Below are positions 1-59,433 of a stretch of DNA of 59,433 nt, piece by piece. Source of the DNA: Methylophaga sp. (GTDB lineage: Bacteria > Pseudomonadota > Gammaproteobacteria > Nitrosococcales > Methylophagaceae); assembly GCA_002696735.1 (NCBI GenBank), contig NZSL01000010.1, forward strand, positions 331,882 through 391,314. The letters run 5' to 3'. The notes beneath the pieces are model-generated. The model saw only the letters and a program-made list of their open reading frames with translations. It ran no database searches and had not been told where the DNA came from. Numbering within the stretch: position 1 is the stretch's first letter; each line of letters opens with the position of its first letter. Position numbers and translations under genes: made by a program.

Positions 1-545
1 GCACCACCGAACACATTGATATCAGCTACACCATCAACGGCAAGCAATCTGGGCGTTAATGTCCAGTCCACCATTTCCCGCAGTCGCATCAGGCTCTGCT
101 TATCAGAGGTCAACCCGATGGTCATGATGGTGCCGGAAGAAGACTCCAGGGGCACCATTAAAGCGGGTCCAACGCCCCGCGGTAATTGTCCCTGTGCAGG
201 CATCAACCGTTCAGATACCAACTGTCGGTTAAGATAAATATCGCTTCGATCTTCAAAGGTAATGATTACAACGGACAGTCCGGGCGTCGAAGCTGAACGC
301 ACAAACATGACATCCGGAAGACCACCCAGTGCGTTTTCAATGGGCTGGGTCACCAGGGTTTCCACCTGCTCGGCAGTAAATCCAGACGCTTCGGTCTGAA
401 TAATGACCTGCTTTGGGGCAAACTCTGGAAACACATCCAGACTGGCTTTGTAGAGCTGATAGGAACCATAGCCCAACATTAATAACGCTAATGCCAGTAC
501 CACACCGCGGGCACGAACCGAAAAAGCAACCAAATGAGAAAGCAT
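1..545 (-). CDS. RND efflux pump inner-membrane subunit, CusA/CzcA type (partial)
   Basis: The reading frame runs off the left edge; only the first 181 codons are in the window, starting at the ATG at 545. The visible N-terminus has a short cytoplasmic start, one hydrophobic helix (about residues 13-28) and then the start of a periplasmic porter domain. The run DVFPEF followed by EQVETLVTQPIE and DRSDIYLNR is typical of heavy-metal efflux (HME) RND pumps such as CusA and CzcA, which export metal ions through a tripartite complex using the proton gradient. It lies 45 bp downstream of the adaptor gene on the same strand, so the two form one operon. The metal cannot be told from this fragment. 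Confidence 0.9.
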   Translation of the reverse strand, partial: MLSHLVAFSVRARGVVLALALLMLGYGSYQLYKASLDVFPEFAPKQVIIQTEASGFTAEQVETLVTQPIENALGGLPDVMFVRSASTPGLSVVIITFEDRSDIYLNRQLVSERLMPAQGQLPRGVGPALMVPLESSSGTIMTIGLTSDKQSLMRLREMVDWTLTPRLLAVDGVADINVFGG

Positions 546-590
546 CCGTGTTCCTGTTAATTATCGAATAAGGGGGTGCTGATGATTTGG

Positions 591-1664
591 CTAGTCATCA
601 TCATCGTCTTCATCATGAATTTGCCATTTGAACTCTTCTGATAACAATGTCTGAGCACCTGAGGTCACAACGGCATCGCCCGGATGGAATCCCTGTTGCA
701 GATAAATACCTTCCACCGAGTCATGACCATTAAGCAACGAAATACGCTGAAAACGTTGCTCATCCATGCGCAAATAGGCCCATGGCTGGCCCGCGTACCA
801 GACCACTGACTGATACGGAATCAGCACCGCTGAAAATGCACCCTGCTCAGTAGGCACCCACACATGTAACTTTGCACCTTCCTGCAAAGAGGATGATTTG
901 TTCAGAAAAAACCAGGTCTCGCCACTTAACACCGGATCGACACTGATGGCAGCGGCAAGCCGTTGCGCCTCACCAACATCATTTTGTTGATGGGGTTGTT
1001 GCCACCGCACAGTATCAACGTTTGGATTCAGGCTTTGTTTGGGAGGCAAAGTGACTTTAAGAATCGACTGTTCCCGCGACATCAGCAGTTCGAATTGTTC
1101 TCCACCGTTAATAACCCAGTCGGCAACGGGTTGAGGCCATTGTTGGCGTACTTCAGCGTGACAGTTTTCTACTAATTGCTGTTTTAACTCAGCTTCCGCC
1201 TGAGCAATCGATAAATTGGTTTGCGCAAAGTCCACCTCTTTTGATGCCACACTACCGGTCGCTTGCTGAAGTGTTTTTAAACGCGATAACTCTTTGCTCA
1301 TCCCCTGTTCATTAACCTTAGCCATACGAAGGTTCATTTTTGCCTCAGAACAGCGCGAGTGGGCTAATTGCAGCTCCCGAGTCGGTATAACCACTGCCAT
1401 AGCTCGTATTTCGGGGGTATAGAAACTTTCCATCAATGTCTGACTTTCAATGGACGCCATTTTTTGTGCAGCTTCGGTTAACTCAACTGACAGCGCAAAC
1501 TGATGATTCTGCTTCTCGTCATCACCGTCATCGTCATCATCAGCGTCTACAAGATGTTTATCTGCCGGGGCAAGTGAATCAAATAATGGCGATAAAAAAT
1601 AAAGTGCTGCAGCTATCGCTAAAACACTGACGATCCACAATAAAATACGCTGACTGGAATTCAT
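591..1664 (-). CDS. RND efflux periplasmic adaptor (membrane fusion protein)
   Basis: A 357-aa protein with an N-terminal membrane anchor (about residues 8-26), an Asp-rich stretch at about residues 40-49, a coiled-coil hairpin in the middle (rich in Ala, Glu, Leu and Lys) and beta-rich domains toward the C-terminus. This is the order seen in HlyD/CusB-type adaptors that join an RND pump to an outer-membrane channel. The protein ends in HDEDDDDD, so acidic clusters sit at both ends of the periplasmic part. I chose the ATG at 1664. The frame stays open to 1898, but that extension would run back through the tRNA-Phe gene and lacks adaptor character. The RND pump gene follows on the same strand. 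Confidence 0.85.
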   Translation of the reverse strand: MNSSQRILLWIVSVLAIAAALYFLSPLFDSLAPADKHLVDADDDDDGDDEKQNHQFALSVELTEAAQKMASIESQTLMESFYTPEIRAMAVVIPTRELQLAHSRCSEAKMNLRMAKVNEQGMSKELSRLKTLQQATGSVASKEVDFAQTNLSIAQAEAELKQQLVENCHAEVRQQWPQPVADWVINGGEQFELLMSREQSILKVTLPPKQSLNPNVDTVRWQQPHQQNDVGEAQRLAAAISVDPVLSGETWFFLNKSSSLQEGAKLHVWVPTEQGAFSAVLIPYQSVVWYAGQPWAYLRMDEQRFQRISLLNGHDSVEGIYLQQGFHPGDAVVTSGAQTLLSEEFKWQIHDEDDDDD

Positions 1665-1798
1665 TTTTATTTGCTGCCCCGATGCAAAACTGCCCGCCAT
1701 TACAGCATGGCTGTCTAAATGCCACAAGGAGAACTTCCCAGGATAGTGAACATGACTTGACAGCAAGCACGCGTGCAGGTTTAATACCGCACCTTGTT

Positions 1799-1874
1799 GG
1801 CTCGATAGCTCAGTTGGTAGAGCAAGGGATTGAAAATCCCTGTGTCCCTGGTTCGATTCCAGGTCGAGCCACCA
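1799..1874 (+). tRNA. tRNA-Phe (anticodon GAA)
   Basis: A full cloverleaf can be drawn. The acceptor stem GGCTCGA pairs with TCGAGCC, the D arm is AGCTCAGTTGGTAGAGC, the anticodon arm AGGGA-TTGAAAA-TCCCT carries GAA, and the T arm is CCTGG-TTCGATT-CCAGG. The discriminator A and the CCA end are encoded. The 3' half of the gene is the left attachment site of the integrative element that follows. The gene stays intact because the element carries the same sequence at its end. Confidence 0.97.
1829..1874 (+). repeat. attL: left attachment site (tRNA-Phe 3' end)
   Basis: These 46 bp are identical to 19509-19554 and cover the tRNA anticodon arm, T arm, acceptor strand and CCA. Identity stops on both sides (G before versus A, and C after versus T), which defines the repeat exactly. 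Confidence 0.93.
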
Positions 1875-1885
1875 CAAATACCAAG

Positions 1886-1916
1886 GCCTCAGAAGCAATT
1901 GCTTTTGAGGCTTTTT
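1886..1916 (+). terminator. Element-borne terminator for tRNA-Phe
   Basis: An 11-bp stem (1886-1896 with 1901-1911) with an AATT loop is followed by five T residues. It lies just inside the element, 12 nt after the tRNA CCA. It would replace the original host terminator, which now lies 17.7 kb away beyond attR. Confidence 0.8.
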
Positions 1917-1921
1917 AAATT

Positions 1922-1944
1922 GGGGCTACCCAGGGGCTACTTTT
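1922..1944. repeat. Candidate integrase arm sites, left end
   Basis: GGGGCTAC occurs twice in direct orientation, at 1922-1929 and 1933-1940, with an 11-bp period, followed by TTTT. The same paired motif with the same period and orientation lies inside the right end of the element (19358-19380). Paired direct repeats near both att sites are what arm-type integrase or excisionase sites look like. Binding is inferred. Confidence 0.55.
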
Positions 1945-2073
1945 ACTTATATCGCATAATAATCAAGAACCAATTTTCTTGACTATTGTCCGATAACACG
2001 TGTAAATTCGTTGATCAAGCATTCGTAGTACACAACTTGATTAACTTGCTAGGCCAGATGGACACTGATTATC

Positions 2074-2244
2074 ATGAATCAAGAACAGCAAGAAGCGATT
2101 GAAGTTTTAAAGCAATTTATTCGTACAGAACAATATAAAAACACTGTGCGTGAGAAAATTGAATCCGAGAATAAAAAATTCAAAGCCATTGAGAGTTCTA
2201 TTAAGCCTAGCGCGGTTCAATATCGCCAAGCTTACAACCTCTAA
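2074..2244 (+). CDS. Small 56-aa hypothetical protein
   Basis: An ATG-started frame encodes 56 residues that are rich in Glu, Lys and Gln and mostly helical in character. There are no hydrophobic segments or cysteines. It sits 41 bp upstream of the large papain-like gene on the same strand and may be co-transcribed with it. No Shine-Dalgarno motif is obvious before the ATG. I do not recognise a family. An antitoxin-like or adaptor role for the downstream protein is possible, but nothing in the sequence shows it. Confidence 0.5.
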   Translation: MNQEQQEAIEVLKQFIRTEQYKNTVREKIESENKKFKAIESSIKPSAVQYRQAYNL

Positions 2245-2285
2245 ATATTTCACTCGGGCGACCTCTTGGCATTGAAGGGATTTTT

Positions 2286-4601
2286 TTGTCCAACAAGAAC
2301 TTATTCACAAGCGCATTCACTGTCTACAAAGAGTACAATTTCGAGGCTCTTTGCCATTACATATCGAGTGTAACTAACACTGAATTTCAAGTTGTTCACA
2401 CAAAAATACAACTCAATTACCTTCACCACTATCTAACTCATAAAGAAGTAAATACTAAATCAGTAGTTGTCGAGCACGAATATATCGAAAAGTCTTATTT
2501 AGAAGACTATGCTGATTATTTCGTTCGATGCTTCAATGACTATGGAAAAAAGTCTACGCGTATACATTTCTTCTCATGTGAGTTTTCGGAGCTAGAATTT
2601 TCCAATCTCCTTGCTGGCGGGAAAGAAAATCAATCTGAACCATTCAGCTTTAAAAAAAAGTCCAAAGAAAGGTTAAGCCCAAACTCTAAAACTAGATTCT
2701 TTCTCAATAGAACTCGAGCCAGTAGCAATAATAAAAAACTTTCTACCCTGCTGGACTCTCTTCAGGAAAATTACATTGGCTATATAGTCATTAGACCAAT
2801 ACCTCGTACTTTTATAGCGTCGGGGGCTATAAGGCCCTACAAATACATCCTAAATGATGAAACTAAAAATGTTCTGCTGAAGAATATCCAAGTGAATTTA
2901 TTTGGCATTGAATTAAAAGTAGATGCGCTTCCATTCCAAGAGCAGGATCGTGTTGTATCAGCCTGTGCAACATCAAGCCTTTGGACCTACTTAAATGCTC
3001 CAATATTTAATCTCAAAGATATTCCATCTCCCAGCACAATTTCAAAAATGGCATTCTCTCTCCCAGAAGCATCAAAACTTGATTTTCATACAAGTGGTTT
3101 AGACCCCTACTCAATGTCGAGCATATTTAGAAGCTTAGGATTATCTCCTATAGAGATAGGTAAGGATGTTATGAGTTTCGAGGAGGCAGATAAAGATTGC
3201 GCTCTTACCAATAGAAGAAACTTTATCAGGCACCTAAAAGAGATCGTTTATTCATATAACTCTTTTAAGTTGCCTATTATTATGGGCCTTGAGGTATATG
3301 AACGAGAAAGCGATGATGGACCCTTTATATATAAAGGGTCTCACGCTGTAACAATTGTAGGGTACTCGTTAAATAGAAGTAAGTTCACAAAACTAGAAAG
3401 TGAAATCGATGATATCGATTTAAAATCTGATGATATTAACTATTTTTATATTCATGATGATCAGCTCGGTCCATATGCTAGAACTGAAATCACTAATGAC
3501 AATCTTAGAATCATTGGTGGACCACAAAATGAAGACAGTCACTTAAGAGATGCTAACTCGCAAATTAAAATAAAAATTCATCAATCATCATTAATAGATA
3601 AAGAGCGTGTTTATTTACCCAACTTAGTAATGTTGGGGGTATACCCTAAAATACGTATTCCTTACATAAGAATAAAAAATACCTGTATTTCTTTCAATGC
3701 TAGGATAGTCGACCTTTTCTTAGGAGGAGCAGAAACATCTGAGGCTCTAAAAAAGTTTATCAACATCACGGAAAAAGGATTCTTGTGGGATATCAAGCTC
3801 ACCAACGTAAATGAGCTGAAGAAAAGAATTATCAACATAGAAAAGCACAAAATAGTTAGTAGCAGACTAAGTTTACTCTCGAAAAGCATGCCCAAATATA
3901 TATGGTCGGCAATCGCAAAGGATGATTTAAACCACCCTCTTTTCGAGTTTTTATTCGATGCTACAGATATTCAGCAAGGAGCTGTTTTTCTTGAAACGAT
4001 TTATTATGATTTAAAGTACAAAATGTTAGTAGATCAATTACTTAAAGAAAGTTTTGAAACCGCCTTTAGAAGTCCACTGGAACAAAATTATTTTTATTTA
4101 TCAACTGATGATATAACTGAAATTGGCAAATCGATAATCGAAGAGAAACAGAGCTATTCATCTTATTTAGACGAACATTTTGGCCCCCCGAGACCCCCCG
4201 CATATTATAAGGTTGATGAGGTCTCAAATAACGCGCCTGTGGTACAGAGTAAAGTAACTACACAAAAACTTCTTTCTGAACCTTTATCACAAAATAAACC
4301 ATTAGATACTGATGTTAAGTACATCTGGTTAATATGTTCTGAAGGGTTTCTTCACATTGGTGATGACTCCCAAGGTGGACATCCAACCCTTGGGAATAGT
4401 ATATGGGCAAGAATTGCTGGTGAATTACTTTTTAAAGAACAGACTCAAAAATGGCAAATCAATCCTTTTTCGGGACGATATATGCGTCATAGGGAATGGC
4501 ATAGTCAGCAACATATGATAAATGCTGGATTAATGATCGAAAAATACACCGGACTAAGTGATATTGACGTGGTTTATCCAAGCCAAGAAGTCCAACCTTA
4601 A
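2286..4601 (+). CDS. Large protein with papain-like cysteine protease signatures, unknown function
   Basis: A 771-aa cytosolic-looking protein with no signal peptide or membrane segment. Three spaced motifs match the logic of papain-like or C39-type folds. Gln218 or Gln220 precedes Cys227 in SACATSSLW at a likely helix start. His353 lies in GSHAVTIVGY, and Asp391/392 in YIHDDQLGPY. Before them is GYIVIRPIP (about 164-173). The C-terminal part holds GHPTLGN, ARIAGEL and INPFSGRY, which look like a separate small domain. The start is TTG at 2286, preceded by GAAGGG at a 6-nt distance. The gene is AT-rich and opens the defence block of the element, directly upstream of hsdR. A protease or related acyl-transfer role in defence is inferred. 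The family is not one I can name. Confidence 0.7.
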   Translation: MSNKNLFTSAFTVYKEYNFEALCHYISSVTNTEFQVVHTKIQLNYLHHYLTHKEVNTKSVVVEHEYIEKSYLEDYADYFVRCFNDYGKKSTRIHFFSCEFSELEFSNLLAGGKENQSEPFSFKKKSKERLSPNSKTRFFLNRTRASSNNKKLSTLLDSLQENYIGYIVIRPIPRTFIASGAIRPYKYILNDETKNVLLKNIQVNLFGIELKVDALPFQEQDRVVSACATSSLWTYLNAPIFNLKDIPSPSTISKMAFSLPEASKLDFHTSGLDPYSMSSIFRSLGLSPIEIGKDVMSFEEADKDCALTNRRNFIRHLKEIVYSYNSFKLPIIMGLEVYERESDDGPFIYKGSHAVTIVGYSLNRSKFTKLESEIDDIDLKSDDINYFYIHDDQLGPYARTEITNDNLRIIGGPQNEDSHLRDANSQIKIKIHQSSLIDKERVYLPNLVMLGVYPKIRIPYIRIKNTCISFNARIVDLFLGGAETSEALKKFINITEKGFLWDIKLTNVNELKKRIINIEKHKIVSSRLSLLSKSMPKYIWSAIAKDDLNHPLFEFLFDATDIQQGAVFLETIYYDLKYKMLVDQLLKESFETAFRSPLEQNYFYLSTDDITEIGKSIIEEKQSYSSYLDEHFGPPRPPAYYKVDEVSNNAPVVQSKVTTQKLLSEPLSQNKPLDTDVKYIWLICSEGFLHIGDDSQGGHPTLGNSIWARIAGELLFKEQTQKWQINPFSGRYMRHREWHSQQHMINAGLMIEKYTGLSDIDVVYPSQEVQP

Positions 4602-4883
4602 TTAGACATGTCTTACATCAATCACCATCATTGAGCTTTCACTCGACCAAAGATAGTTTTATGTTAACAAGTCGAGCTAATCATCTAAGACTGAATAAGC
4701 GTGACTATGTTGTTTATTAAACAATAATTAAACCCGTATTTAATAACCTCAAATATCTCTTTTACGGTTTTTAGATTTGTTTTTTACTCTAAAAATATTT
4801 TTGAAATTCATCTTGAGCGTATCCCTGCGTGCTACCTTCATCAATTCGATGGTGATATAGTCGATTTTTTAAATAACTGAACC
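4602..4883. promoter_or_regulatory. Intergenic region upstream of hsdR with a palindrome
   Basis: This AT-rich stretch of 282 bp has no gene. It holds a perfect inverted repeat, TTGTTTA-T-TAAACAA (4710-4724), about 160 bp before the hsdR start, which could be an operator. The promoter of the hsd operon should lie here, but no clear -35/-10 pair stands out. Confidence 0.35.
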
Positions 4884-7274
4884 ATGGATGAGCGCGAGGT
4901 GAATAAAAAATCGCTAAGTGAACAAGATATTTGTACCAAGTTCATCACTCCGGCCATCCAGCAGTCCGGCTGGGACATCCATAGGCAAATTCGTCAGGAA
5001 TATACATTTACCGCTGGCCGAATCATTGTCCGTGGCCGTTTGCATACCCGAGGCGTTAAACGCAGGGCTGATTACTTGTTATTTCATCAGAAGAATCTCC
5101 CCATCGCCATTATTGAGGCGAAAGACAACAAACACAGCATTGGTTCTGGTATGCAACAAGCGCTCGCTTATTCCGATGCGCTCGATGTGCCTTTTGTGTT
5201 TTCATCAAATGGCGATGGCTTTCTGTTTCACGATAAGACTGGCCTTAGCGGTCAAACCGAAAAAGAAATCGCCCTGGCGGACTTTCCATCACCTCAGCAA
5301 CTCTGGCACTGGTATAGCGAATATAAAGGCTTTTCAGATCAAGCCAAGCAGATTGTTCAGGCACCTTATTATGATGATGGGACCGGCCGTTCACCACGTT
5401 ACTATCAGACCAATGCTATTAACCGCACGGTTGAGGCCGTAGCCAAAGGGCAAAACCGGATTCTGCTGGTGATGGCCACCGGTACCGGCAAAACCTACAC
5501 AGCCTTTCAAATCATCTGGCGTCTGTGGAAGTCCAAACAAAAGAAACGCATCCTGTTTCTTGCTGATCGCAATATTCTCGTCGACCAAACCAAAAACAAC
5601 GACTTCAAACCGTTTGGTCAGGCCATGACCAAAATCACCAAGCGGCAAATCAACAAGTCTTATGAAATCTATCTGTCGCTTTATCAAGCCGTCACCGGCA
5701 ATGAAGAAGAGCAGAATATTTACAAAGAGTTTTCACCAGATTTTTTCGATTTAATCATTATCGACGAGTGCCACCGTGGCAGTGCCAAAGAAGATTCAGC
5801 CTGGCGGGAAATTCTCGAATACTTCAACAGTGCCACTCACGTTGGTCTCACCGCTACACCAAAAGAAACGAAAGAAACCTCAAACATCGAATACTTTGGT
5901 GAGCCGATTTACACCTACTCTCTCAAGCAAGGCATAGATGATGGCTTTCTCGCCCCCTACAAGGTCATTCGCATCGACTTTGACCTCGACCTGCAAGGAT
6001 GGCGACCTAAGAAGGGCCAAAAGGACTTACACGGCAACCTGATTGAAGATCGCATCTATAATCAAAAAGACATCGACAAAAATGTCGTGTTTGATGAGCG
6101 TACCTATCTGGTTGCTCAAAAAATCACCGAATATCTGCAAAAAACCGGCGAATATCAAAAAACCATTGTCTTCTGTAATGACATCGACCATGCCGAACGA
6201 ATGCGTCAAGCGTTGGTGAATCTTAACCCCCAACGTGTTCAAGAAAGTCGCAAATACGTGATGCGTATTACTGGGGACGAGCAGGAAGGTAAAGCTGAAC
6301 TGGATAATTTCATCAACCCTGAAGAGCGTTATCCCGTCATTGCCACCACCAGCAAATTAATGACGACTGGCGTCGATGCTGTCACCTGTAAACTCATCGT
6401 GCTGGACCAACGCATTCAATCAATGACTGAGTTCAAGCAAATCATTGGTCGTGGCACACGCATTAATGATGACTTTGACAAGCACTGGTTCACTATTATG
6501 GATTTCAAAAAAGCCACCGAGCTATTTGCTGATCCAGCCTTTGATGGCGACCCGGTTCAAATTTATGAACCCGACACTGACGATCCCATTGACCCGCCAG
6601 ATGAAAAGCCTGATTCAACTGATGGCTTTCCTGGTGGGCCAGATGAGACAGAGCCTGAAGAACTTCCAGGAGGGGGTGGCATTAGCGAACCACGCGTTAA
6701 ATACCGAGTGGGTGGCGTGAATGTCAGTGTCGTTGCTGAGCGTGTCCAGTTTCTGGATGCCCACGGCAAACTTATCACCGAGTCGCTGACCGATTACACC
6801 AAAACATGCGTCAAAAAGCAGTTTGCTACGCTCAAGGATTTTCTAAAAACCTGGAATGAAGCTGAGCAGAAAAAAGTCATCATCGAAGCACTGGCCGAAC
6901 AAGGTGTTTTCTGGGAAGAGTTGCGAGAAGATGTGCGCAACAAACAAGGAATCGAGATGGATGCGTTTGATCTCATCGCACATATCGTTTTCGACCAGCC
7001 ACCTTTATCACGCAAAGAACGTGCGGATAACGTCAAAAAACGTAATTACTTCACCAAATACGAAGGCGCCGCTAAACAAGTATTGGAAGCCTTATTAGAA
7101 AAATACGCTGATACCGGCATTGAACCCATAGAAGACGTTAAAATCCTCAACCTTGATCCGTTTAGCCAAATGGGTGCGCCGATGGAATTAATTAATTCTT
7201 TTGGTGGTAAACCAGAATATCAGCAAGCAGTGCGCGATCTCGAAAATGCCCTCTACCAAGAACAACAAGCCTAA
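4884..7274 (+). CDS. hsdR: Type I restriction enzyme, R subunit
   Basis: A 796-aa subunit that cuts DNA after ATP-driven translocation in complex with HsdM and HsdS. The N-terminal nuclease domain shows Asp63 and Glu78-Ala-Lys80 in IIEAK, a PD-(D/E)XK site. The helicase motor follows, with Walker A ATGTGKT (198-204), motif II DECH (295-298), GLTATPKE, and the late motif [11 protein letters not shown] Pro/Gly/Asp/Glu-rich linker then leads to the C-terminal domain. The length is near that of the EcoEI group and shorter than EcoKI or EcoR124I HsdR. The ATG at 4884 is the first start in frame. hsdM follows after 12 bp. Confidence 0.96.
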
Positions 7275-7286
7275 CCAAGGAACACA

Positions 7287-8756
7287 ATGAGTATCAGCAC
7301 CACTGTAAAATCAATCCAGAACATTATGTGGAAAGATGTCGGCGTAGATGGTGATGCCCAACGTATTGGCCAGCTTGTCTGGATGCTATTTCTGAAAATC
7401 TTTGATGATCGTGAGCAAGAGTGGGAGATGTTTGATGACAACTACCAATCACCCATTCCGCAAGCCTACCGCTGGCGGAATTGGGCCGCTGATGCCGAGG
7501 GCATCACTGGTGAAGAGCTGAAAGGCTTTATCGACAATGAGTTGTTTCCAGCGCTGCAAAATTTGGTAGCCGTTGGTGAAGACAAACGCGCTTTTGTGAT
7601 TCGTAATGTCTTTGAAGACGCCTACAACTACATGAAGTCCGGCCAGCTCATTCGTCAGGTAATCAACAAAATTCAGGAAGGCGTCGATTTTAACAAATCG
7701 AAAGAACGACACCTGTTTGGTGATATGTACGAGCAAATCCTCAAAGATTTGCAAAATGCCGGTAACGCCGGTGAGTTTTATACACCCCGTGCCGTCACGG
7801 AGTTTATGGTCGATCGCATTGATCCCAAACTTGATGAAGCTACGCTTGATCCTGCCTGTGGTACCGGTGGTTTCTTAACCTGTGCCATTGAGCACAAACG
7901 TCAGCATTACGTTAAAACCCCGGCCGATGAACAACAGCTGCAAAAAAGTATCCATGGCGTTGAGAAAAAACCATTGCCGCATCTGCTGGCCACCACCAAT
8001 ATGATTTTGCATGGTATTGATGTGCCAGACCAAATCCGTCATGACAATACACTGGCCAGACCACTGACCAGTTGGGGCTTAAAAGAACGCGTTGAAACCA
8101 TCATTACCAATCCGCCGTTTGGTGGCATGGAAGAAGACGGGATTGAAACCAACTTCCCTCAAACCTTCCGCACTCGCGAAACCGCGGACTTGTTTATGAC
8201 CCTCATTATCCATCTGCTAAAAGATGGCGGACGCGCCGCTGTGGTTCTGCCAGACGGCTTTTTATTTGGCGAGGGCATGAAGACCCGCCTTAAAGAAAAA
8301 CTGTTGGATGAGTGTAATCTCCACACCATCGTTCGGTTGCCTAATGGCGTGTTTAACCCCTACACCAGTATCAAAACCAATTTGCTGTTTTTTACCAAAG
8401 GCACACCCACTAAACATATTTGGTTTTATGAGCATCCTTACCCTGAAGGTGTCAAAAATTACAATAAAACCCGACCGATGAAATTTGAAGAGTTTCAGAC
8501 CGAAATCGACTGGTGGGGTGATGTTTCTGATGGCTTTGCTAGTCGCGTTGAAACTGAACAAGCCTGGCAAATCAGCATTGAGGACATCAAGGCCCGCAAC
8601 TACAACCTAGACTTCAAAAATCCACATGTTGGCGAACAAATTAACCATGACCCGGATGAACTGTTGGCCGAATACCACCACCAGCAACAACAAATCAGTC
8701 AGCTTCGTGACCAGCTCAAAGGCATTCTCAGCGAAGCGCTGGAGCGAACGAACTGA
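7287..8756 (+). CDS. hsdM: Type I DNA methyltransferase, M subunit
   Basis: A 489-aa N6-adenine methyltransferase that protects host DNA and forms the trimeric core with HsdS. An N-terminal HsdM helical domain (about 1-150) is followed by the SAM-binding motif DPACGTGGF (188-196) and the catalytic NPPF (275-278). Gln- and His-rich helices close the protein. Its TGA overlaps the ATG of hsdS by one base, which indicates translational coupling. All expected motifs are present, so the enzyme should be active. Confidence 0.97.
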   Translation: MSISTTVKSIQNIMWKDVGVDGDAQRIGQLVWMLFLKIFDDREQEWEMFDDNYQSPIPQAYRWRNWAADAEGITGEELKGFIDNELFPALQNLVAVGEDKRAFVIRNVFEDAYNYMKSGQLIRQVINKIQEGVDFNKSKERHLFGDMYEQILKDLQNAGNAGEFYTPRAVTEFMVDRIDPKLDEATLDPACGTGGFLTCAIEHKRQHYVKTPADEQQLQKSIHGVEKKPLPHLLATTNMILHGIDVPDQIRHDNTLARPLTSWGLKERVETIITNPPFGGMEEDGIETNFPQTFRTRETADLFMTLIIHLLKDGGRAAVVLPDGFLFGEGMKTRLKEKLLDECNLHTIVRLPNGVFNPYTSIKTNLLFFTKGTPTKHIWFYEHPYPEGVKNYNKTRPMKFEEFQTEIDWWGDVSDGFASRVETEQAWQISIEDIKARNYNLDFKNPHVGEQINHDPDELLAEYHHQQQQISQLRDQLKGILSEALERTN

Positions 8757-10555
8757 TGTCACAAATCAAAGAACAATCAGCTGATTATCAGCTGACCGAT
8801 CTAGCGCCTGTGCTTAAAGTCGTTGACGCAGGCAATATCCTGTTAGAGAGTTTGCCGGTTTGGTTAAGCGCACAAACTCGAAAATCGGCGGGTCGTGGCC
8901 GTAGTGCTGAAAATACACTTCAATATGGTGTGCAAAAACTGCGTGAACTGATTCTGGAACTGGCGGTGCGAGGTAAACTTGTCTCACAAGACCCAAACGA
9001 CGAACCCGCCAGCCTCTTGCTGAAAAAAATTGCTGAGGAAAAATCTCGACTTGTTAAAGAAGGTAAAATCAAAAAGCAAAAAATACTGCCACCAGTTTCA
9101 ATTCAAGAATTACTATTTCAGGCACCAGCTGGATGGGGTTGGACTCGCTTGGGAGTATTGTTCAATTCAATAATCAGCGGTGGAACTCCTAGTAAAAATA
9201 ATCCAGCTTTTTGGGGTGGAGATATTCCTTGGGCAAGTGTAAAAGACCTTGGAAAAGCTAGATACATCCGCTCTACTCAAGACTTTATTACTGAAGAAGG
9301 ACTAAAAAAAGGAAGCAAACTCGCGGACGTTGGCGACATCCTAATCTGTACACGGATGGGACTGGGTAAAACTGCAATTTGTGAAAGCCCTATTGCTATA
9401 AACCAAGATTTGAAAGCTATAAAAATGTCATCGCACGTCTCGGTCGACTTTTTTCTGAACGCATACACTACTATAGACATTAAAGGTACTGGAACAACAG
9501 TAGCGGGAATAACACAAGATAAGCTTTTGAATTATCCAATTGCTTTACCTCCACTTGCCGAACAACAGCGCATCGTCAAAAAAGTTGATGAGCTGATGGC
9601 GCTGTGCGACCAGCTAGAGCAACAACAGGCCGATGCGGTTCAGGCGCATGACATCCTGGTCAAAGTGCTGCTGGACGCGCTCACTCAATCTGAAAACGCC
9701 GAAGGCTTTCAGCAAAACTGGCACCGTATCGCTGAGCATTTCGATACTCTCTTCACCACCGAATCCAGCATCGACCAGCTCAAACAAACCCTGCTGCAAC
9801 TCGCCGTCATGGGAAAACTCGTACCGCAAGACCCCAACGACGAACCCGCCAACATCCTGCTTGAAAAAATCGCTGTGGAAAAGGCTCGGCTAGTTAAAGA
9901 AGGCAAAATCAAAGAACAAAAGTCATTGCCAGAAATTCGAGAAATCGAAACCCCGTTTGCTTTGCCTGCTGGTTGGAAATGGGCGCATGTGGAGGATGTC
10001 GCTCAGCTAATCACATCAGGTTCTAGAGGGTGGGCAAAATATTATTCAAATGAAGGTGCGATTTTTATAACTATGGGCAACCTCTCCCGCGGTCATTATC
10101 ATCTTCGAATGGATGATATTAGATACGTAAACCCTCCGAAATCAGGGGAAGGAGCAAGGACAAAACTTGTTGAAAATGATCTCCTAATCTCTATAACTGG
10201 TGATGTTGGTAACCTAGGGCTTGTACCTGAAAATTTTGGTGATGCTTATATAAATCAACATACATGTTTACTAAGGTTTATGCCCGAATGCCAAAACCGC
10301 TACTTCCCTGAGCTAATGAGATCACCGCTCGCAAATATTCAATTCAATGCTCCTCAGAGAGGAGTGAAAAATAGTTTTCGATTAAGTGATGTCGGTGAGA
10401 TGATTATTCCAATCCCCCCCCTTGCCGAACAACACCGGATCGTCAAAAAAGTCGATGAACTGATGGTGCTGTGCGACCAACTCAAAGACAGACTTAACCA
10501 AGCCCAAACCCTGCAACAACAACTCGCTAATGCGGTTGTCGAAAAAACTATTTAG
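8756..10555 (+). CDS. hsdS: Type I restriction enzyme, specificity subunit
   Basis: A 599-aa protein with the two-fold layout of HsdS. Two target-recognition domains (about residues 120-265 and 400-555) are each preceded by a conserved helix block containing DPNDEPA and LVKEGKIK. Each is followed by a second block, PPLAEQ-IVKKVDELM-LCDQL. The target domains are clearly more AT-rich than the conserved blocks, which suggests they were exchanged between alleles. The DNA half-sites cannot be read from sequence. It is coupled to hsdM through a 1-base overlap. Confidence 0.96.
   Translation: MSQIKEQSADYQLTDLAPVLKVVDAGNILLESLPVWLSAQTRKSAGRGRSAENTLQYGVQKLRELILELAVRGKLVSQDPNDEPASLLLKKIAEEKSRLVKEGKIKKQKILPPVSIQELLFQAPAGWGWTRLGVLFNSIISGGTPSKNNPAFWGGDIPWASVKDLGKARYIRSTQDFITEEGLKKGSKLADVGDILICTRMGLGKTAICESPIAINQDLKAIKMSSHVSVDFFLNAYTTIDIKGTGTTVAGITQDKLLNYPIALPPLAEQQRIVKKVDELMALCDQLEQQQADAVQAHDILVKVLLDALTQSENAEGFQQNWHRIAEHFDTLFTTESSIDQLKQTLLQLAVMGKLVPQDPNDEPANILLEKIAVEKARLVKEGKIKEQKSLPEIREIETPFALPAGWKWAHVEDVAQLITSGSRGWAKYYSNEGAIFITMGNLSRGHYHLRMDDIRYVNPPKSGEGARTKLVENDLLISITGDVGNLGLVPENFGDAYINQHTCLLRFMPECQNRYFPELMRSPLANIQFNAPQRGVKNSFRLSDVGEMIIPIPPLAEQHRIVKKVDELMVLCDQLKDRLNQAQTLQQQLANAVVEKTI
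8963..9075 (+). repeat. hsdS internal repeat block 1, copy a (copy b at 9803-9915)
   Basis: The conserved segment encoding GKLV-QDPNDEPA and the following helix is repeated 840 bp downstream with high nucleotide identity. These are the homology arms by which target-recognition domains of hsdS genes can be swapped. Confidence 0.8.
9551..9615 (+). repeat. hsdS internal repeat block 2, copy a (copy b at 10418-10482)
   Basis: The 65-bp segment encoding PPLAEQ through LCDQL occurs again 867 bp downstream, nearly identical at the nucleotide level. Together with block 1 it brackets each target-recognition domain. Confidence 0.8.
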
Positions 10556-10584
10556 AAATATAACTAACCACATAAGGAAATGAA

Positions 10585-11235
10585 ATGAACCTCAATGGAT
10601 TAAGAAGTCAAGCAGCCAATATGGCTAAGAGTGCGCCTAAACATTCGAAGAAAGTAATATTTGCACTATTTTTGATCACCGCTACTCTAATCACGGAAAA
10701 GAAGCTTGAGTCAGCGATAGCATATTTAGATCCGGACTTTTTTGGGACGACAGTAGAGAACGTTATTGAATCTCAGAACGAGAATTTTTCAAAAGTACAA
10801 TCATCGATAGACGATTTAAAGCTTGTCACTACTGATAACGCAGCTGCTCAGACAGCAATCACTCAACTATCAAAAAATCTTGAACTCACGCTTGCCACAA
10901 ACAAAGATCTAACGAATAAACTGAAAACGGTTGCCGATGATAGAGAAATTCTTCGTGAAGAGCTGAAAAAGAAAAAAGGTGGAGATATTGTTCCAACTAT
11001 CGCAATAGCAGAGTATCAAACAATCCAATATCCTGACCTAGGTGTTCTAGGTCTGCGTGATTATAACAACGGCAATAAGTCTATTCGCTTCACCATCAAT
11101 GATATTTCGAGCAGGCTATATGTTGGTGATTCGGTGAAAATCACAAAGACAAATGGTGATGTCTGTAGATTGGTTTACAGAGGCCTTCATGAAGATAAAC
11201 ATGGTGTTGAAAAAGTTTGCAATCAAGATAGCTAG
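10585..11235 (+). CDS. Membrane-anchored coiled-coil protein, unknown function
   Basis: A 216-aa protein with a basic N-terminus, one hydrophobic segment (about residues 24-38), a long coiled-coil stretch (about 52-130, rich in Asn, Lys, Leu, Glu and Thr) and a small C-terminal domain with NDISSRLYVGDSVKI and two cysteines. It looks like a single-pass protein with most of its mass on one side of the membrane. It lies 29 bp after hsdS, with AAGGAAA before the start, and about 110 bp before mcrB. It therefore sits inside the restriction block and may be part of it. I do not recognise the family. Confidence 0.7.
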   Translation: MNLNGLRSQAANMAKSAPKHSKKVIFALFLITATLITEKKLESAIAYLDPDFFGTTVENVIESQNENFSKVQSSIDDLKLVTTDNAAAQTAITQLSKNLELTLATNKDLTNKLKTVADDREILREELKKKKGGDIVPTIAIAEYQTIQYPDLGVLGLRDYNNGNKSIRFTINDISSRLYVGDSVKITKTNGDVCRLVYRGLHEDKHGVEKVCNQDS

Positions 11236-11344
11236 TTGGGTTTTAAGCTCATTTTTCAGGCAAACTTTGATGAAACTCATACCAGTACTGAAAACAGTAT
11301 CAGTGAAAGCTTTATAAACAATCAATAGCAACTTGGAGAGACAC

Positions 11345-13786
11345 ATGGTCGCCTTCTCAGATGAACTTGAAGGAAAAACGTTTTGGTTTGTTGGAGCTTC
11401 TTACGCTGGAAATGAAGATGTAAGCAATGACTTTATAGATAAAGGAATATGGCTAAATGGGAATGATGGAAAGTCCCAAGATCAAGTCAAAGCTATTCAG
11501 CCTGGGGATTGGATAGCCATTAAATCAGCATATACACGCAAGTATGGACTGAACTTTGAAAACCATGGCCAATTTGTTTCTGTAAATGCTATTAAAGCCA
11601 TTGGGAAGGTCCTTAATAACAAAGGAGACGGGAAAGAACTTGAGGTTGATTGGAAACGCGAAGATCCAGTCAAAGAATGGTACTTTTACACCAATCGCTC
11701 AAGAATTTGGCGAGTAACGGCTAATGATTGGATGACAGAGGGTTTAATTCGTTTCACTTTTTTAGATGAAAAACAAGATATCGACCGTTTTAGAAATGCT
11801 CCATTCTGGTCCGAACGATATGGTGATAATCAAAAAGATATTAGCAGATTCCCTTGGACAAGGTTTTACCAAGCCATGGCTGACCGGTTATTAGAGTTTC
11901 GTCATGATAGAACCAATCTAGTCACCCGTATCCATAAGCTAGGTGAACGTATCGACAACTTTCCAAAGTTTATCGATAAATTGACTGATGGTACTGAGGA
12001 ACCACTCAAGGATATCTGCCCTTTTACCATTATGGGGATTTTCTCCAGAGGTATGACTGGAGAGAATAGAACAAGATTTGCCTATGAATTAGCTAAGGAA
12101 TTAGGGGTTGATGAAAAAGCACCTGTGAATTTTGATGGTATACCGGTCATGAACAATCAAAATACTTGGTTCTTTGGATTTACGAAAATGCCGCAGAGGC
12201 GTGATAATGATATTGATATTTTATGGTCTGTCTTTGAAAGCGCCTTAATTTTTTCCAACGATGACTCCAACGATTTACAAAATCAATTTTTAAACGATTA
12301 CAACGAAGCCGCTAGTCGCTATAACGTTGGATGGAACTTAACTATGGGACTATATTGGATTCGACCATGGTTCTATCCTCCGTTGGACGCCCAATCACAG
12401 CGATATATTTCCAAAAAACTGGGTATCAAAATTGGTTTGAATGGCCCAAATTCTCGCTGTAATGCAAACGACTATTTGACTGTGAAACAGGTTTTAGAAT
12501 CACGATTTTTGGAAGATATATATCCCGTTCATTCCTTCCCAGATTTATCGCTTCAAGCCAGACGCTACAACCCCCCAGCAGACAACGATATTGTGGTTGA
12601 AAAGAATTGGCTTAATTTAGTTTACGCAAAAACTGTCGAACTTTGTAATGATAAAGGTTCTGCAAAATATACCCGCCAGGAATTTAAAGACCGATATCTA
12701 GACGACTTTAAATTAGCATTCCCTGATAACAACAGTTGTGAGTACTCAATAGATCGTACTAATCAGAAATTGAGGGATGACAACAAACTTATATTCCATG
12801 GTGATGGAAAATACGAACTCGTAGAATTTAGTACCATTCATGATGCTAACTCTATTTACAGCGCCTCTGGTGATGAGTCTGAAGTTACTCAGGTATTTGA
12901 ATCGTATGATATAGAGAACATTATTTCAGAAGGCTGCTTTCTTGAAACCAATCATCTCAGAGAGTTTATTGCTCGTTTAAAAGAAAAGAAAAATATAATA
13001 TTCCAAGGCCCTCCTGGTACCGGCAAAAGCTGGCTTGCTAAAAGGCTTGGTTATGCCCTAATGGGTGAGCGTAATGACGTCAGACTCAGGGCGGTTCAGT
13101 TCCATCCCAATCTATCCTATGAAGACTTTGTGCGAGGTTACAGACCCTCTGGCAATGGGCAGCTAGATTTAAAAGATGGCCCTATGCTGGAAATGATTAA
13201 TGATGCCATTGATGATCCGGAAAATGATTATGTATTAGTGATAGAAGAGATCAATCGTGGTAACCCGGCACAAATTTTTGGGGAAATGCTTACGCTTATC
13301 GAAGCTGATAAGCGTAATCCTGATGAGGCTCTTGAGCTGTCTTATCGCCGTACACATGACGAACGGATATCCATTCCAAAAAATCTTTATATTATCGGAA
13401 CGATGAATATTGCTGACCGCTCTCTGGCGATGGTAGACCTTGCTTTACGTCGTCGTTTTGCCTTCATCAATCTTGAACCCATATTGAATAACACTTGGCA
13501 AGAATGGGTAGCAAAGAACTCAAAAATTGATTCAGACTTCTTGGCTATAGTAAGACAGCGTCTTAATGATCTCAATGAGCAGATTAGTGGTGATCCAACA
13601 TTGGGTGAGCAATTTAAGATTGGCCACAGCTATGTCACACCGTCTAAAGGCTATGTCATCGAAGATCCAAAGAATTGGTTTCGACAAGTGGTCAAAACTG
13701 AAATAGGTGTTTTACTTGATGAATACTGGTACGAAGACTTGCAGAAAGCCAGAAGCCTGAGAGATAAGTTAATCGAAGGCTTTTGA
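11345..13786 (+). CDS. mcrB: McrB-like AAA+ GTPase with an EVE-like N-terminal domain
   Basis: An 813-aa motor subunit of a modification-dependent restriction system. The AAA+ module lies near residues 545-760. It has Walker A GPPGTGKS, Walker B VIEEINRGNPAQIFGE, and the McrB-type sensor GTMNIADRS followed by LRRRFAF. The N-terminus (FWFVGASYAG, then GIW and QPGDWIAIKSA) resembles an EVE/PUA-like domain that reads modified bases. A second region, FTIMGIFSRGMTGENR, separates it from the motor. I chose the ATG at 11345, which has GGAGAG 4 nt upstream, over a TTG 12 bp earlier. Its stop overlaps the mcrC start region. Confidence 0.9.
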   Translation: MVAFSDELEGKTFWFVGASYAGNEDVSNDFIDKGIWLNGNDGKSQDQVKAIQPGDWIAIKSAYTRKYGLNFENHGQFVSVNAIKAIGKVLNNKGDGKELEVDWKREDPVKEWYFYTNRSRIWRVTANDWMTEGLIRFTFLDEKQDIDRFRNAPFWSERYGDNQKDISRFPWTRFYQAMADRLLEFRHDRTNLVTRIHKLGERIDNFPKFIDKLTDGTEEPLKDICPFTIMGIFSRGMTGENRTRFAYELAKELGVDEKAPVNFDGIPVMNNQNTWFFGFTKMPQRRDNDIDILWSVFESALIFSNDDSNDLQNQFLNDYNEAASRYNVGWNLTMGLYWIRPWFYPPLDAQSQRYISKKLGIKIGLNGPNSRCNANDYLTVKQVLESRFLEDIYPVHSFPDLSLQARRYNPPADNDIVVEKNWLNLVYAKTVELCNDKGSAKYTRQEFKDRYLDDFKLAFPDNNSCEYSIDRTNQKLRDDNKLIFHGDGKYELVEFSTIHDANSIYSASGDESEVTQVFESYDIENIISEGCFLETNHLREFIARLKEKKNIIFQGPPGTGKSWLAKRLGYALMGERNDVRLRAVQFHPNLSYEDFVRGYRPSGNGQLDLKDGPMLEMINDAIDDPENDYVLVIEEINRGNPAQIFGEMLTLIEADKRNPDEALELSYRRTHDERISIPKNLYIIGTMNIADRSLAMVDLALRRRFAFINLEPILNNTWQEWVAKNSKIDSDFLAIVRQRLNDLNEQISGDPTLGEQFKIGHSYVTPSKGYVIEDPKNWFRQVVKTEIGVLLDEYWYEDLQKARSLRDKLIEGF

Positions 13787-13788
13787 TA

Positions 13789-14889
13789 GTGGCATCGAAT
13801 CTCACCTATCAATCATTGTCGGATGGTTTTATCGGCAAAATCCCGGTAAGAAATATTTGGTTATTAATGCTGTATGCGTCTGACTTGTATCGAGCATATG
13901 GGATTCACTATTTTGACGTAGAAGAAAACCCTGATGACATCCCGGAGCTAGTTGCAGAAGTTTTGTGCCGAAGCCTCGAAAGAAGGCTAAAACAGAGCCT
14001 TACACCCAGTTATCACAATACCGAACAAATACTCAGCAGAGTAAGAGGACGAATTGATCACCTTAAAACAATAAGACGACAGTTGTTGCTTCAAGGCAAA
14101 GTTGCATGTCAGTTCGAAGAGTTGACCCAAGACACGCCTAGAAATCGATATATAAAAAAGGCATGCCGGTTATTAGCAAGAGTAACAAAAAAACAAACTG
14201 CGAGACGACTATTATCCCTAAATAAGAGCATGGAAAGGCTTGGGGTATCTAATGACCCTTTCCCCGAGTATAAGGCGCTTAGCCCTCTTGCTAGGCATGA
14301 GCGTCACGATGCTATGATGCTCTCAGCAGCCAGACTAGCCCATAATCTCGCTCTGCCAACAGAAATTACCGGTTACAGGGCCCTTCCCATAGCTGCTCGT
14401 GAAGAGCATTGGGCGAGACAGCTTTTTGAAAAAAGTATGGCTGGTTTTTTTTATGTTCACCTTACACCGCAAGGTTGGAGCGTATCCCGAGGCCAAGTGA
14501 TTCATTGGCCAGTATCAGTAAGCTCGGAAGGTGCTGATATTTATTTGCCTCGAATGCAAACGGACATTGTGCTTGAAAAAAAAGAACTAAATCAGCGGAT
14601 CATTATCGACACTAAATTTACCTCAGTGTTGACAAAAAACCATCATGGCCAGGACCGCTTCAAACGCGAATATCTTTTTCAGCTATACAGCTACCTTAAA
14701 TCTCAGGAGTCATCAAAAGACTTGCTGAGTATGACATCTAAAGGTTTATTTCTACATCCAGCAGTTGATGGCCACATTGATGAATATTTCACCGTTCAAA
14801 ATCATCCTATTCGATTCTTAACGGTAGATTTAGCAGCTGATGCGATATCCATCAAACACACATTGGTGTCTGTTTTAGATTGCCCATGA
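13789..14889 (+). CDS. mcrC: McrC-like nuclease subunit
   Basis: A roughly 366-aa endonuclease partner of McrB. An N-terminal helical part contains IPVRNIWLLMLYASDLY. It is followed by SRVRGRID and DTPRNRYIK, typical of McrC proteins. The C-terminal nuclease shows Asp in MQTDIVLE and DTK in IIIDTKFT, a PD-(D/E)XK site. The start is uncertain. GTG at 13789 has GAAGG 9 nt upstream, while TTG at 13783 overlaps the mcrB stop but has only 3 nt of spacing. It is coupled to mcrB either way. Confidence 0.88.
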   Translation: MASNLTYQSLSDGFIGKIPVRNIWLLMLYASDLYRAYGIHYFDVEENPDDIPELVAEVLCRSLERRLKQSLTPSYHNTEQILSRVRGRIDHLKTIRRQLLLQGKVACQFEELTQDTPRNRYIKKACRLLARVTKKQTARRLLSLNKSMERLGVSNDPFPEYKALSPLARHERHDAMMLSAARLAHNLALPTEITGYRALPIAAREEHWARQLFEKSMAGFFYVHLTPQGWSVSRGQVIHWPVSVSSEGADIYLPRMQTDIVLEKKELNQRIIIDTKFTSVLTKNHHGQDRFKREYLFQLYSYLKSQESSKDLLSMTSKGLFLHPAVDGHIDEYFTVQNHPIRFLTVDLAADAISIKHTLVSVLDCP

Positions 14890-15094
14890 AATTTCATAAC
14901 AAGACCAAACCAACTGAAAGCAACTCTAGATTCATTAGGTCTTTTTGAGTCGCCACTAATTTACTAGATACCTTTAAGCCATTTAGTGGACTGCCCTGGG
15001 AATCCCAAGCAAGCTTCACATATTGAGTAACTAATACCCTTACCGTAACCTTACCGTTTTATGTTGGAAGCAGACTCACGATTGAGAATTTGAA

Positions 15095-15478
15095 ATGGAA
15101 TTTCTAACCAGCTTTACTTTTGCTATTTTCTCTTTCGCTGAGATGAGTTTTTGGTATCTGATTTTTTTCTTAATGCTGTGTTTAGTTGGCCTTATTTACG
15201 ACAGTACCTATCATAAACGTTATAACCCCTTAATAACCTCCCTCATCTTCGCTTTGTTATTACTGATGGTAATTTACCCACCTTGGTGTGAAGATTTTGT
15301 TGGAGCTTGCTATTCAGAGGGTTATGACCTTATTACCACGTATCGATACAACAACGAATATATGATCATCAACACCAAGCGCTTACTCATTCAAGGCCTA
15401 GTTGTTTTAATATTTGGCGTAGCCATCCAAGAAGCGTTGATGAAATACAAAATCAAAATCGACAGTATATTGAAGTAA
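15095..15478 (+). CDS. Small membrane protein, unknown function
   Basis: A 127-aa protein with three likely membrane helices (about residues 18-35, 45-62 and 97-115). Between helices 2 and 3 is a loop that holds two cysteines (PPWCEDFVGACY). It stands alone about 200 bp after mcrC, still within the element. The 205 bp before it hold no gene and no clear promoter. The family is not recognised; a membrane effector for the defence block is possible but not shown. Confidence 0.55.
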   Translation: MEFLTSFTFAIFSFAEMSFWYLIFFLMLCLVGLIYDSTYHKRYNPLITSLIFALLLLMVIYPPWCEDFVGACYSEGYDLITTYRYNNEYMIINTKRLLIQGLVVLIFGVAIQEALMKYKIKIDSILK

Positions 15479-16163
15479 TCAGCAAATTTATTATTATCTT
15501 CATCACCAATCCTACCCAGTTAACGATATTCGTTAGAGCTAAGAACAGTATCTTTAAACATTCTTAATTGAGTCTCGTTTTCGATACATTTAGGTAACTT
15601 ATCTTCAAATAAACACCTTAATTTTTAATAATCAGGTCACCTTTTGGTGACATTCATTTTTTTAAGAACCTATTATTCAGCTTATTAACAAGTTTAGATA
15701 AAAAAACACAGATTACATTTTTATTTTTCTTATGCGTTAGCAAACCACACCGACATATCATTCTGGGTATCGGTAGATTACGTTCATCATCGCAATTGCC
15801 ATCATCATTATCTAGAGTTAAATGATTAGGATTATTTGATTTCATATTATTTTTTTAAATTGGCATCCAATTTTAAGCGTGAAAAGATTTCCCTTGCCTC
15901 AAACTTGCCGTAATTTACTTTATATTCAAACATTAACTCATCACGACACATTTATTAATATAAAACCTTACTAACTAACAGGGGATATGGTTTATTAGGT
16001 GTGGTGTATTTATGCTACTTCAGCTTATTAAGTAACCATATGATTTGTATAGGCCAATGGTGTATAAACAGCACCTGTGAAAAAGGTTTTTATGTGTGTA
16101 GGTGTCATTTTTGGCATCTCGCTGTCTTGTATAGGTGGCATAAATACACCGGTACGATAATTT
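15479..16163. other. 685-bp gene-poor, AT-rich stretch of the element
   Basis: No convincing gene is seen. Two short frames (15654-15845 minus and 16001-16207 plus) lack ribosome sites and coding character. The right half carries several inverted and direct repeats, described separately, next to a replication-type gene. The stretch may be an origin or control region of the element. Confidence 0.4.
16003..16150. repeat. Origin-like repeat cluster
   Basis: GGTGTATTTATGC (16003-16015) has a perfect inverted copy at 16138-16150. TTGTATAGG occurs twice in direct orientation (16045-16053 and 16127-16135). GGTGT also recurs between them. The cluster lies 13 bp from the stop of a replication-type winged-helix gene. 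An origin or a regulator binding region is inferred from layout only. Confidence 0.4.
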
Positions 16164-16538
16164 TCACTCAACGTTTTCCCATGTATTACGTGGTTTTTGA
16201 TCATTAAAAGGCATCCACTCTAGTCGCCAGCTTCTTGTTCTACTCTCAGTGCGGCTACTAAAGAATGATTCCTCAACACAAACTATAAATCCACGCTCTA
16301 TTAATTGTTTAAAGGCTTTCATAGCGGTTCTCCTATCACATGGGATTTTTTCGGATGCTTCACGTATTCCAAAATCAACAGGTTTATCGTTTCTCCATAG
16401 ACTTTGTAACATTGTGATCAATACTTTTGCCTGGGGCATTAAATTCAAATAGTTTGGATGAGAAAGCATTCTTCTTGATATAACAACAACTCCCCCCCTA
16501 CTATCGAAGGGGAGTTTGTTTTTTTTATTCCGGGACAT
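16164..16538 (-). CDS. Winged-helix replication/regulatory protein of the element
   Basis: A 124-aa basic protein. The core (GGVVVISRRMLSHPNYL, then PQAKVLITMLQSLWR and IPCDRRTAMKAFKQLIERGFI) reads as a winged helix-turn-helix domain. The domain is of the type found in replication proteins and regulators of phages, plasmids and integrative elements. The recognition helix is probably CDRRTAMKAFKQL. It is the last gene of a three-gene minus-strand group with small spacings. The origin-like repeats lie immediately downstream. Confidence 0.6.
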   Translation of the reverse strand: MSRNKKNKLPFDSRGGVVVISRRMLSHPNYLNLMPQAKVLITMLQSLWRNDKPVDFGIREASEKIPCDRRTAMKAFKQLIERGFIVCVEESFFSSRTESRTRSWRLEWMPFNDQKPRNTWENVE

Positions 16539-16542
16539 TTAA

Positions 16543-16845
16543 TTACTCTCTATATCCCCTTGTCGAACGTTTCTCAAACTCATCTGAACTATTTTTAAGG
16601 AGTAAATTTATGATCTCTTTGGAAAGCCAATATCTTTTGCAAGTTGTTTTTTTACCTAAGAAGTTGGTCACTTTTTCCATTGCGCGTTCAATTTGAATAC
16701 CATATTTATTCTGCAATGTGGAAATAGTGCTATGTAGGCAATGGTCATGCAATTTCCTTTCAGATTCAAAGCGATTAAAACTATCGCCCGTCATGAGAGC
16801 ATCCAGCACAGAACGTATTTTTGTATTAGGCAAAGGTAATTTCAT
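16543..16845 (-). CDS. Small element-borne protein, unknown function
   Basis: A 100-aa basic, mainly helical protein without membrane segments or cysteine clusters. I chose the ATG at 16845 because GGAGG lies 6 nt before it, inside the last codons of the upstream gene. The longer frame to 16860 would overlap that gene. It is placed between an excisionase-like gene and a winged-helix gene, all on the minus strand, which suggests a role in control or replication of the element. Confidence 0.6.
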   Translation of the reverse strand: MKLPLPNTKIRSVLDALMTGDSFNRFESERKLHDHCLHSTISTLQNKYGIQIERAMEKVTNFLGKKTTCKRYWLSKEIINLLLKNSSDEFEKRSTRGYRE

Positions 16846-16846
16846 G

Positions 16847-17074
16847 CTAAACCTCCACATTATTAATGGTATGTTTAGCTAGATAATCTTCAAGATCACT
16901 TATGTTGTACCTTACGCAACGTCCTACTTTCATATAAGGAATGTTTGGGTGGCCAATAGAACGCCATTTGGCTAATGTTCGTTCAGATACATTCAGGTGA
17001 GAAGCAAGCTCCTCAGGTGTCATAGATTTTAATCTGATATCACGTTTTAAATTACTTCGTTGTTTTTTCATCAT
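16847..17074 (-). CDS. AlpA/excisionase-like helix-turn-helix protein
   Basis: A 75-aa protein with MTPEELASHLNVSERTLAKWRSIG, a MerR/AlpA-type helix-turn-helix. It is followed by a wing with IPYMKVGRCVRYNISDLEDYL, the standard form of helix_turn_helix_17 excisionase or AlpA proteins. Such proteins bind att arm sites or activate the integrase in integrative elements. The start at 17074 follows GGAAATGAA; an ATG at 17119 would add 15 residues with no domain character. It is the first gene of the three-gene group. Confidence 0.75.
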   Translation of the reverse strand: MMKKQRSNLKRDIRLKSMTPEELASHLNVSERTLAKWRSIGHPNIPYMKVGRCVRYNISDLEDYLAKHTINNVEV

Positions 17075-17207
17075 TTCATTTCCATTCAATAGTAGAGGTC
17101 GCTGGTGATTCCGTTGCATGACCAGCGATGAAATGGATGATGATTGCTTGTGTTAGAGAATAGTTTAACGATCTCAAATATCCCGATAGTGTCTCAATTA
17201 TCCCGAT

Positions 17208-18152
17208 TTAAACCTGTTTTTTACTGATTCGATTAAAATACCTGCGGAAAGTCACCCAATCAGTATCTGTACTAGATATATTCAAAAATACTTTTTTTTG
17301 TTCATCATATTTATAATGCTTCTTTAACTCTTCCCATAATTCTTTTCGTCCTGGGAGTCTTTTTTCCCTTTCAATAAATTTGATCACACCAGACTGGCAG
17401 CATTCAAAAATTTCGCTGTACTTATTTGGAGCATTGAGTAGATCTTCCCAACTTGGAACCAACTCTGAAGAAGCAGATTCTTTAAAAGCATCTTTATGTG
17501 AACTAATAAAAGAGTTCAATTCAGCTTGAGAGACAATATACTTATTATTCGATATCAGATTATTAACAAAAAAGTTATCTAATCTATATTCCAATGCTCT
17601 CTGTTCATCACCATAATTCAGAATCTTTGCTCCAAATGGATTTGAAGCCATGCTTTTACAAACAAAAAAGATTTCATTTTCGTATTCAACGGCCACTAAG
17701 TTTTCACCGGCTACAGGTGGACTAAAACCTTTAAGCCAACGAGATTCGGCATATTCATAGTTTAGTGATGTGGGAGGACCGGTAGGAATACAATTAATTG
17801 GTCGCAAGAATATCTCTTGGTTAGCGCCATCAAAGTAAATGAAGTCATCTACATCGTTGCTAATCCAAACGGCATTTAACGCTTCTGATTTTAATATCTC
17901 TTGTACAGCCTCTGTAGCTACTAGCTCTTCTGCTAATTCATTTGTATCTATATAGGGTATTTTTAATAACTGAGATGTTCTGGCCTTAATCAAGGTAATG
18001 GGTCTATCACAAAGCAATTTCACAGCAATTTTTTTGTCTTTAGCAAGTAGCAATACATCCTCAGCACTATCTAAACTAACAAAGTTTTTTAGCTCGTTAT
18101 AAACTGCTTCCAGGGTATAGTAAGGCTTAAGTAAAACATTCAAAGATAACAA
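17208..18152 (-). CDS. Hypothetical protein next to the integrase
   Basis: A 314-aa soluble, acidic protein with no signal peptide. Short motifs such as WISNDVDDFIYFDG, FLRPINCIPTGPPTS and, near the end, EREKRLPGRKELWEEL are visible. The last resembles a short helical DNA- or protein-binding end region. It lies 11 bp downstream of the integrase on the same strand and so is probably co-transcribed with it. I do not recognise the family. A role in integration control or cargo maintenance is possible. Confidence 0.65.
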   Translation of the reverse strand: MLSLNVLLKPYYTLEAVYNELKNFVSLDSAEDVLLLAKDKKIAVKLLCDRPITLIKARTSQLLKIPYIDTNELAEELVATEAVQEILKSEALNAVWISNDVDDFIYFDGANQEIFLRPINCIPTGPPTSLNYEYAESRWLKGFSPPVAGENLVAVEYENEIFFVCKSMASNPFGAKILNYGDEQRALEYRLDNFFVNNLISNNKYIVSQAELNSFISSHKDAFKESASSELVPSWEDLLNAPNKYSEIFECCQSGVIKFIEREKRLPGRKELWEELKKHYKYDEQKKVFLNISSTDTDWVTFRRYFNRISKKQV

Positions 18153-18163
18153 CTCCTCTCAAT

Positions 18164-19345
18164 TTATTTTGTGGTGACCTTAGCCTGAATATAATCCGCA
18201 ATTTTATTAATCACTGTCCTTAAGGTTTCTTCTTCGGTCACAATGTAACCTCCAGTCACGTCATTGGTTGTGACATGATTCATTAATCGTTTAATCATAC
18301 TCATCGGCAGCCCTATGGCTTCTGCAATGGTTGCAAATGTTCGCCTACAGTCGTGTGGACTGAAATCTACCCCTGATGCTTCAATCACTTTTTTTATTGG
18401 CTTTATGGGTATCGACATAGGATTAGGTCCATTTATACTTGGAAAAACCCAATTATTGTCAGCGTTCTGTTTGTATAGATTTGTTAGGTAATCGGTTAAA
18501 AAATCTGGTATGGGAAGCGTGTGATCGGTTCTATTTTTAGTATCGGATAGTGTTATCAGTTTTCTTTTTAGGTCTACATTTGACCATTCAAGAGTCAAGG
18601 CTTCGCTACTCCTAAACCCCATATATAAAAGTATCAGCAAATAAACTTTGGCTTGCTGATTAATCAGAGCATCTACAGCCTCATGCCATGCCATAAGTTT
18701 GTCACTCGGAATCGTTCTATTTTTACGTTTATTTTTGTGCCAAAGCCTAGCTTTACTCAGAATGCTGGTAGGATTCTTTTCTATCATCCCTATAGCTACC
18801 GCATAATTTAAAGTTAATCTCATCACCCTCATAGTCGTATTTGCTGTTGTTTTACCTTTAAGTGTCAATTGTTTGTGACGCTTTAAAAGCATGTCCTCAT
18901 CAATTTTTGAAATAGACATATCGAGCCAATCGGAAAAGCCCAGCTTCAGTTTGTAACGATAGTTATTCACTGTATAAGGCTTAAGATCTCGCTCTAAAAG
19001 ATATTGCTCCATCACATCGTTCAGCGTTGTAGTGGCCAAAACTTTTTTCCGTTTCATAGCAACTGGGTCGACCCCTTGACGAATATCATCAAGTATCTTG
19101 ATTGCCTGCTCTCTAGCTTTAGCGATGGAGATCTCAGGCCATGTTCCAATCGTTACACGTTTAGGCTTATCAAAAAGCTTCTTCACCACCGCAAATGAGA
19201 TAGTCCCTGTAGATGTAATTCTCAACCTTAACTTCTGTTGCTTTGTATCGAAATATTCAACACGTCCAGATGAAGGTGGTGAGAGCTTACTCAATCTTTC
19301 CTGAGTAAAAAGAAAATGCTTATTCAAAAGTCTTATCCTGAGCAA
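18164..19345 (-). CDS. int: Tyrosine recombinase (integrase) of the element
   Basis: A 393-aa P4-like integrase that inserts the element at tRNA-Phe. The N-terminus (about 1-95) is an arm-binding domain of the DUF4102 type, a core-binding domain follows, and the catalytic part is intact. It shows Arg245 in GFRSSEAL, a likely Lys270, His331-x-x-Arg334 in SPHDCRRTFAT, His357 in LMNHVT and the nucleophile Tyr367 in TGGYIV. The gene ends inside the element and starts about 160 bp from attR, so it is read away from the attachment site. Function should be retained. Confidence 0.95.
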   Translation of the reverse strand: MLRIRLLNKHFLFTQERLSKLSPPSSGRVEYFDTKQQKLRLRITSTGTISFAVVKKLFDKPKRVTIGTWPEISIAKAREQAIKILDDIRQGVDPVAMKRKKVLATTTLNDVMEQYLLERDLKPYTVNNYRYKLKLGFSDWLDMSISKIDEDMLLKRHKQLTLKGKTTANTTMRVMRLTLNYAVAIGMIEKNPTSILSKARLWHKNKRKNRTIPSDKLMAWHEAVDALINQQAKVYLLILLYMGFRSSEALTLEWSNVDLKRKLITLSDTKNRTDHTLPIPDFLTDYLTNLYKQNADNNWVFPSINGPNPMSIPIKPIKKVIEASGVDFSPHDCRRTFATIAEAIGLPMSMIKRLMNHVTTNDVTGGYIVTEEETLRTVINKIADYIQAKVTTK

Positions 19346-19357
19346 TGAATTAAACCC

Positions 19358-19380
19358 AGGGCTACTCTGGGGCTACTTTT
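19358..19380. repeat. Candidate integrase arm sites, right end
   Basis: GGGCTAC occurs at 19359-19365 and 19370-19376 in direct orientation with an 11-bp period, followed by TTTT. This mirrors 1922-1944. The pair lies just upstream of the integrase start, so binding here could also control int transcription. Confidence 0.55.
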
Positions 19381-19508
19381 TTAGTTCATTCTAGGAGATC
19401 TTGAGATAATTTGATAGCATCATCAGCTAAAGAGAAAACCTTACAAACCTATACACAGAAACAGTTTTAAATCTAAAAACATTACTTTAAAAAATATTGG
19501 GCTTTGTA

Positions 19509-19554
19509 ATTGAAAATCCCTGTGTCCCTGGTTCGATTCCAGGTCGAGCCACCA
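19509..19554 (+). repeat. attR: right attachment site
   Basis: A perfect 46-bp copy of the tRNA-Phe 3' end (1829-1874). It lacks the 5' half of the tRNA, so it is a partial gene copy and not a functional tRNA. Confidence 0.93.
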
Positions 19555-19564
19555 TCGAATTCAA

Positions 19565-19596
19565 AGCCCGGTTTGCCTTGCAACCCGGGCTTTTTT
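19565..19596 (+). terminator. Original tRNA-Phe terminator, now beyond attR
   Basis: A GC-rich hairpin (AGCCCGG with CCGGGCT, loop region TTTGCCTTGCAAC) is followed by six T residues. It starts 11 nt after the attR CCA. Before insertion it would have followed the intact tRNA-Phe directly. Confidence 0.75.
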
Positions 19597-19634
19597 ATTG
19601 CCCGTTATTCTGACATCTATATCTTCTTTGATGA

Positions 19635-20016
19635 TTAACCACAGAGACACAGAGGGCACGGAGTTTTAATAGAAATTTATCCGCAGATTACGCAGATGAT
19701 ATTTAAAGATGCTTTCATGGAAGTTGTTATGCAGCTCTTCTATGTTTGAACATGAATATTAACCAGGGACAAATAGAAACCACGAAGCTCTATATAAATT
19801 GTTGGCGCAGTATAAGTATTTTCTACAGCGCTAAATTAATCAAAATCGAGCTATGCTCTGTTGATAGGCCAAAATACCTATCAATTAAGTTTTCAAAGTT
19901 TAATCTGCGTTCATCTGCGAAATCTGCGGATGACATTTTTTCTCACTGATATTCAAGGCCCAACGGCTTTAGTCGTAAAAACTTAATCTCTGTGTCCTCT
20001 GTGCCTCCGTGGTTAA
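19635..20016. repeat. Inverted-repeat element A (gene-less, 382 bp)
   Basis: The ends are inverted copies beginning TTAACCAC, with CACAGAG-type repeats at the tips. Inside lies a second inverted pair based on CCGCAGATTACGCAGATG (left 19679-19697, right 19901-19931). The centre of about 200 bp has no gene. The layout matches the element between dhaL and dhaK, minus its gene, so it looks like a miniature, non-autonomous relative. It fills most of the 671 bp between attR and the porin. The rest holds the tRNA terminator and the porin leader. Confidence 0.75.
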
Positions 20017-20225
20017 TTTAATTTTGCCCTACATAATATAGATAGAAAACCTACGTTGTTGTAAAAAACACACACATTCGTATCAAAATGACCAAATTCA
20101 CATTTTTTTGTTGTAAAAGTGTTGCAAAGGTTTTGTAGATGTGGAAAATACACTCTTAACCGCGAAACATTCCGGTTACGAGAGAAACTTAAAGTAATCT
20201 GTTAACAACTAGAAGGTGAACAGAC

Positions 20226-21410
20226 ATGAAAAAAACTACACTTGCTACATTAGTCGGCGCAGCGGCATTCGCAGCAGCCGGCGCAGCTAACGCGACAATC
20301 GTTGTTGGCGGCGAAAACGGATATGAATTTAGCGTTGACGGTAACATCAACCAATTCTTCATCCAAACGGATCAAGATAATGCTAACGGTGCAGGCGGCC
20401 AAGACAACTCACAAGTTGCCAACGGTCTGTTACCAACATTCTTCGGTTTTAACGTTAAAGCTCCTGAAATTAATGGTTTGACAGTAGCTGCGCGCGTATC
20501 TATCTCTCCATCAACTAACAATGGCAGCTACCTGCAAAACGGTAACGCTATGGAGCAACGTGAAGCGTTTGCTACGGTTGACGGTGCCTTTGGTCAAATC
20601 TTGATGGGTAAAGCTTTAGGCCTGTACTCTGCAAACAACATCTTGTTGGATCAAACATTATACGGTGTTGGTGCGACAGGTTTCACTGCTAACGGCAGCC
20701 AAAACACTGGTGCTACTTCTCTAGGCGGTATCGGTTGGGGTTATGAGTACGCTTACTGGCGCTCACAAATCCGTTGGACTTCAGCTGACATGAATGGCTT
20801 CAAACTCGCATTAGCTGTTGTTGATAACGACACAACCTTCATGCCTTCCCAAGTATCAGAAAAAGCTCCGCGTTATGAAGCTTCTTTGAGCTACGCAACA
20901 GCATTTGATGGTGGTTCTACCAAAATTTGGTTGGACGGCATGACTTCTGAAGTTGAACTTGGTGCGGCTGGTGATGAGCGTTCTGATGCTTGGACTTTGG
21001 GTGGTCAGTTAATATTGGGTGGCTTCGAAGCTGTTGCTGCTTACTATGACAGTAAAGGTCAAGGTGTTGCAGGCTTAGGTGGCCTCGGTGCTTATGATGC
21101 TGATGGTAGTGCTCGTGAAGGCGATGGTTACTACGCACAAGCTGGTTACCGTTTCGGTGGTCAAACATTAGTAGCAGCATCTTACGGTGAATCAACACTT
21201 GACGAAGATGATTCTATTGGTCCATTTGCTGCTGGCGGAGTCTATGATGATTTCGACAAAAATAGTCGTGTGACAATTGGTGTTTATCATGACGTAACTG
21301 CTAACCTGAAACTGGTTGCTGAATATTCAAGTCTTGAAACTGAATATCACTCTGCTGCAGATGATGATGAAGTTGATGTCTTTGCTATCGGTGGTTTCGT
21401 CAGCTGGTAA
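20226..21410 (+). CDS. Outer-membrane porin
   Basis: A 394-aa protein with a clear signal peptide (residues 1-23, cleaved after AANA). The mature part is rich in Gly, Ala, Asp, Ser and aromatic residues with alternating hydrophobicity, as in trimeric Gram-negative porins. The C-terminus ends in Trp (GGFVSW), the usual beta-barrel end signal. It would allow small solutes to cross the outer membrane. A GAAGGTGAAC ribosome site precedes the ATG. Strong terminators follow, so it is a single-gene unit, probably highly expressed. Confidence 0.88.
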   Translation: MKKTTLATLVGAAAFAAAGAANATIVVGGENGYEFSVDGNINQFFIQTDQDNANGAGGQDNSQVANGLLPTFFGFNVKAPEINGLTVAARVSISPSTNNGSYLQNGNAMEQREAFATVDGAFGQILMGKALGLYSANNILLDQTLYGVGATGFTANGSQNTGATSLGGIGWGYEYAYWRSQIRWTSADMNGFKLALAVVDNDTTFMPSQVSEKAPRYEASLSYATAFDGGSTKIWLDGMTSEVELGAAGDERSDAWTLGGQLILGGFEAVAAYYDSKGQGVAGLGGLGAYDADGSAREGDGYYAQAGYRFGGQTLVAASYGESTLDEDDSIGPFAAGGVYDDFDKNSRVTIGVYHDVTANLKLVAEYSSLETEYHSAADDDEVDVFAIGGFVSW

Positions 21411-21421
21411 GAAGTTATTTT

Positions 21422-21486
21422 CTAAACCCTCGGGTTTAGTTTAAAACTGATAAAAAGCCTCAACCTTCGGGTTGGGGCTTTTTTTT
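21422..21486 (+). terminator. Double terminator after the porin
   Basis: A first hairpin, CTAAACCC-TC-GGGTTTAG (21422-21439), is followed by a second with stem 21457-21465 and 21470-21478, a TTCG loop and eight T residues. Confidence 0.85.
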
Positions 21487-21571
21487 GCTTTCACTTTCTG
21501 CAGTGTGTAAAAAAACCTTGGTATTTACGCTAAAGTATCAGATGTTATTATCCGTAAACGCTGAGGTAAGT

Positions 21572-22204
21572 ATGTCAAACAATATGTCGCTATTGCCCTT
21601 TATCCATGCCATCAAAGAATCAATAAATGCTCATGCTGACGAAATTGCGCAGCTGGATCAGGCGATTGGCGATGGCGACCATCTGATTAACCTGCAACGT
21701 GGAATTGAGGCATTGCTGAAAAACATTGAAGATTTGGAGCAGCTTGAGTTTCCCGCCGCGTTGAGCAAAATCGGTATGACTTTGATGTCGACCATGGGCG
21801 GTGCATCAGGATCTTTATTTGGCTCCATGTTTGTCACCATGGGCAAAACAGCGAAAGATAAAACATTAGATTTAACGGGTATGACCGAAATATTTACCGC
21901 CGGGGTTGAATCTATCAAAGCCCGAGGGAAAGCCGACATTGGTGAAAAAACCATGCTTGATAGCTTAATTCCGGCATCAACCAGCCTGCAACAAAGCGTT
22001 AGCAATGAAGTTGAATTGTCCATCGCTCTGGATGATATGAAAAAAGCCGCGACTGAGGGAATGGAATCGACTAAGGATATGCTTGCAACCAAAGGCCGTG
22101 CATCCTTTCTGGGTGAACGCGCCCGGGGACATATCGATGCCGGTGCCCGCACCAGCCAGCTGATGTTGTGTGCTATTGCTGATGTGATTATTGAAAATCA
22201 TTAA
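21572..22204 (+). CDS. dhaL: Dihydroxyacetone kinase, ADP-binding subunit DhaL
   Basis: A 210-aa subunit that holds the nucleotide and phosphorylates dihydroxyacetone bound to DhaK. The family's metal-binding aspartates are visible as Asp29, Asp34 and Asp36 in LDQAIGDGDH. The nucleotide loop GGASGSLFGSMF follows. I chose the ATG at 21572, which has GAGGT 4 nt upstream, over an in-frame extension to 21485 that runs into the porin terminator. Unusually, dhaK is not beside it on the same strand but convergent and about 500 bp away. The stop codon coincides with the first bases of inverted-repeat element B. Confidence 0.92.
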   Translation: MSNNMSLLPFIHAIKESINAHADEIAQLDQAIGDGDHLINLQRGIEALLKNIEDLEQLEFPAALSKIGMTLMSTMGGASGSLFGSMFVTMGKTAKDKTLDLTGMTEIFTAGVESIKARGKADIGEKTMLDSLIPASTSLQQSVSNEVELSIALDDMKKAATEGMESTKDMLATKGRASFLGERARGHIDAGARTSQLMLCAIADVIIENH

Positions 22205-22681
22205 CCACAGAGACACAAAGTTTTAGTAGAGATTTATCCGCAGATTACGCAGATGGACGCAGATTAAGAACTAATCTTTTGTGTTGCAAAATAGTTGCCC
22301 CAAAATTGAGTAATAGTGCTTTTTGCAATTGCGAGGCTTTTAGGTAATTAATCATTTGGGCTTCTTCTAACCCTGACAGTTTTTGAAGTGCTTTAAGCTC
22401 AAGAATCAATGACTTGAAACAAACAAAATCAGCTTTATAAAAAGTGTTAAGTTGTTGCCCTCGATAGTAAATCGGTAGCGACATTTCTCTTACATAGTCT
22501 ATGCATCTGTCTTTAAATTCAATCTCCAGTGCTTCCTGATAAACAGACCCTAAGAACCCCGGACCTAATGCAGAGTGAACTCTCATTGCCGCACCGATAA
22601 TTTCGTATGTTTGCATATCCTTTTGCATAATCTGCGTCCATCTGCATAATCTGCGGATCACTAATAAAAGCTCAAACCACA
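22201..22681. mobile_element. Inverted-repeat element B carrying a GxxExxY gene
   Basis: The left end (22201-22267) starts TTAACCACAGAGACAC and contains CCGCAGATTACGCAGATG plus a third CGCAGATTA unit. The right end (22625-22658) holds the inverted copy, after which the outer tip has diverged. The enclosed gene uses the left repeat for its stop codon and the right repeat for part of its start codon. The element sits exactly between convergent dhaL and dhaK, with TTAA at the dhaL stop. No transposase is present. Confidence 0.7.
22245..22628 (-). CDS. GxxExxY-family PD-(D/E)XK protein
   Basis: A 127-aa protein of the PDDEXK_3 (GxxExxY) family. The nuclease-fold residues are in place: Asp67 in KADFV and Glu77-Leu-Lys79 in LELKA. 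The name-giving motif is altered: GFLGSVY has Gly27 where the family has Glu, so this copy may be degenerate. The C-terminal tail NLRPSA and the stop are encoded by the CGCAGAT repeat itself. The frame is open to 22688, but that part is repeat read-through, so I used the ATG at 22628. The biological role of the family is not established. It is on the same strand as dhaK and lies downstream of it. Confidence 0.8.
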   Translation of the reverse strand: MQKDMQTYEIIGAAMRVHSALGPGFLGSVYQEALEIEFKDRCIDYVREMSLPIYYRGQQLNTFYKADFVCFKSLILELKALQKLSGLEEAQMINYLKASQLQKALLLNFGATILQHKRLVLNLRPSA

Positions 22682-22708
22682 GCGACATCCATGTCGATTA
22701 ATTAAAAA

Positions 22709-23698
22709 CTAACAGCCCCAACGAAGTGCTGCGGTATGCACGGGGGCATCCCATAAGGCAATCATTTCTTCATCCAGTAAGGTCAAGGTCACCGAGCAAC
22801 CGGCCATGTCAAGAGATGTTGTGTAGTTACCCACTAATGAGCGTTTGATTTCAACACCTTTTTCTTCCCAAAATTTAGCGGCCAGATCGAATACCAGATA
22901 TAGCTCCATCAATGGTGTCGCACCAAAGCCATTTACATGCAAAAGCACCTGTTGACCGGCTTTAGGATTTAATTCTTTATCAATAGCAGCAGTAACATGC
23001 TGAACCAGCTCTTCAGCGGAGCTCATGGTCATCGGTTCGCGCCCTCTTTCACCGTGGATACCCACGCCCATTTCAATTTCGTTTTCACTAAGTTCAAATG
23101 TTGGGCGGCCCGCGGCTGGAACGGTACAGCTGGTTAACGCAAAGCCCATTGATGCGGTGTTATTGGCTACACGATCGCCAAGTTTTTTACATTGGTTTAG
23201 ATCTTTTCCTTGCTCTGCCGCAGCACCGACCATTTTCTCGACAATCAATGTTCCGGCTACCCCGCGGCGGCCAGTACTATGTGCTTCAGGTAACGAAACA
23301 TCATCTTTTACCAATACTGTTTCGTGCTGACATTCCAGCATTTCCGCGGCAATTTCAAAGTTCATCACATCGCCAGCGTAATTTTTAACAATGAACAACA
23401 CGCCAGCACCATTTTCAACGGATTCTGCCGCGGCCAGCATTTGATCCGGTGTCGGAGAGGTAAAGATTTGTCCGGGACAGGCAGCATCAAGCATACCTTT
23501 GCCTACCAGTCCGGTATGCAGTGGCTCGTGACCTGAACCACCACCAGAGATAACAGCAACTTTTGGTTCTGTTGATATGGTTGCACGACGCACAAATGCA
23601 GGCTGCTGTTGCAGAGAAACAATATCCTGATGTGCTTTGGCGAAACCATTAAGGCTTTCATCAAGCAGATTATCAACGTGATTAATTATTTTTTTCAT
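22709..23698 (-). CDS. dhaK: Dihydroxyacetone kinase, substrate-binding subunit DhaK
   Basis: A 329-aa subunit that binds dihydroxyacetone covalently. Motifs are SGGGSGHEP with His57, NYAGDVMNF with Asp110, and GIHGERG with His215, the residue that forms the hemiaminal with substrate. Separate DhaK and DhaL subunits are typical of PTS-dependent kinases, in which DhaM recharges the nucleotide on DhaL. No full DhaM is in the window, but EIIA-Man, HPr and EI genes lie at 45144-47565. A strong GGGAG site precedes the start. The gene is 18 bp downstream of a HAD phosphatase gene. Confidence 0.95.
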   Translation of the reverse strand: MKKIINHVDNLLDESLNGFAKAHQDIVSLQQQPAFVRRATISTEPKVAVISGGGSGHEPLHTGLVGKGMLDAACPGQIFTSPTPDQMLAAAESVENGAGVLFIVKNYAGDVMNFEIAAEMLECQHETVLVKDDVSLPEAHSTGRRGVAGTLIVEKMVGAAAEQGKDLNQCKKLGDRVANNTASMGFALTSCTVPAAGRPTFELSENEIEMGVGIHGERGREPMTMSSAEELVQHVTAAIDKELNPKAGQQVLLHVNGFGATPLMELYLVFDLAAKFWEEKGVEIKRSLVGNYTTSLDMAGCSVTLTLLDEEMIALWDAPVHTAALRWGC

Positions 23699-23716
23699 TC
23701 TCTCACTCCCCTTTCT

Positions 23717-24550
23717 TTAAAGCTGTTTTAATAACGCTGTTATTTCCTGAATATCCTGGAAAACCCAATCCGGTTTGTAATCAATCTCCGCCAGATCAGC
23801 TTCAGATGACACGCCGGTTAACACCATAATGCTGCGCATACCGGCATTCACGGCCCCTAAAATATCTGTGTTCAACCTGTCACCGATGGCGATTGTATTA
23901 TGTTTATCAGTACCCAGAATCTCAAAAGCCTGTTGATACAAAATAGGTTCAGGCTTACCAATGACAATGGGCTCAATCCCCGTCACAGCGGTTAATGCTG
24001 CCAGCACACCACCATTTCCCATCACTTCACCCAATTCAGTGGGTAAGGTCGTATCGGCATTAGTCGCATAGAATTCTGCACCAGCCCGGAGATTTAAGGT
24101 TGCTGTGGCCAATTTGTTCCAGTTAAGTTGTCTATCCAGACCAGAAACCACAATATCCGCCCAGATATCATCTGTTTCTGCATCAGGATCAGCAGGATAA
24201 TAGGTTGAGGTCACGGTAAACCCCTGCTGTTGCAAAGGTTCGATAAGACCGGACTCACCAATGACAAATACTCTCCGTTTCGCTGCAGGCAATGTATCCA
24301 CCAGATAGCGGGCAGTCGCCATACTGGAGGTGAGAATCTCGTTGGCTGATACCTCAACCCCCATGTCCGCGAGTTTTTTTAGATATTGCTGTTGCGTCAA
24401 ACTGGCATTATTTGTCGCAAGTACAAATGGAATTTTTTTGGCGCGCAATGTAGAAAAAAACTCTGTTAATCCTGGCAACGGTTTACTACCCTGCCATAAG
24501 ACACCATCCATATCGATGATGAATGCACCCAGATCGTTGATTGTTTGCAT
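23717..24550 (-). CDS. HAD-superfamily phosphatase, NagD-like (class IIA)
   Basis: A 277-aa phosphatase. Motif I is IDMDGVL (nucleophile Asp in the first ten to twenty residues), motif II is LATNNAS, and motif III/IV is near GKPEP and IGDRLNTDILGA. The cap lies between motifs II and III, as in NagD and phosphoglycolate or 4-nitrophenyl phosphatases. It is the first gene of a likely two-gene operon with dhaK and is divergent from hps1, so a sugar- or triose-phosphate substrate is plausible. The actual substrate cannot be read from sequence. Confidence 0.85.
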   Translation of the reverse strand: MQTINDLGAFIIDMDGVLWQGSKPLPGLTEFFSTLRAKKIPFVLATNNASLTQQQYLKKLADMGVEVSANEILTSSMATARYLVDTLPAAKRRVFVIGESGLIEPLQQQGFTVTSTYYPADPDAETDDIWADIVVSGLDRQLNWNKLATATLNLRAGAEFYATNADTTLPTELGEVMGNGGVLAALTAVTGIEPIVIGKPEPILYQQAFEILGTDKHNTIAIGDRLNTDILGAVNAGMRSIMVLTGVSSEADLAEIDYKPDWVFQDIQEITALLKQL

Positions 24551-24665
24551 GATTACCTGCTTATCAAATAATGTTATTGAAATGAAACTTGAAAAAGCGT
24601 CGCACAGAACAAAATAGGCTGTCCAGTTATAAACGAACGCGAAAATCGTTAAAAACCCGGAAAAA

Positions 24666-24695
24666 TTGACATAAATGAACCTTGTGCTTTATAGT
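24666..24695 (+). promoter_or_regulatory. Sigma-70 promoter of hps1
   Basis: TTGACA (24666-24671) and TATAGT (24690-24695) are 18 bp apart, about 60 bp before the hps1 start. The hps2 promoter has nearly the same hexamers and the same spacing. Confidence 0.75.
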
Positions 24696-24755
24696 CTGCG
24701 AGCGTATTTTCAACGTAAAACTACAAATTAAATCAATTATTAGGAGCATGTCAGC

Positions 24756-25397
24756 ATGGCAAAAGCACTTATCCAAATGGCTCTGGATTCTCTGGACTTC
24801 GATCAAACTCTCGCATTGGCAGAACAAGTTGCACCTTATGTCGACATTCTTGAAGTCGGTACACCTTGCATTAAATACAATGGCTTGGAAATCGTCACTG
24901 CCCTGAAAACCAAATTCCCTAACAACCTGATTCTGGTTGACCTGAAAACAATGGATGCTGGTGAATATGAATCAACTCCATTCTACGAAGCAGGCGCAGA
25001 TATCTGTACTGTTCTTGGTGTATCTGATAAAGCAACTATGGGCGGCGTAATCAAAGCAGCCAATGCTAACAATGCAGAAGCCCAAATTGACTTGATCAGC
25101 GTTAAAGACAAAAAAGCTGTTGCAACTGAAGCCGCTAAAAACGGTGCGCAAATCATCGGTGTTCACACTGGTTTGGATGCGCAAGCAGCTGGTCAAACAC
25201 CATTTGCTGATCTGCAAGCAATCGCTTCATTGAATCTGGGTGTACGTATTTCTGTTGCTGGTGGTCTGAACAAAGACACCATCCAGAAAACAATCCAAGC
25301 TGGCGCAACTATCGTTGTCGTTGGTGCTGCTATCTACGGCGCACCTTCTCCAGCAGATTCTGCTAAAGAACTGCGCGCATTGGTTGATGCTGCGTAA
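24756..25397 (+). CDS. hps: 3-hexulose-6-phosphate synthase (copy 1)
   Basis: A 213-aa TIM-barrel enzyme of the OMP decarboxylase superfamily that condenses formaldehyde with ribulose 5-phosphate, the entry step of the RuMP cycle. The start MALDSLDF, VDILEVGTPCIKYNG, the catalytic DLKTMDAGEYE and the phosphate-binding end VAGGLNKDTI and VVVGAAIYGA are all present. It is nearly the same as the second copy at 27268. It has its own strong promoter and its own terminator, so it is a monocistronic unit. RBS TTAGGAGC lies before the ATG. Confidence 0.97.
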   Translation: MAKALIQMALDSLDFDQTLALAEQVAPYVDILEVGTPCIKYNGLEIVTALKTKFPNNLILVDLKTMDAGEYESTPFYEAGADICTVLGVSDKATMGGVIKAANANNAEAQIDLISVKDKKAVATEAAKNGAQIIGVHTGLDAQAAGQTPFADLQAIASLNLGVRISVAGGLNKDTIQKTIQAGATIVVVGAAIYGAPSPADSAKELRALVDAA

Positions 25398-25420
25398 GCA
25401 GAACAAACAGTAGCATAAAT

Positions 25421-25454
25421 AAAAACGAGTGGCCCTGTGCCACTCGTTTTTTTT
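25421..25454 (+). terminator. Terminator of hps1
   Basis: ACGAGTGGC (25425-25433) pairs with GCCACTCGT (25439-25447) around a CCTGT loop, with A residues before and a run of T residues after. Confidence 0.9.
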
Positions 25455-25508
25455 ACGCTTAGCTGACTCATCCGGATTTAATGTTGCAAGTTCTGCCGGT
25501 ATAACTTA

Positions 25509-25556
25509 TTGACCATGCAGATAAATTGGTCAAAAACAGCAGAGCGTGATTATAAT
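25509..25556 (+). promoter_or_regulatory. Promoter with a palindromic operator before the TGVERYIR-repeat gene
   Basis: A perfect -10 hexamer TATAAT lies at 25551-25556. Upstream is a perfect inverted repeat, TTGACCA (25509-25515) and TGGTCAA (25527-25533), separated by 11 bp. Its right arm overlaps the expected -35 region (TTGGTC at 25526-25531). This suggests regulator control. The mRNA leader would be about 110 nt. Confidence 0.5.
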
Positions 25557-25671
25557 CCGTAGTCTGCAATCCTGCTGGCTTGCCACACAGAATCTAAAAT
25601 AGTAATTTACCCGTTGCACCAACCTCATCATGTTGGGCAGATGGGGTTAAAAATGTAACAGGGGTATACTC

Positions 25672-25986
25672 ATGAGTGATAAAGGATTTTTTGCTTCAAT
25701 CTGCAGCTTTTTTAAAGGCTTGTTTTCGTCTGACAATGACAGTTGTTGTAAACCGGAATCAAAAACTGCAGCAGCACCGAAAAATACAAATGATGGTTTA
25801 ACAGGTGTAGAACGCTACATCCGCAACCAATCACAAAGCGGTTCAAAATTAACTGGTGTTGAAAAATATATTCGCAACAAACTGTCAGCAAATAAACCGA
25901 TGACAGGTGTTGAAAGATACATTCGCAGCAAAGCTAATGCCGCTCCATTAACCGGTGTTGAGCGTTATATTCGCAGCAAAGCTTAA
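25672..25986 (+). CDS. 104-aa protein with four TGVERYIR repeats in the RuMP cluster
   Basis: The protein has an N-terminal amphipathic or hydrophobic stretch (GFFASICSFFKGLF, residues 5-18), a CC pair at 25-26, a flexible Ala/Lys/Asn linker, and then four near-identical short motifs. These start at residues 43, 60, 77 and 93 and read [LM]TGVE[RK]YIR. The spacing of 16-17 residues and the low-complexity linkers suggest a disordered chain with four identical docking sites. It lies between hps1 and tal and has its own leader and promoter. No enzyme motif is seen. A scaffold or anchor for cluster enzymes is an inference. The family is not one I recognise. Confidence 0.75.
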   Translation: MSDKGFFASICSFFKGLFSSDNDSCCKPESKTAAAPKNTNDGLTGVERYIRNQSQSGSKLTGVEKYIRNKLSANKPMTGVERYIRSKANAAPLTGVERYIRSKA

Positions 25987-26125
25987 TTAGCCTTTATTAC
26001 GAATAACTTACCCGCCACCTAATGATGGTGGGAAAATAATCGGTATTAAACCGGCTATGGTCGTCGTGATATTAAAAAAATTTTAAGCTCAACAGCTCTA
26101 CAAACTAACTCAAGAAGGTAAGAAA

Positions 26126-27109
26126 ATGGCGAATTTACTTGATCAATTAAAGCAAATGACCGTCGTTGTTGCTGATACGGGTGATATTCAAGCAATTGAA
26201 AAATACACTCCACGTGATGCAACAACCAACCCATCACTGATTACAGCTGCAGCGCAAATGCCTCAGTATCAAGGCATTGTTGACGATACATTGAAAGCAG
26301 CACGTCAATCACTTGGCGCTGATGCACCTGCATCTGAAGTTGTCTCTTTGGCTTTTGACCGTCTGGCCGTATCTTTTGGTCTGAAAATTCTGGAAATCAT
26401 CCCAGGTCGTGTTTCTACTGAAGTAGATGCCCGTCTTTCTTATGACACTGAAGCCACTATCGCTAAGGGTCGTGACCTGATTGCACAATACGAAGCAGCA
26501 GGTGTTTCACGTGATCGCATTCTGATCAAAATTGCTTCAACATGGGAAGGCATTCAGGCTGCAGCCGTTTTGGAAAAAGAAGGTATTCACTGTAACCTGA
26601 CTCTGCTGTTTGGTCTGCACCAAGCCGTAGCCTGTGCTGAAAATGGTATTACGCTGATTTCTCCATTTGTTGGACGTATCCTTGACTGGTATAAAAAAGA
26701 TACTGGTCGTGATTCATATCCTTCAAACGAAGATCCAGGTGTACTGTCAGTCACAGAAATTTACAGCTACTACAAAAAATTTGGTTATAACACTGAAGTT
26801 ATGGGTGCAAGTTTCCGTAACGTTGGTGAAATCACTGAATTGGCGGGTGTTGACTTGCTGACCATTTCTCCAGCTCTGTTGGATGAATTACAAAACACAG
26901 AAGGCACTCTGGAGCGTAAACTGTCTCCAGAAGTCGCAGCTAAATCTGATGTTGCAAAACTGAATTTGGACAAAGCCACTTTCGATGCCATGCATGCTGA
27001 AAACCGCATGGCAGCAGAAAAACTGTCAGAAGGTATCGATGGTTTTGCCAAAGCACTGGAATCACTGGAAGAACTGCTGGCTACACGTCTGGCAAATCTG
27101 GAAAGCTAA
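26126..27109 (+). CDS. tal: Transaldolase
   Basis: A 327-aa class I transaldolase of the TalB type, which transfers a dihydroxyacetone unit between sugar phosphates in the regeneration part of the RuMP cycle. The TTNPSL motif (33-38) and the Schiff-base lysine Lys135 in [11 protein letters not shown] are present. [12 protein letters not shown] and the length match the family. AGAAGG precedes the ATG. It ends at a strong hairpin, so it forms its own transcript or ends a short one begun upstream. Confidence 0.97.
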
Positions 27110-27128
27110 TTATTGATTAGCAATCTGC

Positions 27129-27166
27129 AATCAGGTTGCGGATTATCCGCAACCTGATTCAACAGA
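27129..27166 (+). terminator. Hairpin after tal
   Basis: A perfect 14-bp stem (27129-27142 with 27146-27159) has a 3-nt loop. Only a short T run follows at 27167-27170, so termination may be partial. Confidence 0.7.
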
Positions 27167-27177
27167 TTTTGGCTCAA

Positions 27178-27207
27178 TTGACTTATCGCCAAATTCTGAA
27201 CTATAGT
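27178..27207 (+). promoter_or_regulatory. Sigma-70 promoter of hps2-hpi
   Basis: TTGACT (27178-27183) and TATAGT (27202-27207) are 18 bp apart, matching the hps1 promoter in both hexamers and spacing. Confidence 0.75.
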
Positions 27208-27267
27208 CCCGCTCGCACTGCGAAACGTGGCAATAATTTTTATTAAAATTTTTAGGAGTAAATACAC

Positions 27268-27903
27268 ATGGCTGAAATTCAAATGGCTCTGGATTCATTG
27301 GATTTTGACGCAACTATGGCGCTGGCTGAACAAGTCGCACCTTACGTCGATATTCTGGAAATCGGTACACCTTGCATCAAGTACAACGGTCTGAAATTAG
27401 TTAAAGCTCTGAAAGCTGCTCACCCAGACAAGAAAATTCTGGTTGACCTGAAAACTATGGATGCTGGTGAATACGAAGCAACTCCTTTCTTTGAAGCTGG
27501 TGGTGATATCACTACTGTATTGGGTGCTTCTGATGAAGCGACCATGAAAGGTGTTATCAAAGCTGCAAACGCTAACAATGCAGAAGCTCAAATCGATTTG
27601 ATCGGTGTTGAAGACAAATCTGCTGTTGCAAAACAAGCTGCTGCTAACGGCGCGCACATCATCGGTGTTCACACTGGTCTGGACGCTCAAGCTGCTGGTC
27701 AAACTCCATTCGAAGATCTGAAAACCATCGCTGGTCTGGGTCTGAATGTTAAAGTTTCTGTTGCTGGTGGTATCAACAAAGACACCATTCAAAGCACAGT
27801 TCGTGCTGGTGCTGATATCGTTGTTGTTGGTGCTGCAATCTATGGCGCACCTTCTCCAGCAGAATCTGCTAAAGAACTGCGTGCATTGGTTGACGCAGCA
27901 TAA
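27268..27903 (+). CDS. hps: 3-hexulose-6-phosphate synthase (copy 2)
   Basis: A 211-aa paralogue of the protein at 24756, with the same catalytic and phosphate-binding motifs (DLKTMDAGEYE, VAGGINKDT, VVVGAAIYGA). Differences are scattered and mostly conservative. Unlike copy 1 it is followed 11 bp later by the isomerase gene, so this is the operon copy that makes both enzymes together. TTAGGAG lies before the ATG. Two copies with similar strong promoters suggest a high demand for formaldehyde fixation. Confidence 0.97.
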   Translation: MAEIQMALDSLDFDATMALAEQVAPYVDILEIGTPCIKYNGLKLVKALKAAHPDKKILVDLKTMDAGEYEATPFFEAGGDITTVLGASDEATMKGVIKAANANNAEAQIDLIGVEDKSAVAKQAAANGAHIIGVHTGLDAQAAGQTPFEDLKTIAGLGLNVKVSVAGGINKDTIQSTVRAGADIVVVGAAIYGAPSPAESAKELRALVDAA

Positions 27904-27914
27904 GGATTAGTAAA

Positions 27915-28454
27915 ATGACAATGCATCGTGATCTAGTTGTAAACAAAATCACTGATATTCTGAAGGCAACTGACAGTTCACTTGAAGCCGAATTTGTTGC
28001 TATGTGTGATGATGCCAAGCGCATCTTCATCACAGGCGCAGGTCGTTCAAGACTGGTAGGCAACTTTCTGGGTATGAGATTGATGCATAGTGGTTATACC
28101 GTCTATGTTCAAGGTGAAATCAGTACACCAAGTATCCGTGAAGGCGATTTGTTAATCGTTATTTCCGGTTCTGGTGAAACAACACAGCTGGTTTCATTTG
28201 CTAATAAAGCTAAATCTGAGAATGCTAAAGTGGTTTTGATTTGTTCAAAATCCAGTTCAACGATTGGTGATATCGCAGATAAAACAATTCAGATTGGTAC
28301 TGATAATAGCTTTGCCCCAACAAAGGGCATGCCAATGGGAACCATGTTTGAATTGTCTACTTTGATTTTCCTGGAAGCCATCGTTTCTCATTTAATTCAT
28401 GAGAAAGGTATTCCAGAAGAAGAAATGAAATATAGACACGCTAATATGGAATAA
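27915..28454 (+). CDS. hpi: 6-phospho-3-hexuloisomerase
   Basis: A 179-aa sugar-isomerase (SIS) domain enzyme that converts hexulose 6-phosphate to fructose 6-phosphate, the second RuMP step. The phosphate-binding stretches GAGRSRLVGNFLGMRL and ISGSGETTQ, and the C-terminal GTMFELS, are those of the family. It is translated from an AAGGATTAG site right after hps2 and followed by a strong terminator. Confidence 0.96.
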   Translation: MTMHRDLVVNKITDILKATDSSLEAEFVAMCDDAKRIFITGAGRSRLVGNFLGMRLMHSGYTVYVQGEISTPSIREGDLLIVISGSGETTQLVSFANKAKSENAKVVLICSKSSSTIGDIADKTIQIGTDNSFAPTKGMPMGTMFELSTLIFLEAIVSHLIHEKGIPEEEMKYRHANME

Positions 28455-28480
28455 CCACTTTCCTTAGCAAAAAATAAAAA

Positions 28481-28510
28481 ACGGGCAATCTTCGGGTTGC
28501 CCGTTTTTTT
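28481..28510 (+). terminator. Terminator of hps2-hpi
   Basis: ACGGGCAA (28481-28488) pairs with TTGCCCGT (28497-28504) and is followed by a T run, with A residues upstream. Confidence 0.9.
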
Positions 28511-28580
28511 ATGTCTGTCGTTCTCGTCCTTCAAAACGGTATAATATCTGGCTATTTAAATTAAATCGGTTCTGAGAGTT

Positions 28581-29984
28581 ATGTCCGCCAAAACACTTTA
28601 TGACAAATTATGGGATCAACATGTTATCCGCAGCGAACAGGATGGTACTGCACTGATTTATATTGATCGTCATCTGGTTCACGAAGTCACCTCTCCGCAG
28701 GCTTTTGAAGGCTTGCGCCTGGCTGGCCGTATTCCATATCGTTTGAATTCAATTTTGGCAACGCCGGATCACAATGTACCAACCAGCCATCGTGAACAAG
28801 GTATTGCCGATCCAATTTCACGGTTACAGGTTGAAACGCTGGATCAAAATTGCGCACAATTTGGTATTACTGAGTTTGGCCTGAATGATTTACGTCAGGG
28901 CATTGTGCATGTTGTCGGCCCGGAACAGGGCGCTACCCTACCTGGTATGACGGTAGTTTGTGGTGACTCGCATACCTCTACGCATGGTGCTTTTGGTGCA
29001 TTAGCTTTTGGTATTGGTACATCGGAAGTTGAGCACGTAATGGCAACGCAATGCCTGATTCAACGCAAATCCAAGAACATGCTGGTAAAAGTCGAAGGAC
29101 ATGTAAACCCAGGTATTACGGCGAAAGATATCGTTCTGGCCATTATCGGTAAAATTGGTACCGCTGGCGGTACCGGCTACGCCATTGAATTCGCCGGTGA
29201 AGCCATTCAGGATTTATCCATGGAAGGACGGATGACTGTTTGCAACATGACGATTGAAGCAGGTGCCCGTGCTGGAATGATCGCTGTGGATGACACAACA
29301 ATTAATTATCTGAAAGATCGCCCTTTTGCGCCTAAGGGGGAAAACTGGGATAAAGCCATGGCAGCCTGGCGTGACTTACACAGTGATGCTGATGCGCATT
29401 TTGATAAGGTCGTGGTACTGGATGCCAACCAAATCAAACCTCAGGTTACCTGGGGCACCTCCCCAGAAATGGTGGTTCCCGTTGATGCCAATATTCCAGA
29501 TCCCGCTGCAGAAAGTGATGCTGTGAAACGCAATGGCATGCTGAAAGCACTGAAATACATGGGCTTGAATGCGAATCAGCCAGTTCAGGAGATTCGTCTG
29601 GACAGAGTATTTATCGGTTCCTGCACCAACTCACGTATTGAAGATTTACGCGAAGCTGCTGCAGCAATTAAAGGCGGAAAGGTCTCCGCTACTGTAAAGC
29701 AAGCGATGGTTGTTCCGGGATCGGGATTAGTGAAACAACAGGCTGAACAGGAAGGTCTGGATAAAATCTTTGTAGAAGCAGGCTTTGAATGGCGTGATCC
29801 AGGTTGCTCGATGTGTCTGGCAATGAATGCAGATCGTCTGGAAGCAGGTGAACATTGTGCCTCTACATCCAATCGCAACTTTGAGGGACGTCAGGGGCAA
29901 GGTGGTCGTACACACCTGGTGAGTCCTGCAATGGCGGCAGCCGCGGCAATTGCCGGCCACTTTGTTGATATTACTACGCATTAA
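28581..29984 (+). CDS. leuC: 3-isopropylmalate dehydratase, large subunit
   Basis: A 467-aa aconitase-family enzyme of leucine synthesis that needs LeuD as partner. The N-terminus ([12 protein letters not shown]), the substrate loop DHNVPTS, and the cluster ligands in IGSCTNSR and [11 protein letters not shown] are in place, so the 4Fe-4S site is complete. A TATAAT at 28540-28545 could be its -10 box. leuD and leuB are not next to it. prmB follows with a TAATG overlap, which is not the usual leuCD order, so the small subunit must be encoded elsewhere. Confidence 0.97.
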
Positions 29985-30913
29985 TGGCGACCAATTATCA
30001 AGCCGCTGAGGCTGAACTCAGTACCTTGCGTGATTTTCTGCGATGGACCACCTCACGGTTTGAAGAAGCCAGATTATTTTTTGGTCATGGCAATAACGAT
30101 GCGTTTAATGAAGCCACACAACTGATTCTGCATAGCCTGAAACTTCCGGTAACTAAATTACCGGAATTGTTTCTCGATGCAAGGCTGTGTAGTGCTGAAA
30201 AACAGGCTTTATTGCATTTGGTCAAACGGCGAATTGAAGAACGGGTACCTGTTCCCTATCTGACGCATGAAGCCTGGTTTGCTGGCCTGCCTTTTTATGT
30301 CGATGAACGTGTACTCATTCCACGTTCTCCTTTTGCCGAATTAATTGATAGCCAATTTGCTCCCTGGTTACAGGATGCAGATTCGGTCGAACGTATTCTG
30401 GATATGTGTACTGGCAGTGCCTGCATCGCAATTGCACTGGCCATGACGTTTGAAGGTGCTGAAGTTGATGCTGTTGATATCAGTGATGAAGCGTTGAGCG
30501 TCGCCCAGATTAATAAAAACAAACATTTGCTCGGAGATGAGCTGTCGCTTATAAAATCAGATCTATGGACGGAATTAAATCAATCTCGCCAATATGATTT
30601 GATTATCAGTAATCCCCCGTACGTGGGGGATCTTGAGATGTCCAGCTTACCAGCGGAATATCATCATGAACCGGTCCATGCGCTGCAGGCTGATGATAAT
30701 GGTCTTGCTCTGGTAGAACAGATCATTATTGGCGCAGCGACGTTTCTTTCGCCACAGGGATTATTGTTTGTTGAAGTAGGCAATAGCGATCTCGCAGTGG
30801 ATGAAAGATGGCCGGAAACACATTTTTTATGGCTGGATCTGGAGCAAGGTGGTCATGGGATCTTTATGCTGACCCAAGCACAATGTGCTGAGTTTGCAGC
30901 CGCTTATTCCTGA
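29984..30913 (+). CDS. prmB: Ribosomal protein L3 N5-glutamine methyltransferase
   Basis: A 309-aa SAM-dependent enzyme that methylates a glutamine of ribosomal protein L3. An N-terminal helical domain (EARLFFGHGNNDAFNEA) is followed by the SAM motif ILDMCTGSACIAIALA and the catalytic NPPYVG. The N-terminal features favour PrmB over the release-factor enzyme PrmC. It is translationally coupled to leuC. Its end overlaps by 10 bp the end of the convergent GGDEF gene. Confidence 0.93.
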   Translation: MATNYQAAEAELSTLRDFLRWTTSRFEEARLFFGHGNNDAFNEATQLILHSLKLPVTKLPELFLDARLCSAEKQALLHLVKRRIEERVPVPYLTHEAWFAGLPFYVDERVLIPRSPFAELIDSQFAPWLQDADSVERILDMCTGSACIAIALAMTFEGAEVDAVDISDEALSVAQINKNKHLLGDELSLIKSDLWTELNQSRQYDLIISNPPYVGDLEMSSLPAEYHHEPVHALQADDNGLALVEQIIIGAATFLSPQGLLFVEVGNSDLAVDERWPETHFLWLDLEQGGHGIFMLTQAQCAEFAAAYS

Positions 30914-32223
30914 GTTTCACTGACCGGACTTTCAGACTCTGACTCAAAAATCCTTACACAATTACGGCCCGCCATTTTAGCCTGATACATTGCCCGATCA
31001 GCCATTTCAAACAGGCTGTTAAGCGTGTCCTGTTTATCCTGTCGAAGCGTTGCCACACCAACACTGATTGTAATACCGATACCAGCGGGCTTAAATCGCG
31101 TCAGCCGTTTCTGCATACGTTGCATCAACAGTGCCGCAGTCTGATTGTCACAACCTGGTAAAAGCAAGACAAACTCTTCACCGGACCAGCGGGCAATCAT
31201 ATCAACATCACGAACGTGGCGTTTGAGCCAGTTACCCAATTCCGCCAGCAGATTGTCGCCACGGACAAAACCATACTGTTCGTTGATGGCTCGAAAATGA
31301 TCTAAATCGATAACCGCCATCGCCAAATCACGTTTGAATCGATAGGCCTCACTTAAATATTTACCGGCAAATTCCCGTAGTGCATGACGGTTAAATAATT
31401 GCGTCAGCTCATCCAGCATTGCCAGACTGCATAGTGAGTTTTGCTGTGCCCGCAGTTCTCGGAAATTCTGATAGCTGGTAATGTGATTAAACACCCGTTG
31501 ACGCAGTTCTTCACGGACAATCGGTTTAGAAACAAAATCATTTACGCCGAGATGAAATAACTCAATTTTGCGTGACACATTATCAAAGCCGGAAGTCGCG
31601 ATGATGGGTACATTGCCATAGTCTTCACGCAAACGACGAATCTTTCTCACCAGCGTAATTCCGCTCATACTGCCCTCCAGCATGATATCGGTAATCACCA
31701 GATCATAATCGCCGCCACTGAAGGCCTCCCATGCTTCTTCTGCAAAGGTATAAGCATCAACATCCAGCCCCATATCGGTTAATAAATCGATAATGATGGT
31801 CTGTAAAACCCGGGAATCTTCGATAAACAGTACTCGGCCGGATAACTGGCGGGTTTCGCGCTGAGCCAGGCGTTGCACATAAATACCTAATTCGGATTCG
31901 TCATGCTTGCTGAAAATGTCGGTGGCACCGGCCAGCAATGCCTGCTTGAGGGTTCGGGCGTTATCCGTTTCTGTCATCACCAGCACAGCAGCATAATCAT
32001 AGCCGTTGATTGCTCGTAATTGACCGCAGAACTCGCTGCCAGCGATATCCGACAGATCATCACTGCAACAAACTAATCGATATCGTGTCTGCTGAGCATG
32101 TTCAAGACCTTGATTCCCAGTCTCTGCGTGGTCCACTTCAAACCCGGCAGCCGATAATAGTGCACGAGCCTTATTACGAAATTCAGTAGATGCGTCTACT
32201 ACTAATGCATTGAGTTTTTGCAC
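30904..32223 (-). CDS. Two-receiver response regulator with diguanylate cyclase domain
   Basis: A 439-aa PleD-like protein (REC-REC-GGDEF) that would make cyclic di-GMP. Receiver 2 has its phosphorylation Asp in YDLVITDIM. In receiver 1 the matching position is Ser54 (LVCCSDDLSD), so it is probably not phosphorylated and may serve in dimer contacts. The cyclase active site reads SGEEF, an accepted variant of GGDEF. RDVD five residues before it is a likely inhibitory I-site. The start is GTG at 32223, with AGGA upstream. No partner kinase is near. Confidence 0.92.
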   Translation of the reverse strand: MQKLNALVVDASTEFRNKARALLSAAGFEVDHAETGNQGLEHAQQTRYRLVCCSDDLSDIAGSEFCGQLRAINGYDYAAVLVMTETDNARTLKQALLAGATDIFSKHDESELGIYVQRLAQRETRQLSGRVLFIEDSRVLQTIIIDLLTDMGLDVDAYTFAEEAWEAFSGGDYDLVITDIMLEGSMSGITLVRKIRRLREDYGNVPIIATSGFDNVSRKIELFHLGVNDFVSKPIVREELRQRVFNHITSYQNFRELRAQQNSLCSLAMLDELTQLFNRHALREFAGKYLSEAYRFKRDLAMAVIDLDHFRAINEQYGFVRGDNLLAELGNWLKRHVRDVDMIARWSGEEFVLLLPGCDNQTAALLMQRMQKRLTRFKPAGIGITISVGVATLRQDKQDTLNSLFEMADRAMYQAKMAGRNCVRIFESESESPVSETQE

Positions 32224-32269
32224 TATGCCAATCCTTTATTCTAATGTGCATTCTGCCTGTTGCTGAACA

Positions 32270-32971
32270 TTAACAGCAAGCTTTCCCTGACAGAATTTGT
32301 TGCGTAAAACTTGTCCGAAGGTAAAAACCACAAGGATGATACCATTCTTCCTCGCCGTCATGCCCTATCTGCCGGGTAATTACCCGACTATTGGCTGCTT
32401 TGGGCCTTATCTGTAAAAAACGTCCCAGTTTCGCTGTCACGGCACCTTCAGCTATCATTATTTCCATCAACTCTTCCCAGTCCTGCTGCAGCACTGTTTC
32501 CTGCTGTTCTGAAGGCTGCCATAAAATCGCCTGTCCAATAAATCGATCCGCTAATGCTATAGCGTTATCGGCTTCAACCGGCAACCACAAAACCTTGCTC
32601 AGTTTACGACGTAACCATGATGTCTGCCAATGCGTTTCAGACAGAGCTTTGGGAGTCACCGTGCAGACATATGTCGATTCTTTTGGCTCACCGCGGGTAT
32701 TCAATGGAATGGTTTTTAATTCAATACCCAAAGCAACAAAATCCGGTTCCGCTTGATTACCGGCATCGGCGCCCAGAATGCGCTCCAGTAGATTCCCTAA
32801 CCAACCTTTATGACGGCGCAAATCTACAGGAACCGTCAGGCCGGATTGCTGTGCAAGCTGACCCACCGTTTTGCCAGCTATTTGTTGGCAACGATGCATC
32901 AGTTCAGCTTCAGAGGCAGGGGGAGAAACTGGAACCGGTTCCGGGTAAATATGATCAGACATGAGTGACAT
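32270..32971 (-). CDS. mutH: DNA mismatch repair endonuclease MutH
   Basis: A 233-aa nicking enzyme that cuts the unmethylated strand at hemimethylated GATC sites during mismatch repair. The active-site set Asp77, Glu84 and Lys86 (DFVALGIELKT) is complete, and the length fits. The start may be either of two in-frame ATGs (32971 or 32962). Presence of MutH implies a Dam methylase elsewhere in the genome. It is divergent from yadG. Confidence 0.95.
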   Translation of the reverse strand: MSLMSDHIYPEPVPVSPPASEAELMHRCQQIAGKTVGQLAQQSGLTVPVDLRRHKGWLGNLLERILGADAGNQAEPDFVALGIELKTIPLNTRGEPKESTYVCTVTPKALSETHWQTSWLRRKLSKVLWLPVEADNAIALADRFIGQAILWQPSEQQETVLQQDWEELMEIMIAEGAVTAKLGRFLQIRPKAANSRVITRQIGHDGEEEWYHPCGFYLRTSFTQQILSGKACC

Positions 32972-33010
32972 GATAATCTAGTACGTTTAAATCTGCTTAA
33001 GGCGATTCCG

Positions 33011-33934
33011 GTGAAAGCGCTTACTATAGAACATCTGAATAAAACCTATCGCAATGGCTTGGAAGCACTCAAAGATATCAATCTGACGGTTGAAGAAGGT
33101 GATTTTTTTGCACTGTTAGGGCCAAATGGCGCTGGCAAATCCACTACCATCAGCATTCTAACGTCGTTAGTCACAAAAACCAGTGGCTCGGTAACCATCT
33201 TTGATGCCGATCTGGACAGTCAAACCGAGTTGGCTAAAAGTTATATCGGGTTGGTGCCGCAGGAATTTAATTTTAATGGTTTTGAGCAGGTTAAACACAT
33301 TCTGGTGACGCAGGCAGGCTATTACGGAGTTCCAGCAAAAGAGGCCGAACCGCGAGCCGATGTCTTGCTGAAACAATTAGGACTTTGGGAAAAACGTCAT
33401 ACGCCTTCAAGATCATTATCTGGAGGTATGAAGCGCCGATTGATGATTGCCCGGGCGCTGGTACACAATCCACGCCTGCTTATATTGGATGAGCCAACAG
33501 CGGGTGTGGATATTGAGCTGCGGCGCTCAATGTGGGTGTTTTTACGTGAAATCAATCAACGTGGCACCACTATCATCCTGACGACGCACTATCTTGAAGA
33601 AGCGGAAAATCTGTGTCGCAATATTGCCATCATCGACAAGGGCCGTATCGTTGAAAATACTGATATGAAATCGTTATTAAATCGCCTGGATAAAGAAACT
33701 TTTGTACTGGATCTGCTGGAACCTCTGACTGACAGCAGTTTGCTACAGGGGATTGAATATCATCAGGTAGATCCAACAACTATAGAGGTCGAACTTCAGC
33801 GCCAGGAGGGCCTGAATGATTTATTCACGGTGTTAACCGAACGCGGCATAAAAGTAGGCAGTATGAAAAACAAGGTGAATCGTCTCGAAGAATTATTTTT
33901 AACCCTGGTTGAACGTCCGGAGTCTGTTGAATGA
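33011..33934 (+). CDS. yadG: ABC-2 type exporter, ATP-binding protein
   Basis: A 307-aa ATPase with Walker A GPNGAGKST, signature LSGGMKRR, Walker B LLILDEPTAGVD and the H-loop TTHYLEEAE. The stretch LVPQEFNFNGFEQV and the end KANRLEELF-type (here NKVNRLEELFLTLVE) match E. coli YadG closely in my memory of that family. The start is GTG at 33011. Its stop overlaps the permease start by 4 bp. The exported substrate of YadGH is not known. Confidence 0.92.
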   Translation: MKALTIEHLNKTYRNGLEALKDINLTVEEGDFFALLGPNGAGKSTTISILTSLVTKTSGSVTIFDADLDSQTELAKSYIGLVPQEFNFNGFEQVKHILVTQAGYYGVPAKEAEPRADVLLKQLGLWEKRHTPSRSLSGGMKRRLMIARALVHNPRLLILDEPTAGVDIELRRSMWVFLREINQRGTTIILTTHYLEEAENLCRNIAIIDKGRIVENTDMKSLLNRLDKETFVLDLLEPLTDSSLLQGIEYHQVDPTTIEVELQRQEGLNDLFTVLTERGIKVGSMKNKVNRLEELFLTLVERPESVE

Positions 33935-34710
33935 ATAACCGCCGCCAGCATCACTGGATTGCCTTTTCAACCATCGTCACCCGGGAAATCAGGCGATTCC
34001 TGCGGATTTGGGCTCAAACGCTGTTACCACCAGCGATAACCATGACGTTATATTTCATTATTTTCGGTAATCTGATTGGTAGCCGAATTGGTGAGATGGA
34101 GGGTTTCAGTTATATGGAATATATCGCCCCCGGCATCATCATGATGGCGATTATCAACAATGCCTATTCCAATGTCGCTTCGTCTTTTTTCAGTGCCAAG
34201 TTTCAAAATCATATTGAAGAGCTGATGGTTTCTCCCGTTCCCAACTATATTATCCTCGCAGGATATGTTGTCGGTGGAGCAGCCCGCGGCCTGTTTGTTG
34301 GACTCATTGTGACATTGGTTTCACTGATATTTACCAAACTTACCGTTCAACATATCGGTATTACCATTAGCATGGTCTTTCTCAGTGCCGTCATGTTTGC
34401 ATTAGGCGGATTTATTAACGCCTTATACGCCCGCAGCTTTGATGAAGTCTCAATCATTCCAACCTTTATCCTCACCCCGCTGACTTATCTGGGTGGCGTA
34501 TTTTATTCGATATCACTACTGCCCGAGTTCTGGCAAAACGTTTCCATGCTGAATCCGGTTTTATACATGGTCAATGCATTCCGTTATGGCATTTTAGGTG
34601 TTTCGGATATTCCGGTAGCCGCTGCTTTTGCCATCATCCTGGCCTTTATCGCTGCACTGACAAGCTATGCGCTTTATCTGCTGCATAAAGGTACTGGCTT
34701 AAGGAATTGA
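33931..34710 (+). CDS. yadH: ABC-2 type exporter, permease
   Basis: A 259-aa membrane protein with six likely helices and the ABC-2 family block PLTYLGGVFYSISLLPEFWQ. The N-terminal TLLPPAITMTLYFIIFGNLIGSRIG matches YadH. It is coupled to yadG by a 4-bp overlap. The gene ends 6 bp before inverted-repeat element C. Confidence 0.92.
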   Translation: MNNRRQHHWIAFSTIVTREIRRFLRIWAQTLLPPAITMTLYFIIFGNLIGSRIGEMEGFSYMEYIAPGIIMMAIINNAYSNVASSFFSAKFQNHIEELMVSPVPNYIILAGYVVGGAARGLFVGLIVTLVSLIFTKLTVQHIGITISMVFLSAVMFALGGFINALYARSFDEVSIIPTFILTPLTYLGGVFYSISLLPEFWQNVSMLNPVLYMVNAFRYGILGVSDIPVAAAFAIILAFIAALTSYALYLLHKGTGLRN

Positions 34711-34716
34711 AGAGCA

Positions 34717-35001
34717 TTAATCACAGAGACACAGAGGGCACAGAGTTTTATAAATAGCTTGTGGCTTATGTTGACTGACGTTTAAGTGGTGTTTTAAGGC
34801 ATTTAAAAAATAATCCGCAGATTACGCAGATGCACGCAGATTAAATAAATGGTTTTCAGGTTGATGCAGTAATGCATCACAAAAGAACTCTGAGGGCTAG
34901 CTTCTTTCAAACCGACTTGTTAAAGCATTCATAAAACATCTGCGAAAATCTGCGTAATCTGCGGATATAACAACCAAAAGCCTCTGTGTCTCTGTGGTTA
35001 C
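34717..35001. repeat. Inverted-repeat element C (gene-less, 285 bp)
   Basis: The left tip TTAATCACAGAGACACAGAG and the right tip (read inversely, AACCACAGAGACACAGAG) are near-perfect inverted copies. The inner inverted pair is built on CCGCAGATTACGCAGA (left 34814-34840, right 34937-34967). It occupies the whole gap between the convergent yadH and dusA genes and has no gene. It belongs to the same family as the elements at 19635 and 22201. Confidence 0.75.
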
Positions 35002-35009
35002 TTTTAGTC

Positions 35010-35993
35010 TCAGCCTACTAATTTAATCGCATCGCGGACCACTTCAATCCCGGCGCCAGGTAAATGCGCATTTTCACTTAAGTGCCGCCGCCAGCGACGA
35101 GCCCCTGGCAAGCCTTGAAACAAACCCAACATATGGCGGGTAATGGACTTCAAGGGTCTCCCCTCTTTCATACGCATTTCAATATAAGGCAGCATCAATT
35201 CGACTATTTCATGCTGACTAGGGATTGACCGATCATCATTAAAAATTCGTTTATCCGCTTCAGCCAATAGATATGGCTGGTGATAAAGTGCCCGCCCCAT
35301 CATTACTCCATCTACTCTTTGCAGATGGTTTTCAGCTTCGTCCAGCGTGTGTATGCCGCCATTAATATCCAGATGCAAATCAGGAAACTCCTGCTTGATT
35401 TGATACACCTTTGAATACTCAAGTGGAGGGATATCCCGATTTTCCTTCGGGCTTAAACCTTTTAACCAGGCTTTACGGGCATGAAGAATCACTGCATCGA
35501 CTTCAACCTGATAAATTGCGTCGACAAAATCTCTGACAAATTCATAACCGTCATGCTCATCAATCCCTAATCGGGTTTTGACCGTGATGGGAATATCAGT
35601 TGCCTGCTTCATCGCAACCACACATTCAGCCACTAACCGGGGTTCGGCCATTAAACAGGCACCGAAACGACCATTCTGTACACGATCACTGGGGCAACCG
35701 ACATTCAGGTTAATTTCCTGATAACCAGCCTCGGCGCCTAACTTGGCACATTTTGCTAATTCTGCAGGGTCACTGCCACCCAGCTGCAATGCCATGGGAT
35801 ATTCATTTTCATCATGGGCCAGAAAGCGTTGATGATCGCCGTGGAGCAATGCGCCTGTGGTGATCATTTCGGTATATAGCAAAGTATGCTTGGAAATGAT
35901 TCGGCACAAATAACGGAAATCCCGATCGGTCCAATCCAGCATCGGTGCCAGTGATAAGCGATGGGCGAATTTAATATTGGCTGTCAAAGTCAT
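35010..35993 (-). CDS. dusA: tRNA-dihydrouridine synthase A
   Basis: A 327-aa flavoenzyme that reduces uridines in the D loop of tRNAs. The N-terminal LSLAPMLDWTDRDFRYLCR, the catalytic-cysteine region NLNVGCPSDRVQNGRFGACLM and HARKAWLKGLSPKENR are DusA hallmarks. The stop lies next to inverted-repeat element C. It is divergent from the downstream YgjP-like gene. Confidence 0.96.
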   Translation of the reverse strand: MTLTANIKFAHRLSLAPMLDWTDRDFRYLCRIISKHTLLYTEMITTGALLHGDHQRFLAHDENEYPMALQLGGSDPAELAKCAKLGAEAGYQEINLNVGCPSDRVQNGRFGACLMAEPRLVAECVVAMKQATDIPITVKTRLGIDEHDGYEFVRDFVDAIYQVEVDAVILHARKAWLKGLSPKENRDIPPLEYSKVYQIKQEFPDLHLDINGGIHTLDEAENHLQRVDGVMMGRALYHQPYLLAEADKRIFNDDRSIPSQHEIVELMLPYIEMRMKEGRPLKSITRHMLGLFQGLPGARRWRRHLSENAHLPGAGIEVVRDAIKLVG

Positions 35994-36070
35994 AATAAAA
36001 CCTGTTTAATCCGACATTTTCGCAAATCAGCCGTTAAAATGCCCATTTAATACGTTATTTAAGTCAGTCG

Positions 36071-36769
36071 ATGAGCACCATCAAGATTAATGATCACTCC
36101 GTTGCCGTTGTCCGAAGCGCACGCAGAAAGACCATTGCGATCAAAATTCAGGATGGCAACGTAACGGTGCACTTACCCAAATTAATGCCGTTATGGTTGG
36201 CAAAACAATTTGTGATGCGCAAACAGCAATGGATCGAGGATAAATTAAAAAATTTCCAGCAGCGTCCACCCAAACGACAATTTATTGAAGGTGAGTTACA
36301 ACCTTTTATGGGCGAGCAATATCCATTACATATTATTCAGGAGCCACAACGCCAGCGACTGCATGTCCTGCTTGATCAACAGAAACTGGTGATTATGGCA
36401 CCGCCCAATGTCACAGCCTTGCAAATAAGACAGGCGTTAACAAGATGGTACAGACGTCAAGCAGAATCGTTACTGCCTGAACGAGTAAAACAGCTTGCTG
36501 AGCAAACTAGCCTGCGACCCAATCAGGTTCAGATTAAAAGCTATAAAGCTCGCTGGGGCAGTTGTACTATGAGAGGAGATATCCAACTTAACTGGCAATT
36601 AGTTCAGGCCACACAGTCGATAAATGATTACGTCATCATTCATGAATTATGTCATCTGCTTCAGCATAACCATTCAAAGGCCTTTTGGGATTTGGTTGAA
36701 CAATTTGACCCCAATTTCCGTGAACATCGCCGTTGGTTGAAACAGCATGGACATCAGCTCGTTATCTAG
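36071..36769 (+). CDS. YgjP-like metal-dependent hydrolase (DUF45)
   Basis: A 232-aa soluble protein with a zinc-type motif: His191-Glu192, His195 in HELCHLLQHNHS and His201. It is preceded by SYKARWGSC, as in YgjP/WLM-type metallopeptidases of the DUF45 family. The N-terminal half is beta-rich. The cellular substrate is uncertain. It stands alone, divergent from dusA. Confidence 0.88.
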   Translation: MSTIKINDHSVAVVRSARRKTIAIKIQDGNVTVHLPKLMPLWLAKQFVMRKQQWIEDKLKNFQQRPPKRQFIEGELQPFMGEQYPLHIIQEPQRQRLHVLLDQQKLVIMAPPNVTALQIRQALTRWYRRQAESLLPERVKQLAEQTSLRPNQVQIKSYKARWGSCTMRGDIQLNWQLVQATQSINDYVIIHELCHLLQHNHSKAFWDLVEQFDPNFREHRRWLKQHGHQLVI

Positions 36770-36820
36770 GGTCCATGATATTTCATAGTCACCACGGTTT
36801 GGGGCTATGAAAGATCAACA

Positions 36821-36839
36821 AAGCCTTTAAGAAAGGCTT
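36821..36839 (+). terminator. Hairpin after the YgjP-like gene
   Basis: AAGCCTTT and AAAGGCTT form an 8-bp stem with a 3-nt loop. The following T run is offset by about 10 nt, so the terminator is tentative. Confidence 0.4.
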
Positions 36840-36881
36840 AACTTGGTAATTTTTTCATTATGAATTAATATATGCCACATT

Positions 36882-36949
36882 GGATAAGGAACGCTGCGAC
36901 AGAGAACCCTCTGCTAGGCTTATTCAATTTTACATTCCAAACGGCGTTC
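36882..36949 (+). ncRNA. S-adenosylhomocysteine (SAH) riboswitch
   Basis: All parts of the SAH aptamer can be drawn. P1 is 36882-36888 with 36919-36925. A hairpin CAGAG-AACC-CTCTG lies at 36900-36913. A perfect pseudoknot pairs GAACGC (36889-36894) with GCGTTC (36944-36949). The conserved core CGCTGCGAC is present at 36892-36900. SAH riboswitches turn on SAH recycling genes when SAH builds up. Here the switch lies about 100 nt before metK, with ahcY as the second gene. Confidence 0.87.
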
Positions 36950-37047
36950 ATTATTACAGGTCACTGGTAGTAATGGGCGTTTCATCCGAACTTTACCCAT
37001 AGTTAAACTATCATTACCTTATTTGAATTTTAATGAGGAAGTTGTCT

Positions 37048-38211
37048 ATGAGTAATGCTTATCTTTTTACCTCTGAATCTGTTTCAGAAGGTCATCCAGA
37101 TAAAGTAGCAGACCAAATTTCCGACGCTGTTTTAGATGCAATCCTGTCCAAAGATCCCCACGCTCGTGTTGCCTGCGAAACTCTGATTAAAACCGGTGTA
37201 GCGATTGTGGCTGGCGAAATCTCAACCAGCGCCTGGGTAGACTTGGAAGACATTGTTCGTAAAACCATCACGGATATTGGTTACAACAGCTCCGAGGTCG
37301 GTTTTGATGGACAGACCTGCGGGGTCATGTCAGTTATCGGTAAACAATCCGGTGACATCGCCATGGGTGTGGATCGTGAAACAGAAGAAGATCAAGGTGC
37401 CGGTGATCAAGGCTTGATGTTTGGCTATGCCAGCAATGAAACTGAAGTGCTTATGCCAGCTCCTATCACTTATGCACATCGTCTGGTCAAACGTCAGGCC
37501 CAAGTACGTAAAAGCGGTGAATTACCGTGGTTACGCCCTGATGCCAAAAGTCAGGTGACATTTGCCTATGAAAATGGCGTACCGGTGGGTATTGATGCCG
37601 TGGTCCTATCAACCCAACATAACCCTGAAATCAGCCAAGCTGATCTAAAAGAAGCGGTAATGGAACTCATTATCAAACAAACGCTTCCAGCTGAATGGCT
37701 AACAAAAAATACTCGTTACCATATTAATCCCACCGGCCAATTTATTATTGGTGGTCCTGTGGGTGATTGCGGCCTGACCGGTCGTAAAATTATCGTCGAC
37801 ACCTACGGTGGCATGGCCCGCCATGGTGGTGGTGCATTCTCCGGCAAGGATCCTTCAAAAGTCGATCGTAGTGCAGCATATGCGGGTCGCTATGTAGCGA
37901 AAAACATTGTTGCCGCCGGACTTGCTGATCGTTGCGAAATTCAGGTTTCGTATGCCATCGGCGTTGCAGAACCTACCTCCATTAGCGTGGATACATTTGG
38001 TACCGGCAAAATTGCTGAAGATAAACTTGTCGAATTAGTTCGTGAACATTTTGATTTGCGCCCGGTTGGCCTTATCAAAATGTTGGATTTAGTACGTCCC
38101 ATTTATCAGCAAACTGCCGCATATGGTCATTTTGGACGTGAAGACGCTGACTTCAGTTGGGAACGAACTGACCTCGCTCCCGTCTTACGTGAAGCAGCAA
38201 AAATCAACTAA
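37048..38211 (+). CDS. metK: S-adenosylmethionine synthetase
   Basis: A 387-aa enzyme that makes SAM from methionine and ATP. The signatures [23 protein letters not shown] and [16 protein letters not shown] are intact. I chose the ATG at 37048 because GAGGAAG lies 6 nt before it, rather than the ATG at 37033. It follows an SAH riboswitch and is followed after 14 bp by ahcY, so SAM synthesis and SAH removal share one transcript. Confidence 0.97.
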
Positions 38212-38225
38212 CACAGGAAATTATC

Positions 38226-39536
38226 ATGCAATCAGCAGTAGAAAACTTAAAACCAGATTACAAAGTTGCCGACATCAGTCTGGCGAAATGGGGCCATCAG
38301 GAAATCAAAATCGCTGAAAGCGAAATGCCTGGATTGATGGCCTTACGTGAAGAATATGCTGGCCAGCATCCGCTGAAAGGTGCGCGTATTGCAGGTTGTC
38401 TGCATATGACGATACAAACTGCCGTGTTGATTGAAACATTGGTTGAATTAGGGGCTGAAGTGCGCTGGTCTTCTTGCAATATCTTTTCAACACAGGATCA
38501 CGCTGCAGCGGCGATTGCCGATCAGGGCATCCCGGTCTTTGCCTGGAAAGGTGAAACCGAAGAAGAAGCTATCTGGTGTATTCGTCAAACCATCATTGGC
38601 ACTGATGGCTGGCGCCCGAATATGATTCTGGATGATGGTGGTGATTTGACCACGATGATGCATGAAGACTATCCGGAATTACTCGACGATGTTAAAGGTT
38701 TGTCGGAAGAAACCACCACCGGCGTACATCGTTTGTATGAAATGATGAAAGCAGGTGCCTTAAAAGTCCCGGCGATCAACGTTAACGACTCAGTCACCAA
38801 ATCAAAATTCGACAATCTGTATGGTTGCCGTGAATCACTGCTTGACGGTATCAAGCGTGCAACCGATGTGATGGTTGCTGGCAAAATCTGCGTGGTGTTA
38901 GGTTACGGCGATGTCGGTAAAGGTTGTGCACAAGCTTTCCGTGGCATGGGCGCTACCGTGATGATTACTGAAATCGATCCAATTTGTGCCCTGCAGGCAG
39001 CAATGGAAGGTTACCGTATTGTCACCATGGATGAAGTCGCTGATAAGGCCGATATCTTTGTGACGGCTACCGGTAATATCAATGTCATTAATCATGATCA
39101 TATGGCAGCGATGCGTAACGAAGCTATCGTTTGTAACATCGGTCACTTTGATAACGAAATTGATGTAGCTTCACTACGTAACTACGAGTGGGAAAACATT
39201 AAGCCTCAGGTTGACCACGTTATTTTCCCTGACGGTAAGCGTATTATCCTGTTGGCTGAAGGTCGTCTGGTCAATCTGGGCTGTGCAACCGGTCATCCAA
39301 GCTTTGTAATGTCAGCGTCTTTCACTAATCAGGTCATGGCGCAAATCGAGTTATGGCATAACAGTGCCAACTACGAGAATAAAGTGTATGTCTTGCCAAA
39401 ACGTCTGGACGAGAAAGTGGCCCGGCTGCATTTAGGCCGAATCGGTGCTAATCTGACCGAATTAAATGCTGAACAGGCCAAATATTTAGGGCTTGAGCAA
39501 CAAGGCCCCTATAAACCTGAACACTACCGTTACTAA
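38226..39536 (+). CDS. ahcY: Adenosylhomocysteinase
   Basis: A 436-aa NAD-dependent enzyme that splits SAH to adenosine and homocysteine. The NAD site [14 protein letters not shown], the catalytic block [13 protein letters not shown], and the C-terminal [10 protein letters not shown] are all present. AGGAAA lies before the start. A terminator follows directly after the stop. Confidence 0.98.
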
Positions 39537-39543
39537 GTTAAGC

Positions 39544-39575
39544 AGGGCTAACCTAAGTGTTAGCCCTTTTTCTTT
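39544..39575 (+). terminator. Terminator between ahcY and metF
   Basis: A 9-bp stem, AGGGCTAAC (39544-39552) with GTTAGCCCT (39559-39567), is followed by a T-rich run. It would end or reduce transcription before metF, only about 20 bp from the metF start. Confidence 0.85.
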
Positions 39576-39592
39576 TACCTAAAGTAAGCATC

Positions 39593-40444
39593 ATGTCCAA
39601 ACAACCTGTTATCAGCTGTGAATTTTTTCCGCCAAAAACGGAAAAAGGTGCACAAAATCTTTTATTGGTGCAAGAGCGATTAGCTGTATTAAAACCTGAA
39701 TTTTACTCCGTGACTTTTGGTGCAGGGGGATCGACTCAGGATAATACGCTTGAAGCGGTTATCGCTATACAACAACGCGCAGCAGAGACCGGAATTGATG
39801 CAGCTCCGCATTTATCCTGTGTGGGATCATCAAAAGAACGCATCCGTACTATCCTGCAAACCTATATCGATAATGGAATTTCCCGCGTGGTGGCATTAAG
39901 AGGTGATTTACCCTCTGGCATGCGTGATCCGGGTGATTTTCGTTATGCCAATGAACTGGTGCAATTTATTCGCAAAGAAACCGGCGATCATTTCACTATT
40001 GAAGTTGCAGCTTACCCCGAAGTACATCCTCAGGCACAGGATGCTGGTGTCGATCTGGAAAATTTCAAACGTAAAGTTGATGCCGGTGCTGACAGCGCCA
40101 TTACACAGTATTTTTTCAACATTGATTCTTATCTGTATTTTGTAGAACGCTGCCAGAAAAAAGGCATTGATATTCCGATAATTCCCGGCATTATGCCCAT
40201 CAATAATTACACTCAACTCGCGCGGTTCTCTGCAGCCTGTGGTGCAGAAATTCCTCGTTGGCTAAAAAAACGTCTGGAAGAGTTTTATGATGACAGTGTC
40301 TCGATGCAGGCATTTACTACCGATTACCTGACTGAATTTACTGAAAAACTGATTAAACTGGACGTACCCGGCTTACACTTTTATTCAATGAATAAAACAC
40401 AGCCTGTATTAACCGTTTGCGAACGACTGGGATTGGTTCGCTGA
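39593..40444 (+). CDS. metF: Methylenetetrahydrofolate reductase
   Basis: A 283-aa flavoenzyme that supplies methyl-THF for methionine synthesis. The N-terminal SCEFFPPKTEKG, VTFGAGGST and VALRGDLP are family marks. The ATG at 39593 is used; the longer frame from 39557 begins inside the terminator hairpin. It completes the methyl cycle set with metK and ahcY, though the terminator before it suggests partly separate expression. Confidence 0.96.
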   Translation: MSKQPVISCEFFPPKTEKGAQNLLLVQERLAVLKPEFYSVTFGAGGSTQDNTLEAVIAIQQRAAETGIDAAPHLSCVGSSKERIRTILQTYIDNGISRVVALRGDLPSGMRDPGDFRYANELVQFIRKETGDHFTIEVAAYPEVHPQAQDAGVDLENFKRKVDAGADSAITQYFFNIDSYLYFVERCQKKGIDIPIIPGIMPINNYTQLARFSAACGAEIPRWLKKRLEEFYDDSVSMQAFTTDYLTEFTEKLIKLDVPGLHFYSMNKTQPVLTVCERLGLVR

Positions 40445-40463
40445 TTATTAGGCTTCATTAGCC

Positions 40464-41156
40464 ATGGACTTTTTTGGTACATCTTTTACCGCAGCGCTTA
40501 AACTGCTGATAGCTTTTGATGCTACTGTCTGGGAGATTATTCAGACATCGGTCAGTATTTCCGTTGCTGCTGCTTTCATTGCCGCTTTACTGGCGATCCC
40601 TGCGGGAGTGTTTACGGCATTAACGGAGTTTTCCGGTAAAACGACACTGCAACATATCCTCAATACTTTAATGGCCATGCCTACCGTGGTGATTGGGTTA
40701 TTACTCTATGGTCTATTCAGTCGAATGGGACCATTAGGGGAATTGGGATTGCTTTATACCCAATCCGCCATGATTATTGCGCAGAGCATCCTGATATTTC
40801 CCATCATGATGAATCTGACTCTGGTGACCGTCAACACCGCTGATCCCCGACTTATTTTGACCTTGAAAAGTCTCGGTGCAGATAAATGGCAACAATGCTT
40901 TCAGGTATTAAAAGCCGTTAGACTGGCGGTGCTGGTAGCTATTCTTACAGGCTTTGGACGCGCCATTGGTGAAGTTGGTGCTGCAATGATGCTGGGGGGG
41001 AATATTGAAGGCTATACTCGTACGATGACTACCGCCATCGCACTGGAAACCAGTAAAGGCGAATTTGAACTGGCATTGGCGCTCGGCATAGTGTTGCTAA
41101 TGATCGCTTTTATCCTGAATTTTGCTTTGTCCTGGATTAACCGGCGACTGACATGA
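40464..41156 (+). CDS. tupB: Tungstate-type ABC transporter permease
   Basis: A 230-aa inner-membrane protein with about five helices and the permease-ATPase contact loop LGADKWQQCFQVLKAVRLA. The C-terminal GRAIGEVGAAMMLGGNIEGYTRTMTTAI is typical of TupB/WtpB and related oxyanion permeases. It overlaps the ATPase gene by 4 bp. The periplasmic binding protein (TupA) is not next to it, as metF lies upstream, so specificity (tungstate, molybdate or sulfate) rests on similarity only. Confidence 0.85.
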   Translation: MDFFGTSFTAALKLLIAFDATVWEIIQTSVSISVAAAFIAALLAIPAGVFTALTEFSGKTTLQHILNTLMAMPTVVIGLLLYGLFSRMGPLGELGLLYTQSAMIIAQSILIFPIMMNLTLVTVNTADPRLILTLKSLGADKWQQCFQVLKAVRLAVLVAILTGFGRAIGEVGAAMMLGGNIEGYTRTMTTAIALETSKGEFELALALGIVLLMIAFILNFALSWINRRLT

Positions 41157-42142
41157 ACTACGCCTTTCAACTAGACAACATTAAAGTTCGTTATAACGGT
41201 GAGCTGGCCCTGGATATTGAGCAACTCAATATCCCCGCCAATGAATGCATGGCTGTACTAGGTGAAAATGGCGCGGGGAAATCCACCTTGTTTCACTTAT
41301 TGGCTTTATTACAAAAGCCCGATTCAGGTGATATCAGCGTATTGGGCGATAAAATCACTGATTCACAAGCCAAACAACGTCAGAAAATTGGGCTGGTCCC
41401 CCAACATCCCTATATGCTACCCGGCACGGTAAAAGACAATATTCGCCTGGCGCTGAAGTTACAAAAAGTTGATAAAGCCCGACATACATCTCAACTGCAA
41501 CAGGCATTGGAAACCGTCAACTTGATCCAGTTGGCTGATCAGACCGCCAGCACTCTGTCGGGTGGAGAACAACGGCGTGTTGCGATTGCCAGGGTGCTGG
41601 CATTTAAACCGGATATCCTGTTGCTAGACGAACCATTTGCCAATCTGGACAGCTTTCACCAGCGCCAGCTGGAAGATGTGATCACCATGTTGACTAACGA
41701 TGCTAAGCGCACAGTACTGTTTTCAACCCATGACCGTCTGCAGGCTTCCGCTATCACACCTCATACAATACAACTGCTTAAGGGCAAACCGGTTTCGGCT
41801 CCCCTGCTGAACCTGTTCCATGGTCATTATGATGGCGAAATCTTTCATACCAAAACACTGAAAATCTTTGCCGCGGAAGGCTCTCTTTCTGCCCGACATA
41901 TTGCAATCGATCCGCTGGCGATAACGATTAGTACCCATGCTCATTCGGATAGCAGCGCCCGTAACCAGTTACCCGGACGACTTACCAGCATCAGCGAAGC
42001 GGGCAAAGCGGTGCGCCTGACAGTTGATTGTGGTGACAAATTTGAAGTGATTATCAGTCACCAGGCTTTATCTTCACTAGGGCTTTCTCTGGGCGATTCA
42101 CTATGGATTAGTTTTAAAGCCACTGCAGTTACACTGTTGTGA
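41153..42142 (+). CDS. tupC: Tungstate-type ABC transporter ATP-binding protein
   Basis: A 329-aa ATPase with Walker A GENGAGKST, Q-loop LVPQHPYML, signature LSGGEQRR, Walker B ILLLDEPFANLD and H-loop STHD. A C-terminal extension of about 100 residues (GRLTSISEAGKAVRLTVDCG onward) looks like a TOBE/Mop domain that binds oxyanions for feedback control, as in ModC-type proteins. It is coupled to the permease. Confidence 0.85.
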   Translation: MNYAFQLDNIKVRYNGELALDIEQLNIPANECMAVLGENGAGKSTLFHLLALLQKPDSGDISVLGDKITDSQAKQRQKIGLVPQHPYMLPGTVKDNIRLALKLQKVDKARHTSQLQQALETVNLIQLADQTASTLSGGEQRRVAIARVLAFKPDILLLDEPFANLDSFHQRQLEDVITMLTNDAKRTVLFSTHDRLQASAITPHTIQLLKGKPVSAPLLNLFHGHYDGEIFHTKTLKIFAAEGSLSARHIAIDPLAITISTHAHSDSSARNQLPGRLTSISEAGKAVRLTVDCGDKFEVIISHQALSSLGLSLGDSLWISFKATAVTLL

Positions 42143-42228
42143 TTTTTATTTTAGAAAGACGTATAGGCAACGGCGCGACGATTGCGGTAACATAAACTCA
42201 TGGTCACAACATTAAATCAAAACATTAA

Positions 42229-43683
42229 GTGAAACCCTCATTACAGCTACGCATTGGTCAAAGCCTGTCGATGACTCCACAGTTGCAGCAAGCGATCCGT
42301 TTGTTGCAATTATCATCCTTGGAGTTGCAGACAGAAATTCAGGAAGCACTGGAAACCAATCCCCTTCTGGAGGTTGAGGAAGAATACGACTACGACGAAC
42401 CAAGCTCTGTCCGTCGTGATGAAGATACCGGTAGCCGCGAAATCAGCGAACTGGAAAATACTGATATTCCCGAAGATCTGCCAGTCGATAGCAAATGGGA
42501 AGATACCTACGATAATTCCCAGAGCATGACGAGTTCCGGCCCATCCGGAGACAGTGATTTTGAGCGGGATAATCAGGACGAAAGCAGTGACAGCCTGCAA
42601 CAGCATCTACTCTGGCAAATGCGCCTCACTCCATTTAGTGAAACTGAACAGGCAATTGCCACCACTATCATTGACTCCATTGAAGACGATGGCTACCTGA
42701 AAACCACATTGGAAGAAATTCAGCAAAGCCTTGGCGAAGAATTTGCTGAAGTAGAACTTGATGAAATTGAAACGGTATTGCACCGGATTCATCATTTTGA
42801 TCCCGTCGGTGTTGGTGCTCGGGACTTGCGTGAGTGTTTACTGATCCAATTACGATTATACGAATCGACTGTCGCTTTAAAGCATGTTGAGTTGCTTACA
42901 GAACTGATAGACAAACATCTGGATACATTGGCTAAACGTGATTACGCCCTGATCAAACGTGCTTTGAAAGTCAGCGATGATGAATTAACCGATCTGGTTC
43001 GCTCAATTCAGTTGCTTAACCCGCGCCCCGGCAGTAGTATCCAAACTGACAAAACTGAATATATCGTACCGGATGTTTATGCGATAAAAGTTCACGGCAA
43101 ATGGCAATTGTCGCTCAATCCTGACAACGCACCTAAACTGCAGATTGCCGAACATTACGCCTCGTTAATTAACCGGGCCGATAGTAGTGAAGAGAACACT
43201 TATCTGAAAAATAATTTGCAGGAAGCACGTTGGTTTCTGAAAAGTTTACAAAGCCGTAATGAGACATTACTTAAAGTCACCCAAGCAATTGTGGAACGTC
43301 AACGTGACTTTCTTGATCACGGCGAAGAGGCCATGAAACCTTTAGTATTGGCAGATATCGCCGAAACCGTGGAAATGCATGAATCCACTATCTCCCGCGT
43401 AACGACTCGCAAATATCTGCACACGCCACGGGGAATTTTTGAACTTAAATTCTTTTTCTCCAGCCATGTCGGTACTGAAAGTGGTGGAGAATGTTCTGCA
43501 ACAGCCATTCGGGCGATCATCAAAAAACTGGTCGCCGCGGAAAATCCGAGAAAACCCCTGAGTGACAGCAAAATTGCTGATATTCTGGGAGAACAGGGTA
43601 TTAATGTCGCTCGTCGTACTATTGCAAAGTACCGCGAAACATTAGCGATAGCGCCCTCAAATGAGCGTAAGCGACTGGTGTAA
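42229..43683 (+). CDS. rpoN: RNA polymerase sigma-54 factor
   Basis: A 484-aa sigma factor. The Gln/Leu-rich activator-response region (LRIGQSLSMTPQLQQAIRLLQ) is at the N-terminus. An acidic linker, the core-binding region and a helix-turn-helix follow, and the RpoN box ARRTIAKYRE is near the end. The start is GTG at 42229, without a clear ribosome site. It heads the usual hpf-ptsN cluster, but the LptB gene that often precedes rpoN is replaced here by the tungstate-type ABC genes. Confidence 0.97.
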   Translation: MKPSLQLRIGQSLSMTPQLQQAIRLLQLSSLELQTEIQEALETNPLLEVEEEYDYDEPSSVRRDEDTGSREISELENTDIPEDLPVDSKWEDTYDNSQSMTSSGPSGDSDFERDNQDESSDSLQQHLLWQMRLTPFSETEQAIATTIIDSIEDDGYLKTTLEEIQQSLGEEFAEVELDEIETVLHRIHHFDPVGVGARDLRECLLIQLRLYESTVALKHVELLTELIDKHLDTLAKRDYALIKRALKVSDDELTDLVRSIQLLNPRPGSSIQTDKTEYIVPDVYAIKVHGKWQLSLNPDNAPKLQIAEHYASLINRADSSEENTYLKNNLQEARWFLKSLQSRNETLLKVTQAIVERQRDFLDHGEEAMKPLVLADIAETVEMHESTISRVTTRKYLHTPRGIFELKFFFSSHVGTESGGECSATAIRAIIKKLVAAENPRKPLSDSKIADILGEQGINVARRTIAKYRETLAIAPSNERKRLV

Positions 43684-43718
43684 TACCAGTTTTAGTCCAC
43701 CAACAGGAGTGATGCATT

Positions 43719-44045
43719 ATGCAATTAAATCTAAGCGGACAACATATAGATATCACTGACAGCCTTCGGGACCACGTCAATAAAAAATTCGAGAAACTGA
43801 CTCGTCATTTTGATCACATGACTAACGTGCATGTAGTGTTATCTGTCGAGAAACTTCGGCAAAAAGCTGAAGCAACTGTTCATGCCAGTGGCGCCGACTT
43901 ATTTGCTTCTGACGAGCAGGAAAATATGTATTCCGCTATTGAAAATCTGGTTGCAAAACTGGATCGACAAATCATCAAGCACAAAGATAAAATTACTAAC
44001 CACCATCAAGCTGATGGTGTCATTCAAAAACATAACGCTAGTTAA
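43719..44045 (+). CDS. hpf: Ribosome hibernation promoting factor (short form)
   Basis: A 108-aa short-form HPF/YfiA protein that binds the small ribosomal subunit and promotes ribosome dimers in slow growth. The start MQLNLSGQHIDITDSLRDHV and the helix-strand order match. CAGGAGTG precedes the ATG. It lies between rpoN and ptsN as in many proteobacteria. Confidence 0.95.
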   Translation: MQLNLSGQHIDITDSLRDHVNKKFEKLTRHFDHMTNVHVVLSVEKLRQKAEATVHASGADLFASDEQENMYSAIENLVAKLDRQIIKHKDKITNHHQADGVIQKHNAS

Positions 44046-44060
44046 GGAGCGGGAAATTTC

Positions 44061-44522
44061 ATGCTTATCGCTGCACTGCTCGTAAATGCGGACAACATCA
44101 GTTTCCACGATGAAGCTACCAGCAAAAAACGGGTGATCGAAAATCTCAGTCGTATGCTGGCAGCCAATACGAGTGCAGCGACTGCTGAAAAAATCTTTCA
44201 AGTTCTACTCGAACGTGAACGTTTGGGCAGTACCGGATTAGGCAAGGGCGTGGCAATTCCCCACGCCCGTGTCCCGGATCTTACCCACACCGTGGCCGCA
44301 ATGCTGACACTGGAAACGCCGGTCGAATTTGAAGCGGCTGATGGTAAACCGATTGATATCGCCTTTGGTTTATTGGTGCCGGAGGATGATACCGAACATC
44401 ATTTACAACATTTGTCACGTCTGGTGACATTGTTTAGAGATGAAGAAATCTGTAGCCGTATTCGACAGGCTTCCAGTGCTGAAGCCATTTTTGAATTATT
44501 GCTTTCCATCGACGAAGAATAA
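44061..44522 (+). CDS. ptsN: Nitrogen PTS EIIA component
   Basis: A 153-aa EIIA-Ntr protein with the phosphorylation site His68 in GKGVAIPHARV. It has no transport partner here and probably serves as a regulator linked to nitrogen, potassium or carbon state. GGAGCGGG precedes the start. The short hprK gene follows after 6 bp. Confidence 0.95.
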   Translation: MLIAALLVNADNISFHDEATSKKRVIENLSRMLAANTSAATAEKIFQVLLERERLGSTGLGKGVAIPHARVPDLTHTVAAMLTLETPVEFEAADGKPIDIAFGLLVPEDDTEHHLQHLSRLVTLFRDEEICSRIRQASSAEAIFELLLSIDEE

Positions 44523-44528
44523 TCTGTT

Positions 44529-45047
44529 ATGTCTTTGCCAGCAGCCATGGATAGTCATCATGGTGTGATGATTCATTATCGGGATAAAGGCATCTTTATT
44601 TTTGGTGAAGCTGGTGCTGGAAAAAGTAGTCTGGCACTCGAATTAATTCATCATGGCGCAATACTAATTGCCGATGATGTGGTGGATTTTTCCCTGAAAA
44701 ATGAAGATCTTATAGCACATTGCCCCAAACTGCTTTCCGGTTTACTGCATACCCGTGAATTAGGACTGATGGATATCCGCAAAGTCTGTGGTGAAGCTAG
44801 CTGGCATGCCAGCACCATTGCAGATTTGTGCATTGAACTGAAACGAGTCCATCACCCTAAAGCCAGTGTTAACACTCCGACACAACACAAAGACATTCTT
44901 GGTAAAGCTTTAGTTGTATTGACATTATCTGTTGAAAATCCAGCCTCATTTAAAACCCGAATTGATAGCTGGCTGACAATGCAGGCGTCACATAAAGGCA
45001 ACCATGAAAAAATGCAGCTTTGGCAGCTTGATAAAATGGCATTTTAA
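44529..45047 (+). CDS. hprK: HPr kinase/phosphorylase, short form
   Basis: A 172-aa protein that corresponds only to the C-terminal catalytic domain of HPr kinase. Walker A is GEAGAGKSS (about 26-34), ILIADDVVDF follows, and RELGLMDIRKVCG matches the family signature region. Canonical HprK has about 310 residues with a separate N-terminal domain, which is absent. Alphaproteobacteria are known to have such short forms. HPr in this cluster keeps the target serine (Ser47), so the kinase may still act on it. Confidence 0.88.
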   Translation: MSLPAAMDSHHGVMIHYRDKGIFIFGEAGAGKSSLALELIHHGAILIADDVVDFSLKNEDLIAHCPKLLSGLLHTRELGLMDIRKVCGEASWHASTIADLCIELKRVHHPKASVNTPTQHKDILGKALVVLTLSVENPASFKTRIDSWLTMQASHKGNHEKMQLWQLDKMAF

Positions 45048-45143
45048 GCAGCAATATTTGCCTAAAACGCTCATATACATTACATTCATTGGCGGTAAAC
45101 TGCCCTTCCAGTCTGACTTTCGCTGGTGACCAAGAGAACCAAG

Positions 45144-45548
45144 ATGACCGTAGGTATTTTAATCGTATCGCACAATCATATCGGCACCGAGTTGATAAAC
45201 ACGGCCAGACAAATGCTTTCCTGCTGCCCGTTGCCCACTAAAGTTATCTCTATCGAAGTCAAAGATAATCCAGACGCCATACGCAAACAGCTGGATGGTG
45301 AATTGATTGGACTGGATCAGGGTAATGGAATTTTGATTTTGACAGATATGTTTGGCTCTACTCCCAGCAATATTGCTTGCGCAGTCTCCGATCGTGAAGA
45401 TATCCGAATTGTTTCAGGGCTCAATCTCCCCATGCTAATCCGTGTTTTAAACTATCCAACCCTAAGCCTTGATGAACTTGAACACAAAGCGGTTAGTGGT
45501 GGCCAGGAAGGCATTGTACGTTGTCATCACTCAGGGTATCGTCCATGA
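45144..45548 (+). CDS. Mannose-family PTS EIIA protein
   Basis: A 134-aa EIIA-Man domain with phosphorylation His10 in ILIVSHNHIG and the block LTDMFGSTPSNIA. No mannose-type IIB, IIC or IID genes follow, so it is a free-standing EIIA, probably regulatory. I chose the ATG at 45144 over a GTG at 45126, as the extra residues have no EIIA character. It overlaps ptsH by 4 bp. An EIIA-Man domain is also part of DhaM, which makes a link to the dihydroxyacetone kinase possible. Confidence 0.9.
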   Translation: MTVGILIVSHNHIGTELINTARQMLSCCPLPTKVISIEVKDNPDAIRKQLDGELIGLDQGNGILILTDMFGSTPSNIACAVSDREDIRIVSGLNLPMLIRVLNYPTLSLDELEHKAVSGGQEGIVRCHHSGYRP

Positions 45549-45817
45549 AACAGGAACAAACATTTACCATCATAAACCGCCTGGGATTACATGCCCGTGC
45601 TGCGGCAAAATTCGTCACCACTGCTTCTGAGTTCCATGCGGATATTCAAGTATCAAAGGATAATCGTCAGGTTAATGGCAAAAGTATTATGGGAGTGATG
45701 ATGTTAGCCGCTGCCAAAGGCACTGAAATTCAGGTCACCGCGGAAGGTGATGATGCCGAATCTGCGTTAAAAGCTATCGGGGAGTTGATTGCCAATTACT
45801 TCGGAGAAGGCCAATGA
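45545..45817 (+). CDS. ptsH: Phosphocarrier protein HPr
   Basis: A 90-aa HPr. His16 in GLHARAA accepts phosphate from enzyme I, and Ser47 in NGKSIMGVMM is the site used by HPr kinase. The start at 45545 overlaps the EIIA stop (ATGA) and the stop overlaps ptsI, so the three are translated together. Confidence 0.97.
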   Translation: MKQEQTFTIINRLGLHARAAAKFVTTASEFHADIQVSKDNRQVNGKSIMGVMMLAAAKGTEIQVTAEGDDAESALKAIGELIANYFGEGQ

Positions 45818-47565
45818 CGCTCGAGCTACAAGGCATTGGTGTTTCTAGAGGTATCGCGATCGGTCGTGCCCATATTCTGTTTCACAACCAGCCGGATGTT
45901 CGTGAATATCTGATCCCGGCGTTTTCCATTGAACAGGAAGTGGAACGTTTACTTGATGCGATTGAACAGGCCAAGCAACAGCTTAAATCGATTCGTAACC
46001 ATATCCCTGCCAACGCGCCGGCTGATGTGACGTCGTTTATTGATACGCATATCTTAATGCTCAACGATTCATCACTGACCAAAGTTCCGGTCGATATGAT
46101 CCGTCAACGTCGCTGCAATGCTGAATGGGCGTTGCAATTGCAACGTGATGCATTAATCAACGTATTCAACGAAATGGATGATCCGTATCTGCGGACACGA
46201 CGGGATGATGTTGATCATGTGGTCAATCGTATCCATCGGATTCTCGCCGATCAGGAAGTAGCGGATCACGAAATTGCTGATGGACGCCTGAAAGGCCATA
46301 TCATCATTGCTGAGGATTTGACGCCCGCAGATACCGTTTTAATGCAACATCAGGGTATTGCCGCATTTGTTACCGAACATGGTGGCGCCACTTCGCATAC
46401 CACAATCCTGGCACGCAGCCTGGGTATTCCGGCAATTGTCGGTGTGGAATCTGTTCGTCGCTATGTGCAGGATAATGAACCACTGATCGTCGATGGTGAA
46501 GCTGGCATCATGATTGCCGGTGCCGATGAAGGAACACTCAGGGAATATCAACAACGGCGTATTGCGTTTGATGAACATATTTCATCTCTGAGTCGCTATA
46601 AATCCCAGCCTACGCGTACCCGTGATGGCAAGACCATTACGCTGCTGGCCAATGCGGAATTGCCAGAAGATATTTCCACTATCACCAATGCCGGGGCACA
46701 GGGCATCGGGCTGTATCGGACCGAATTTCTCTATATGAATCGGTTGGCACCACCGGAAGAGGAAGAACAGCTCGCCGCTTATCGTGATGTTGTCGAAGGT
46801 ATGAATAATCAACCAGTCACCATTCGGACTTTCGATCTGGGGGCAGATAAGACCGTTGATGGTGGTCGGCACCTGACTCAGACAGTGGTCACTAATCCGG
46901 CACTGGGGTTGCGTGCTATTCGACTTTGCCTGACTCAGCCCGCTATGTTCCGCACCCAGTTAAGAGCCATCCTGAGAGCATCGGCCTATGGCAAAATCAA
47001 AATCATGTTTCCAATGATATCCACCATGCATGAATTGTTACAGGCACGTAATTTATTGGAACAATGCAAGATCGAACTGGATAGGGAAGGTCTGGAATAT
47101 GATCGTCAGGTAGAAATTGGCGCAATGATCGAAATCCCGGCCAGTGCAGTCTGCGCAGAAATGTTTGCCCGTCATGTAGATTTTCTATCTATCGGCACCA
47201 ACGATTTGATTCAATATACTCTGGCTATCGACCGTATTGATGACACGGTCAACTATCTCTACGACCCTTTACATCCTGCTGTTTTACGGCTGATTCATAT
47301 GACGCTGGAAGCGGGTAGGAAATTTAATATTCCAGTATCAATGTGTGGTGAAATGGCTGGTGATCCCCGCTATGCCCGGCTATTGCTGGCAATGGGACTG
47401 GAACACTTCAGTATGCATCCCAATGCGTTGCTGGAAATAAAGCAAATCATTAACGAAACCGATTTGAGTTTATTACCGGATAACACGCTGAGTATTATGC
47501 AAGTGTCAGATGCACTTGAAGCCGATATGTTATTGGAACAAATCAACGCACCGATTCATCATTAG
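45814..47565 (+). CDS. ptsI: PTS enzyme I
   Basis: A 583-aa phosphoenolpyruvate-protein phosphotransferase. The active-site His195 is in GGATSHTTILARSLG. The PEP-binding barrel shows GIGLYRTEFLYM, GTNDLIQYTLAIDR and CGEMAGDP. There is no GAF domain, so this is EI rather than EI-Ntr. It starts the relay to HPr and EIIA in this cluster. A hairpin and mgtE follow. Confidence 0.97.
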   Translation: MTLELQGIGVSRGIAIGRAHILFHNQPDVREYLIPAFSIEQEVERLLDAIEQAKQQLKSIRNHIPANAPADVTSFIDTHILMLNDSSLTKVPVDMIRQRRCNAEWALQLQRDALINVFNEMDDPYLRTRRDDVDHVVNRIHRILADQEVADHEIADGRLKGHIIIAEDLTPADTVLMQHQGIAAFVTEHGGATSHTTILARSLGIPAIVGVESVRRYVQDNEPLIVDGEAGIMIAGADEGTLREYQQRRIAFDEHISSLSRYKSQPTRTRDGKTITLLANAELPEDISTITNAGAQGIGLYRTEFLYMNRLAPPEEEEQLAAYRDVVEGMNNQPVTIRTFDLGADKTVDGGRHLTQTVVTNPALGLRAIRLCLTQPAMFRTQLRAILRASAYGKIKIMFPMISTMHELLQARNLLEQCKIELDREGLEYDRQVEIGAMIEIPASAVCAEMFARHVDFLSIGTNDLIQYTLAIDRIDDTVNYLYDPLHPAVLRLIHMTLEAGRKFNIPVSMCGEMAGDPRYARLLLAMGLEHFSMHPNALLEIKQIINETDLSLLPDNTLSIMQVSDALEADMLLEQINAPIHH

Positions 47566-47618
47566 CTGCTATTTGTTTCGCTAAGGCTAATCATTTAAAG
47601 CTATTCAGCACCAGGTAA

Positions 47619-47637
47619 GCAGGCTAAAATAGCCTGC
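47619..47637 (+). terminator. Hairpin between ptsI and mgtE
   Basis: GCAGGCTA and TAGCCTGC form a perfect 8-bp stem with an AAA loop, 43 bp before mgtE. There is no T run, so it may be a weak terminator or leader structure. Confidence 0.4.
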
Positions 47638-47679
47638 GTAACCTCCCCCTAAAAGTACCGACGCCCTCTGGAGCCGGAT

Positions 47680-49038
47680 ATGTCTGAGCTGGACCAACAC
47701 CGCAGTCTCAATCACTCGCTGAATGCCTTTTCCGAGGCGCTGAAAAGCGGCCGCTTTGTCAGAATGCGTCGCTTATTAGCCAGCTTGCACCCTGCTGAAA
47801 CCGCTCATTTACTGGAATCCCTCCCTCCCAATGAACGGCTGGTATGCTGGCCAATCATCAATCCCGAATTACGAGGTGAGGTACTTTCCTATATTGGGGA
47901 AGATGTTCGTACCGGCTTGATGACCGGCATGGATACTGCTGATCTGTTGAGCGCTACTGAAGATCTGGATACCGATGATGTTGTCGATATTCTTCAGGAT
48001 CTCCCTGGCCATGTGATGCAGGAAGTGTTGCGCGCCATGAACTCGCAACGTCGACGTCGGATTGAAGCCATTCTGGCTTATGAAGAAGATACCGCCGGTG
48101 GTTTGATGAACACCGATGTGGTCACCGTCCGCTCGGATATCACATTGGAAGTGGTCTTACGTTATTTACGTAAGTATGGGGAGTTACCCGAAAACACTGA
48201 CAGTCTTTATGTCGTTGATCATCAGGATAAATATCTTGGAACGCTGCGCTTGTCACAGGTTGTCAGCCGCAGCCGTTCACTTACTGTACGCGAAGCAATG
48301 TCGCATCAGGTCGATCCTATTCCCGCCAATATGTCGGACCATGATGTCGCCCACCGTTTTGAAAAACATGATCTGATCTCCGCACCTGTCGTCGATAAAG
48401 ATAATCACCTGCTGGGCCGCATTACCATCGATGACGTGGTGGATGTTATTCGGGATGAAGCAGAACACTCTTTACTGAGTATGGCCGGCTTAAGTGAAGA
48501 CGAAGATACGTTTGCCCCGGTCAAAAAAAGTATTCATCGCCGCTCGGTATGGCTTGGTATCAACCTGTTGACTGCATTTTTAGCGGCATGGGTTATAGGG
48601 CTATTTGATACCACCATTGAAAAACTGGTGGCTTTGGCTGTATTAATGCCAATAGTTGCCAGCATGGGCGGTATTGCCGGCAGCCAGACATTAACACTGG
48701 TCATCCGTTCTATGGCTCTGGACCAGTTGAATGATAAAAATCAACGCTGGTTATTACGCAAAGAATTTCTGGTGGGCATGGCCAATGGGGTGATTTGGGC
48801 AATTGCTATCGCTTTTGTAACCTACCTCTGGTTCGGTAATTTTTTACTGGGAATCATGATTGGTGCAGCCATTATTGTTAATATGACGGCTGCTGCCGTT
48901 GCCGGAGTAATGATTCCCCTGGGATTAAAACGTATTGGCATTGATCCCGCATTGTCCGGCAGCGTTCTGTTAACCACTGTCACCGATGTAGTCGGATTTA
49001 TGGCTTTCCTCGGTTTTGCTACTCTATTTATCGTTTAA
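47680..49038 (+). CDS. mgtE: Magnesium transporter
   Basis: A 452-aa MgtE-type channel. The N-terminal helical superhelix domain (about 1-130) with LLESLPPNERL is followed by two CBS domains (about 135-255) that sense Mg. Five membrane helices follow, with the conserved PIVASMGGIAGSQTLTL. It ends the pts cluster. GGAG precedes the ATG. An M-box riboswitch is not seen in the 114 bp before it. Confidence 0.95.
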   Translation: MSELDQHRSLNHSLNAFSEALKSGRFVRMRRLLASLHPAETAHLLESLPPNERLVCWPIINPELRGEVLSYIGEDVRTGLMTGMDTADLLSATEDLDTDDVVDILQDLPGHVMQEVLRAMNSQRRRRIEAILAYEEDTAGGLMNTDVVTVRSDITLEVVLRYLRKYGELPENTDSLYVVDHQDKYLGTLRLSQVVSRSRSLTVREAMSHQVDPIPANMSDHDVAHRFEKHDLISAPVVDKDNHLLGRITIDDVVDVIRDEAEHSLLSMAGLSEDEDTFAPVKKSIHRRSVWLGINLLTAFLAAWVIGLFDTTIEKLVALAVLMPIVASMGGIAGSQTLTLVIRSMALDQLNDKNQRWLLRKEFLVGMANGVIWAIAIAFVTYLWFGNFLLGIMIGAAIIVNMTAAAVAGVMIPLGLKRIGIDPALSGSVLLTTVTDVVGFMAFLGFATLFIV

Positions 49039-49053
49039 CTCGGATTTTTGATT

Positions 49054-50151
49054 ATGTCAGGCAACAGTTTCGGAAAACTTTTCACAGTCTCCACGTTTGG
49101 TGAAAGCCACGGCACCGCTCTGGGGTGTATTGTCGATGGTTGCCCCCCAGGACTGGAATTATCCGAAGCCGATCTTCAGAATGATCTGGATCGGCGCAAA
49201 CCGGGTAAAAGTCGCCATGAAACACAGCGCCGTGAACCTGATCAGGTCAAAATTCTTTCCGGTATTTTTGAAGGCAAGACTACTGGAACCCCGATTGGTT
49301 TGTTGATTGAAAACGTGGATCAGCGATCAAAGGATTACGGCAATATTGCCGAGCAATTCCGCCCGGCCCATGCTGATTATGCCTATCACCACAAATACGG
49401 TTTCCGTGACTACCGTGGCGGTGGCCGATCATCAGCACGTGAGACCGCAATGCGCGTTGCCGCTGGTGGTATTGCCAAAAAATTTCTTAAACAACGTTAT
49501 GGTATCGAAATTCAGGGTTATTTGAGCCAGCTTGGCCCGATTAAAGCTGAAACGCTGGATTGGGCGCATATCGAAAATAGTCTGTTTTTCAATCCTGATC
49601 CCAATATTGAAAGCGAGCTGGAAGATTATATGGATGCCTTGCGTAAGGAAGGCAACTCCATTGGTGCTCGCATTAATGTCATTGCACGCCATGTACCTCC
49701 GGGTTTGGGTGAGCCTATTTTTGACCGTCTGGATGCTGATATCGCCCATGCGATGATGAGTATCAATGCGGTAAAAGGCGTGGAAATTGGTGCCGGTTTT
49801 GAATCGGTTACCCAGAAAGGTACTGAACATCGGGACGAACTGACACCGGAAGGTTTCCTGACCAATAATGCTGGCGGAACATTAGGTGGTATTTCCAGTG
49901 GACAGGATTTGCTGGTAAGCATGGCGCTCAAACCTACTTCCAGTCTGCGAATTCCCGGGAAAAGTATCAACACACGTGGAGAAGCCATCGAAGTCGTCAC
50001 TCATGGTCGTCATGATCCTTGTGTCGGTATTCGTGCCACTCCAATTGCAGAAGCCATGCTGGCACTGGTATTGATGGATCATATGTTACGTCATCGGGCC
50101 CAGAATATGGATGTAACCACTGACACCCCGATTATCCCGGCACAAGCCTAA
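49054..50151 (+). CDS. aroC: Chorismate synthase
   Basis: A 365-aa FMN-dependent enzyme making chorismate, the branch point of aromatic amino acid synthesis. The signatures [27 protein letters not shown] and the C-terminal [17 protein letters not shown] are complete. I used the ATG at 49054 rather than a TTG at 49048. It lies 15 bp after mgtE and 11 bp before an MFS gene. Confidence 0.97.
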
Positions 50152-50162
50152 CCTGATCGCTG

Positions 50163-51338
50163 GTGCCTTTTTCCGGACTACCCTACTGGCGGCTGTCAGG
50201 GTTTTATCTATTTTATTTTGCCACTCTGGGCATTCTTGTGCCCTATTGGGGGCTTTATCTGCAATGGGAAGGATTCAGCGCCCGACAAATCGGTGAATTA
50301 ACCGCCATTCTATTGGCAACCCGAATCATTGCTCCGAATGTCTGGGGCTGGATTGCTGATCACCGCGGACAACGTCTGCGAATCGTTCGGCTGGCCAGCT
50401 TACTGAGTATCGTGGCGTTCTCAGGCATTTTTATTTCACAGAGTTATTACTGGATTGCCGTTGTATTAATGGTCTTCAGTTTTTTCTGGAACGCTTCGCT
50501 TCCTCAATTTGAAGTCACTACACTGCAGCACCTTGGTGAACATAGTCATCATTACAGTAAGATCCGCGTTTGGGGTTCTATTGGTTTTATCTGTGTTGTG
50601 GTCTTACTGGGTTGGCTAATGGATCGTTATGATGCCGGCATCGTTCCCTATGCGTTGTTATTGTCCATCAGCGGTATCTGGCTGATCAGCCTCACGGTTC
50701 CTGAATCTGCCAGTCGTCACCTGAGTCTCAATCACATCCCTATCAGACAGGTGCTCAAACAACCTGCTGTTCGCGCCTTTTTAGCTATCTGCTTTTTAAT
50801 GCTGGTCAGCCATGGGCCTTACTACACGTTTTACAGTATTTATCTGGAACAGCATGGCTATAGCCGTACTTTGATTGGTCAATTATGGGCCTTAGGGGTA
50901 GTCGCTGAATTAATGGTTTTTCTGGTAATGCATCGCTGGCTACCCCGCTTTGGCATTCGCAAGGTATTACTCGGTAGTCTGCTACTGGCAGCTTTTCGCT
51001 GGTTGCTGATTGCGCTTTATGCTGACCAGGTTGTTATGCTTATCGCCGCACAATCATTACACGCTGCCAGTTATGGTGCTTTTCATGCTGCTTCTATTGC
51101 ATGGGTACATCAGCACTTCACTGGTCGTAATCAAGGCCGCGGACAGGCGTTGTACAGCAGTATGAGTTTTGGTGCTGGTGGCGCAGTAGGAAGTTTATTG
51201 AGTGGCTATCTATGGCTGACTCCGGGACCGGAAATGACTTTTATGCTGGCAGCTGTAACTGCGATAGGTGCTTTTTTAATCGGCTTTATCTGGCTTAAAA
51301 GCAGCAAATCCTCTGCGGAAAAACAACCACATTATTGA
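50163..51338 (+). CDS. MFS transporter, HcaT/nucleoside-symporter-like
   Basis: A 391-aa protein with about twelve membrane helices. The N-terminus (YFATLGILVPYWGLYLQ, then RIIAPNVWGWIADHRG) and FFWNASLPQFEVTTLQHLG match the MFS_1-like group that includes HcaT. The start is GTG at 50163. The substrate cannot be read from sequence. It follows aroC closely, which may only reflect operon packing. Confidence 0.85.
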   Translation: MPFSGLPYWRLSGFYLFYFATLGILVPYWGLYLQWEGFSARQIGELTAILLATRIIAPNVWGWIADHRGQRLRIVRLASLLSIVAFSGIFISQSYYWIAVVLMVFSFFWNASLPQFEVTTLQHLGEHSHHYSKIRVWGSIGFICVVVLLGWLMDRYDAGIVPYALLLSISGIWLISLTVPESASRHLSLNHIPIRQVLKQPAVRAFLAICFLMLVSHGPYYTFYSIYLEQHGYSRTLIGQLWALGVVAELMVFLVMHRWLPRFGIRKVLLGSLLLAAFRWLLIALYADQVVMLIAAQSLHAASYGAFHAASIAWVHQHFTGRNQGRGQALYSSMSFGAGGAVGSLLSGYLWLTPGPEMTFMLAAVTAIGAFLIGFIWLKSSKSSAEKQPHY

Positions 51339-52787
<1,449 letters not shown>

Positions 52788-52789
52788 CC

Positions 52790-53998
52790 ATGGCGCGTTT
52801 AAGAAGATTCCTAGACCGGATAGAGCCGTCATTCCAAAAAGGCGGAGCTTACGAGAAGTACTTTGCCGTTTATGAAATGATCGATACATTCATCTATAGC
52901 CCTGGCGATGTTACCCGGGGCTCGCCACATGTTCGTGATGGTATCGATCTTAAACGGGTTATGAGTTATGTCGTACTAGCGACTTTTCCTGTTTTAATGC
53001 TGATGTTGTGCAATACCGGTTTTCAGGCCAACAGTGCCATGGCGCAACTGGGCATGTCGACAATTGAAGGTTGGCGCGGCTGGATCCTGACCAGCTTTGG
53101 TATTGGTTACGATCCTAATAGCCTGTTCTCTAACATGTTCCATGGCCTGCTCTACTTTTTACCGATATATCTGACCACCCTAATCGCCGGTGGTACATTT
53201 GAAGTTATTTTTGCTGCAGTGAGAAACCATGAAGTAAATGAAGGCTTCCTGGTGACTTCAATGCTCTACAGCCTTACGCTTCCGCCCTCTACCCCCCTCT
53301 GGCAGGTTGCGCTGGGTATTATTTTTGGTGTGGTAATTGGAAAAGAAGTTTTTGGTGGTACTGGTAAAAACTTCCTGAATCCGGCATTAACGGGTCGTGC
53401 ATTTCTATATTTTGCCTATCCAGCACAAATGTCCGGGGATGCAGTATGGACAGCTATTGATGGCTATACAGGAGCGACCCCCCTCGCTTTGGCAGCATTA
53501 GGTGGTTTGGAGTCCGTCACCGAAGCAGGCTACACCTGGACACAGACATTCATAGGTCATATGCCCGGCTCATTAGGTGAAACCTCTACCCTGGCTATTT
53601 TGCTGGGTGCAGCTTTCCTGCTTTATACGCGTATTGCCTCTTTCCGTATCATTTTCGGGGTATTCCTCGGCATGGTGGCCACTAGCTGGCTTTTCAATAT
53701 GATTGGCAGCGATACCAATCCAATGTTTGGACTTCCCTGGTACTGGCATTTGTCTCTGGGTGGCTTTGCATTTGGTATGGTTTTCATGGCGACCGATCCG
53801 GTGTCTGCTGCCATGACCAATAAAGGACGCTGGATTTACGGTATTTTAATTGGTTTTATGACGGTACTAATACGTGTCGTCAATCCTGCCTTCCCAGAGG
53901 GTATTATGTTAGCCATTCTGTTCGCCAATATATTTGCCCCACTAATCGACTATTTTGTCGTTCAGTCCAACATTAAACGAAGACTACAGCGAAGCTAA
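52790..53998 (+). CDS. nqrB: Na+-translocating NADH:quinone reductase subunit B
   Basis: A 402-aa integral membrane subunit with about ten helices. Thr230 in GATPLA is the expected site of covalent [16 protein letters not shown] and [14 protein letters not shown] are family marks. It starts 2 bp after nqrA. Confidence 0.97.
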
Positions 53999-54000
53999 TC

Positions 54001-54828
54001 ATGGCAGAAATTACGCAGAAAAAAGGGTTTTTAGGCCAGCTGATGCAGCTGCCAAACGATGATCCTAAAAAGACTATATTCATTGCCATTGTGCTTTGTC
54101 TAGTTTGTTCGGTTCTGGTTTCAACAGCTGCGGTTTCATTGAAGTCCCGCCAGATTGTGAATCAAAAAAACGATATCAGACAAAATATTCTGGCCGTTAC
54201 CGATCAGTTTGAGCCAGGTATGGATATGGAAGCAGCTTTTGAAAAATTTGAGGTTCGTTTAGTCGATTTGGCCACTGGCCAATACGCTGAAACAGATCTT
54301 GATCCAGCCACTTATGATCAGCGTAAAGCATCTGGTTCTCCAGATTTGGGAGTACGTCTAGATAATCAGCAGGATGTAGCCGGAATTGGTTCACGAGCTA
54401 AATATGCCCCAGTTTATATTCTTCGGGATGGCGATAAAATCCAACAACTGGTTATTCCTATTCATGGCTATGGATTATGGTCAACCATGTACGGATTTCT
54501 TTCTTTAGGTAGTGATTTCAATACTATTCAAGGGTTGCGTTTTTACGAACATGCAGAAACGCCCGGCTTAGGTGGTGAAATAGAAAACCCGCGCTGGTTA
54601 GCCAAATGGGAAGGCAAAAAAATATATGACGAAAACGGCAATGTGGAATTCAGGGTTGCCCGTGGTTATGTGGATAACAATTCACCACAGGCAGAATACA
54701 AGGTCGATGGATTATCTGGTGCCACACTGACCAGTAAAGGCGTTTCCAATATGATTTCATTCTGGTTAGGTGAAGATGGATTTGGCCCTTATTTGCAAAG
54801 TATGCGTTCCGAACAGGGGATTAACTGA
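54001..54828 (+). CDS. nqrC: Na+-translocating NADH:quinone reductase subunit C
   Basis: A 275-aa subunit with one N-terminal membrane helix (about 26-46) and a periplasmic FMN domain. Thr242 in [13 protein letters not shown] is the covalent flavin site. The flavin is added by ApbE, whose gene is not in the window. Its stop overlaps the nqrD start by one base. Confidence 0.97.
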
Positions 54829-55490
54829 TGGCAAGCCAAGCAAAAAATAATGTTATTGATCCAATTATTGATAATAATCCGATAACGTTACAGGTTTTAG
54901 GAATTTGCTCTGCTCTAGCAGTAACCACCAATATGACCGCAGCGCTGATCATGTGTATTGCGCTTACGTCGGTTACAGCTTTCTCCGGAGCCATCATCAG
55001 TTCAATTCGTCATCACATCCCTTCAAGTATCCGTATCATTGTTCAAATGACGGTCATTGCCTCATTGGTAATTATTGTTGACCAGATTCTCAAAGCTTAT
55101 GCGTATGAAGCCAGTAAGCAGTTATCTGTATTCGTCGGACTGATTATCACCAACTGTATCGTTTTGGGTCGTGCCGAAGCTTATGCTATGAAAAACTCTC
55201 CCGGTATGAGCTTTCTGGATGGACTCGGAAATGGCTTGGGTTATAGCATGGTCTTATTAGTCGTAGCGTTCTTCCGTGAATTATTTGGGGCTGGCAAACT
55301 GTTTGGCCACACCATTATTCCGGTAGCGAATGAAGGTGGCTGGTATGTCCCCAATGGGTTGATGCTGTTACCGCCAAGTGCTTTTTTTATTATCGGTCTG
55401 ATGATTTGGGCTATCCGAAGCTGGAAACCACAGCAAGTTGAGGCACCAGATTATCAGATTCACCAAGTACACCGTACGGAGGTCTTGTAA
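54828..55490 (+). CDS. nqrD: Na+-translocating NADH:quinone reductase subunit D
   Basis: A 220-aa membrane subunit with about six helices. [18 protein letters not shown] and [17 protein letters not shown] carry the conserved cysteines that bind an iron centre together with NqrE. Confidence 0.97.
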
Positions 55491-56099
55491 ATGGAGCATT
55501 ACCTCAGTCTATTTATTCGCTCAATTTTTGTTGAAAATCTAGCGCTCGCTTTCTTTTTGGGCATGTGTACCTTTCTCGCGGTTTCTAAAAAAATCGAAAC
55601 TGCTTTGGGGCTGGGTATCGCCGTTGTCCTGGTTCAGGCCATCACAGTGCCGACCAACAATCTGATTTATCAATATCTGCTTAAAGAAGGTGCCTTGTCC
55701 TGGGCTGGCTTACCGGATGTAGATTTAAGCTTTTTGGGGCTTATAAGCTATATCGGTGTTATTGCCGCGATGGTGCAAATCATTGAAATGGCAATGGATA
55801 AATACGTGCCGGCCCTTTATAACGCTCTGGGTATTTTCTTGCCATTAATTACGGTCAACTGCGCCATTTTAGGTGGTACGCTGTTTATGGTTGAACGTGA
55901 TTACAATCTGGCTGAAAGTGCGGTGTATGGTGTAGGTAGTGGCTTTGGTTGGGCTCTGGCGATTACAGCAATTGCAGGCATCAGAGAAAAACTTAAATAT
56001 TCCGATGTCCCCGATGGTTTACAAGGTCTTGGCATTACATTTATTACAGCTGGATTGATGGCGTTAGGGTTCATGGCATTTTCGGGGATTCAACTCTAA
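55491..56099 (+). CDS. nqrE: Na+-translocating NADH:quinone reductase subunit E
   Basis: A 202-aa membrane subunit, a topological mirror of Nqr[15 protein letters not shown] and [14 protein letters not shown] hold its conserved cysteines. The start follows the nqrD stop directly, and its stop overlaps nqrF by one base. Confidence 0.97.
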
Positions 56100-57316
56100 T
56101 GGAAATCATCTTAGGCATTGTTCTGTTCACACTTATCATCATGGTGCTGGTATTTGTAATTCTCAGCGCCCGCTCCAAGCTAGTGGCAACGGGTGATATC
56201 GAAATTATCGTTAATGATGAAAAAACCATAAAAACCAAGGCCGGCGGTAAGCTTTTAGGTGCTTTGGCTGACGCGAATCTTTTTGTTTCTTCTGCCTGTG
56301 GTGGCGGTGGCACCTGTGCACAGTGCAAAGTAAAGATTTTTGAAGGTGGTGGCTCAATTCTCCCCACTGAAGAATCGCATATCACTAAACGTGAAGCCGC
56401 AGAGGGTGATCGCTTATCTTGTCAGGTTGCCGTTAAGCAGAATATGCGGATTCAGGTACCGGAAGAAGTTTTCGGTGTTAAGAAATGGGAATGTACCGTT
56501 CGTTCCAATGATAATGTCGCCACATTTATTAAAGAACTGATTCTTGAATTACCTGAGGGTGAAAGCGTTAATTTCCGAGCCGGTGGCTTTATCCAGATTG
56601 AATGTCCGCCGCATACCGTTGAATATAAAAACTTCATCATTGCCGATGAATACCGCCCGGATTGGGATCGATTTGATTTATGGCGTTATAAGTCAGTGGT
56701 GAAAGAAAATGTGGTTAGAGCCTACTCTATGGCTAACTATCCGGAAGAAAAAGGCATTGTAATGCTGAATGTGCGGATAGCTTCACCACCGCCAAATGCC
56801 GATGATGTTCCACCGGGCATCATGTCTTCCTACATTTTTGATCTCAAACCGGGTGACAAAGTGACTATTTCTGGTCCATTTGGTGAGTTTTTTGCCAAAG
56901 ATACGGATAGAGAAATGGTATTTATTGGTGGTGGTGCCGGCATGGCACCAATGCGTTCGCATATTTTTGATCAGTTACGCCGCCTGAAATCCAAGCGTAA
57001 AATGACCTTCTGGTATGGTGCTCGCAGTTTGCGTGAAATGTTTTATACCGAAGATTTTGATGAACTTGCCGCGGAAAATGACAACTTTACCTGGCATGTC
57101 GCTTTATCCGATGCTTTGCCAGAAGATAACTGGACGGGCTACACAGGCTTTATTCACAACGTCATATACGAAAATTACCTGAAAGATCATCCTGCACCGG
57201 AAGATTGTGAATATTATATGTGTGGGCCACCGATGATGAATGCTGCGGTGATCAAAATGCTTGAAGATTTGGGTGTTGAACCGGAAAACATCATGCTTGA
57301 TGACTTTGGAGGCTAA
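56099..57316 (+). CDS. nqrF: Na+-translocating NADH:quinone reductase subunit F
   Basis: A 405-aa subunit where NADH enters. It has one N-terminal helix, then a 2Fe-2S domain with Cys67, Cys73, Cys76 and Cys108 ([13 protein letters not shown] and LSCQV). An FAD domain with RAYSMANYP and an NADH domain with [13 protein letters not shown] and YYMCGPPMM follow. Confidence 0.97.
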
Positions 57317-57317
57317 G

Positions 57318-57521
57318 ATGAATACTTTTCTTGCCGCATTTGTGATTATTCTACTGGCTGTTACAGCCATGGCCATCGGGGTAATATTTGGTCGCTCAGC
57401 AATAAAAGGCAGTTGTGGTGGATTGAATCAGGTTGGGCTGTCGGGAAGTTGTGGCGGGGCCTGCTCGATTCAGGAAAAAGAAGAGTGTGAAGCCCGTAAG
57501 CGGGCACAACAACAAAACTAA
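57318..57521 (+). CDS. nqrM: NQR maturation protein NqrM
   Basis: A 67-aa protein with one N-terminal helix and a cysteine-rich tail (GSCGGLNQVG, SGSCGGACS, KEECEARK). NqrM proteins deliver iron to the NqrD/NqrE site. I used the ATG at 57318, one base after the nqrF stop. The longer frame from 57261 lies inside nqrF. Confidence 0.93.
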   Translation: MNTFLAAFVIILLAVTAMAIGVIFGRSAIKGSCGGLNQVGLSGSCGGACSIQEKEECEARKRAQQQN

Positions 57522-57541
57522 ACAGCGTCAGGGAGTAGCCC

Positions 57542-58006
57542 ATGCTTGCATCACTCAAAGTCAAAGATCATATGAATGGCACCAAGATCACTTTTACACC
57601 TGAGATGGATGTATTACGTGCAATTCATCAGCTGATTGAATTTAAAATCTCCGGTGCTCCCGTTATCGATCAACATGGTAATTTGATTGGTTTTCTGTCT
57701 GAAAAAGACTGTATGCAAGTGGCGCTTAATGCTGCTTATCAGGGCGAATCAGCGGGAAAAGTTGAAGAGTATATGCATAATCAGGTTGAGACCATAGATT
57801 TTGAAGCATCAATCATTGAGGTCGCTGAAAAGTTTTTAAAAACTGCCTACAAGTGTTTGCCCGTGATTAAAGAAAATCGTTTAGTCGGATCAATTACCAG
57901 ACAGAATATTCTTAAAGCACTTGAGCTGACGTCGAATCCTGATAGCAAGCAACCAGCAAAGCAATCTACAAAACAAAATATTCATGTCAGTAACAGTGTT
58001 TCCTGA
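57542..58006 (+). CDS. CBS-domain pair protein
   Basis: A 154-aa soluble protein made of two CBS domains (about 5-60 and 75-130), with ISGAPVIDQHGNLIGFLSEKDC and YKCLPVIKENRLVGSITRQNIL. Such modules bind adenine nucleotides. The C-terminal tail is Gln/Lys/Ser-rich. It closely follows nqrM (20 bp) and may be part of the nqr transcript; a regulatory role there is a guess. Confidence 0.88.
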   Translation: MLASLKVKDHMNGTKITFTPEMDVLRAIHQLIEFKISGAPVIDQHGNLIGFLSEKDCMQVALNAAYQGESAGKVEEYMHNQVETIDFEASIIEVAEKFLKTAYKCLPVIKENRLVGSITRQNILKALELTSNPDSKQPAKQSTKQNIHVSNSVS

Positions 58007-58144
58007 CCGATAGATAACTTTCCTTTTAAAACAACCGCTAACCGACAGTTTTAAACTATTCACGACTGATTTTGCTGCAGGATTTTTTTGCATAAGCAAT
58101 TTAGTGTAAGCTTGGTTTATTCCAATCAAATCGACTGAGTTTTT

Positions 58145-59101
58145 ATGATTTATAACAGCATACTCGACACAATCGGTAATACCCCTATTGTTCGTCTAAA
58201 CAATATAGCCCCCAATCACGTCGAAATGTACGTTAAGGTCGAAGCCTTCAATCCGATGGCTTCTGTAAAAGATCGACTGGCATTTGCAGTTATCGATGAT
58301 GCTGAAAAACGTGGAGTATTAAAACCCGGTCAAACAGTTATTGAAGCTACTTCGGGTAATACAGGTATTGCTTTAGCAATGGTCTGTGCAGCGAAAGGAT
58401 ATCCTTTTGTTGCCACCATGGTCGAAACCTTCTCGGTTGAACGTCGTAAAATCATGCGAGCTATGGGAGCCAAGGTAATCCTTACTCCGGCAGCTGAAAA
58501 AGGCACTGGCATGGTTAAAAAAGCAGAGGAACTCGCTGAGAAACATGGCTGGTTCCTAGCTCGACAATTTGAAAATCCTGCCAATCCTGCTTTTCATCGA
58601 AATACTACCGGCCCTGAAATCCTACGTGACTTCGCAGGTAAACAACTCGATTATTGGGTCTCGGGTTGGGGCACTGGCGGTACATTAACCGGGGCAGGAG
58701 AAATGATTAAACTTGCCAGACCAGATACCAAAATTGTTGCAACAGAACCTGCTGCAGCTTCCATGCTGGCTGGGGATGACTGGCATCCACATAAGATTCA
58801 GGGGTGGACTCCAGATTTTATTCCAGATGTTTTAAACCGTGATGTTTACGATGAGCTATATCCAGTTACTGATGAGGAATCCAAAAACTGGGCATTACGA
58901 TTAGCCAGTGAAGAAGGTATCTTCTGCGGATTATCTTGTGGCGGCACCGTTGCAGCAGCAATGAAAGTCGCTGAGAATGCAGCCGATGGTTCGGTTATTC
59001 TGGCTATGCTTCCTGATACTGGAGAACGCTACTTATCCACTTATTTGTTCGAAGGAATGAATGAAGGTTCAGATGATGAATGGCTGAGCAGCTTAGGCTA
59101 A
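58145..59101 (+). CDS. Cysteine synthase (O-acetylserine sulfhydrylase)
   Basis: A 318-aa PLP enzyme. Lys42 in NPMASVKDR binds the cofactor. ATSGNTGIALA is the substrate loop, and GWGTGGTLTGAGE holds the phosphate of PLP. The length and KIQGWTPDFIPDVLN favour the CysK type, but CysM cannot be ruled out. It has its own upstream region of 138 bp and is convergent with the next gene, 14 bp away. Confidence 0.93.
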   Translation: MIYNSILDTIGNTPIVRLNNIAPNHVEMYVKVEAFNPMASVKDRLAFAVIDDAEKRGVLKPGQTVIEATSGNTGIALAMVCAAKGYPFVATMVETFSVERRKIMRAMGAKVILTPAAEKGTGMVKKAEELAEKHGWFLARQFENPANPAFHRNTTGPEILRDFAGKQLDYWVSGWGTGGTLTGAGEMIKLARPDTKIVATEPAAASMLAGDDWHPHKIQGWTPDFIPDVLNRDVYDELYPVTDEESKNWALRLASEEGIFCGLSCGGTVAAAMKVAENAADGSVILAMLPDTGERYLSTYLFEGMNEGSDDEWLSSLG

Positions 59102-59115
59102 TCAGCCATTTGAAT

Positions 59116-59433
59116 TTATTCAGGCAGTACTGCAGCTACAGCCATTGACCAACAGCAAGTGTGATCCGCTCCTCCCACCAGATAGCTTTTTACTTTGTCA
59201 CGCGTTTTAAATTTTGACAGATAAGACATTAATACCGAGCCGGGTACCACAAAATCATGATCACCTATCAGATGTACTTGAGGTACAGCCTCTAATGCTG
59301 CGCTGTAATCAATTGGGTTTAAAGAGCCAGACAGTGGTGCTGAATTATTAAACTCGGTCCACCATTTATGATCCAGATTACCTGCCACGGTCAATAATAG
59401 TGCAACATCGCTCCTTTTTGATGCAATAATTGA
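59116..59433 (-). CDS. Alpha/beta hydrolase, C-terminal part (partial)
   Basis: The frame is open to the right edge; 105 codons of the C-terminal part are visible. VHLIGDHDFVVP carries the likely catalytic Asp and GGADHTCCW the catalytic His of an alpha/beta hydrolase fold. The Ser elbow lies outside the window. Substrate unknown. Confidence 0.7.
   Translation of the reverse strand, partial: SIIASKRSDVALLLTVAGNLDHKWWTEFNNSAPLSGSLNPIDYSAALEAVPQVHLIGDHDFVVPGSVLMSYLSKFKTRDKVKSYLVGGADHTCCWSMAVAAVLPE

Follow-up and report, generated by a model that had tools for sequence, protein, structure and literature searches.

A small GxxExxY nuclease gene between convergent 7-mer arrays: comparisons between related species suggest a cassette exchanged at its arrays without a known transposase

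Several described systems tie a nuclease gene to small repeats or to gene movement. In homing endonuclease elements a nuclease gene behaves as a cassette that is replaced at one site in relatives, a likeness to the GxxExxY element described here; our element, however, is intergenic at its site in the analysed DNA, has inverted arrays and lies in neither an intron nor an intein. REP sequences and their RAYT (TnpA-REP) enzymes are alike in that small intergenic palindromes are tied to an endonuclease gene, the RAYT enzyme being a Y1 HUH nuclease. REPs are described as single palindromes of 20-40 bp in the passages of PMC3733652 drawn on here, whereas our elements comprise paired arrays of 7-mers and a PD-(D/E)XK gene. 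Closer in enzyme class are the recombination-promoting nucleases (Rpn / YhgA-like, PF04754), for which the consulted passages of Kingston et al. 2017 (PMC5350276) propose that a PD-(D/E)XK nuclease aids gene movement without RecA, by breakage and template switching, and describe an intergenic site that was hit by two separate insertions. GxxExxY is also a PD-(D/E)XK protein but of another family, and it is bracketed by arrays, whereas those passages report no bracketing arrays for Rpn. Gene-less inverted-repeat elements tied to a PD-(D/E)XK gene are known from the hupL MITE of Ca. Thiomargarita nelsonii (Flood et al. 2016, PMC4853749); the parts of that paper used here give a PDDEXK_2/YhgA gene, 19 bp inverted repeats and 10 bp direct repeats, in contrast to the 7-mer arrays and absence of a detectable direct repeat in our case. 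In the open-licence literature, the text portions found for papers naming GxxExxY, and for those on PF13366/PDDEXK_3, mention no arrays, mobility or function, and an earlier description elsewhere is possible; the repeat strings were absent from bacterial papers in that literature, their sole match, in the portion of text found, being a human prostate-cancer paper.

The DNA analysed, hereafter the window, is a stretch of 59,433 nucleotides from Methylophaga sp. (GCA_002696735.1, contig NZSL01000010.1, positions 331,882 to 391,314). Direct reading of the arrays bears out the three inverted-repeat elements reported by a first-pass annotation, and reveals each as a nested composite of outer CACAGAG arrays (family B) and inner CGCAGAT arrays (family A), with at most three 7-mers in each arm and the arms inverted. 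Element 1 comprises a left outer B array at 19635..19663 (+ strand; TTAAC and three CACRGAG units; pattern match C5:351519), a left inner A array at 19682..19697 (+; CGCAGAT twice), a non-coding interior at 19698..19902, a right inner A array at 19903..19930 (-; three ATCTGCG) and a right outer B array at 19988..20017 (-; three CTCYGTG and GTTAA). Element 3 is built likewise, with B at 34717..34745 (+; TTAAT and three CACAGAG), A at 34817..34841 (+; three CGCAGAT), a non-coding interior at 34842..34937, A at 34938..34965 (-; three ATCTGCG) and B at 34982..35001 (-; two CTCTGTG and GTTAC). In element 2, a remnant of the left outer B tip at 22201..22220 (+; TTAAC, CACAGAG and CACAAAG) is followed by a left A array at 22239..22264 (+; three CGCAGAT), the cassette between the A arrays at 22269..22622 and a right A array at 22630..22658 (-; three ATCTGCR), with no right B tip recognisable on direct reading. 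The CACAGAG tips and inner repeats of the first-pass annotation are thus present save for this one tip, although it had missed that they are two distinct, nested array families, either of which is paired with a separate GxxExxY type in relatives. Its proposal that elements 1 and 3 are miniature (deletion) derivatives of element 2 did not hold, as the three interiors have no detectable similarity to one another and only the arrays are common to them. Inverted terminal repeats are present, as in a DDE insertion sequence with MITEs, but these elements share no interior and element 2 has no transposase gene.

Element 2 is the only gene carrier of the three, as had been annotated, and contains GxxExxY alone, in an ORF at 22245..22688 (- strand; 147 aa, conserved core ~22245-22610) placed immediately within the A arrays, so that its initial residues (translated array) and its stop codon, in the left array, are array sequence. 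The protein matches TIGR04256 GxxExxY (E = 3.3e-39, 133.9 bits vs. a cut-off of 35) and PDDEXK_3 (PF13366; E = 4.9e-36, 124.1 bits vs. a cut-off of 22), the latter being the sole above-cut-off match in Pfam scans, with neither PF04754 nor PDDEXK_2. Although these scores lie far above cut-off, the GxxExxY motif is not intact in the window copy, which reads GFLGSVY with Glu replaced by Gly; the motif Glu is kept in at least 90% of 25 aligned proteins and in G240, a relative discussed below. In the alignments ExK and QxxxY are invariant, and D is invariant or nearly so. Purifying selection is indicated by dN/dS of 0.06-0.10 in three unsaturated type B pairs (11 of 16 pairs were saturated, and the G239 copy, with an in-frame stop, was excluded). 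A structure model of a relative (L093; the window protein was not modelled) has a PD-(D/E)XK fold at a pLDDT of 95.6, and its top Foldseek matches, which we take to be PD-(D/E)XK enzymes, reached TM 0.3-0.5, none with E < 0.001. The best solved folds were Cas4 (4ic1; probability 0.87, E 0.012, TM 0.42) and then lambda exonuclease, from both of which GxxExxY differs in being bracketed by its own arrays; Cas4 profiles matched L093 below cut-off (PF01930, 16.8 bits vs. 22.7; PADLOC E 6e-4) and did not match the window protein. A PDB sequence search with a profile (A3) built from 44 of 80 GxxExxY loci gave no match up to E = 10.

Throughout the 3.30 Mb genome containing the window (G000), CCGCAGATTACGCAGATG with up to 2 mismatches gave 22 matches vs. 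0 for the reversed pattern and ACCACAGAGACACAGAG, at the same tolerance, 23 vs. 1; because of these counts, we regard the arrays as not due to chance. Going by coordinates, a B site is found no more than 120 bp away from 17 of the 22 A sites. Counted by eye over the whole genome, the inverted pairs make up 13 elements, one further array stands alone, and there is a single GxxExxY gene.

Beyond this genome, the tiny GxxExxY gene is spread over bacteria and some archaea, usually sitting between two mirrored short-repeat arrays of its own. Convergent arrays were present at 50 of 80 loci from 18 named phyla vs. 3 of 496 random control windows (L099, L104, L147 and L158, with flanks cut by contig ends, being scored as misses whenever all 80 loci are counted), and gene and arrays co-occur in 17 named phyla. 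A strict pattern showed bracketing at 48 of the 72 loci with full flanks, and a looser unit pattern at 58 of all 80, each of these set against 6 of 558 control ORFs. To the question raised in the first-pass annotation, whether GxxExxY genes are always bracketed, the answer is usually: a minority (24/72 strict, 22/80 looser) has no paired arrays, some of these loci being cut by contig ends. The 80 loci are biased to one large clade, not the window's own, because the query (A2) consisted of 10 proteins of that clade. In a class-level sample, the looser pattern brackets 34 of 42 loci vs. 0 of 76 ORFs, and another 4 of the 42 have inverted repeats scoring at least 14. The class search listed 54 places, of which 43 were used (the 42 plus the window gene); G073:C2:730738 was read by eye, and the others were contig-edge or partial pieces or were retrieved but left out (L294, L307 and L310). 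GxxExxY occurs in 11 of 16 class genomes with at least 2 A or B matches vs. 25 of 216 others (p = 7e-7), and is absent from the remaining 5 of the 16. That gene and arrays form one unit is well supported.

The 7-mer varies between lineages in step with the protein tree: 1) repeat type correlates with protein (Mantel r = 0.53 for 96 loci and 0.46 for 36 non-redundant loci; 0/5000 permutations each); and 2) repeat type changes 40 times on the protein tree vs. 60.6 when shuffled, 0/200 shuffles being as low. Co-inheritance alone can explain this correlation: the protein tree follows phylum too (30 phylum changes vs. 40.8 shuffled), and the nearest neighbour's 7-mer is at most one letter off in only 18 of the 36 non-redundant loci, with 11.2 expected. 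The protein comparisons cover 96 of 99 loci with arrays, those excluded being L114 and L304, which have stops, and a short row of 64 codons; the window gene, whose arrays the script missed, is outside both the 96 and the 99. L155 had its unit re-phased manually, G240 and G245 were cut anew, and a few rows that are one gene from two collections (L054/L145, identical flanks) were removed in the non-redundant test. Within a single genome (G073), five GxxExxY loci carry four array types, the loci with a common type (CGCCAAG) being the two truncated or degenerate ones.

This coupling bears on whether GxxExxY might often just travel along, as a gene for defence or addiction, on arrays moved by another enzyme encoded elsewhere. 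Such a reading would accommodate the 12 of 13 elements in the window's genome that lack GxxExxY, the other ORFs (one weakly HEPN-like) in one of the 13, the presence of arrays in genomes without GxxExxY, the 47 array pairs on viral contigs with no tblastn match to GxxExxY, and the description of Rpn, another PD-(D/E)XK family, as an anti-phage toxin-antitoxin system in the source portions used here. We nevertheless hold it to be quite unlikely: a different GxxExxY clade goes along with a different array 7-mer even inside one genome, and no neighbour family beyond GxxExxY, the widest being glutamine amidotransferases (trpG and carA, by sequence), occurs in more than ~6 of 80 loci, with no transposase or second mobility gene recognised among the 12 widest. 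As to vehicles, a single GxxExxY query matched none of 50,697 phage records and only 8 among 72,556 from plasmids, on which grounds phages and plasmids were rejected; viral contigs held one GxxExxY relative.

At the window's gene site (site 2), 9 relatives' genomes are empty and 9 filled, the fillings belonging to two types of GxxExxY that come with different arrays, of the A or the B family, and in both orientations; the allele at this one site has been replaced among relatives (G244, with no anchor, and G241, G247, G249 and G253 are not in this count). Between the A arrays, the window cassette is 97.5% identical to that of G240, with flanks at 83.6/86.2%, and 67.8% identical to that of G239, a closer relative, though the G239 arrays are 94-97% identical. 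The identity switch between G000 and G240 is located at both arrays (Fisher p = 5e-12). This is the one clear array-bounded exchange; a weaker one involves the type B cassette of G238, 81% identical to G234 and 79% to G243 with flanks at 71-74%. Ordinary homologous recombination breaking at both arrays by chance could also have produced such a pattern. Element 1 (query 19641-20016) is inverted in G238 (72%) and G240 (69%) and in the same orientation in G239 (85%); element 3 is inverted in G238 (82%) and G239 (81%), has another interior in G240, and its site is wholly empty in G237. Empty and filled sites of this kind support the behaviour that had been proposed from the window alone, of gene and repeats as a mobile unit without a known transposase. 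Structural or regulatory palindromes that are not mobile, and that owe their spread to ordinary horizontal transfer and homologous recombination, would fit the hairpin interiors that are common by eye and the 13 of 16 same-type site-2 pairs (without the G239 copy, which has an in-frame stop) in which the cassette is about as similar as the flanks or less so, the pattern expected of vertical descent. We consider this highly improbable in view of the clean empty sites, the different GxxExxY types at one site, the switch at both arrays in G000/G240, and the 220 near-exact CGCAGAT matches in one genome (G073). A further candidate empty site, in the sister of that genome (G254), was rejected because it resembles a short-homology deletion.

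Taken together, comparisons between related species suggest that GxxExxY may swap in and out at arrays without any known transposase. We lean towards the GxxExxY element being a mobile cassette of ~0.45-0.5 kb, with the nuclease, acting at its own arrays, driving cassette exchange; for this role GxxExxY is a candidate enzyme. The cassette comprises one small PD-(D/E)XK nuclease gene between two convergent arrays, each usually of three 7-mers spaced 8-10 bp with a TT[AC]AC tip. We surmise that 7-mers are read by the nuclease they accompany, which would cleave in an array or close to it, and that repair may then copy in another array-bounded cassette, by homing-like exchange or template switching, or invert the resident one. 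Rarer events might seed arrays at new sites with no detectable target duplication, and insertion at array-free sites would require an additional step; gene-less array pairs would be sites with a non-coding or lost cassette, presumably open to action in trans. Several findings count against this reading: the motif Glu is missing from the window copy, the gene is absent from 5 of those 16 class genomes, G073 combines its 220 near-exact CGCAGAT matches with no GxxExxY in plain CGCAGAT arrays, a minority of loci is not bracketed, and 13 of 16 site-2 pairs fit vertical descent. We put at about even the chance that this constitutes a new class of mobile element, in which a stand-alone Cas4/lambda-exonuclease-like nuclease reads a clade-specific 7-mer and the arrays dock insertion, exchange and inversion.

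For the target duplications that the first-pass annotation had looked to, no signal emerged over 99 undated elements (best z 2.1 of 343 settings), and one possible 6-7 bp repeat was seen by eye at site 3 of G239. This result weighs against GxxExxY as a true stand-alone transposase-like enzyme that would excise the array-bounded unit and insert it directly, with host repair joining the ends and gene-less pairs moved in trans, as do the recurrent occupation of the same sites and the mutually unrelated interiors, both among the three window elements and among 11 compared of 15 G073 elements found. In addition, PD-(D/E)XK enzymes hydrolyse DNA and are not known to join strands unaided. The spread of gene and arrays over many phyla, the empty and filled sites among relatives, the excess of arrays over genes in some genomes (83 B matches vs. 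3 gene matches in G057) and the interior sequence common to 7 of the 13 elements in the window's genome speak for such an enzyme, which we judge unlikely all the same.

Were exchange at the arrays by GxxExxY to be borne out, it would show what an annotated but hitherto unexplained protein family does, explain intergenic repeats in those 17 phyla, lie behind one of the most widespread small intergenic repeat families in environmental prokaryotes, and imply that a mobile element needs no transposase where a ~120-residue nuclease can run it; array-bounded exchange might even become a compact genome-editing tool. The clade-specific 7-mers provide a set of candidate protein-DNA recognition pairs. 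With respect to insertion context, a crude ORF-based count of gene orientation at 63 loci gave 39 tandem, 9 divergent, 3 convergent and 12 far, vs. a background of 60 tandem, 23 divergent and 18 convergent; we claim no preference for gaps between convergent genes, as this count disagrees with sites 2 and 3, which are such gaps. Some interiors in the window's genome resemble GTAG-tagged REPs.

Direct reading of the sequence bore out the three inverted-repeat elements reported in the first-pass annotation (elements 1, 2 and 3; window 19635-20017, 22201-22681 and 34717-35001), with each arm being an array of 7-mers spaced 8-10 bp, the outer B arrays reading TTAAC-CACAGAG-CACAGAG-CACRGAG and the inner A arrays CGCAGAT-CGCAGAT(-CGCAGAT). 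The genome-wide count of repeat pairs that the annotation had called for, made by eye, yielded 13 paired elements, plus a lone array, in the window's 3.30-Mb genome (G000), which harbors a single GxxExxY gene. Judged by coordinates, a B site lies no more than 120 bp from 17 of its 22 A sites, an association of the A and B families far beyond chance. The nesting order can differ, A lying outside B on the left arm of three of the 13 elements (C2:401390, C5:316180 and C5:317646).

The gene site (site 2, the position of element 2) lies between the convergent dhaL and dhaK (names by reading) and was readable in 18 of the 23 other genomes searched in the genus. Empty sites, which the annotation had proposed to look for, do exist, with nine of these 18 relatives having a gap of a few bases at site 2. 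The nine filled sites carry type A GxxExxY in A arrays (four, the cassette between the arrays being flipped in G245) or type B in B arrays (five, oriented one way in G238, G143 and G248 and the other way in G243 and G234), with G234 showing symmetric nesting, B-A-B(gene)-A-B. Site 3 was filled in nine of 19 fetched genomes and empty in 10, the left A array alone being clear in G234 and G243, while arrays at site 1 were present in seven of 15, absent in seven and unreadable in one. No target duplication was detected over 99 array elements, and no shared transposase was recognised among the 12 widest neighbour families of 80 GxxExxY loci.

The same architecture recurs in other lineages. Scanning one genome per species with a profile of 10 GxxExxY proteins, we retained the top 80 of no fewer than 580 loci, spanning 18 named NCBI phyla and one unranked division; those with arrays cover 17 named phyla and include one of the two archaeal loci. 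A convergent array pair lay within 260 bp at 50 of the 80 loci vs. 3 of 496 random windows from the same loci; where flanks were complete, arrays bracketed 48 of 72 GxxExxY genes vs. 6 among 558 ORFs of 100-300 aa taken as controls, and the best inverted repeat scored ≥14 at 49/80 loci vs. 1/491 controls. With a looser unit pattern, pairs were found at 58 of 80 loci (6 of the 558 control ORFs), leaving 22 loci with no array pair; bracketing, whose universality the annotation had proposed to test, is the usual case. In a sample from the class, the looser pattern gave pairs at 34 of 42 loci vs. 0 of 76 ORFs, with strong inverted repeats at four more. Across 99 elements (median length 473 bp, first to last unit), most arrays (151 of 198) consist of three units, spaced by 8 (188), 9 (146) or 10 (35), and the commonest letters at either tip are TT[AC]AC. 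L097, L101 and L105 each have another GxxExxY ORF no more than about 4 kb away. At L093, L134 and L150, all proteobacterial, the element adjoins a trpG-like gene, and at three other loci (L111, L123, L135) a carA-like gene (names by reading), which may reflect either recurrent sites or long vertical descent.

The 7-mer itself varies (CACAGAG, CACGGAG, CACGAAG, CGCAGAG, CGCAAAG, CGCCAAG, CACGGAA, CGCAGAT, CACGAAT, ACAGGAT and others), and its distance correlates with protein distance (r = 0.53 over 96 loci, 0.46 over 36 non-redundant; 0 of 5000 permutations reach either), with the nearest protein neighbour's 7-mer within one letter in only 18 of the 36 (11.2 expected). On a quick protein tree the 7-mer changes 40 times (shuffled mean 60.6; 0/200 as low) and phylum 30 times (40.8 shuffled); because the tree also follows phylum, kinship contributes to the match. 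The correlation, which co-inheritance alone could explain, indicates joint travel of the gene with its arrays. The array-rich genome G073 has four array types among five GxxExxY loci: CACGAAG, ACAGGAT, CGCAGAT-ACGTGAAT-ACGTTGAT, and CGCCAAG at two loci, both truncated or degenerate genes and one nested in a further array pair. Within the class, GxxExxY is present in 36 of 232 genomes: 11 of 16 with at least two A (up to one mismatch) or B (exact) matches vs. 25 of 216 others (Fisher p = 7e-7), or 9/14 vs. 25/216 without the window's genus (p = 1.4e-5).

Exchange of cassettes is clearest at site 2, where the window and G240 share 97.5% identity across the cassette (window 22269-22622) vs. 83.6% for the dhaL and 86.2% for the dhaK flank, and the switch in identity coincides with the arrays on both sides (Fisher p = 5e-12); the arrays of G240 are shorter, which lowers their identity (71%). 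For the closer relative G239, identity to the window is 91.3% (dhaL) and 94-97% (arrays), against just 67.8% for the cassette; its dhaK flank figure of 72.9% is an effect of the fetched stretch ending, with sliding windows giving 0.87-0.97 to about 23000. The G238 cassette gives a weaker example (81% to G234, 79% to G243; flanks 71-74%). In the remaining 13 of 16 same-type pairs cassette identity is near or below the flanks, and exchange is therefore occasional. Elements are inverted at site 3 in G238 and G239 and at site 1 in G238 and G240, G240 has a different interior at site 3, and G254, the sister of G073, retains an outer array pair around a different inner element. Separately, the element G000:C5:149363-150026 is inverted in two relatives (G237:C33, G244:C161), its interior being itself a dispersed repeat with many matches in genus genomes, and B-array pairs at L375:3711 and L375:5167 enclose other inner arrays (CGCAAAG; CGCGAAT), nested as in the window.

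Profile matches place the 147-aa ORF of element 2 in the GxxExxY / PDDEXK_3 family. Its annotated start is probably wrong, since its first residues, like its stop codon, fall in array sequence; some other starts are probably also misplaced, with N-terminal stretches such as NHRDTETQ, SPQRHGGTE and MNPGDTETQR (L047, L049, L101 and window 22611-22688) being translated array. In the window copy, Gly replaces the motif Glu, nearly invariant across a 25-protein alignment. Because the G240 copy, 96% identical, retains Glu and an in-frame stop interrupts the G239 copy, the lineage of the window may be one in which type A is decaying. Judging from dN/dS, GxxExxY in relatives is under purifying selection, with 0.06-0.10 in three type B pairs (16 pairs compared, 11 saturated); window vs. 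G242 gave 0.05 (dS 4.4) and window vs. G240 0.35. Of D, ExK and QxxxY, which we take to be the PD-(D/E)XK motifs, the last two are invariant and D at least nearly so, in agreement with that class. A profile search of the PDB gave no sequence relative up to E = 10. An AlphaFold2 model (pLDDT 95.6, pTM 0.87) of the relative L093, rather than of the window protein, has Cas4 (SSO0001) and then lambda exonuclease as its nearest solved folds, followed by an fdxN-element excision factor and others, at modest TM of 0.3-0.5, none with E < 0.001.

For GxxExxY elements we have a unit, a lineage-specific code, empty sites, one array-bounded exchange, inversion and nesting. We surmise that the nuclease would cut at its arrays and that repair would complete the process. 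Kingston et al. (PMC5350276) propose a break plus template switch for Rpn, another PD-(D/E)XK family, and report a site that received two separate insertions, and Flood et al. (PMC4853749) suggest that MITEs derive from a PD-(D/E)XK_2 gene; these are precedents for the general idea but not for the GxxExxY family. Searches of the open-licence literature turned up no account of the arrays or of what GxxExxY does, and the array-bounded unit may represent a new type of mobile element in which the role of the enzyme is putative.

Elements 1 and 3 had been taken in the first-pass annotation for miniature derivatives. Deletion derivatives were rejected, as the three window interiors are unrelated, with no detectable common sequence; in our reading, gene-less elements are pairs of arrays around a cassette that is of another kind or has decayed. 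Seven of the 13 G000 elements have a REP-like interior in common, the GTAGGTYGGGTTAGCG-type repeat (C2:390374, 392779, 401390 and 201656; C5:141140, 316180 and 317646), presumably a GTAG-tagged REP, while the 11 interiors compared among the 15 elements found in G073 all differ. B pairs in viral contigs are short (42 of 47 span <160 bp, 44 <250 bp); by eye, many contain a hairpin at their centre, and tblastn found no GxxExxY match in the 47. Several B-array pairs of 83-89 bp occur in two contigs of one sample (IMGVR 3300037755; L340, L359, L373, L338, L384), most with related hairpin interiors, i.e. multicopy mini-elements. A 1.5-kb array-bounded element, L314:2641-4148 (G000:C5:141140-142647), carries two other ORFs, one encoding a small protein, apparently membrane-bound (by eye), and the other a 170-aa protein with weak HEPN-type matches (Cas13a, E 7e-4; Csx1/Csm6, E 2e-3).
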